Source: a virus. From it: 29,689 bases of DNA. The notes under the pieces are model-generated. The model ran no database searches. It was not told where the DNA came from and was given only the letters and a program-made list of their open reading frames with translations. Location of the stretch: IMG/VR virus record IMGVR_UViG_3300031657_000006, positions 1 through 29,689 of that record. One strand, given 5' to 3'. A program made the position numbers and the translations under genes. Of this stretch, positions 1 through 29,689 are shown piece by piece. The first letter of the stretch is position 1; the number at the start of each line of letters is the position of its first letter.

Positions 1-465
1 AACAGTGAATGTCACCCGTGTTACATGCAACCCCGCTTTCCCAAAACGCCTAATAACCGTAGGCGCAATAGTGGCGTTGTCAAACACCTTTAAAATCCTG
101 ATTTTATCTTGTGATGGAGAATGTATTTCTGTTTGCATTTTGTCAACTAATATCTCAGCTATTGTTTTACTTTCTTCATCAAGAGCCGACACTGCATCAG
201 CGTATACCTCTATGTCCTTGGTACTTTGAAAGGTTTTCTTCCTTTCCCAAAAATCATAATTGATCAGACCATTACTCTCATCAGTTACAACCCTCTCCCG
301 TCCAAGTTTTATTATTATTACAGGAATAACCGTATTCTCTCCATAAGCTGCCGCAAATCCTACCCCAGCATAACCTTCATCGCCGTGACTCATTTGCTCT
401 CTTAACCATTCCATCATTGTTTCTTTTAATTTTACTGATCTAATTGGCAAATTAGCATTACTCAC
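1..465 (-). CDS. Putative neck/head-completion protein (3' end beyond window)
   Basis: The first 155 codons of a gene that is still open at the left edge of the window. Translation begins at a GTG (463-465) placed about six bases after a GGAGG ribosome site, and it overlaps the end of the preceding gene by eight bases. The visible part is a soluble alpha/beta-looking protein that starts SNANLPIRSVK and has no membrane segment or motif I can name. It follows two genes that look like head-to-tail joining proteins, so a neck, tail-completion or tail-terminator role is likely from position alone. The family is not recognised, and the missing C terminus limits what can be said. Confidence 0.75.
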   Translation of the reverse strand, partial: MSNANLPIRSVKLKETMMEWLREQMSHGDEGYAGVGFAAAYGENTVIPVIIIKLGRERVVTDESNGLINYDFWERKKTFQSTKDIEVYADAVSALDEESKTIAEILVDKMQTEIHSPSQDKIRILKVFDNATIAPTVIRRFGKAGLHVTRVTFTV

Positions 466-1207
466 TTGTTACCTCCAGTTTCATCGCTGGGTGATCTATT
501 CCTATTTTTCTCATTGTAAAATCTTGCTTTACTATAAATTTTTTATTATCAGGCATCGCAGTTAACCCCGTCACTTGGGGAATACTATCTATAATATAAC
601 GATCTGCAGGATTTTTAATAATGATGTCACCCTCACTTAATATAGGATAATTCCCTGTCCATCCAGAAACTATCTCTTCCTTTGTTGACAATCCATCTGA
701 ATAGTCAACGGAGCGTTTAGAGTTACCAAAAGCCACGTAAATATTTATGGGACCCTTATACCCACCTCCTAATCGTCCTGATCCATCACATGTATTACAA
801 AGTGTCTGAACTCTTTTTTGAAGCTCTATACTATAGCATTCAGGACAATATCTATCATTATCTATTGCAATATAGGCATCAGCACGTGTACCGGCAAGTC
901 CTTTATTGAGTACATAATTGTATTCCTCTACTATGTTATATAAATAATTATCTCCAGCTTGGTCCAAGATAGAAACCTCAAGAACGTTATCTCCATTCCT
1001 TAGGCGATATCTAATCCCTTCATTTCTTAAGAATAAGTCACTGCTATCTAAGAAAAAGGTTGCTGATCCTGAGTATAATAATTCCCATGCTGCTCCGGGA
1101 GATATCTGCCGTTCTAGGATTATATTCTTATCTACTAAGTTCTCACTATCCCAATAAATATATGCAGTTTTGAGCTCAATCCTTTTGGCGATCAATGTTA
1201 TCTTCAT
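458..1207 (-). CDS. Zinc-ribbon head-tail joining (neck) protein
   Basis: A 249-residue protein with a Cys4 zinc-binding knuckle at C121, C124, C137 and C140 (YCPECYS ... LCNTCDGSGRLGGGY). The pattern of CPxCY followed by CxxCxGxGxxGGY is one I know from neck or head-tail connector proteins of large tailed phages. The rest is beta-rich, with an aromatic, charged first half. I start it at the ATG that overlaps the upstream stop as TGATG and has a GGGG run about six bases before it. An ATG four codons further upstream has no ribosome site. It lies between two other putative joining proteins. The zinc site is clear; the precise neck role is inferred. Confidence 0.75.
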   Translation of the reverse strand: MKITLIAKRIELKTAYIYWDSENLVDKNIILERQISPGAAWELLYSGSATFFLDSSDLFLRNEGIRYRLRNGDNVLEVSILDQAGDNYLYNIVEEYNYVLNKGLAGTRADAYIAIDNDRYCPECYSIELQKRVQTLCNTCDGSGRLGGGYKGPINIYVAFGNSKRSVDYSDGLSTKEEIVSGWTGNYPILSEGDIIIKNPADRYIIDSIPQVTGLTAMPDNKKFIVKQDFTMRKIGIDHPAMKLEVTSE

Positions 1208-1614
1208 CAATGTCCCCATCCCGCTTCTAAATTAGCACCATATTTATACGCCTGTAAACTTTTATCAAATTCAATAGCCATTGCCTGTGCCATGTTCATA
1301 AGTATAGAAAGGTTTGCTTCCCTATTAATCTGCATACCACCTTCAGCCACAGTAATATAGTTACTTGCTTTTAATATATTCTCACTGGCCATTAACTTTG
1401 ACGCTACACCAAGCACTATTAGCCTATCCTGTGCATCTTCTATCGTATATAAAGATGTTGGAACATATTTATAGTTTATATCTAAAAGAGCCAACGCTAT
1501 AGCAGAGTCAAAATCCTCTGGTTCATACCGCAGCTTATATCCTGCTAACCTGTTTTGGATAGCTCTATCTTTCAACATCCCTCTGACTAATTGTTCTAAT
1601 TTAGCTCTTTTCAT
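1207..1614 (-). CDS. Putative head-tail adaptor protein
   Basis: A 135-residue, mostly helical protein (start MKRAKLEQLVRGMLKD). It has the size, helical character and location of the small adaptor proteins that dock under the portal, and it sits in the capsid to neck part of the operon. Its middle (EDFDSAIALALLDINY) resembles the first helix pair of connector proteins, but I see no diagnostic motif. It is the first gene after a strong terminator and ends in a TGATG overlap with the next gene. There is no visible promoter in the 70-base spacer. The adaptor call rests on position and fold impression. Confidence 0.6.
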   Translation of the reverse strand: MKRAKLEQLVRGMLKDRAIQNRLAGYKLRYEPEDFDSAIALALLDINYKYVPTSLYTIEDAQDRLIVLGVASKLMASENILKASNYITVAEGGMQINREANLSILMNMAQAMAIEFDKSLQAYKYGANLEAGWGH

Positions 1615-1626
1615 TATAATCTCCTA

Positions 1627-1670
1627 ATAAAAAAGGGCTGACAAGGTTCCCCACCATTATCAGCCCTTTC
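1627..1670 (-). terminator. Rho-independent terminator
   Basis: Read on the minus strand, a ten-base-pair stem (AAAGGGCTGA paired with TCAGCCCTTT) closes an 18-base loop and is followed at once by a run of T residues. It lies 14 bases after the stop of the 334-residue gene and before the adaptor gene. It would separate the capsid-proximal genes from the neck genes. Confidence 0.85.
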
Positions 1671-1683
1671 AATATGGTAACCC

Positions 1684-2688
1684 TTATTTAGGGCTATTTT
1701 CTTTATTGATACGATCCACGAGGAACTGTGCTCTTTGTTTAACGTTCTTTTTATTCCAGCCAGGCATCTTAATCCCGTGTTTAGATTTAAAATCTCTAAT
1801 TACAGTCATGCCACCTTTTACAAAATAATCTACCGTATACTTAGACATGTCTTCTGGATCGTCTTTAGGCTTCTCAATTACTTTCTTCGGTTCAATTGCT
1901 TCTTCTTTTATCTCAGATACTTTGTCTGTGCCTTCTTCGGTAACTTTTATGTCTTTAATCTTCTCATTTACTTTTTCTGTCTCAATTACAGGCTCTTTAT
2001 TGTCAGACCCTTTACCTGTGCTTTCTTCTGGTAATTTATCTGAACCACCAGTTGGCTCACCATGCTGTAGCACATTGATGTAATTTTCTAATTTATCTCT
2101 TTCAGCATATACTGAATACGTTTCAATCATCTTATTTAAGAGTTCAATAGCCTCTTCAATTTTTTCTTCCTCAACAAGTATCTTAGCATTTATATAGAAT
2201 TCATTATATGTTTGTTCTATATTGGTTTCCGTTATCTCATCAATCCATTTATCGATTTTTCCTTTTTTTGCTAATGCCGGATAAAGATCTATAGCTTTTT
2301 CTAAAAGAGAAACAGTCTCTTCATACTTACGGTCTTTAATTAAAAGACTTGCCTCTTTGATTATTTTATCAAATTCCTCTTTCTTGTCATCTTTATCAAT
2401 AGCAATGATCTGTTCAGGTACAGGAACAATTATTGGCTCCATTGACTTCTCGCTTCCTACCATCTTAGCAAATAATCTTACTTTCTTTTCCCAGATTCCT
2501 GGATCCTCTTCAAGACTAATTAGACCAAGAGCATTTAAATTATCAAATGTACCCTGATCTATTATACGTGACGCACTAAATGGTAGCCTGGAGGTATACC
2601 CTGTCCCCATATCTTTAACTTTTACACCAACTCTTCTTCTAAATCGTGGATGTTGTGCGGAAATGTTTTTTACTTTATAAATACTCAT
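1684..2688 (-). CDS. Putative structural protein with helical repeats and acidic linker
   Basis: A 334-residue protein of unrecognised family. Residues about 105-200 form two helical hairpins with a TPR-like look (YEETVSLLEKAIDLYP and IEEAIELLNKMIETY, about 70 residues apart). A charged, low-complexity Lys/Glu/Thr/Pro linker follows (about 210-275). A compact C-terminal region (YTVDYFVKGGMTVIRDFK onward) ends in a basic helix. The N terminus, rich in Arg and Lys, resembles phage proteins that bind a capsid or tail surface. It lies directly downstream of the major capsid gene and is enclosed by two terminators, which suggests it is dosed separately. A head-associated role is inferred from context only. 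Confidence 0.6.
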   Translation of the reverse strand: MSIYKVKNISAQHPRFRRRVGVKVKDMGTGYTSRLPFSASRIIDQGTFDNLNALGLISLEEDPGIWEKKVRLFAKMVGSEKSMEPIIVPVPEQIIAIDKDDKKEEFDKIIKEASLLIKDRKYEETVSLLEKAIDLYPALAKKGKIDKWIDEITETNIEQTYNEFYINAKILVEEEKIEEAIELLNKMIETYSVYAERDKLENYINVLQHGEPTGGSDKLPEESTGKGSDNKEPVIETEKVNEKIKDIKVTEEGTDKVSEIKEEAIEPKKVIEKPKDDPEDMSKYTVDYFVKGGMTVIRDFKSKHGIKMPGWNKKNVKQRAQFLVDRINKENSPK

Positions 2689-2705
2689 CTAAAAATCCCC
2701 CTAAG

Positions 2706-2741
2706 ACAAAAAGCATGGCGGGGCTATAAACCTCGCCATAC
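2706..2741 (-). terminator. Rho-independent terminator after the capsid gene
   Basis: On the minus strand a nine-base stem with one mismatch (ATGGCGAGG with CCCCGCCAT) closes a seven-base loop and is followed by CTTTTTG. It begins 16 bases after the capsid stop codon. Its place directly behind the capsid gene would protect or end a heavily transcribed message. Confidence 0.8.
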
Positions 2742-2756
2742 TATTATTATATCTTA

Positions 2757-3749
2757 TTATTTTACCTGTACTCTCAATCGCACTATACCTCTAGAATCAC
2801 CAAATCCTAAGCCAGCATATCTCCATGAACTCCATTCGAAAATGTCTTCATCCCATCTGGACCAAACATTATCTTTACCAACTCTAATTACCTTACCAAG
2901 GAATTGAGGATCTACGAAACAGTAAATATAATAGTATTTATTTGTTCCAGCTGAATCTTCACTGGTTTCCATAAAGTAGCTATCAGATCCCCTGCTTAGA
3001 CCTTCTTTTACAGTAGTGATTACAGGAAGGCTAAACAGTGTCTTAACCTTGTGACCACCGTACAATCTTTCCCCTGCATCAGCACCGAAGTTTGTTCCTT
3101 CTTCGGTAAGAATATAATTCCAACATGAGTTAGACATAAGGAATGTTTGTGGAACTAACTCTTGCTCTGAGATCAGATTCATAATTGCAATAATATCTTT
3201 CTTATCTGCACCGGCTATCCAGTCAGCTGTGAGATAATGGTTACCAGATGACCAACTATCATATTCTACAGCAGTCTTAACACCAGACATGAACAGTCCA
3301 TCCTGCATACGGATAATTTTGTTTGCAGAATTTTGCTTAATCATATTCATTAAGCGTGGAGCAGCCATTAATTCGATCTGTGGTTTTCTGACTTTTTCTG
3401 ACTTAAGCTTACCAACACTGATCGTATATTTGTTACTTGTAACGAAGGTAGCTTTACTTCCTGCTCTGAAAGATGTCTCCAGGGCTACTGCATCGATCTC
3501 AACGTCTTCCATGTAGTAAAATTCGTCAGTTGTTTTTTCACGCTGAACGTTAGGGTGATTAATATCAGCATTAATTACCGGTAAAATCTGCTCAACAATT
3601 GATCCTTCTCGAACTATGGTTCTAATTATATCTTCACCATATGTATCATATGCTAACTTAAAATTTACTAAATCATCGGCAGCTAAATGAGACACCATCT
3701 CATCAGCTAATTTAGCTAATTCTGCTTCCTTCAAAAATTCATTCTTCAT
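2757..3749 (-). CDS. Major capsid protein (HK97-fold type, probable)
   Basis: A 330-residue protein in the usual capsid position: after protease, scaffold-like and decoration genes and before a strong terminator. It has a short helical N-terminal arm (MKNEFLKEAELAKLADEM), a mid region rich in beta strands with the pattern expected of an E-loop (TTDEFYYMEDVEIDA), and a C-terminal part (FEWSSWRYAGLGFGDSRG) of the kind that ends HK97-fold capsid proteins, with aromatic and Gly residues before a final beta strand. The N-terminal FLKEA and AKLAD match the K-x-A motif seen in the internal proteins, so short N-terminal processing is possible. The start has a GAGGGGG ribosome site. No cysteine-rich or membrane segment is present. 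Confidence 0.8.
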   Translation of the reverse strand: MKNEFLKEAELAKLADEMVSHLAADDLVNFKLAYDTYGEDIIRTIVREGSIVEQILPVINADINHPNVQREKTTDEFYYMEDVEIDAVALETSFRAGSKATFVTSNKYTISVGKLKSEKVRKPQIELMAAPRLMNMIKQNSANKIIRMQDGLFMSGVKTAVEYDSWSSGNHYLTADWIAGADKKDIIAIMNLISEQELVPQTFLMSNSCWNYILTEEGTNFGADAGERLYGGHKVKTLFSLPVITTVKEGLSRGSDSYFMETSEDSAGTNKYYYIYCFVDPQFLGKVIRVGKDNVWSRWDEDIFEWSSWRYAGLGFGDSRGIVRLRVQVK

Positions 3750-3762
3750 TATTCCCCCTCAC

Positions 3763-4275
3763 CTAAACTGTCTTAGGCACGATGTAACCAGCGCCAACCG
3801 TTGATATTATATATGTAAGGTCACTTGATGCATCAAAATCTTCCCCTGCAATAGCTACACAAGTACGATTATCTGATGCTGGGTCAAGAGTATAGAATAA
3901 ACCCTCTGCACTAAGTGCTAAACGATCACCTTCAGAACCAGTACTTTGGAATGCTGCTGCTGGTAAATTTTTTGCTTCGAAAGGGGATGTGAAAAATAGA
4001 ATTGCCCCTTTACCCCATGATACTGCTGTTGGTGGACTTGCTGATTCACCAGGTGCAGAACGTGCGGCTCCTAACGGAATTTCTAAATCATTACTTGGGG
4101 CAACAGCCATTCCGACCTTACCCAAGTTTAACGCCTCATCTAACGACAAACCAGTTGCTACGTACCAACCAGTTGTTCCAAACATTAATATATCGCCAAC
4201 GTCAATATCTTCGTCTGTCTTATAATCAACAGCAACGATATCATCCATGCGTGATAATATTTTTACTTCTTCCAT
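3763..4275 (-). CDS. Putative capsid decoration/stabilisation protein
   Basis: A 170-residue beta-rich protein placed 13 bases upstream of the capsid gene. It resembles the DUF2190-type capsid-associated proteins, with an N-terminal part (VDYKTDEDIDVGDILMFG) that looks like a small beta barrel, followed by GKVGMAVAPSNDLEIPLGAA and a Gly/Ser/Ala-rich middle. Such proteins bind the outside or the three-fold axes of HK97-type shells. It has a GGAG ribosome site and no coiled coil or K-x-A motif, in contrast to its upstream neighbours. The link to DUF2190 is from memory of the pattern, so the family name is moderate; a capsid-associated role is more certain. Confidence 0.65.
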   Translation of the reverse strand: MEEVKILSRMDDIVAVDYKTDEDIDVGDILMFGTTGWYVATGLSLDEALNLGKVGMAVAPSNDLEIPLGAARSAPGESASPPTAVSWGKGAILFFTSPFEAKNLPAAAFQSTGSEGDRLALSAEGLFYTLDPASDNRTCVAIAGEDFDASSDLTYIISTVGAGYIVPKTV

Positions 4276-4286
4276 CTCGCTCTCCT

Positions 4287-4769
4287 TTAACTATTATGTT
4301 TTGAAAATATTTCGATTTGCTTTTCCAGATGTCCCGTCTTGCTTGTTGTAAATCCTGGCTTTTCTTCATCCGATGCAACTTTTGAAATTTCCGTAAGGTC
4401 ACTAATTAATTTTCCGTCGCCATGATCTCCACCATTCATATCCGCAACTACCTGTGCTATCTTTTCAGTACCAAGGTTCATACTCATCAATGATGCTACT
4501 TTTTCAGTTTTCTTATCTTGAGATAACATTCCTTTATCTATGGCCTTTTGTACTAATTCTTCGATTTCTGCTTTCTTTTCTATACTTGCAATCTTATTTT
4601 GTGAGTCATTATACTTTCCGGTTAATACCTTTGCTTCTTCTTCTAACCCAGCAATTTTTACTTTCTGATTTTTAGATTCTTCAGCCGCCAACTTTAGCTG
4701 ATCTGCTGCGCCAGATACATTTTCTTTTAATTCCTTATACTCATCCTGGCCTATTTTAATGTATTTCAT
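4287..4769 (-). CDS. Scaffold-like coiled-coil protein
   Basis: A 160-residue, highly charged protein with a long coiled coil (about residues 5-75) and no hydrophobic core pattern after it. It has the size and placement of a head scaffolding or prohead core protein, just before the decoration and capsid genes. The motif KVAS occurs twice (90-93 and 130-133), with NKIAS near residue 60 and EKIA near 103, so it could be cut into several pieces if K-x-A is the protease site. Scaffold or core proteins are typically degraded by the prohead protease in T4-type heads. Its ATG overlaps the upstream stop (ATGA), and GGAGG precedes it, so it is translated with the 318-residue gene. Confidence 0.65.
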   Translation of the reverse strand: MKYIKIGQDEYKELKENVSGAADQLKLAAEESKNQKVKIAGLEEEAKVLTGKYNDSQNKIASIEKKAEIEELVQKAIDKGMLSQDKKTEKVASLMSMNLGTEKIAQVVADMNGGDHGDGKLISDLTEISKVASDEEKPGFTTSKTGHLEKQIEIFSKHNS

Positions 4770-5722
4770 TGTAGTCCTCCACCCTGTTCTTGTTCTGCTC
4801 TATTTAATAATGAATTAACTACGGCATTGCCACCCAAATGAAATCCCTGAGCAAATATTTGAGGGTCTTCTTTTTTATCTTTATGTCGTTCGATGCCCAT
4901 TCCTGCGGCAAAACCTCCGCCAGCTAAAGCAGCACCGCCTGTTCCCATTATTACTTTCTGTAATGTTGGACTTAAATTAGCAATAGCCTTTAGTCCAAAA
5001 CTAGATGCCTCTTTTTTAATAGGAGCAATTTTCTCTTCTATAAATAAAGATGCCACTTTATTTATTGCATCCTTTATCGTAATTCCCAATGGTTGTTCAC
5101 CATCTTTGATCTTTGCTACCGGTTCTGGTGGTTCAACAGGTTCCTTTGGAGGATTACCTGGATCACCAGTATCTACAGATTTATCAGCGGTAAACACTGT
5201 TTCCTTAACATTTTGTTCAGGACCAGGAGCCTCTACTACTGGAGTAACCGATTCTGCAGGTTCTTTAATTTCAACTGATGCATTGGGAGCAACTGGTCCT
5301 TCTGCAACCTTATCGGCTTCCTTGGGTTCTTCCTTAGGCTCTTCCTTTGGCTCTTCCTTTGGCTCTTCCTTTGGAGGTTTTTCTGCTCCTTTCTCAACTT
5401 TTACTTCTATTGTTTCCGGATTTACTGGTGCAGGATCTGCCGATGGCTTCTCTTCACTCTTGGCTGGTGCGTCTGGAGCAGGCTCCACAGGCACAGCTGG
5501 TTCTTTAGGTTCCTCTAATTTAACAGATTTGTCATCGATTACTGGTACCTCAGTTTCTGATACCTTTTCCATAGCTATTTTTAATTTATCAGCAAAAGAG
5601 CCAGGATTTAACTCTATCTTTGTTTCTACCTTTTGCTCTTCTTCTGCTACTTTCTCGATAACTCTCTCTACATCTTCAAGGAGATTTCTCATAACGTCTT
5701 TACTTGTAGCTATTTTATTCAC
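4766..5722 (-). CDS. Pro/Glu-rich internal head or core protein
   Basis: A 318-residue protein of unrecognised family. The N-terminal 60 residues are helical (with EKVAE). The centre, about 65-205, is a disordered Pro/Glu/Lys/Val stretch with four tandem EPKE units. The C-terminal part has KVAS (222-225), KKEAS (236-240) and a glycine-rich hydrophobic segment (about 258-276, MGTGGAALAGGG). The start codon is GTG with a GAGAGG ribosome site. It is translationally coupled to the scaffold-like gene. The low-complexity acidic centre, several K-x-A sites and the membrane-like tail suggest a core protein that is trimmed during head maturation and may leave the hydrophobic piece inside. This is inferred from context. 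Confidence 0.55.
   Translation of the reverse strand: MNKIATSKDVMRNLLEDVERVIEKVAEEEQKVETKIELNPGSFADKLKIAMEKVSETEVPVIDDKSVKLEEPKEPAVPVEPAPDAPAKSEEKPSADPAPVNPETIEVKVEKGAEKPPKEEPKEEPKEEPKEEPKEADKVAEGPVAPNASVEIKEPAESVTPVVEAPGPEQNVKETVFTADKSVDTGDPGNPPKEPVEPPEPVAKIKDGEQPLGITIKDAINKVASLFIEEKIAPIKKEASSFGLKAIANLSPTLQKVIMGTGGAALAGGGFAAGMGIERHKDKKEDPQIFAQGFHLGGNAVVNSLLNRAEQEQGGGLQ
5325..5372 (-). repeat. 12-bp tandem repeat (four units) encoding EPKE
   Basis: Four direct copies of a 12-base unit (plus strand GGCTCTTCCTTT; the first copy differs at two positions) lie in frame in the 318-residue gene and encode repeated Glu-Pro-Lys-Glu. Because 12 is a multiple of three, copy number can change without breaking the reading frame. 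The near-identical units suggest recent slippage expansion. Confidence 0.9.
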
Positions 5723-5735
5723 AATATTTACCTCT

Positions 5736-6434
5736 CTATTCTACCGGTGGTACTGGTTCTTCTACTGGGGGAGGAGGCGTTTCTGCTAATGGCTGGCCTG
5801 GCAAAGGCATATCTTCTGCTGGTTCTTCTATAGGAGATACTGGTTCTTCTCCTGGTGCAGGTTCTTCTCCACCTCCTGCAGCTACCTCTTGCATTATTTC
5901 CTCTCCTACTTGTTCAGTAACCTGTTCAATTGTATCTACAACTTGTTGAAATTCTTCCGGCTTATTTTCAGCCATATCAGCTAATACTTCTTCTCCGCCA
6001 ATAGCTTCTATGATCACAGGAGCAACACCTTTTGCTATTTCTTCTTTCATTGCCATGTCTTCATCAGGATTTTCACCAGATGCAGCAGCAACTTCTCCTT
6101 CTAATCCTTCGGCAAACTCATCACTAGATAACTTAGATAAGCGACTCATTGCAGCCTTATCGTTTGCTACTTTCTTAATCATTCCAAATGTGGCTTCATA
6201 GATAGCATCAGACGCTTCCTTTATACTATTTGAAACACCCTGTTTATATCCAATCGCCATACCTTGCCCAACCAACTGAGCATCTTTTACCATTCCCATA
6301 TCTTCTTCAGAAACCTTCTCAATGATTGATGCAACTTTTTCGGTTTTACTATTCTTTTTTTCATATTCTACTAACATGCCTTCTGTTACATCACGTCCTA
6401 TCTTCTGAAGAGCTTCTTTTGCTTTCTTTTCCAT
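5736..6434 (-). CDS. Putative internal/core protein with KVAS site
   Basis: A 232-residue acidic, mostly helical protein. It opens MEKKAKEALQKIGRD, carries KVAS at residues 33-36 and KKVAN near residue 75, then Glu/Met/Ala-rich helices, and ends in a Pro/Glu-rich disordered tail from about residue 190. I start it at the ATG preceded by GGAGGATAT; the frame stays open 27 codons further upstream but without a ribosome site. It sits in the scaffold and core gene group upstream of the capsid gene, has no recognised family, and shares tail composition with the neighbouring 318-residue protein. A scaffold or internal head role is inferred. Confidence 0.6.
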   Translation of the reverse strand: MEKKAKEALQKIGRDVTEGMLVEYEKKNSKTEKVASIIEKVSEEDMGMVKDAQLVGQGMAIGYKQGVSNSIKEASDAIYEATFGMIKKVANDKAAMSRLSKLSSDEFAEGLEGEVAAASGENPDEDMAMKEEIAKGVAPVIIEAIGGEEVLADMAENKPEEFQQVVDTIEQVTEQVGEEIMQEVAAGGGEEPAPGEEPVSPIEEPAEDMPLPGQPLAETPPPPVEEPVPPVE

Positions 6435-6523
6435 ATATCCTCCAATTAATTTTATAGAAAAATAACCTTTACTACTTTCACAATTAAGATTCTTACTTAT
6501 CCACTTTCTTGTCAACTATTTTT

Positions 6524-6928
6524 TTATCTAACAGACTCTTGCCGATTTCCTCTAATCATTTTTCCGATACCATTTGCAGTCACGCCGACCCCTATTGCCC
6601 CGGCTCCAACAGCCGTTGTTTTATATGGATTATGCTTCATTGTATTCCACATTTGACCTACTTCATGCTTCCTTGTCCCAGGCTTAGCATTTCTAGCAAA
6701 CCTTTGTCCTTGTCCCTTTAACGTCTTACCATAAAGGTTCCATCCAGACTTAGACCCAATCTCACCTGTGGCTTGACCAATCCTTTTTCCTAAAGCCGTA
6801 CCCTTCGCAGTATTATACATAGCTGTACTCATTTCACCTGTTTGCTTACCAAGTGTACTCGCCTTGCCCGACATACCCTTTATGAATTTCATAAATCCAT
6901 CAAGCTTACCTGCTTCTTTTAATATCAT
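6524..6928 (-). CDS. Small basic glycine-rich protein, possible packaged protein
   Basis: A 134-residue, strongly basic protein, rich in Gly, Lys, Thr and Met. The N terminus MILKEAGKLDG looks like a shortened version of the leader shared by its neighbours (ending K-E-A). The C-terminal third has a hydrophobic glycine-zipper segment (AVGAGAIGVGVTANGIGKMI); its core VGAGAIGV is also present in the 460-residue polyvalent protein at the right end. I start it at the second of two close ATG codons because the first directly abuts the GGAG ribosome site. No enzyme motif is visible. Charge, leader and location beside the protease and core genes suggest an internal head protein. Confidence 0.55.
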   Translation of the reverse strand: MILKEAGKLDGFMKFIKGMSGKASTLGKQTGEMSTAMYNTAKGTALGKRIGQATGEIGSKSGWNLYGKTLKGQGQRFARNAKPGTRKHEVGQMWNTMKHNPYKTTAVGAGAIGVGVTANGIGKMIRGNRQESVR

Positions 6929-6937
6929 AACCATCTC

Positions 6938-7153
6938 CTATATCTCTACTTTATCTTTTCTAATGATTTTCCCACTATCTATACTAATGCTCGGTACCAC
7001 AGATTTTATACTCTTTGCTTTATAATTTATCCCCACGTTTGTGCTAGGTTTTAAAGAAATACTTTTTGGTGTCTTAATCGTTGGAGTCTTTATGCTAGGT
7101 AAAGACTTCATGTTTGCCGATGCTGTCTTAACTATCATTCTTGGACATTTCAT
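6938..7153 (-). CDS. MKCP-leader small basic protein (71 aa)
   Basis: The ATG overlaps the stop of the protease gene (ATGA) and follows AGGAGAG, so it starts at MKCPRMIVKTAS rather than at an upstream ATG in the same frame. After the 11-residue leader, the protein is a simple Lys/Ser/Pro/Thr chain with repeated I-K-T-P and no predicted hydrophobic core (pieces such as SIKTPTIKTPKS). It looks disordered and DNA-binding by charge. Its leader ends in KTAS, so cleavage at K-x-A would release a 60-residue basic peptide. It recalls the small basic internal head proteins of T4, though not by sequence family. Direct coupling to the protease gene supports co-assembly. Confidence 0.7.
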   Translation of the reverse strand: MKCPRMIVKTASANMKSLPSIKTPTIKTPKSISLKPSTNVGINYKAKSIKSVVPSISIDSGKIIRKDKVEI

Positions 7154-9159
7154 AATCTCTCCTGGTCTACTTTTGCTATCGTATCCCAAAGCATTGCTAT
7201 TACTCTTGGCTGATCTTCCAATGAATATTTATCCATATTCATGCCTTCGAATCCCATGCCTTGTTTAACCATATCTTCCATGCCTTTTTTAAGCATCCAT
7301 TTTACCGGCATCTTTAACAGTTTACCTATCCCACTTCTGGAAGGTTTATTTGCAAGCATAATACCACCGACAGCAGATGTTCCAGGATTCTTAGCAATAA
7401 ACTTATTAACATTACTAAGCCGTTCACCTCTTCTAGCTCTATTGATTTGATGTTGCCCATATACATATGATAATGGCACCAGCCCTAATGTGGATAATGC
7501 CAATGCCTTGGCTGTATTCAATTTTCCAGCTGTCTTTGGCATCTGATTTTGTTTATACGCATCATACTCATTTTCTACCGATCTCCCAACCTCAGTCAAG
7601 GCCATAGCGCCGGCAACTGACCCCATTAATGCAAACTTATTTTTCCACATAGACTTCATGACATCTACCATAGCTTTACTGCCTGTCACCCTGGCTAACC
7701 CCAAATATGCTGCAATTGCTAGTAATGATGTAGGCAATACATCCATTGCTGAGCTAGGTGGATTTAATGGTGTCTGTATAGCCTCTGCTTTCTTTATCAT
7801 TATAATACGCGATACCATGGGTTTACTATGATAAGATTTCTGACCAATAAATGGTGTAAGTAATTTAATAATATCATCAGAGATATTTTCCTCACATATA
7901 TTATAAGGAGAACGTTCTTCGTTTACAATCTCTTTGATGCGCATCATTCTTTCCACGTCACCATCATCAATAACCATTCCATTTTCTTCATATTCATCAG
8001 CAAGATCTTTCTTCCCTTGGATAACCAGAGTCATCCTTTGAAATTCTTTTGGTTTTGGCGACATACCAAGGCCTATCATCGTAGTTATAACCTTATCCAT
8101 ATCATGTGTTGCTAATTCATCTATAACATCATTAGGCAAATCCGGTTCAGTATCACGTAAAGCAGGAGTTATAAAGTCATTCATATATTTTCTAATCTGT
8201 TTATCATCATCACTTATGACTTCACCTTCTACTTCCTTCTCTATTTCAGCATCTTTATCAGCCTCATTAGTTTTCTCCAGTTTAAGATCTTCCGGATCAG
8301 TGATAGTTTCATCTTCACTAGCGACCTTTGCCAATACAACAGCAGAACGGTCTGCTGGGCGTCCAATAGAGTCTGGACTTGTTAGGTTACTAATATCAAA
8401 AAAAGATGGATACATGTTAACCATAAACACCTTGCGCCCACTAGACATTGTTTCACCTTTGTGCAGCTTTATATGATCACAATATCTTTGAGCGGTTGCC
8501 GCTATACCCTTAGCCCCACCATCTTTGTTAAGCTCTTTAATATATGAAAGGTCTACGCCGTACTTCTTTCCTATATCATGTATTGTCTTCAAATCTTTAG
8601 TCTGAGCAATCTTCTCCATATCACTATTGGGAATTGCATAGAGTTCTCGCCACTTAGGATGGCATATTGAACAAACATCGAAAGACACCTTAGTACCCAT
8701 GGACACCTTAATATCCTTATTCTTAGCTAAGGCATCCCTTGTCCAATCATCTTTTTTAAGATCATATTCTACGATCAGTTCAACCCGTGCCATCTTATTA
8801 TTGAAGAAAGAGAATACCACCCTGCCATATGATTTTTTAGGATCTTTATTTTTATGCAATCTATACCAATATGCATTTTCTACAAATGTTTTATGCCCAT
8901 ACTCTTTCGTATCATTATCTAAAGATTTTGTTGGGAAATAATCACCGTTATTGTTTTGTCCCCAGTTCTCATCGGTCATTGCCGCAATCAACAAATACCC
9001 TTTTCCGTCCTTGGGTTCCATGCTTGCAATAAAATCTTTTATTCCTATAGAGAGATCTTTTTCAGCAGCTTCTTTAAGAAAATTATCCTTTTGAATAAGG
9101 CTTTCTACAATAGTGTTCTCATCATCTGGTTGTTCAATATACTTAATCATTCCTGACAT
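7150..9159 (-). CDS. Prohead protease (S80/T4 gp21-like) with zinc knuckle and C-terminal cargo-like extension
   Basis: A 669-residue protein. Residues about 50-280 match the serine prohead protease type of T4 gp21 (MEROPS S80): N-N-G-D-Y-F-P near 70, a histidine at 102 (RLHKN) and V-S-M-G with serine 153, the likely catalytic His and Ser. It carries putative metal ligands CSIC (163-166) and C-D-H (227-230), seen in related proteases of large phages. The domain ends at KVAS (278-281). A charged linker and a helical part follow. After that comes an internal leader-like segment (MVSRIIMIKKA, 448-458) and a region with hydrophobic helices and basic patches, including KTAGK at 542. Typical prohead proteases are about 200-300 residues, so the C-terminal extension is unusual and may be cut off by the enzyme itself. 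Confidence 0.8.
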   Translation of the reverse strand: MSGMIKYIEQPDDENTIVESLIQKDNFLKEAAEKDLSIGIKDFIASMEPKDGKGYLLIAAMTDENWGQNNNGDYFPTKSLDNDTKEYGHKTFVENAYWYRLHKNKDPKKSYGRVVFSFFNNKMARVELIVEYDLKKDDWTRDALAKNKDIKVSMGTKVSFDVCSICHPKWRELYAIPNSDMEKIAQTKDLKTIHDIGKKYGVDLSYIKELNKDGGAKGIAATAQRYCDHIKLHKGETMSSGRKVFMVNMYPSFFDISNLTSPDSIGRPADRSAVVLAKVASEDETITDPEDLKLEKTNEADKDAEIEKEVEGEVISDDDKQIRKYMNDFITPALRDTEPDLPNDVIDELATHDMDKVITTMIGLGMSPKPKEFQRMTLVIQGKKDLADEYEENGMVIDDGDVERMMRIKEIVNEERSPYNICEENISDDIIKLLTPFIGQKSYHSKPMVSRIIMIKKAEAIQTPLNPPSSAMDVLPTSLLAIAAYLGLARVTGSKAMVDVMKSMWKNKFALMGSVAGAMALTEVGRSVENEYDAYKQNQMPKTAGKLNTAKALALSTLGLVPLSYVYGQHQINRARRGERLSNVNKFIAKNPGTSAVGGIMLANKPSRSGIGKLLKMPVKWMLKKGMEDMVKQGMGFEGMNMDKYSLEDQPRVIAMLWDTIAKVDQERL

Positions 9160-9181
9160 CGCTACTCCTTTTGCCCTTAGG

Positions 9182-9565
9182 CTAAAGCCCTATTCTTCTT
9201 TTAGATTTTGGGCTATTATGGAAAGTTATTTTATTGCGCGTAAATGCATTATACTGTCTATCCATCCCGCCATATCCGTGTTCCTTACCAATTGCTCTTA
9301 GTCTACCTGGAGCTTTTATTTTGTTAACTATATTGGATGTCACCATTCCCAACAGACCACCTACTGCGGGCAATATTAAACTTTCTTTAAATGGTAAAGA
9401 GCGTTTTAGCTTACCAAAGATACTGGCACCCATACCAACTCCTGCACCAATACCAGTACCAACTATTGCAGTTCCCTTAAGCTTTTTGTTATATTCTTTT
9501 TGCATACCCCTATTGTCGGTATTAAGGGCTATGGCTTCTTTAACAATCATCCTTGGACATTTCAT
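9182..9565 (-). CDS. MKCP-leader basic membrane-active-looking protein (127 aa)
   Basis: Starts MKCPRMIVKEAIAL after a strong GGAGGAG ribosome site. Two glycine-rich hydrophobic segments follow (VGTGIGAGVGMGASIF, about 33-48, and LPAVGGLLGMVTSNIV, about 65-80), separated and followed by basic stretches. The C terminus has an aromatic, Lys/Arg-rich tail (MDRQYNAFTRNK). There is no signal peptide pattern beyond the leader and no enzyme motif. The hydrophobic segments are glycine-zipper-like and could insert into a membrane. The gene lies directly upstream of the protease gene in transcription order. The family is unrecognised; a packaged, ejected or membrane role is an inference from the leader and composition. 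Confidence 0.65.
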   Translation of the reverse strand: MKCPRMIVKEAIALNTDNRGMQKEYNKKLKGTAIVGTGIGAGVGMGASIFGKLKRSLPFKESLILPAVGGLLGMVTSNIVNKIKAPGRLRAIGKEHGYGGMDRQYNAFTRNKITFHNSPKSKRRIGL

Positions 9566-9579
9566 AATAAACTCCTCCT

Positions 9580-9870
9580 CTATGCTATAGGTAATGGAGC
9601 TATAGGTAATGGAATTATTACTCTCAACACTAATCCGATAATTATACCAACCGCATCGGCTGTCAAGTCTTTATAACTCATTCCACTGCCACCTATATCA
9701 GCTACTTCCTTACCAATGCCTACCATACTTGCTGTTATATTACCACAAAAATATGTTATCAATATGCACCCTATTAGGTGCCACAGCTTATCTATAGTAG
9801 TCCAACTATCACCAAAACAGATGATCTTGTGCTTCTTACAATACGCAATAAACTTTTCCCATAATTCCAT
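9580..9870 (-). CDS. YfiM/DUF2279-like small membrane protein
   Basis: A 96-residue membrane protein with two or three hydrophobic segments. It shows the order of conserved features of the YfiM (DUF2279) and VanZ-like group: D-K-L-W-H-L near residue 28, G-K-E-V-A-D near 53, and S-Y-K-D-L-T-A-D-A-V-G-I-I-I-G near 65-80. These acidic and histidine residues in a membrane setting suggest a metal or envelope-related function, though the biochemical role of the group is not known to me. It lies in a run of small membrane proteins between the portal and protease genes. The last ten residues are a short repeat, I-A-P-L-P-I-A. The group assignment is from motif memory. Confidence 0.6.
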   Translation of the reverse strand: MELWEKFIAYCKKHKIICFGDSWTTIDKLWHLIGCILITYFCGNITASMVGIGKEVADIGGSGMSYKDLTADAVGIIIGLVLRVIIPLPIAPLPIA

Positions 9871-9883
9871 TATATTCTCCTTA

Positions 9884-10216
9884 TTATAAGTCCTTTTCTT
9901 CTAATGGGACAGATCCTTCCCAATCTTCCTTTGTGGCACTGTCCAATTCCCAAGTTTTTCCAGTTATCTCTTTAGAATCTATAGTACCATAAAATTCTGA
10001 TCTAATATAAAGATCATTATCTTCTATTAATAATTTCATGCGTTCTAATGACAGTTTACCTATAAGCATCTCCGTCCTATCTTGCAAGAATATAAGCTTT
10101 TCCCCTTTAAATGTTATATGACTAAGTATCAAGTCATGAATAATTATATTCTTTCCAGGTTGTTGCATAGCCCTACCTATGGCTTCAAGGATTATGCCGT
10201 TAGTATTCCCATACAT
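9884..10216 (-). CDS. Hypothetical protein (110 aa)
   Basis: A 110-residue acidic soluble protein of alpha/beta appearance, with no membrane segment, cysteine or catalytic motif visible. It starts MYGNTNGIILEAIGRAM; the AGGA before its ATG is unusually close (about three bases), so a nearby alternative start cannot be excluded, though no better one is seen. It lacks the shared leader of its neighbours. It follows the 31-residue leader peptide gene by 26 bases and precedes the YfiM-like gene. I cannot assign a function. Confidence 0.55.
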   Translation of the reverse strand: MYGNTNGIILEAIGRAMQQPGKNIIIHDLILSHITFKGEKLIFLQDRTEMLIGKLSLERMKLLIEDNDLYIRSEFYGTIDSKEITGKTWELDSATKEDWEGSVPLEEKDL

Positions 10217-10242
10217 CCTGAATATACTATTGTTTTTTGTTT

Positions 10243-10338
10243 TTATGATACCAAACGATCCCTGCCTAATGCTTCTAATTCTGGTGTCACTAAAAACCTT
10301 CTTGATGCTTCCTTAACTATCATTCTTGGGCATTTCAT
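10243..10338 (-). CDS. 31-residue MKCP-leader mini-protein
   Basis: A short gene preceded by AAGGAG five bases before the ATG. It encodes the leader MKCPRMIVKEAS followed by only 20 residues (RRFLVTPELEALGRDRLVS) and ends in TAA. The leader is identical at 11 of 11 positions to that of the 127-residue protein, although third codon positions differ, so selection is on the peptide. If cleavage follows K-E-A the product would be a 20-residue peptide. It is too short for most gene finders and is likely to be missed. It fits exactly in the spacer between the 233- and 110-residue genes. No family is recognised. Confidence 0.7.
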   Translation of the reverse strand: MKCPRMIVKEASRRFLVTPELEALGRDRLVS

Positions 10339-10352
10339 AATTTCTCCTTATT

Positions 10353-11054
10353 TTATAAACCAAAAAATTTATAGCCACCATATATACCATGGTAACCATT
10401 TTTACCTTTTCTAAAATTTGACATAGCAGATATAGACCACCTCTCATTTATTATGGCTTGTAGCCCACCAATAACGTCAAACCGATCCACTCCTCCAAAC
10501 GCTCCACTATTTACCAATAACTGAAGCCTATCTTTCATATCTACTTTTTTAGGTGATTTTGTTAATATAGGATCTAGTATCTGCTGGTGCAGCGTCCCAT
10601 CCATTAAAAATTTATATTCCTCTGTCATCCAAACATCCACAACCACGGTTTGAGCAGTTGTAAATCTTAGAGTATCGCCAGTTTCTTCGAATACTATTTT
10701 ATAATCTACCTTTAAAGAATCATCTGTTCCAAGAGTATCTATTAATATCTTTGCCATCTGTGTACCCGGTTCTAATGATGTTGAGTCGGCCAACCATACA
10801 GTATCCATAAGAGTCATAACTATAATATCAGGGTTAGCCTTCAAGGAATCCCATCTAGTCTTCCAAAATTCTGCTAATACTGTCATACCACTAAGAGAAT
10901 CCGTTATAGTTTTAATCTCCGTATCCTTCCCATCAATTACCTCGACCTTAATGTCATTGAGATTAGTGATACGAGTAGCTTGCATAATGTTAATTGCCAC
11001 ACTTCCAACCATAACTGCAAACAATATAATAATAACTTTAACTTGAATACTCAT
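10353..11054 (-). CDS. Membrane-anchored protein, N-terminal TM helix
   Basis: A 233-residue protein with one N-terminal membrane helix (about residues 5-24, VKVIIILFAVMVGSVAI), with no lipobox. A charged, beta-rich domain follows, with repeated Asp/Thr/Leu pieces (DSLKANPDI, DTVWLADS, DTLGTDDS). The C terminus (YHGIYGGYKFFGL) ends in aromatic and glycine residues like the last strand of a small beta barrel. The single anchor with a large outer domain resembles spanin-type or virion anchor proteins, but I cannot place it in a family. It is next to a multi-pass membrane protein and another N-terminally anchored protein, so a lysis or envelope role is a weak possibility. Confidence 0.6.
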   Translation of the reverse strand: MSIQVKVIIILFAVMVGSVAINIMQATRITNLNDIKVEVIDGKDTEIKTITDSLSGMTVLAEFWKTRWDSLKANPDIIVMTLMDTVWLADSTSLEPGTQMAKILIDTLGTDDSLKVDYKIVFEETGDTLRFTTAQTVVVDVWMTEEYKFLMDGTLHQQILDPILTKSPKKVDMKDRLQLLVNSGAFGGVDRFDVIGGLQAIINERWSISAMSNFRKGKNGYHGIYGGYKFFGL

Positions 11055-11059
11055 AATTA

Positions 11060-11473
11060 CTAATCCTTTTGTACACCGTGTCTTTTAACAAACCCTTCAA
11101 TAATTTTGTATAACATCCCTGAAAATGCAAATAATAACCCAGCCACAATCACATAATTCCAAAAACTAGAGACAGCAATATCTGCAGAACCTCTGCTCTC
11201 ATTATATGATGTAAACATATTAGAAATCATTTGGAACTTAAACACAAACGAGATAAGAAATGCATATATTAAGCTGAGCCATCTTTTAACCTCACCAGGC
11301 AATCCAAACTCAAACCATTTCTTAAATGGCTTTAGGAAGAACCAATCACCCCATTTGTTTGGAATTCCCTTGATCATACTACTTGTAGTTTTAGCCAAAG
11401 CATATACACAAACTACAACAACAAAAAACATTGCTATTTCTATGAGAAAAACATTAAACATACTTGGTACCAT
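11060..11473 (-). CDS. Multi-pass membrane protein (holin-like topology possible)
   Basis: A 137-residue protein with three hydrophobic helices: about 7-28 (FLIEIAMFFVVVVCVYALA), about 63-80 (LSLIYAFLISFVFKF) and about 105-125 (NYVIVAGLLFAFSGMLY). The C terminus is basic. I start it at the ATG (11471-11473) behind GGAGG rather than at the upstream GTG in the same frame, which precedes that ribosome site. It lies three genes from the portal in a cluster of membrane proteins. Size and three membrane spans are compatible with a holin, but no endolysin is present in the window and I see no sequence family evidence, so the holin idea is weak. Confidence 0.6.
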   Translation of the reverse strand: MVPSMFNVFLIEIAMFFVVVVCVYALAKTTSSMIKGIPNKWGDWFFLKPFKKWFEFGLPGEVKRWLSLIYAFLISFVFKFQMISNMFTSYNESRGSADIAVSSFWNYVIVAGLLFAFSGMLYKIIEGFVKRHGVQKD

Positions 11474-11494
11474 AAGATCCTCCTTATTCACCAG

Positions 11495-12262
11495 TTATTT
11501 TGATTTACATTGCTTTTTTATTTCATAAGCCTGCCAAGTTGATAATAAGCTTTCCAGTGAAAGTCTAAAAAACCTTCTTGACATTGACCTTACTTCACTA
11601 TCTACATTTATATTATTAATTTTTCTTTGAGGATTTGTTATCCAGAATAAATCAATAAAAAAAGTATCTATATGCTTATCATGAGATGTTTCAAAAAAGA
11701 ATTTTACAAATCCTTTATCATCTTCTAATTTCTTTTCCCAACTTGTTTTTACTTTCCCAATTTGTACTTGCATCTCATCTTTGACATCTCCCACCGTGAT
11801 AGTCTCAATATCCTCACTTAAAAATTGATCGAAAAACTCTATCATGGAGTTAGCCTTTATAACAACTAACTGACTAAGCATTCCTTTTTTCTTTGCCCAT
11901 CTCATTGCTTCTTTTTTAATACTTTTTAACTCATCAATTGTTGCTATCCTACTATCATATACCCCTGTAATTTTGGTATTATGATCAATCTTCTTTCCCA
12001 TTACCCTCTGGTTAGAAAGTACCTTCTTTAATTGTCTAGTTATATCACTACTTCTAATAACACATGTCTTATTTACCATATTAGTAACTATACCCTTAGC
12101 TATCACTTCATACTTTGCTCTATTGGCCTTATTCACAGCATTATTACCAAATATATTACCCAACGTAACAATAACCCCCGTTAACCCTGCTACCATTACC
12201 GGTCCCAATAAACTATTATAATCTGTCGCTTTTGTTATTAATGCCACCATTGATGTTATCAT
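11495..12262 (-). CDS. N-terminally membrane-anchored hypothetical protein
   Basis: A 255-residue protein with a hydrophobic N-terminal segment (LLGPVMVAGLTGVIVTLG, about 18-35) followed by a mainly helical, basic cytoplasmic or virion domain. No catalytic motif is visible. The start (MITSMVALITK) has no clear ribosome site, and a second ATG four codons on is equally poorly served, so the exact start is uncertain. It lies between the small 104-residue protein and the three-pass membrane protein. Family not recognised; the pairing with neighbouring membrane proteins suggests a shared envelope-related task. Confidence 0.6.
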   Translation of the reverse strand: MITSMVALITKATDYNSLLGPVMVAGLTGVIVTLGNIFGNNAVNKANRAKYEVIAKGIVTNMVNKTCVIRSSDITRQLKKVLSNQRVMGKKIDHNTKITGVYDSRIATIDELKSIKKEAMRWAKKKGMLSQLVVIKANSMIEFFDQFLSEDIETITVGDVKDEMQVQIGKVKTSWEKKLEDDKGFVKFFFETSHDKHIDTFFIDLFWITNPQRKINNINVDSEVRSMSRRFFRLSLESLLSTWQAYEIKKQCKSK

Positions 12263-12275
12263 TATTAATATTTAT

Positions 12276-12590
12276 CTACCATTTAATTATTATAGCATTA
12301 ACATCTATAGTTGCCGGAGATGCATCACTAGTTTTTATATTAATAATAGACCCAGCATAATCCATACCAGCAGCACAAAATTCCTTAACGTATGGTACAG
12401 TATCCTCTGACATACCCTCATAATAAATAGCATATATTCCTTCAATATTACATCTAAACCCCCTAGCTGGGTACGCAAATGTTTTCCCCGCAAATTCATT
12501 AACATCTTTCCCATACGCTGGTAAATTCACAGCTGTTTTTGGATTTTGTGCTAAATGCCTCTTCATTTTTGTCCAATCAAACATTGCCAT
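12276..12590 (-). CDS. Hypothetical small virion-associated protein (104 aa)
   Basis: Begins MAMFDWTKMKRHL at the ATG seven bases after GGAGG; an in-frame TTG four codons upstream has no ribosome site of its own. The protein is a compact, aromatic and beta-rich 104-residue domain (FAYPARGFRCNIEGIYAIYY in the middle). There are two cysteines and no membrane segment. It sits between the 270-residue protein after the portal and a run of membrane proteins. I do not recognise the family. Position near the portal makes a virion role plausible but unproven. Confidence 0.6.
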   Translation of the reverse strand: MAMFDWTKMKRHLAQNPKTAVNLPAYGKDVNEFAGKTFAYPARGFRCNIEGIYAIYYEGMSEDTVPYVKEFCAAGMDYAGSIINIKTSDASPATIDVNAIIIKW

Positions 12591-12617
12591 CGTGTCCTCC
12601 AATTATTCTTTTAATAT

Positions 12618-13430
12618 CTATGATGCTGGCTCACCAGCTGTGTCTAACACATTTATTGCTCTTATGTTACTTATTTCTATTTTATATGTTTTATCTGTAG
12701 CTACAGTAAATGTTATCTCATCTAATACACTATGACCACTAAGTATTTGTTCTGTTATTACCGGCTCTACGGCATTTTCATATTTCTCCCGCTTCATTAC
12801 TGGATCTAAAGCATCATCATGTTGCCAAATCTGCACCATAAATGTTTTATCTACATACTCATACTTAGTAAACGCAAGAGCAGCCCTAATTAAGTCATCT
12901 GTTATTGTTATTTCCGTTGTAGGAGTCGTAACCGCTATTTCCTTAGTATACGAATAAATATCACTAGTTGCTATTAACTCACCATCTTCATTGATCGCAC
13001 CGGTTAGTGCCAATACCTCATTTGCTTGCATAGGCAATGTTCTGAATTCCGTAGGATCATATCCTTGTACCTGCTCCCAATTAGCATCATCCCAGCCAAT
13101 GTAAGTGTCTGTAGATAGTCCTATTTTTATAATATATTGGTCATCTCTTTCTGGGTTTTCTACATCTAAGACATCAGAATCTAATTCTATATACCAAAGA
13201 CCACTAGAAACATGAGTCATTGTTGCTCCTGCTACAGTACCTGTAACTAAAGCACTTATCACCGTTCCTTCACCATGCAAGTCATCTTCCCACCAATCAT
13301 AAGGGTAATCCCTAACCACCACTGTATCTAAACGTTTTGCATATACAAGAATAGCAACATTATTAGGATTATCTTTAGTATAAGGATTCCCACCACTATC
13401 ATATATCGTTGCATAAAATCTTTTAAACAT
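12618..13430 (-). CDS. Putative beta-rich structural protein next to portal
   Basis: A 270-residue protein dominated by beta strands with Thr/Val/Ile-rich pieces (EIAVTTPTTEITITDD) and many aromatic residues, as in phage spike, fibre or adaptor proteins. The N terminus (MFKRFYATIYDSGGNPYT) and following VAILVYAK resemble an immunoglobulin-like or carbohydrate-binding sandwich domain. The start immediately abuts the portal stop (TAG ATG) and uses the GGGG run at the end of the portal gene as ribosome site, so it is translated with the portal. The family is not recognised. A surface or neck protein is the likeliest class. Confidence 0.6.
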   Translation of the reverse strand: MFKRFYATIYDSGGNPYTKDNPNNVAILVYAKRLDTVVVRDYPYDWWEDDLHGEGTVISALVTGTVAGATMTHVSSGLWYIELDSDVLDVENPERDDQYIIKIGLSTDTYIGWDDANWEQVQGYDPTEFRTLPMQANEVLALTGAINEDGELIATSDIYSYTKEIAVTTPTTEITITDDLIRAALAFTKYEYVDKTFMVQIWQHDDALDPVMKREKYENAVEPVITEQILSGHSVLDEITFTVATDKTYKIEISNIRAINVLDTAGEPAS

Positions 13431-16223
13431 CTATTCCCCCAGTTTTACAAGTAAAGTTTTATATAAACCAGGATCTTCTGTTTTATATATTTTAAGATGA
13501 GCCTCACGCTCTTCTTTATCCATTAATTTCAACTTACCGCAGACTTCTTCTGCCATAAGAGTCTTGAATTCAGCTATTTTTTCTCTAGATTTTATTGATG
13601 CTGCTTTAAGGTGAACATCTGTAATACCCTGTTGTAAATATTGTTCATAAAAAGATATCACCTGTGCTCTAAATATTCCTGGAGCATTCTTTGTTAAACT
13701 CTGGATAACCTTTTGCTGTTCTTCTGGAGAATTTTTAAGCCTATATAATTTATAAGCATATAGTTTAGCCTGTTCCTGCATTGCTATCTGTGCCTTAACT
13801 ATCTCCAGGACTTCACTTGATATTGACGGATTGTTATCCATCATTGCAGTGATAATACTATCCTCTTGACCTGGTTTAGCAGACATTATACGCGTAACAT
13901 AGATATCCATATTACGTTGCTTAATATAATTTTTTACCTTACCATATTTAGTAGCATCTTCATTCATTAATTCTGCTTCAAACGTTTGCCTTTCCGCAGG
14001 ATTTTGCATACTCATCATGCTTTCTCCAATCCCAGCTATGTCATTTTCCTCTTTCTCTTCTTCTTTATCCATTTCTTTTTGTTTATTGGCAGCAGCAGGA
14101 TTGTTTTGTTCCAATGCCCTAGACTCTTGTTCCAACTGCATCATCTGAGATATGTGTGAATATTTTTCTTCTTCCGAAATATTTTCAAACTCTTCTTTTT
14201 GTGGTTCAGATAAAGCCTCATAAAATTGATCCATCTCCACTTTTTGTCCTTTCTCTAATAAATGCGCACGTTGCTGATCTTCTGACATTCCATCTAAAAG
14301 TTTTTGCTCATCTGGAGACATCGCAGATATAGCCATTTGTATATAATTATTCTCAGCAGATTCCTGTTCTTTCTCACCCATCTCTTGTTGTATTTCCTGC
14401 TCAGCTCGTGCCTGTTCTTTCATCCCTTCCGTAGTAACCTTCATCTGCGCTACCATCATCTTAATGTTGTCTTTAATGTTCTTATCCATAGCCCTTATTT
14501 GCGACTCTTCCTGGTCAGATAATAGGCTTTTCTGATTCTCCATATCCAGCCCAGCCATATATTCTTGAGCACTTACGTCTACTTGTAGCATTTTCTTCTT
14601 TGCGGCTATCTCAGCAGCCATTTCATCGGCTTTAATAGCCCCCATAGCAATGCTGTCTTTAAGAGATTCATTACGCTCAATACCAGCTTCTTCTTTCCTA
14701 AAGTTTAACTTCATTCGAGCGCCTTCTATTTCTGCCTCGGTATTTCTCTTAACCTCATCAATTAATCGATCTCTAACTGTAGAATCTTCCTCTGGGAGCA
14801 TTTCTTTCTGTGCATCAGCGTCAATCCCAAGCTTACCGAAATAAGTATGTTCGGTTATCTCACGTTTATCTTTAGCATCTTTCAAGAAAGTCATTTCTGC
14901 AAGACCTTCAACAATCCTTGGTGTTTTTATATGAATACTTATTTTTTCGTCTGCACCAATTACTTCCTGCAATTTTTCACTAACATGATCAAGTAATTGC
15001 TGCGATCTTGTAGCCATGTTCGCAATGGTATTCTCCAGAACAATCGCTGAAACATTCTGGCGTGACCATGTAGCTCCACCATATATAAACTCTATCGGGA
15101 TCCCTATTTCTGCCAGCAAATCCTTGGTTGTCATATCCAATAAGGGCTCTAATGCTAGCATTTTTCCATTACCCCAAAAGTCTTTAGAACCAACTTCTAT
15201 CGGTAATACAGGAATATATGATTTATCCTTTCTCCACTTCTCAATTTCTGATCTTACTTTTTGTGAATGAGAAGAAATTGACAACACCCTACTCTGAGTA
15301 CTAGGCATTTGTGTCCCACCACTCCTATCTATTGGGAACATCATTCTGAGAGGAACAAGCATCTCTTCTGCAATAACAGAATTTGCTTTATGGAATTTTT
15401 CTCTTCTTATAAGAGTCCTTAATGCTCTTGCCATCGGAGGAATAGGCATACCATGAATATAGTTTTCATTAGTCTCAAAGACAAAAGTACTCTTCTCGTC
15501 TAAAAGTATTTTCATAGCCTTGCTACTTATACCTGCTTTTAAAAACATTTCCGGAGTAGTACAAAGAATAAAATGATTCTTCTGTTGTATGAGTTTCTTC
15601 GTAGTTGGCGGTATCTGATAGTACCACTGCTTTTCACCAGTAATTTCATTCGTTACATTAACGATCTGATACGGTGATCGTACACTTATCTTCAGTTTAT
15701 CACCCTTACCATTTCTCTTATCGGTTGCAATAAATACTCTTAATACATTAAATGAATCACAATCAGGATTAGAACATTTGTATTTAAACTTTCCTCTTTC
15801 ATATTTATACTGAGGGATTCCATTTTCTGCTAAATCTGACAACTGATACGCCTGCCCACAACTTTTACATGTAATTATTTTTTGTGACGGTGACATAACA
15901 GATACCACCGAAATACCTAATTTAAGACCATTAATATTAGAACTCTTAATTTTTTGATGAACCTCCATCTTCCGTAAAAGTTTATTAATCTTTTGACGCG
16001 TTTCACTCTTACTAGCAACAACGTATATACCTGATAATGGAAATTCTGCTAATTTATCTATCGCTGTACCGACTATAGTAAATGTATAAAAATATTCACA
16101 AAGTCTATATATTTTTTGTATATCATTCTTTTCTACTTTATATTGTAAGAGCTGAGACACACTTGTTGCCCCGTCTAGAAACAACTTAGACCCAGCACTT
16201 ACCGATAAACTATTATTGCTCAA
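13431..16223 (-). CDS. Portal protein with zinc-ribbon insert and long charged C-terminal extension
   Basis: A 930-residue portal. Residues about 1-500 show the portal layout of large myovirus-type phages: helical entry part (IDKLAEFPLSG), a stretch around 250-300 with P-I-P-P-M-A-R-A-L and an Arg/Glu stem, then E-I-G-I-P-I-E-F-I-Y-G-G (about 390), which is characteristic of portals. A Cys4 zinc ribbon is inserted at C119, C122, C150 and C155. Residues about 500-930 are an extra Glu/Met/Gln/Lys-rich, mostly helical tract, well beyond the usual 450-600 residues; it could form a long internal barrel or crown. Translation starts at TTG, seven bases after AGGAG. It lies between the 470-residue and 270-residue genes. 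Confidence 0.85.
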   Translation of the reverse strand: MSNNSLSVSAGSKLFLDGATSVSQLLQYKVEKNDIQKIYRLCEYFYTFTIVGTAIDKLAEFPLSGIYVVASKSETRQKINKLLRKMEVHQKIKSSNINGLKLGISVVSVMSPSQKIITCKSCGQAYQLSDLAENGIPQYKYERGKFKYKCSNPDCDSFNVLRVFIATDKRNGKGDKLKISVRSPYQIVNVTNEITGEKQWYYQIPPTTKKLIQQKNHFILCTTPEMFLKAGISSKAMKILLDEKSTFVFETNENYIHGMPIPPMARALRTLIRREKFHKANSVIAEEMLVPLRMMFPIDRSGGTQMPSTQSRVLSISSHSQKVRSEIEKWRKDKSYIPVLPIEVGSKDFWGNGKMLALEPLLDMTTKDLLAEIGIPIEFIYGGATWSRQNVSAIVLENTIANMATRSQQLLDHVSEKLQEVIGADEKISIHIKTPRIVEGLAEMTFLKDAKDKREITEHTYFGKLGIDADAQKEMLPEEDSTVRDRLIDEVKRNTEAEIEGARMKLNFRKEEAGIERNESLKDSIAMGAIKADEMAAEIAAKKKMLQVDVSAQEYMAGLDMENQKSLLSDQEESQIRAMDKNIKDNIKMMVAQMKVTTEGMKEQARAEQEIQQEMGEKEQESAENNYIQMAISAMSPDEQKLLDGMSEDQQRAHLLEKGQKVEMDQFYEALSEPQKEEFENISEEEKYSHISQMMQLEQESRALEQNNPAAANKQKEMDKEEEKEENDIAGIGESMMSMQNPAERQTFEAELMNEDATKYGKVKNYIKQRNMDIYVTRIMSAKPGQEDSIITAMMDNNPSISSEVLEIVKAQIAMQEQAKLYAYKLYRLKNSPEEQQKVIQSLTKNAPGIFRAQVISFYEQYLQQGITDVHLKAASIKSREKIAEFKTLMAEEVCGKLKLMDKEEREAHLKIYKTEDPGLYKTLLVKLGE

Positions 16224-16247
16224 AGTATCTCCTATAGGAAACTTTTA

Positions 16248-17660
16248 TTATGCTGGTATTTTTGGCATCAATTTACTTGCAATGTCGGCGGCCCTCATAG
16301 CTTTACTAGATGGTCCGCTATCATCTTTTATCTTCTTAGCACTTAAAAGATTCCCAACAGTTGATGTTTCTAAAGTGTCCCATTTTTTCTGATGAAGTAA
16401 CACCTGCGCTAAATAATAAGGTGTCTTCGCTAAACTAGGATCTATTGTTAATATATCATTGAATATCTTATCAAACTTTTCTGGTTCCACCTGTGCTAAT
16501 TCTGGATAATCTCTGAGTAATTCTTTCTTAGCCTTCTTTCTACCCGCATCTTGTCCTATCGCTGTAGCGGTGTATACCGCTGACCCAACAAGTAATGGTG
16601 GTATTGCATTTTTTAACGCACTTCTAAATATTGATTGTAACATATTAGGCTCTACTTTCTTTCCAGTCTCTTTCATTACGGCTTCTGCTATTGCTTTTGC
16701 GTCAGGAGCTGCATTTTGAACAATCGGTTGTATACGATTATATATATGAGTTACCCCACTTCTTACCGTTCCTGGCCTAAGCCCTACCGCCAACTTCTCA
16801 CCGAGATTACGTAAATGCTGAACTGATGATATTTTGATTCTTTTTTGAAGTGGTTCTATATAATACTCTCCACCCGCTTCCTTGAGCATTCTCATTAATT
16901 TATCATTCATATATGCATATTTAACGGCATCAAAATTAATATCCATCATCTTCTCTGCTTGTTTAGATAACTCAGATGCTTCCACTTCTCTTTCCTCAAA
17001 TTCATCTGGCATATTAAACTGAGTCTCCTGAGGGATAACACCCTCATCCTTTAATCTACCTACTATTTTTGGAAAATCATCGTCTAAGACAGTTTTATTG
17101 GTCTCTCCCCATGTTTTGTTTAATACTTCATAAACATTTTCTAATGTCTCACCATCTTGCAATAATTCTTTAATTGTATTATAAATATTAGTATAAGTAT
17201 CCTCTTGCTCTTGATAAGCACCATTAAGGTTATCTACGTTCTCTTCTGCAGCTGTCTTTAACACTCCTCTCTCATGAGCTCTTGAATTTAAATATTCTTT
17301 CCCAATCTCTTCCGCTGTTTTCTCATTAGACGCTCCTATTTTAACCGGAATCAAGAATTCCATATCAGCCTCTATCATTGCTACCTTCATAACTGTATCA
17401 CTAATATTCTTTATTTTTTCCGACGCATCTAAATGCTTTGCGGCGTCAAATGTAGACATTTTATCTTCTGCCCGTTTCTCTTCCCATTCTAAATGGTTAA
17501 CTTTATGGCATACTGATTCTATCTCATTAGGATTTAACATATTGTTCTCTGCTACTTTTACTAAAGCATCTGTTAGGCTGCAAGGGGTAGCATGAGCATA
17601 TTGTAAGGCTTCCTTTGCTAGTCCTTCTACTTGTAACGACTTCCTATTCTCCCCAAACAT
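16248..17660 (-). CDS. Putative internal/structural protein with several K-x-A sites
   Basis: A 470-residue, mainly helical, charged protein of unrecognised family upstream of the portal gene. It contains many K-x-A motifs (LAKEA near 17, KVAE 35-38, KVAM, EKTAEE, LKTAAEE, SKQAEK), so it looks rich in possible maturation sites. Residues about 345-365 form a short hydrophobic stretch (NAIPPLLVGSAVYTATAIG), followed by a charged region and a helical C-terminal domain (SLAKTPYYLAQVLLHQ). The early part (NPNEIESVCHKVNHLEW) is similar in style to large-phage virion proteins. It starts at an ATG preceded by AAAGGAG. Virion association is inferred from neighbours and motif content. Confidence 0.6.
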   Translation of the reverse strand: MFGENRKSLQVEGLAKEALQYAHATPCSLTDALVKVAENNMLNPNEIESVCHKVNHLEWEEKRAEDKMSTFDAAKHLDASEKIKNISDTVMKVAMIEADMEFLIPVKIGASNEKTAEEIGKEYLNSRAHERGVLKTAAEENVDNLNGAYQEQEDTYTNIYNTIKELLQDGETLENVYEVLNKTWGETNKTVLDDDFPKIVGRLKDEGVIPQETQFNMPDEFEEREVEASELSKQAEKMMDINFDAVKYAYMNDKLMRMLKEAGGEYYIEPLQKRIKISSVQHLRNLGEKLAVGLRPGTVRSGVTHIYNRIQPIVQNAAPDAKAIAEAVMKETGKKVEPNMLQSIFRSALKNAIPPLLVGSAVYTATAIGQDAGRKKAKKELLRDYPELAQVEPEKFDKIFNDILTIDPSLAKTPYYLAQVLLHQKKWDTLETSTVGNLLSAKKIKDDSGPSSKAMRAADIASKLMPKIPA

Positions 17661-17681
17661 ACTCCTACTCCTTTCTTAATT

Positions 17682-17864
17682 TTATTTTTCCACAAGCTTA
17701 TCAAACTTGCTAAGAGCATCCTTTGCTACTTTCACATTACCGGTTTCTAAAGCTCTTGCCATACTCTCATCCGCAACTGCTCCAATAATTTCATCCACTT
17801 GTGCTTGTTTTTCGATATTATCAGATGCCACCTTACCTAATCTTCTAATTTCCTTTAGTTCCAT
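17682..17864 (-). CDS. 60-residue protein with KVAS site
   Basis: A small acidic helical protein preceded by AAGGAGG. It carries LGKVAS at residues 9-14 and EKQA at 18-21, the same two variants seen in larger proteins here; cutting at both would leave a 39-residue C-terminal helix (AVADESMARALETGNVK within it). It is the first gene after the terminase and lies beyond a promoter-like spacer. There is no known family. A tiny head-core or scaffold component is possible. Confidence 0.6.
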   Translation of the reverse strand: MELKEIRRLGKVASDNIEKQAQVDEIIGAVADESMARALETGNVKVAKDALSKFDKLVEK

Positions 17865-17907
17865 TTTAGAACCCTCCTTATTTTAATTAAATACTAATAC
17901 ACTTTCT

Positions 17908-17941
17908 ATTATAGAAAAGAATTTTCCTATTTTTTTGTCAA
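17908..17941 (-). promoter_or_regulatory. Promoter-like spacer (TTGACA and TATAAT, wide spacing)
   Basis: The spacer after the terminase gene holds a minus-strand TTGACA (17936-17941) and TATAAT (17908-17913), both perfect sigma-70-type hexamers but 22 bases apart instead of about 17. The TATAAT is followed by AGAAAGTGTA, similar to elements in the spacers near 24703-24720 and 29569-29590. It would serve the 60-residue gene and the portal group. Real initiation here is uncertain because of the spacing. Confidence 0.35.
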
Positions 17942-17946
17942 TAACT

Positions 17947-19623
17947 TTATTTGCTTATCCATGGGAATCTATCAAATTCTCCCTGGAACCAAATTTTTGC
18001 CAGGAGAAGATAAGTAAGATTTTGCAACCAATCATCAGGTAATGTCTTTCCGTAACGCAGGGTACGCTTTACTGGATCATTATACCTAAACACAGTGGTT
18101 AGATCATGCACAAATTCTGATGTTTCTCCGGTAAACTTTGCAAACTCAAATTCTCCATTGGTTATACCGTCAATACATTCCGTCATTGCTACCGTTCTTG
18201 GAGCTAGCCATTTATCGCCTTCTGCACTATATACATACTTATCACCCATATCACCCAAGTATTGTATTTCCATCACTCTGTCATTACCAAGTATAGCCTT
18301 TAACCTTTGATTTTCTTTATGCCCAGCACCGTAATCACAACCTAATATTTTTACTTTTACGGCATTACACCATTTAGCTATATCATTAACTACTGAATCC
18401 GGATCATCAGTGTTAAATCCTTCCATATCATAATATTTTCTACGAAACAAAATATCTATCCGATTAGTTACCATATTTAACTGACCTATAGTAAGCATTG
18501 TATATGACTTTATAGTTACTGTACCCCCTCCACGTGGAGACGTTTCCATAGCCCAGTCTAATCCTGCAAAGGCTGGCCAATGGCTTACCCTCATTTCTTT
18601 AATTTCTTCTATCGTATTTGCATAAAAACGATCAGGATTACACATAGATGCTATTAATTTATTTGTAATCGGATGAGTACTATCCGCATATGATACGCCC
18701 AAGATCTCATTATATACAGTAACAATAGGGTCAGTTTTCATCCTATATAGTATTTCCTTCCATGATGTTGACCCAGGCGCTGAAGGATCTACCATAAGCT
18801 CATTTATATGGTATCCGCCCATTGGCCTATCCGGGAATGACTCGACCCATTCTCCATCTTTTGCATACAATCTACTCCCACATTTTGCACAAATTAAACC
18901 CTTAAGACCTATATTGATTATTTTCTTCGTGGTTCCATCTCCGCCGAGCGGTCCGTTCCAATGATTACAGTGAGTACATTTTACCATCCACTCATTCATT
19001 GAGCTTCCCTGCCATAATTGTTCAAGTGGATTATCTGGTGATTTAGGTGTTCCTGAGTATACAACAAATTTGTGAGGAGAACGTCTTGAAGAGTTTAAAA
19101 CAATCACAGTATTCTCTATTGGAATGTCTTGAATTTCATCAAACAAAACGAACGAACTGCTTGCGCCCCTTATACTTAGCACTGATGCATAAATATTTGC
19201 AAGGATGACACGAGAGCCATTTGTCACTGCCATTTTTTTTACTTGTCGCTCGGTTTTCCTATGATCATAGAGCCATTTTTCCATTACTAATGACTCACCC
19301 ATAAATCTTTTCATTATATCTACAGAGAATTGACTGATTTGTTTATCTGTTGGCTGGCATATGATAGTACTAAAATTTCTATACATCATACTAAATATAC
19401 AACCAAGAGCTCCAATAGTCACTGACTTGCCAACCTGACGTGAACATTTGAATACAAGCTTCCTATTTACCTGGTCTACCTTATGAGACAACCTCTCATC
19501 ATCTAATATTACTCTCCAAAATGGGAAAGCCTCAAATGAATAAGGATCATCCTTGAACATCAATAAAGATTGTACTTTATCTGATACGCTATATTGTTTT
19601 GATAAACTACCTTTTGGTAACAT
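17947..19623 (-). CDS. terL: Terminase large subunit (with zinc ribbon)
   Basis: A 558-residue packaging motor protein. It has a Walker A-type motif C-S-R-Q-V-G-K-S (60-67), Walker B F-V-L-F-D-E (158-163), and the coupling motif S-G-T-P-K (190-194) of the ATPase domain. A Cys4 zinc ribbon (C216, C219, C245, C248) follows, which is a feature of some large-phage and GpA-like terminases. The nuclease domain shows the RNase H-like acidic residues in A-G-L-D-W-A (D356) and L-G-C-D-Y-G (D430). The gene lies inside the end of the upstream 333-residue gene by 17 bases, with GAGG before its ATG, so they are coupled. No KVAS motif occurs in it, which fits a protein that leaves the head. Confidence 0.92.
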   Translation of the reverse strand: MLPKGSLSKQYSVSDKVQSLLMFKDDPYSFEAFPFWRVILDDERLSHKVDQVNRKLVFKCSRQVGKSVTIGALGCIFSMMYRNFSTIICQPTDKQISQFSVDIMKRFMGESLVMEKWLYDHRKTERQVKKMAVTNGSRVILANIYASVLSIRGASSSFVLFDEIQDIPIENTVIVLNSSRRSPHKFVVYSGTPKSPDNPLEQLWQGSSMNEWMVKCTHCNHWNGPLGGDGTTKKIINIGLKGLICAKCGSRLYAKDGEWVESFPDRPMGGYHINELMVDPSAPGSTSWKEILYRMKTDPIVTVYNEILGVSYADSTHPITNKLIASMCNPDRFYANTIEEIKEMRVSHWPAFAGLDWAMETSPRGGGTVTIKSYTMLTIGQLNMVTNRIDILFRRKYYDMEGFNTDDPDSVVNDIAKWCNAVKVKILGCDYGAGHKENQRLKAILGNDRVMEIQYLGDMGDKYVYSAEGDKWLAPRTVAMTECIDGITNGEFEFAKFTGETSEFVHDLTTVFRYNDPVKRTLRYGKTLPDDWLQNLTYLLLAKIWFQGEFDRFPWISK

Positions 19624-20608
19624 CTATAGCCTCGTCTTGAACATATTCTCTCCCTTTGATCTCTTCCCTTCTGATGTCATCTAATGTCCTACGTGTACTA
19701 TGAACGTCATCAATCCTTTGTACTATCCTCATTACCTCATCAATATCCTCTTGCGGTCCAGTTCCTCTAAGCATATCCTCTCTGATCATGTTGTTAATAA
19801 ATTGCCACTGTTGAGACACCCATTGAGGCATAGCCATACCACTCTTTTCGAACGACTTATACATTTCTTTTGTTAGCATACCTAATATTTGTTTATATAT
19901 GTGTTCTGATTCTACTTCTGTCATATAACCAAGCATATATATTGTCTGAATGGATGACTTGTCTATCAAGAACCTGTGCATGTCATAATATTTATTTGAT
20001 GGATCAATTAGCAAGTACTCAGCTATGTCAGCTCTACCTACAGCAAAAAATCTTTGTTTAGACAGAGATAAGTTCCAGAAAAAATAATAATACCTCATTA
20101 ACATATGATATCCATATTTTTCTTTGTGAGATGTCCTAGAAATATTCCATGAATACCTTATTTTGTGTAATGGTACCCCCGTCATCAATCCACAGTCAAA
20201 CCATTCCCTTGCATTGTATATTTCATGCACTTGCAGTAATTTCATTATAGAAGATCTGGGATCTTTCTTAAAGCTACCAATCCTATCTATATATTCATCA
20301 TATTCTTTAGGAGTCTTAGTATTAACATAATAAGAAACAAACCCAATAAATTCTTCTTTATTGGGATAAAAAGTATCCATTACTGTTTCTTTAAATACCC
20401 ACGGGGTTCTCTTCGCTATCGCATCTATATTACCTTTCCTCATCTTCTTACCGTCAGGAAAACTAACGCACTCGTCTATTAAGTTCTGTATATCTACTTC
20501 TGGCACAACATTCATATTGGCATTATTAATTATTACCACCATGTCAAGAATGCTGAGCCCTGAATAAATCAGAGCTCTTAAATAATTTCTATAAGGAACG
20601 CATTTCAT
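19607..20608 (-). CDS. Terminase-adjacent protein, possible small-terminase analogue
   Basis: A 333-residue helical protein directly upstream of and overlapping the terminase gene. It begins MKCVPYRNYLRALIY; the MKC is a coincidence, as the rest does not match the shared leader. Residues about 85-330 are rich in aromatic and charged helices (YHMLMRYYYFFWNLSLSK), ending in a basic, charged tail. Its position, abutting the 693-residue gene and overlapping terL, is where a small terminase subunit would be expected, but no helix-turn-helix or known small-subunit pattern is visible. I therefore leave the family open. Coupled translation with the terminase suggests a packaging partner. Confidence 0.55.
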   Translation of the reverse strand: MKCVPYRNYLRALIYSGLSILDMVVIINNANMNVVPEVDIQNLIDECVSFPDGKKMRKGNIDAIAKRTPWVFKETVMDTFYPNKEEFIGFVSYYVNTKTPKEYDEYIDRIGSFKKDPRSSIMKLLQVHEIYNAREWFDCGLMTGVPLHKIRYSWNISRTSHKEKYGYHMLMRYYYFFWNLSLSKQRFFAVGRADIAEYLLIDPSNKYYDMHRFLIDKSSIQTIYMLGYMTEVESEHIYKQILGMLTKEMYKSFEKSGMAMPQWVSQQWQFINNMIREDMLRGTGPQEDIDEVMRIVQRIDDVHSTRRTLDDIRREEIKGREYVQDEAIDVTKR

Positions 20609-22690
20609 CTACTCTGCTCCTGAGTCGTTGCCTCTTATTTCATTTAATAATTTTGTCAGTGCTTTAATAGATCTCATTAATATATTCTCAGGTATATCAT
20701 TTTTACCAATTCTAGATAAAAGCAACAACTGCCCTGTTTTATCAATAATATCTTCGATGTTATATTCTATATCATTTGTATTCCCTATATTATCATTATC
20801 AACATATTCTAACCCGATAAGATCATCAACCAATGATTCTAACTCAGCTTTCTTTAATATTTGACCATCATCCTTAACGGCCTTAGAATATTTTACTACA
20901 TCTTTATTCTTCAGCAATACATACGCAAGCTTCATCCACTCACCTCTGTATTCTTTTAGCGACTCTACGTCCGGGTATTCTTTAAATTCTGGATCAGATG
21001 CAACCTTAGAAATAAGATATCCCTTACCTTTTTGTAAATCTTCAGATACAATATCATCTCTACCCATAAAATGCTGAACATACAGGTCCGCTGCAACCTT
21101 CCCAACTTCTGAAACTATTATTGGATCTTTTTCTTCTTCCTTAATTGCTATATCTACCTTAGTTGGGTTATAGTTACTAGTCGTAAGTATCAATTCTTTG
21201 TCATATTTACCAAACTCATTTTTAAAATATTTACCATAATAATCTCTTGGCTTAATAGATATTTCCCTGTTACCAGGTAATAACATTATCCTATATTGCG
21301 CAGGAATCATCCATAATGGATATGTTGTGTCAGATACAGCTTTATATTGGTTATGCTGCATTTTATTTTTATTTGCCTTAAGAGGTCGATCTACTTGACA
21401 TTTTAACCATAATGACAAAACCTTCTTAGAAGCATACGACTCAACATCTATAACAGATATCTTTTCTCTTTTCTCGCCTAAGGCATAACCCTCAGCTTTA
21501 ATAACCTTATATGGAGAAGACATCTTTCCTCCATCTGCACAAAATACAATATCCTCACCAACATGATCTTGAATATCATCTACACCTTCCAGCTCAAGCC
21601 ATGTACCATCTCTTCCTTTCTCACCTAACATCATATCATCATATTTTATACCATACATCTTATCAAAAATCCAACCTTTTTTCTTATCTGTAACTAATTT
21701 ATCCTCTGCAAGTAATTCGTTTGAATTAAACACGGCCTCAGTACTACCCATGTCTAACGCCATCGAATCAATAATTGCCAAAGGCTTTATATTCCTACTC
21801 GCGGTATTTTCTATTGTAAATATATTAGTGAATACAGGTACTCTTACTATTGAGTCCTTAAAATATATATCATATTCGCCAGGCTCTTCTATATTCTTAA
21901 TCTTAGGAGGATCAGCATCTTTAGGGTTAAAAGATACAAAATCTGCTTCTTTTATTACCCTGCTATTGAGTGCCTTTAATTCTGTTTCTGACACATCTTC
22001 TGCATAATCATGCTTTAGATCTCCACCAACCTTTTTCAATATCACACAACGATAATGGTATGGATTTTCTTCCATCTCTTCCAATGCAACCTTAATGATA
22101 TCCTCTTTCTCATATATTGTGTTAGGACATCTAATGAAACTCTTTACCCTATCAGAGAATACGTCATCTGCCTTATACAGAGAATCGTACACCTCGGCAA
22201 CTTTTTCGGATATCTCTTTTGCCCCTTTGAAATACATGGGGTTACCGTCTTGATCTGCATCCGTTGTTTCAAATAAACTTGTAATAAATTCTGTTTGATC
22301 AGTGATGTCGTCCTCTTCCGGATGCTCTGTCATTACTCCATCTTCCTGACTCTTTAATCCAAGACTTTTTATCTGGCCCATGTCAATTGCAATAACACGC
22401 TTCCCGGCTAATGCTATGTCAGGCTCTTTTAGTTGAAAATCCTCAATGAATATAGGTATAGTAAACGCTATACTGCCATCTCTATACTCAGCACTTCCTA
22501 CCGCACTCCCAACTTCAGGATCCTTAGCTTGAAAGTTTACAGGTCTTATACCTGAAGATAATTCCGGGAATTTATCAATCAAATAATCATTAACCAGCGC
22601 AGACCACTTACTTGCATCTTTTGCCTCAACATTAAGCATTGCTAATTTTACATTACGAAACGGCTTTACTTCTTTAAATAACTTACTCAT
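20609..22690 (-). CDS. Large structural protein of unrecognised family
   Basis: A 693-residue acidic protein. The first part (about 40-110) is beta-rich, with S-A-E-Y-R-D-G-S-I-A-F and F-I-E-D-F-Q-L-K-E-P-D, like large-phage virion proteins. KVAE (163-166), KVAL (200-203), KVAA (531-534) and KVAS (562-565) are candidate processing sites. The middle (about 270-500) is beta-rich with alternating hydrophobic strands (VPVFTNIFTIENT), and the C terminus is helical and acidic. It starts MSKLFKEVKPF after AAAGGAG. The following gene abuts its stop. It lies upstream of the terminase pair; a virion or assembly role is inferred from this position and the repeated K-V-A motif. Confidence 0.6.
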   Translation of the reverse strand: MSKLFKEVKPFRNVKLAMLNVEAKDASKWSALVNDYLIDKFPELSSGIRPVNFQAKDPEVGSAVGSAEYRDGSIAFTIPIFIEDFQLKEPDIALAGKRVIAIDMGQIKSLGLKSQEDGVMTEHPEEDDITDQTEFITSLFETTDADQDGNPMYFKGAKEISEKVAEVYDSLYKADDVFSDRVKSFIRCPNTIYEKEDIIKVALEEMEENPYHYRCVILKKVGGDLKHDYAEDVSETELKALNSRVIKEADFVSFNPKDADPPKIKNIEEPGEYDIYFKDSIVRVPVFTNIFTIENTASRNIKPLAIIDSMALDMGSTEAVFNSNELLAEDKLVTDKKKGWIFDKMYGIKYDDMMLGEKGRDGTWLELEGVDDIQDHVGEDIVFCADGGKMSSPYKVIKAEGYALGEKREKISVIDVESYASKKVLSLWLKCQVDRPLKANKNKMQHNQYKAVSDTTYPLWMIPAQYRIMLLPGNREISIKPRDYYGKYFKNEFGKYDKELILTTSNYNPTKVDIAIKEEEKDPIIVSEVGKVAADLYVQHFMGRDDIVSEDLQKGKGYLISKVASDPEFKEYPDVESLKEYRGEWMKLAYVLLKNKDVVKYSKAVKDDGQILKKAELESLVDDLIGLEYVDNDNIGNTNDIEYNIEDIIDKTGQLLLLSRIGKNDIPENILMRSIKALTKLLNEIRGNDSGAE

Positions 22691-22746
22691 GACTTCTCCT
22701 TTGGAATTTTAGTTTAAATTCTATGTTACAATCCACTTACTGCTTA

Positions 22747-23496
22747 TTATGAAAGGATATTTTGAAACCCACCTAATGGCATCTTCTTCTTTGGTGGTAA
22801 TCCTTTTAATCCTCTAATATCTTTTTTCATTTTATACATGTTCCTATCGCGAACGGTCCTACCAATAAAGTTTCCAATTGCTTTAATAGGAGCAGTATTC
22901 TCATCATAGGTATTCCGCTGTATATATCCAGATGCTGTCTTTTCAGGGTTCTCTTTTTCTTTCAAGTCCTTTTTAGCCTCTTTTTGTTTTCTATCTCTTG
23001 TACCAGTAGAATATCCGCCCCAATAGCCTAATGACCCAGGCATAAGCAAATGCCTAAGCAATTTTTCATTAGGTTTTAGTTGGCTTTCATCTATTTCTAC
23101 ATCTTCTGCTGCATGTCTTTTCCCCATTGAATATCCTATCATGCTTGGTATTCCAAACATACCTAAGTCAATCGATGGGCCTATTATCGCTTCTTTTTTC
23201 AGATCCCCTCTTTCTTTCCTTCTTATATTCTTTATCTCACCCTTGCGAGACATATTGCGACCAGTTACTCCACCAACAAGAGCTCCTGTCGCCATCATCG
23301 GGGATATAGCAGCCATGGCTGCCAATGGGTTTCTTTTAAACATCATTGCGCTAAGCAATCCTCCTCCCGCTCCGCCAAGCAAAGCACCTCCTGCTGCACC
23401 ACGGTGTCCAGCTCTATTAACACGCTCAGTAGCCTCTATTTGATTCAAAGTTGAATTCTCATACGCAATCTTTATGATCATTCTTGAACATTTCAT
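22747..23496 (-). CDS. MKCS-leader basic glycine-rich protein (249 aa)
   Basis: Starts MKCSRMIIKIAYEN, a leader variant with Ser for Pro, after AAAGGAG. Two or three glycine/alanine-rich hydrophobic segments follow: about 32-53 (GAAGGALLGGAGGGLLSAMM) and about 58-78 (LAAMAAISPMMATGALVGG). A basic linker, a second hydrophobic patch around 105-120 (IDLGMFGIPSMIGYSMG), and a charged tail with EKTAS are then seen. It is the largest of the leader-bearing proteins. Many Gly and Met residues and a net positive charge suggest membrane insertion or pore formation. It lies at the end of a block of four small genes and before the 693-residue structural gene. Family unrecognised. Confidence 0.65.
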   Translation of the reverse strand: MKCSRMIIKIAYENSTLNQIEATERVNRAGHRGAAGGALLGGAGGGLLSAMMFKRNPLAAMAAISPMMATGALVGGVTGRNMSRKGEIKNIRRKERGDLKKEAIIGPSIDLGMFGIPSMIGYSMGKRHAAEDVEIDESQLKPNEKLLRHLLMPGSLGYWGGYSTGTRDRKQKEAKKDLKEKENPEKTASGYIQRNTYDENTAPIKAIGNFIGRTVRDRNMYKMKKDIRGLKGLPPKKKMPLGGFQNILS

Positions 23497-23561
23497 ATTT
23501 TCTCCTTTACGCCATATTTATTACATCTATTCCTAAATTCTCTGTTCTATCATAATAGTTC

Positions 23562-23900
23562 CTATAATACTTTCATTGGATTTTTTGTTACTGCTTTTAA
23601 TGATTTCTTCAAGGGATTTTTAAGACTATTTGCATACATTAAACTAAACGCAGTATTAAGAGGTTTTTTTACCATCTTCTTGCCAACGCCAAGCAATATC
23701 TTACCAACTACCGCTTGTTTTATGCTTCTTGGTATTTTTTTTCTTTTAGTTTTAGCAAAATCTCTTATCTGGTCCATTGTCATACCACCTTCATATATAC
23801 GCTTAGCTGATCCTCTTAACTTACCAGGATCTAGTTCACCTTTTCTTGAAGCATAGGCCATTGCCATGGCGCGCTGTTGATTTTTACTTACCGCTGGAAT
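23562..23900 (-). CDS. DUF3008-like small basic phage protein (likely ATT start)
   Basis: A 112-residue, lysine-rich protein. The segment S-K-N-Q-Q-R-A-M-A-M-A-Y-A-S-R-K-G-E-L, then an Ala-Lys part and D-F-A-K-T-K-R-K-K-I-P, matches the pattern I know from DUF3008-type small phage proteins (S-K-x-Q-Q-R-x-M-x-x-A ... F-A-x-T-K-x-K-x-L-P). The matching region begins 11 codons upstream of the first ATG, with I-P-A-V-S-K. No ATG, GTG or TTG exists there; an ATT at 23898-23900, behind a weak AGGG, would give the expected M-P-A-V-S-K start. The C-terminal half is longer than I expect for the family and basic. DNA-binding or internal head protein is a reasonable guess. Confidence 0.7.
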   Translation of the reverse strand: MPAVSKNQQRAMAMAYASRKGELDPGKLRGSAKRIYEGGMTMDQIRDFAKTKRKKIPRSIKQAVVGKILLGVGKKMVKKPLNTAFSLMYANSLKNPLKKSLKAVTKNPMKVL

Positions 23901-23908
23901 AATATACC

Positions 23909-24304
23909 CTAAGCAGGATTCTTTTTGTACCAGTCTTTTGATGCCATTATAGCTTTTTCTGCATTCTCTTCATTACGTCCAGGAAGAGCTTTATTTTTTA
24001 ATCTATTCACATCTTGTAATGTTTTTGCACCAACTCCCATTAATGCTCCAATGCCACCCCTTCTAATAGCAGTACCAACCCCTCTCGATGGATCTTTTCT
24101 AATTGCCGCTATTGATGCTAATAACCCCACTAACCCGCCTCCTATAGCGGCAGGGCCAACCCCAGTACCCAAGTATGAATCTTCTTCCTTGTTATATATT
24201 TTCTTAGCCTTTGCCATAGATATATTGGGATTTTCTTCTATAGCGTTCTCAAGATCATACCGCATTTCCCCAGCTTTCTTAACTATTACTATTGGACATC
24301 TCAT
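23909..24304 (-). CDS. MRCP-leader basic glycine-rich protein (131 aa)
   Basis: Starts MRCPIVIVKKAGEM, a leader variant, at an ATG overlapping the previous stop (ATGA) with GGAGAG before it. After a charged helix (residues about 16-45), one glycine-rich hydrophobic segment (about 48-66, VGPAAIGGGLVGLLASIAAI) and a basic stretch with a second Gly-rich patch (RRGGIGALMGVGAKT) are seen. The C terminus is helical and mixed in charge (EENAEKAIMASKDWYKK). No enzyme motif is present. It resembles the neighbouring leader-bearing genes in layout though not in sequence. The group is most simply explained as packaged or membrane-directed proteins. Confidence 0.65.
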   Translation of the reverse strand: MRCPIVIVKKAGEMRYDLENAIEENPNISMAKAKKIYNKEEDSYLGTGVGPAAIGGGLVGLLASIAAIRKDPSRGVGTAIRRGGIGALMGVGAKTLQDVNRLKNKALPGRNEENAEKAIMASKDWYKKNPA

Positions 24305-24678
24305 GCTCTCTCCTTTAATCTATTTGTTTCTTTTTCCTGTAAGAATTCTTTTTTAACCTTACTACCGGCACGGTGTGCAAGATACCCTGAGCCTAGTGCA
24401 AGTACCGCTCCTAATCCAGCCATGGTTCTACCACCAACCCTACCCTTTCTCAATAGTGTATGCTGAACTCTATTAAAAGAATATGGGCCAAATCTTGTTA
24501 TGGGAGAAGTATTGTGATGTATTTTAGCCCCACCAGATAATACACCATATAGTCCTGCAGCATGTGGCACCGCCCATGGCCATCCTTTTTTTAATTGTCT
24601 TCCTTTAAGCTTATCACTTTCTGCTGGAGTTAATGTTACTTCTTCAGCCATTTTTATAACATTTTTCGGACATTTCAT
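24301..24678 (-). CDS. MKCP-leader basic protein with C-terminal hydrophobic segment (125 aa)
   Basis: Starts MKCPKNVIKMAEEV after AAGGAG, the first gene of this small-protein block and 80 bases after the sugar cassette. The middle is basic and aromatic (residues about 30-70, including WPWAVPHAAGLYG), and a glycine/alanine-rich hydrophobic helix follows near residues 86-103 (MAGLGAVLALGSGYLAH). The C-terminal end is very basic and acidic alternately (KVKKEFLQEKETNRLKER). No known family. Its stop overlaps the next gene by four bases, and the spacer before it carries TTGACA and TTTATAGAAA-type elements. Confidence 0.65.
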   Translation of the reverse strand: MKCPKNVIKMAEEVTLTPAESDKLKGRQLKKGWPWAVPHAAGLYGVLSGGAKIHHNTSPITRFGPYSFNRVQHTLLRKGRVGGRTMAGLGAVLALGSGYLAHRAGSKVKKEFLQEKETNRLKERA

Positions 24679-24702
24679 TATCTACTCCTTATGAAATCCT
24701 TT

Positions 24703-24752
24703 CTACATTTCTATAAATGAGATATTAATATTTTATAATATCTTTTGTCAAC
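24703..24752 (-). promoter_or_regulatory. Promoter-like spacer before the small-protein block
   Basis: This 80-base spacer holds a minus-strand TTGACA (about 24747-24752) and a TTTATAGAAATGTAG element (about 24703-24717) that resembles sequences at 17896-17920 and 29569-29590. There is no good TATAAT at 17 bases from the TTGACA. A start of transcription for the small-protein block is plausible but unproven. Confidence 0.3.
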
Positions 24753-24758
24753 ATATTA

Positions 24759-25808
24759 TTATTCAAGTAATCCTCGATATAGTTTATCCCACATATCTGC
24801 GACCACCCTATAGCTATGGAAATTATCACAGAATTCTTTTGTTTTACGCGATATTTCTAATAGGTCCGAGTCTAATAACTTCTGGAATGCTCTATAGCAT
24901 GACACTTTATTGCTTGAATGAAAGTATCCCATAGGATGTTTCCTAGTAATCTTCCCATCTGATTGTTTCATTGCATCTCTACATATATGACATATTGTAG
25001 GTATCCCAAATTGCATAGCCTCTAATGCAGAGTTCCCATAGAATCCACATCCTGTTTGATCAAAGAATACATGGGCACTCTTTTTAATTTCTACACATCT
25101 CTCAAATGGCACTTTATATATTAATTCGACCTTTATATTGTATCCGTTCTTCCTTAACTTTTCTATTACAGGGAAGAATATATCATCAGTACCCTTTTTT
25201 TTCCTACTTGATGGTGAGTGTGCGATAACTATTTGTCCGTCAGGTGGGGTAAAAGTATTTTCATGGCTTTCGCTATCAATTGCCTGCTGTGTGTAAATAC
25301 CTTTATACCCATCATAGTTTAATTCGGCAGTCAAAGCAGTCCTTAGGTCTGCTTTCATGTAGTGTTCAAAGCCAAACCATGCCTTAGATATAGCGTGGTT
25401 ATCTAATCCTCTCCTAAATCCACTTCCACCCACAGTTACGATAATTTTCTTATCCTTAGGTATCTTAATATATTTTTGCCAAATACGAGTAGGTGGTTCA
25501 TCACCCTTAAAATGTATAATATCGCAATCATCAACCAACCTTTGTATACGTCTACACGACAAGGCGACGGCTTTATCATATCGTTTTGCTTCATACCTTG
25601 AAGGTCTGCGTCTCCTTATACTTCTACCTTCTGCTCTTTTAACAACACCAGGAATAACCTTAGATAATACGTAATCAGACCCTCTTTTGGATTTCTTTGC
25701 AGTTATAAGAATAATTTTATGTTCAGGGTGATACTGCCTTATCGCGTCTCTTATACGCATACCTGAGCCAGCATAATCTGCCGTACTTAGCATCACTATT
25801 TTAGCCAT
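24759..25808 (-). CDS. GT-B glycosyltransferase (GT4-like)
   Basis: A 349-residue protein with a two-domain GT-B layout. The N-terminal Rossmann half opens AKIVMLSTADYAGSG, and a further strand reads KKIIVTVGGSGFRRG. The C-terminal half has I-A-H-S-P-S-S-R-K-K-K-G-T-D and the donor-binding region G-F-Y-G-N-S-A-L-E-A-M-Q-F-G-I-P-T, which corresponds to the E-x7-E area of GT4 enzymes, with A-M in the middle. I start it at the ATG overlapping the upstream stop as TGATG behind GGAGA; a TTG one codon earlier would add a residue. It would transfer a sugar from a nucleotide-sugar donor. It pairs with the next glycosyltransferase. Confidence 0.8.
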   Translation of the reverse strand: MAKIVMLSTADYAGSGMRIRDAIRQYHPEHKIILITAKKSKRGSDYVLSKVIPGVVKRAEGRSIRRRRPSRYEAKRYDKAVALSCRRIQRLVDDCDIIHFKGDEPPTRIWQKYIKIPKDKKIIVTVGGSGFRRGLDNHAISKAWFGFEHYMKADLRTALTAELNYDGYKGIYTQQAIDSESHENTFTPPDGQIVIAHSPSSRKKKGTDDIFFPVIEKLRKNGYNIKVELIYKVPFERCVEIKKSAHVFFDQTGCGFYGNSALEAMQFGIPTICHICRDAMKQSDGKITRKHPMGYFHSSNKVSCYRAFQKLLDSDLLEISRKTKEFCDNFHSYRVVADMWDKLYRGLLE

Positions 25809-26788
25809 CAACGTCTCCTATAGGTATTAATAACCCCTCTAACTATATTGTCTAACTTATCTGCTGCTTCACCATATGTAAATATATATTCATTAGATTT
25901 TTTACATTTTAATAATTTTTGACATTTTTTAATTAAATCATCACGATCAAAATCTGTAAAAGCTATACATTCTTTACCTCCTCCCCATTCCATTAAAGCG
26001 TCATAGTTACCAGACAACACAGGGATATTTGCAGATAAATAATCATTTAGTTTATTAGGTAATGCTGTATTTGCAACGCCATCATGATTAATTATTATAA
26101 CGCCTATGTCATATTGAGAAAGTTCCGATGTTAAATCATAAGGAGATACAGAATCATGAAAATATACACGAAGTTTTTTGTAGATATCATATTTACTAAC
26201 CGAGGAAGAATATATATGCACATTAATAAAATCTATAGAAGCAATCTTTTTCAATGTTTCAAATATATTTCTATGATGATCATTGATATTAGTTATAGTC
26301 CCTTCATAAACTATGTTTATATACCCATTTAGTAGTCTTGGCATTATATGTTTTGGTAAAAAGTCTGCATGAATTCCATTCCTAAATACACAAGTTGATT
26401 TTACCCCCATACCGTTAGCAATCTTTTCCTGCTTATTGCTAACAAAAGCACAAAGATCAGCAGCCTTCATATGCTCTATTTCTCTTGGTTTATTAGAATT
26501 TATGCTTTTAATGTCTCCAACTGCTTGTATTATTGGACACCCTGCGTTTTTATAAACTATGTCCTTTGACCATGGGTTAAATATTATACAACAATCATAC
26601 TCTTTATAATTTTCACGCCCAGTAACCTTTATCCGTTTAAATTTATCCCAGTCTAACCCTATCCCAAAAGTTCTTGTATATCCAACGGTCACTGTATGGC
26701 CTAATTCTGAAAGAGTCCTAGCCCACTTATATAATCTAATGGCCGGTCTATATTGTATTAAAATAATACTTAATATTTTCTTATCCAT
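25808..26788 (-). CDS. GT-B glycosyltransferase, second of the pair
   Basis: A 326-residue GT-B-type protein. It opens with a hydrophobic strand (KKILSIILIQYRPAIRLYKW) followed by S-E-L-G-H-T-V-T-V, typical of the acceptor half. The second half has Y-E-G-T-I-T-N-I-N-D-H-H-R-N and A-L-P-N-K-L-N-D-Y-L-S-A-N-I-P-V-L-S-G, the pattern of the donor-sugar site in GT4-type enzymes, with P-N-K-L near the usual glutamate region. Acceptor and sugar cannot be read from sequence. The ATG overlaps the LicD-like stop by eight bases and the following transferase overlaps it in turn, so the three are coupled. Confidence 0.8.
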   Translation of the reverse strand: MDKKILSIILIQYRPAIRLYKWARTLSELGHTVTVGYTRTFGIGLDWDKFKRIKVTGRENYKEYDCCIIFNPWSKDIVYKNAGCPIIQAVGDIKSINSNKPREIEHMKAADLCAFVSNKQEKIANGMGVKSTCVFRNGIHADFLPKHIMPRLLNGYINIVYEGTITNINDHHRNIFETLKKIASIDFINVHIYSSSVSKYDIYKKLRVYFHDSVSPYDLTSELSQYDIGVIIINHDGVANTALPNKLNDYLSANIPVLSGNYDALMEWGGGKECIAFTDFDRDDLIKKCQKLLKCKKSNEYIFTYGEAADKLDNIVRGVINTYRRR

Positions 26789-27494
26789 GCAACCTTCTCT
26801 TAATCTTTTCTACACGCTTACATTCATTCATTTTAATAAACTTTAACCTGTGAACAGTATAATACACATCACTAGGGACCTTCCAATCCTCATACCATGT
26901 TTCAAGGCATAGTTTATATTTATTGGGTACCAAAAATTTATGCCCACCGATAACACCTTCTCTCTTCAATGGAAATATCCAATCCTTAGGTATTGATGAA
27001 TAATATCTTTCAGTACTCTTACCGTTGATAACATGCATACGAGGGAAGAAATTATATATACACTGGTGTTCCGAATTATTTGGATCTTCAAATGAAAGAT
27101 AAACATCATAAAACATATTCTTAAATCTTTCTGGAGGGGTTGACATGAATACAGTAAAACGTAAATGTCCCCACAACGATGTGGGCCTAGGGTTTAGTAT
27201 CATTCTATGATTAGGCATTTTCTTATAAACACCATCTATCTCATTTTTTAAAGACTTATAATCATTGTTGCCAGATTTTGCTACTATAGCAACGTCGATA
27301 TCCTTATCATACGATATTAAATCTTTATTCCTAATTCCAGACAGCAAGCCACCATATGACAAAAACATATCATACCCTAATCCATTAAGTTTTTGTTCTA
27401 ACACAACCAAGTTATTAATATAATTTTTCTTTTCCTTAGCAGTTAACTTGTTAAATTTATACCTAACTCTATTCTGCTCGTTACTAACCAACAT
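26781..27494 (-). CDS. LicD/fukutin-like nucleotidyl- or phosphotransferase
   Basis: A 237-residue protein with the LicD-family signature near residues 45-70: Y-G-G-L-L-S-G-I-R, then S-Y-D-K-D-I-D-V-A-I-V. The spaced aspartates (D63, D65, D67) are the metal-binding acidic residues of this nucleotidyltransferase superfamily, which adds phosphocholine or other phospho-groups to glycans. The rest has H-L-R-F-T-V-F and a charged C-terminal end. It is the first of a tightly coupled three-gene glycan cassette. It could modify phage glycoprotein, host surface glycan or a host lipid. Its spacer upstream has a palindrome and no convincing promoter. Confidence 0.8.
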   Translation of the reverse strand: MLVSNEQNRVRYKFNKLTAKEKKNYINNLVVLEQKLNGLGYDMFLSYGGLLSGIRNKDLISYDKDIDVAIVAKSGNNDYKSLKNEIDGVYKKMPNHRMILNPRPTSLWGHLRFTVFMSTPPERFKNMFYDVYLSFEDPNNSEHQCIYNFFPRMHVINGKSTERYYSSIPKDWIFPLKREGVIGGHKFLVPNKYKLCLETWYEDWKVPSDVYYTVHRLKFIKMNECKRVEKIKRRLHG

Positions 27495-27537
27495 TATAGC
27501 CGTCCTCTATTGCTTTCATTTTCTCCAATCAATCAAC

Positions 27538-27553
27538 CATATCTTTAGATATG
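27538..27553. repeat. Short palindrome before the LicD-like gene
   Basis: CATATC and GATATG flank a four-base centre, giving a perfect 6-base-pair inverted repeat in the 76-base spacer between the polyvalent gene and the LicD-like gene. It lacks a following T run on the minus strand, so it is not a terminator. It could be an operator or an mRNA hairpin, or chance in AT-rich DNA. Confidence 0.4.
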
Positions 27554-27570
27554 TATTTCCGAATATCCTG

Positions 27571-28953
27571 CTAAATTAGTTTGCCAGTAATAATAGCTAC
27601 CTTTACCGATTGTCCTTCTAGTGGTTTTTTAGCATTACCATTTTTAGACCACTCCTTAAATTGTTCAACAGTCAAAGAACTAATAGAACCAAGCCCGGTC
27701 CACCCTTTTTCATAATTAGATAGGTATGTTTTCTTAGCTTGTTCCTTGGTTAATGCACCTAAGACACATTTATGTTCATCAAATTTACCATTGAACATCT
27801 GATCTATTACAAATACTAGCTGGCTATCTGGATTATCACCAATAAAAATATCTATTTTGTCACCATCTCTCCCATCCTGTCCACTAGCAAGATACCCATA
27901 ATCATACTTCATTACAATAGACCATTCCTTACCATTACCAGACGTTCCTGATCTAGTTGACCCTCTAGGGTTTTCTATCTTTATAGTAAGCCCATTCCAT
28001 TGAAATGAGCCTTTCTTATAGTTTTCTGCTTCTATTTGTTTTTCTGACGGGTTTGTATTAGTATTTCTTCTAGCCGCAGCAATATCGGTTTTAATACCTG
28101 CTGTTTTAATTATTGCTCTTGGACATTTCATTGCCGTTTTTACGCCAGACATCTTCATTTTAATACTCTTATCAAGACTTATTCTTTTAAGCTTCAGTCT
28201 ACTTTTCTCTGTTGCCGTTAATTCATTTTTCCATTGCGTATAGCTTGCAAGCTCTGCTGGAGTCTCCCCGATCTGATTTCTCTTAGTTGGAGTAACACTT
28301 ATTTGTTTCGGATCTCTAGAATCCCAGAAATTTTCGTTATCAACCATAAAGTTTTCACCTTTATTATTCTTTACTAAATACAGATGCCCATCACCTACAT
28401 CGTCTAAAACTTTATATCCCTTAATATTATTTGGTAATAGTTCTTTAGGTAATCCTATTTGCGATTCACCTATTTCCTTATCCCACGGCCTCGCCTCATG
28501 CACAAGAGGTGGTTGCACCCTTTTAATTTTTGGAATAGAAAATTTAGATATAATATTTCTAAATAATGCCTCTTTTATGATCGTTTTTGGATAATCCATT
28601 GCCTGTTTTTCTTCGTTTCTATTAATAGCAGATCCTATAGCTAATGGCACACCAATCGCACCTGCTCCTACTCCAGCTCTGGTTCCCCAGATCTTCATAG
28701 TCTCATCCTTTATTACTTTATTTATGTTTTTTAAAGTAGTATTTGGTTCATATACAGAAGCCTGTACATTGGTAATATGTTTATTAATAAGTCTTCCTGG
28801 TTTTTTCTCAAATAGTGGATATTGCTTTTTTATAGCCTTTATTGCAAGTTCTGTATCTATTCTATTAGCATGCCCTTTGAGTCCCTTTATTCTTGAACCT
28901 GTTATTAGTTGTTTAAATCTTTTTATTTTAATCTTAGGTATTACTCCACCCAT
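27571..28953 (-). CDS. Polyvalent-type protein with pyrophosphatase-like domain and two internal leader copies
   Basis: A 460-residue protein. Residues about 300-440 match the inorganic-pyrophosphatase-like domain of phage polyvalent proteins: I-E-N-P-R-G-S-T-R-S-G (327-337), D-Y-G-Y-L (351-355), D-G-D-K-I-D-I-F-I-G (363-372) and V-I-D-Q-M near 383. Two leader-like segments lie inside it: M-D-Y-P-K-T-I-I-K-E-A (119-129), preceded by EKQA, and M-K-C-P-R-A-I-I-K-T-A (275-285), preceded by VKTA. Cleavage on both sides would yield three modules. The N-terminal module has a glycine-zipper segment near 90-111 (VGAGAIGV), and the central module (about 130-270) is basic with no named domain. The start has GGAGG. 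Polyvalent proteins are known to be carried in virions and delivered to the host. Confidence 0.82.
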   Translation of the reverse strand: MGGVIPKIKIKRFKQLITGSRIKGLKGHANRIDTELAIKAIKKQYPLFEKKPGRLINKHITNVQASVYEPNTTLKNINKVIKDETMKIWGTRAGVGAGAIGVPLAIGSAINRNEEKQAMDYPKTIIKEALFRNIISKFSIPKIKRVQPPLVHEARPWDKEIGESQIGLPKELLPNNIKGYKVLDDVGDGHLYLVKNNKGENFMVDNENFWDSRDPKQISVTPTKRNQIGETPAELASYTQWKNELTATEKSRLKLKRISLDKSIKMKMSGVKTAMKCPRAIIKTAGIKTDIAAARRNTNTNPSEKQIEAENYKKGSFQWNGLTIKIENPRGSTRSGTSGNGKEWSIVMKYDYGYLASGQDGRDGDKIDIFIGDNPDSQLVFVIDQMFNGKFDEHKCVLGALTKEQAKKTYLSNYEKGWTGLGSISSLTVEQFKEWSKNGNAKKPLEGQSVKVAIITGKLI

Positions 28954-29161
28954 TTATTACCTCCAAACATATTTTTTAATATCACGACTATATAACCTTC
29001 TAAAAATTACAAATAATATATTGTGTCAAGTCTTATCGACTGCGCTCTTTTTCTTGTTCTTCTTTTTGTTCTTTTATATTATATGAATTATTAAATGAAT
29101 TACTATACTTGAACAAAAGAGAGACTCTCCTTTGTAGTTAAGGGATAGGCAGCCTTGTTGT
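28954..29161 (-). other. Spacer with a decayed C-terminal coding tail
   Basis: This 208-base spacer is the longest in the window. In the frame of the winged-helix gene the reading continues past its TAA (29162-29164) and a second TAA (29138-29140), then stays open to a TAA at 29033-29035, encoding S-N-S-F-N-N-S-Y-N and then a Lys/Glu/Gln-rich end. That composition is typical of the low-complexity linker after HTH domains of phage replication proteins, so it may be a relic. A TTGACA (near 29023-29028) and GGAGG before the 460-residue gene are also here. No terminator hairpin of good quality is visible. Confidence 0.4.
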
Positions 29162-29497
29162 TTAGGACAACCCTAATTTCATATTACTCCTCAAGAATCG
29201 TTTTCTCCCATCAAACCCTGCTTGAGTTATTAAACCTCTCTTTTTTAGTTTCGATATCATTTTTGATACTCTCGTATTAGTAACGCCTAAAAATGTAGAA
29301 AAGTAATCATTAGACGCATAACATCCTTTGTCTTGGTCTAAGCTATCTATTTCGATTAGTAATAATTTCTCAGTCCACCCCAATGTATCATTAAAATATA
29401 ATTCTTTTGGTATCCATATACCCTTAAAGTCCCTGCTTAATAATTCTTTTTTCCTTTGTTCTTTAGTCATTTTAAATCTTCTTTCATTAGATTCCAT
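29162..29497 (-). CDS. Winged-helix (HTH_36-like) DNA-binding protein, probably truncated
   Basis: A 111-residue protein matching the winged-helix domain found at the N terminus of phage and plasmid replication proteins (HTH_36 type). It reads G-I-W-I-P-K-E-L-Y at 27-35, L-G-W-T-E-K-L-L-L-I-E-I-D at 39-51, and the recognition helix region F-L-G-V-T-N-T-R-V-S-K-M-I-S-K-L at 69-84. These domains usually precede a longer C-terminal part, which is missing; the in-frame continuation downstream is interrupted by two stop codons. It may be a functional small DNA-binding protein or the remains of a replication initiator. The ATG has GAGG about ten bases upstream. It lies between the TnpB end and the polyvalent gene. 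Confidence 0.75.
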   Translation of the reverse strand: MESNERRFKMTKEQRKKELLSRDFKGIWIPKELYFNDTLGWTEKLLLIEIDSLDQDKGCYASNDYFSTFLGVTNTRVSKMISKLKKRGLITQAGFDGRKRFLRSNMKLGLS

Positions 29498-29515
29498 TAT
29501 TTTATCCTCTTATGT

Positions 29516-29570
29516 TAGCTATTACTAATCCATTTTGCTTCTTAACATGTTCCATTATTATCAATAGCTA
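29516..29570 (-). repeat. Inverted repeat downstream of the TnpB-like gene
   Basis: TAGCTATT (29516-29523) and AATAGCTA (29563-29570) form 8-base arms around a 39-base centre, with a second short match (AAT with ATT) inside. It lies between the TnpB stop and the winged-helix start, where the right end of an IS200/IS605-type element and the end of its guide RNA would be expected. Confidence 0.4.
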
Positions 29571-29574
29571 CAAT

Positions 29575-29594
29575 TTCTATAGAAAATTATAGAA
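29575..29594 (-). repeat. Hairpin across the TnpB stop codon
   Basis: TTCTATA (29575-29581) and TATAGAA (29588-29594) are perfect 7-base arms with a six-base loop, and the TnpB-like TAA (29587-29589) lies in the right arm. A hairpin at this position would fit an RNA fold in the omega-RNA or the end hairpin of the element, but it is short and AT-rich. Confidence 0.45.
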
Positions 29595-29688
29595 CTTGCT
29601 TAAAAGCTTGGGCGCCATATTTTCCCAAGTGCAGGATATTCAGAGCTGCATTATAATCAGCATCTAGTTCATTCCCACAAGCACACTT
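29587..29688 (-). CDS. tnpB: TnpB-like nuclease, C-terminal end only (5' part beyond window)
   Basis: The last 33 codons of a gene whose start is off the right edge. The peptide KCACGNELDADYNAALNI is the end of the OrfB/TnpB zinc ribbon: a cysteine pair (here C-A-C rather than the usual C-x2-C), then G-N-x-x-D-A-D-Y-N-A-A-L-N-I, where D-A-D-x-N-A-A is the conserved RuvC-III element with its catalytic aspartate. TnpB is an RNA-guided DNA nuclease of IS200/IS605 elements, and also occurs as a stand-alone gene in phages. The 3' end of its gene usually overlaps the guide (omega) RNA. Whether a TnpA partner exists cannot be seen here. Confidence 0.85.
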   Translation of the reverse strand, partial: KCACGNELDADYNAALNILHLGKYGAQAFKQVL

Positions 29689-29689
29689 A

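Follow-up and report, generated by a model that had tools for sequence, protein, structure and literature searches.

A short leader shared by unrelated phage proteins and ending in K-x-A: a probable capsid-targeting propeptide system with its own cleavage specificity

We analysed a stretch of 29,689 nucleotides, the virus record IMGVR_UViG_3300031657_000006 (hereafter the window), in which the peptide MKCPRxIVKxA forms the N-terminus of six reading frames and occurs twice more inside a 460-aa protein. The eight strong copies are all in frame on the minus strand, as are the other features given below. The N-terminal copies are MKCPRMIVKTA (7121..7153, ATG at 7153) on a 71-aa protein (6938-7153), whose orthologue in the related contig G001 begins MKCPLLIKRAA; MKCPRMIVKEA (9533..9565, ATG at 9565) on a 127-aa glycine-zipper protein (9182-9565); the same peptide (10306..10338, ATG at 10338) opening a frame of 31 codons; MKCSRMIIKIA (23464..23496, ATG at 23496) on a 249-aa protein (22747-23496), for whose first module the G001 orthologue begins MRCPNMIVKIA; MRCPIVIVKKA (24272..24304, ATG at 24304) on a 131-aa glycine-zipper protein (23909-24304); and MKCPKNVIKMA (24646..24678, ATG at 24678) on a 125-aa protein (24301-24678), whose orthologue in contig G005 begins MQCPRLIIKIA. 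A preliminary description of this DNA had placed the six start codons at these very positions, which was confirmed. It had also counted six proteins; six frames are indeed present, but that at 10338 is, with its 31 codons, either a 20-residue peptide behind the leader or a gene remnant.

The two copies reported inside the 460-aa protein were likewise found, MKCPRAIIKTA at residues 275-285 (28099..28131), immediately upstream of an InPase module, and MDYPKTIIKEA at residues 119-129 (28567..28599). Weaker versions had been described in two further proteins. One, MVSRIIMIKKA, is present at residues 448-458 (7786..7818) of the protease precursor described below, where it precedes a hydrophobic C-terminal module. 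In the other case, the start of a 134-aa protein (6524-6928, ATG at 6928), the end of the motif is there as the minimal leader MILKEA (6911..6928), while the rest of it is absent. A leader-like KKIPRSIKQA also lies inside a 101-aa DUF3008-type protein (23712..23741), and the G001 orthologue starts at that point as MNCPKVILKQA.

The proteins behind the leaders had been called unlike one another, and within the window we found no similarity among them. All 24 of the leader-bearing bodies that we compared are basic (net positive), 12 of the 24 are glycine-zipper-like (against 5/120), several are hydrophobic and rich in glycine, and many have no known domain. The 460-aa protein (27571..28953) consists of three modules with the two internal leaders between them, and its last module is an InPase domain (PF18823, 3e-48), which in G001, G005 and G006 is a separate, leader-first protein. 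Similarly, the junction of two modules in the 249-aa protein carries K-E-A (23188..23196), and the G001 orthologue terminates here. Domains of polyvalent (injected multidomain) proteins were seen in the 460-aa protein (InPase) and in a leader-bearing protein of contig G010 (SNF2/helicase), the other leader-bearing proteins being without them. The InPase domain has been proposed by others to be packaged in virions (PMC5512222). The G010 protein is homologous to gp217 of Salmonella phage Arash (6e-60), for which 38 unique peptides were detected in virions of that phage (PMC10585845). This class of proteins and the presence of gp217 in virions suggest, by analogy, that the leader-bearing proteins may be injected into the host.

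A profile of the leader scored 30-42 at the true sites, whereas in 45 dinucleotide-Markov replicas of the genomes nothing scored above the 17 bin; as the profile was built partly from the copies that it scored, the independent test is the scan of the collection. Among 2.9 million viral contigs scanned, the strict DNA pattern of the leader was present in only two others, both relatives of the window (a near-duplicate with three copies and a 34-kb contig with two). Chance origin of the copies is excluded. In 129 pairs of leader codons encoding the same residue, 55 were synonymous and 74 identical, with 60 identical pairs expected from codon usage. As the codons vary in this way, it is the peptide and not the DNA that is under conservation, in agreement with the preliminary description.

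The leaders end in [hydrophobic]-x-K-x-A, and this pattern is over-represented in the scaffold, in other proteins of the head module, at the N-terminus of the capsid protein and at the borders of a 669-aa protein. With the leaders removed, K-x-A still occurred 296 times against 217 expected (z 6.1), the other spacings giving 183-235. K-x-A also stood out in 78 related loci (4159 vs 2564 expected; 2210-2527 for other spacings), in which the extended motif was found 865 times and its mirror image 118 times. As a positive control, the same enrichment test applied to T4 core proteins recovered the site already known there, (L/I)xE (31 vs 12.9). In G006 alone the K-x-A excess was weak (z 1.2). Within the window, the proteins with an excess are the 160-aa probable scaffold, which adjoins the capsid gene upstream (4287..4769; 7 vs 2.0 expected), head-module proteins of 318 aa (4766..5722; 10 vs 3.9) and 232 aa (5736..6434; 7 vs 2.1), and proteins of 470 aa (16248..17660; 12 vs 4.6), 60 aa (17682..17864; 4 vs 1.1) and 693 aa (20609..22690; 11 vs 4.4). 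A similarly placed 460-aa protein of G006 weakly matches the Arash virion protein gp220 (1e-4). A site also lies at 3723..3731, in the protein homologous to the Arash major capsid protein (8e-14). The residues around K-x-A look like protease subsites, with L/M/F/I at P5, E/V/T at P4 and S/E/A at P1', where Pro is depleted.

The 669-aa protein (7150..9159) is a predicted prohead protease precursor with a homologue in Arash (9e-24). By sequence profiles, the window protein matched only phrog_2774 (unknown function), while its homologues in Arash, Vibrio phage D69 and phage G match phrog_18299, head maturation protease; HMM searches of the PDB and of Pfam gave nothing useful for it. An AlphaFold2 model of residues 1-285 reached a pLDDT of 83.5 with an alignment of 43 sequences, as compared with 34 with two sequences. 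This model aligned with T4 gp21 (5jbl_B; Z 9.0, rmsd 2.9, 129 residues) and with herpesvirus assemblins (Z about 6-8.6). Foldseek found predicted prohead proteases in BFVD and no match below 0.001 in the PDB. From the model, the protein is predicted with good confidence to have the T4 gp21/herpesvirus assemblin fold. Its protease domain spans about residues 32-277 (8329..9066), and the predicted catalytic residues His102 and Ser153 are invariant in 43 homologues. K-x-A sites border this domain and are rare inside it. The predicted N-terminal autocleavage site is K-E-A at residues 29-31 (9067..9075), K-x-A/S being present just before the domain in 46/46 alignable homologues; the predicted C-terminal one is K-V-A at residues 278-280 (8320..8328), with K-x-A just after the domain in 45/46.

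Three related phage contigs have about 6-10 leader copies each, and in four related contigs the leader stands on many unrelated bodies. One of the G001 leaders is degenerate (MKCPAVITGNC), and one has Ser instead of Ala as its terminal residue (MKCPRMIIKLS). Single matches to a relaxed pattern in G003, G004, G007 and G008 were set aside as most likely accidental, since they contain a stop codon, fall in short frames or belong to no obvious gene. The leaders of sister lineages differ (MKYFEKxA, TYWELMTKxAA, MLKxLGFxxKA and others), yet end in K-x-A/S, and sharing of leaders amounted to 50 pairs against 4-11 with shuffled N-termini. In a 156-kb genome, eight of the nine copies of the MKYFEK type lie in a 20-kb structural segment, to which the K-x-A excess of that genome is also confined. 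The leader of one protein family changes from lineage to lineage, and homology between its members begins exactly at K-x-A; for the pair G001:10022 and L062:260 (2e-18) it begins at the K. As judged from these comparisons, the K-x-A motif runs through the whole clade, and the part upstream of it is lineage-specific. The preliminary description, which had proposed a capsid-targeting leader of another phage lineage than that of T4, is supported, and the system is wider than it had claimed. Scans of 84,980 prokaryote genomes with the terminase showed no relative.

The terminase and protease of the window are homologous to those of Arash and of the Vibrio phages D69, D148 and D181. For Arash this extends to the portal and capsid proteins. 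Several head-region proteins in this group have an excess of K-x-A. The predicted mature N-termini in Arash are GAAMSAFVR for the capsid protein gp226 (behind LVKEA), AAAEIDDF for the protease gp222 (behind LTKQA) and SAVDATTEL for gp223 (behind MTKQA). We found no recurrent N-terminal leader in Arash and noticed none in the head region of D69. In the Arash virion proteins as a whole, K-x-A is in slight excess (153 vs 140); an N-terminal K-x-A predicts virion proteins (p 0.04) no better than control spacings, the K..A control giving the same, and so counts as no evidence.

Among the closest known systems is the capsid-targeting sequence of T4, a short N-terminal peptide on diverse internal proteins that ends in a motif of the scaffold and capsid. 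In those proteins only this sequence is conserved and the bodies diverge (PMC3012670), and gp21 has the same predicted fold as the window protease. The leader is unrelated in sequence to that of T4 and ends in K-x-A, not in the T4 cleavage motif (L/I)xE; it also stands internally between fused modules, and several leaders occur within one clade. In SPN3US and phiKZ (gp245 protease family), the propeptides of several head proteins are likewise cut at a tripeptide motif and the protease cleaves itself, and in SPN3US two proteins have their first 15 residues in common (PMC5694885). There, however, the motif is A-x-E and the length of most propeptides is 111-254 residues (PMC10052503). In phage P1, the first 30 residues of DarB are enough to carry a reporter into the head, and injection of DarB is believed to follow (PMC9024508). 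A common 11-residue leader is not known to be reported there, and the P1 capsid protein is cut after Glu. The assemblin sites of pseudorabies virus, YLQA-T and VQA-S (PMC4498786), resemble the predicted sites of the window in having Ala at P1, but have no Lys at P3. The herpesvirus enzyme shares the predicted fold as well. We know of no set of leader-bearing injected proteins in herpesviruses.

We propose that MKCPRxIVKxA is a capsid-targeting propeptide, in a system that resembles that of T4 but has a new cleavage specificity and address peptides that differ by lineage. To this reading, in which cleavage and targeting are inferred from sequence, we give a probability of about 0.8. The capsid-targeting role suggested earlier for the leader is supported by its K-x-A end, common to scaffold, capsid N-terminus and protease borders, by the predicted prohead-protease fold, by the basic, often glycine-zipper bodies, among which is an InPase domain, as is typical for phage proteins that are injected, and by the analogous leaders of sister lineages. 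While the head is being assembled, the leader would direct these mostly basic, often glycine-zipper, unrelated proteins to the prohead core. The protease would free itself at the conserved K-x-A sites flanking its domain. Its next targets would be the scaffold, the N-terminus of the capsid protein and the leaders, each cleaved behind the Ala of [I/L/M/F]-[V/E/T]-K-x-A. Internal leaders in fused modules would be cut sites, from which the modules may be released as separate proteins, and the mature proteins would remain with the DNA and be injected. K-x-A is common to a large phage clade; the upstream address differs by lineage and would be replaced on transfer of a protein family from one lineage to another. 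In the literature searched, neither K-x-A cleavage nor this leader is described, which does not prove their absence.

The best surviving alternative, with roughly one chance in eight, is that the leader is a propeptide for protease processing only, removed at K-x-A, and that the bodies themselves bring the proteins into the head. K-x-A does occur by itself in scaffold and capsid and, in Arash, with no repeated leader, and some head proteins have just the minimal MILKEA; cleavage alone, however, needs none of MKCPR, MKYFE or TYWELMT, each of which is kept across unrelated bodies within its lineage. We consider it improbable that the leader stays on the protein as a tag for packaging or for binding to the scaffold, with K-x-A as a helix or binding motif and not a cut site. 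Helices are often rich in K and A, but the enrichment is restricted to spacing +2 in the K-to-A direction, the flanks resemble subsites with Pro depleted at P1', and the sites flank the protease domain and rarely fall within it. That the leader spread as a recently copied DNA cassette, or through divergence of one duplicated gene, with no function in assembly is very unlikely, and pure DNA duplication was rejected: the leader DNA of two G001 genes is identical up to the final codon's last base, but in most copies silent sites differ while the peptide is constant, the bodies are unrelated, and sister lineages have independent leaders with the same end. A host-directed signal (secretion, membrane insertion) or a translation signal, which the hydrophobic, glycine-rich nature of several bodies might suggest, was also rejected and is the least probable of all, as the leader is short, basic and has no long hydrophobic core, it stands inside proteins as well, its codons vary and the DNA upstream has little in common beyond a ribosome-binding site.

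The proteins that phages inject (anti-restriction, host takeover, membrane channels) vary widely, and as a rule their sequences do not give them away. Most likely, the leader marks candidates for such proteins that were previously unrecognisable, which would be loaded into the head, trimmed by the protease and injected together with the DNA. Should the leader rule hold, injected proteins would be readable from their N-termini across a phage clade, and fused proteins could be cut in silico into their mature products. K-x-A would be a further cleavage specificity beside (L/I)xE of T4 and AxE of the giant phages, sharing Ala at P1 with the herpesviruses, and would point to an address code, open to testing, that links leader and scaffold. 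We see even chances that a large, mostly uncultured clade combines herpes-like cleavage after Ala (K-x-A) by one prohead protease with lineage-specific leaders used as a private packaging code, so that proteins entering a lineage would acquire its leader, and fused proteins with leaders inside would be polyproteins, divided in the head into individual effectors for injection.

The window, a 29.7-kb tailed-phage record, encodes a terminase identified by PHROG and Pfam matches, a 669-aa predicted prohead protease, and portal and capsid proteins recognised through matches in the Salmonella phage Arash. As the preliminary description had claimed, the 11-residue leader MKCPRxIVKxA begins six reading frames, and two further copies lie within the 460-aa protein. 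The sole correction concerns the leader at 10338, where the copy is present while its frame has 31 codons. This frame, opened by a perfect leader (10306-10338), either encodes a very small cargo peptide or is what remains of a gene; its counterpart in the related contig G001, near the protease gene, is a 77-aa leader protein. Using a leader profile, we observed that the strong matches were all in open frames on the coding strand, with scores unapproached in shuffled genomes. Among 2.9 million contigs, the strict leader DNA pattern occurred elsewhere in only two, both relatives with several copies each. Same-residue codons of the leader copies were identical in 74 of 129 cases versus 60 expected from codon usage, and this variation, roughly as codon usage predicts, indicates selection on the leader peptide. 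Three sugar-related genes (by eye, two glycosyltransferase-like and one LicD-like) lie between leader-bearing genes at 24759-27494, and related genes occupy the same place in G001 and in another relative, G006.

We know of no cultured leader-bearing phage. Relaxed leader patterns and the terminase located four further contigs of the same lineage. One of them, G002, nearly duplicates the window; the other three, G001, G005 and G006, are independent relatives with terminases 91%, 84% and about 65% identical to that of the window. Gene starts and ends in uncultured contigs came from a simple ORF caller written for this analysis. G001 has about ten leader or leader-like copies, and G005 and G006 about six each, on unrelated bodies. 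The InPase module that lies inside the 460-aa protein of the window stands alone as a leader-first protein in the three independent contigs. A 60-aa protein of G001 that begins with MNCPKVILKQA is equivalent to what elsewhere forms the tail of a DUF3008-type protein, and in the window and G005 the boundary of that tail reads KIPRSIKQA or KLPRKIKEA. In the 249-aa protein of the window the sequence runs on past a K-E-A at which the G001 counterpart stops, ending KEV. By these three comparisons, the leader is shown to be a removable module. Two unrelated genes of G001 (locus L031; 26615 and 27437) carry leader DNA that is identical as far as the third base of the last codon, which suggests that the leader was recently copied as a cassette. 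Beside leader-bearing genes of G005 lies a TnpB/IS605-type protein by eye (L013:4592-5755; G005 6650-7813), and the leader-bearing InPase gene of G001 adjoins a gene whose 235-aa product carries CxxxCxxC close to the N-terminus and resembles radical-SAM proteins by eye (L031; G001 32711-33418).

De novo comparison of N-termini inside each related locus gave 50 leader-sharing pairs with unrelated bodies, some stemming from near-duplicate loci, versus 4-11 with shuffled N-termini. Most of the recurrent leaders end in K-x-A/S (MKYFEKxA, MSNVYLEKIA, TYWELMTKxAA, MLKxLGFxxKA, MDKAxxIFxKLA and others), and nine proteins of the sister-lineage genome G010 carry the MKYFEK type. One protein family has MKCPDVIIKIA in G001 and MLKELGFEKTA in locus L062, and its homology (36% identity, 2e-18) sets in precisely at the Lys of K-x-A; therefore, the address part preceding K-x-A can be swapped, with the predicted cut site and the body retained. 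On these sequence comparisons, the leader is conserved and modular within a lineage and replaced from lineage to lineage.

With leaders removed, the window-lineage genomes contain 296 K-x-A versus 217 expected (z 6.1), and nineteen other spacings gave 183-235. The excess is located in the probable scaffold, other head-module proteins and the capsid N-terminus; it is weak for G006 taken alone. Applied to T4 core proteins, this statistic recovered the known site (L/I)xE (31 versus 12.9 expected). From the head-protein excess and this control, we infer that K-x-A is the cleavage motif of the window phage's prohead protease, which would cut after Ala. Over 78 loci around the protease, some of them near-duplicates, K-x-A occurred 4159 times versus 2564 expected (other spacings 2210-2527), and with duplicates removed the extended motif outnumbered its mirror image by 865 to 118. 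The flanks (P5 hydrophobic, P4 E/V/T, P1' S/E/A, with Pro depleted fourfold at P1') behave like protease subsites, and the I-V-K-x-A of the leader agrees with this clade-wide profile. In the 156-kb G010, the excess is restricted to the segment at 60-80 kb, with none worth mention in the other seven segments.

The 669-aa protein has matches of about 33% identity in Arash and three Vibrio phages, and homologues in Arash, Vibrio phage D69 and Bacillus phage G matched phrog_18299 (head maturation protease). A scan with it yielded 80 loci, from which 43 homologue sequences were aligned; His102 and Ser153 are invariant among them. The AlphaFold2 model of residues 1-285 built on this alignment was good (pLDDT 83.5). 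In structural comparison T4 gp21 ranked first (Z 9.0; 129 residues at rmsd 2.9) and herpesvirus assemblins came next (Z about 6-8.6). Cutting after Ala, as predicted for the window protease, is also what herpesvirus assemblins do (pseudorabies virus YLQA-T, VQA-S; PMC4498786). K-x-A/S stands just before the protease domain in 46/46 alignable homologues and K-x-A just after it in 45/46, the domain itself being mostly devoid of K-x-A. These borders fit self-cleavage at both ends; SPN3US gp245 removes its own C-terminal propeptide (PMC10052503). Phage G gp19 (L051:2704-3606) has LVKTAA before and LEKVAS after the domain, and the motif may therefore extend to giant Gram-positive phages. In three related phages the protease domain is interrupted by an intein-like insertion of about 360 residues, placed directly after the SMG with the invariant Ser (L131:9968-12901, L132:6309-8993) or a few residues later (L106:10043-12814); a 925-aa terminase-like protein of L131 (5379-8156) is also intein-bearing by appearance.

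In the window, G001, G005 and G006, each of the 24 leader-bearing bodies is net positively charged, and 12 contain a glycine-zipper-like segment versus 5 of 120 other proteins; both trends were also seen with other leaders. Recognisable domains among leader-bearing proteins are InPase and, in G010, an SNF2-type helicase, both included in the injected polyvalent protein class (PMC5512222). Arash has a homologue of this helicase, gp217 (6e-60), detected in Arash virions by 38 unique peptides (PMC10585845). In Arash itself we found no recurrent leader, and N-terminal K-x-A was no better than controls at predicting virion presence. A 162-aa MKYFEKQA-led protein of G010 (L100:7451-7939; G010 72593-73081) contains HELVHH; it gave no match in a Pfam search, is possibly a zinc metalloprotease and may be injected.

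Capsid-targeting propeptides are already described for T4 (PMC3012670) and, by function, for P1 (PMC9024508). The T4 CTS carries diverse internal defence proteins, comparable to the leader with its cargo, whereas the propeptides of giant phages are longer (PMC5694885, PMC10052503). The leader probably directs proteins to the prohead in a similar manner, and injection of the cargo is also likely. What would be new is a K-x-A specificity over a large clade, together with private address peptides per lineage that are exchanged between lineages and also used within fused proteins. The practical value would be high, since recognising injected proteins becomes a matter of sequence search.
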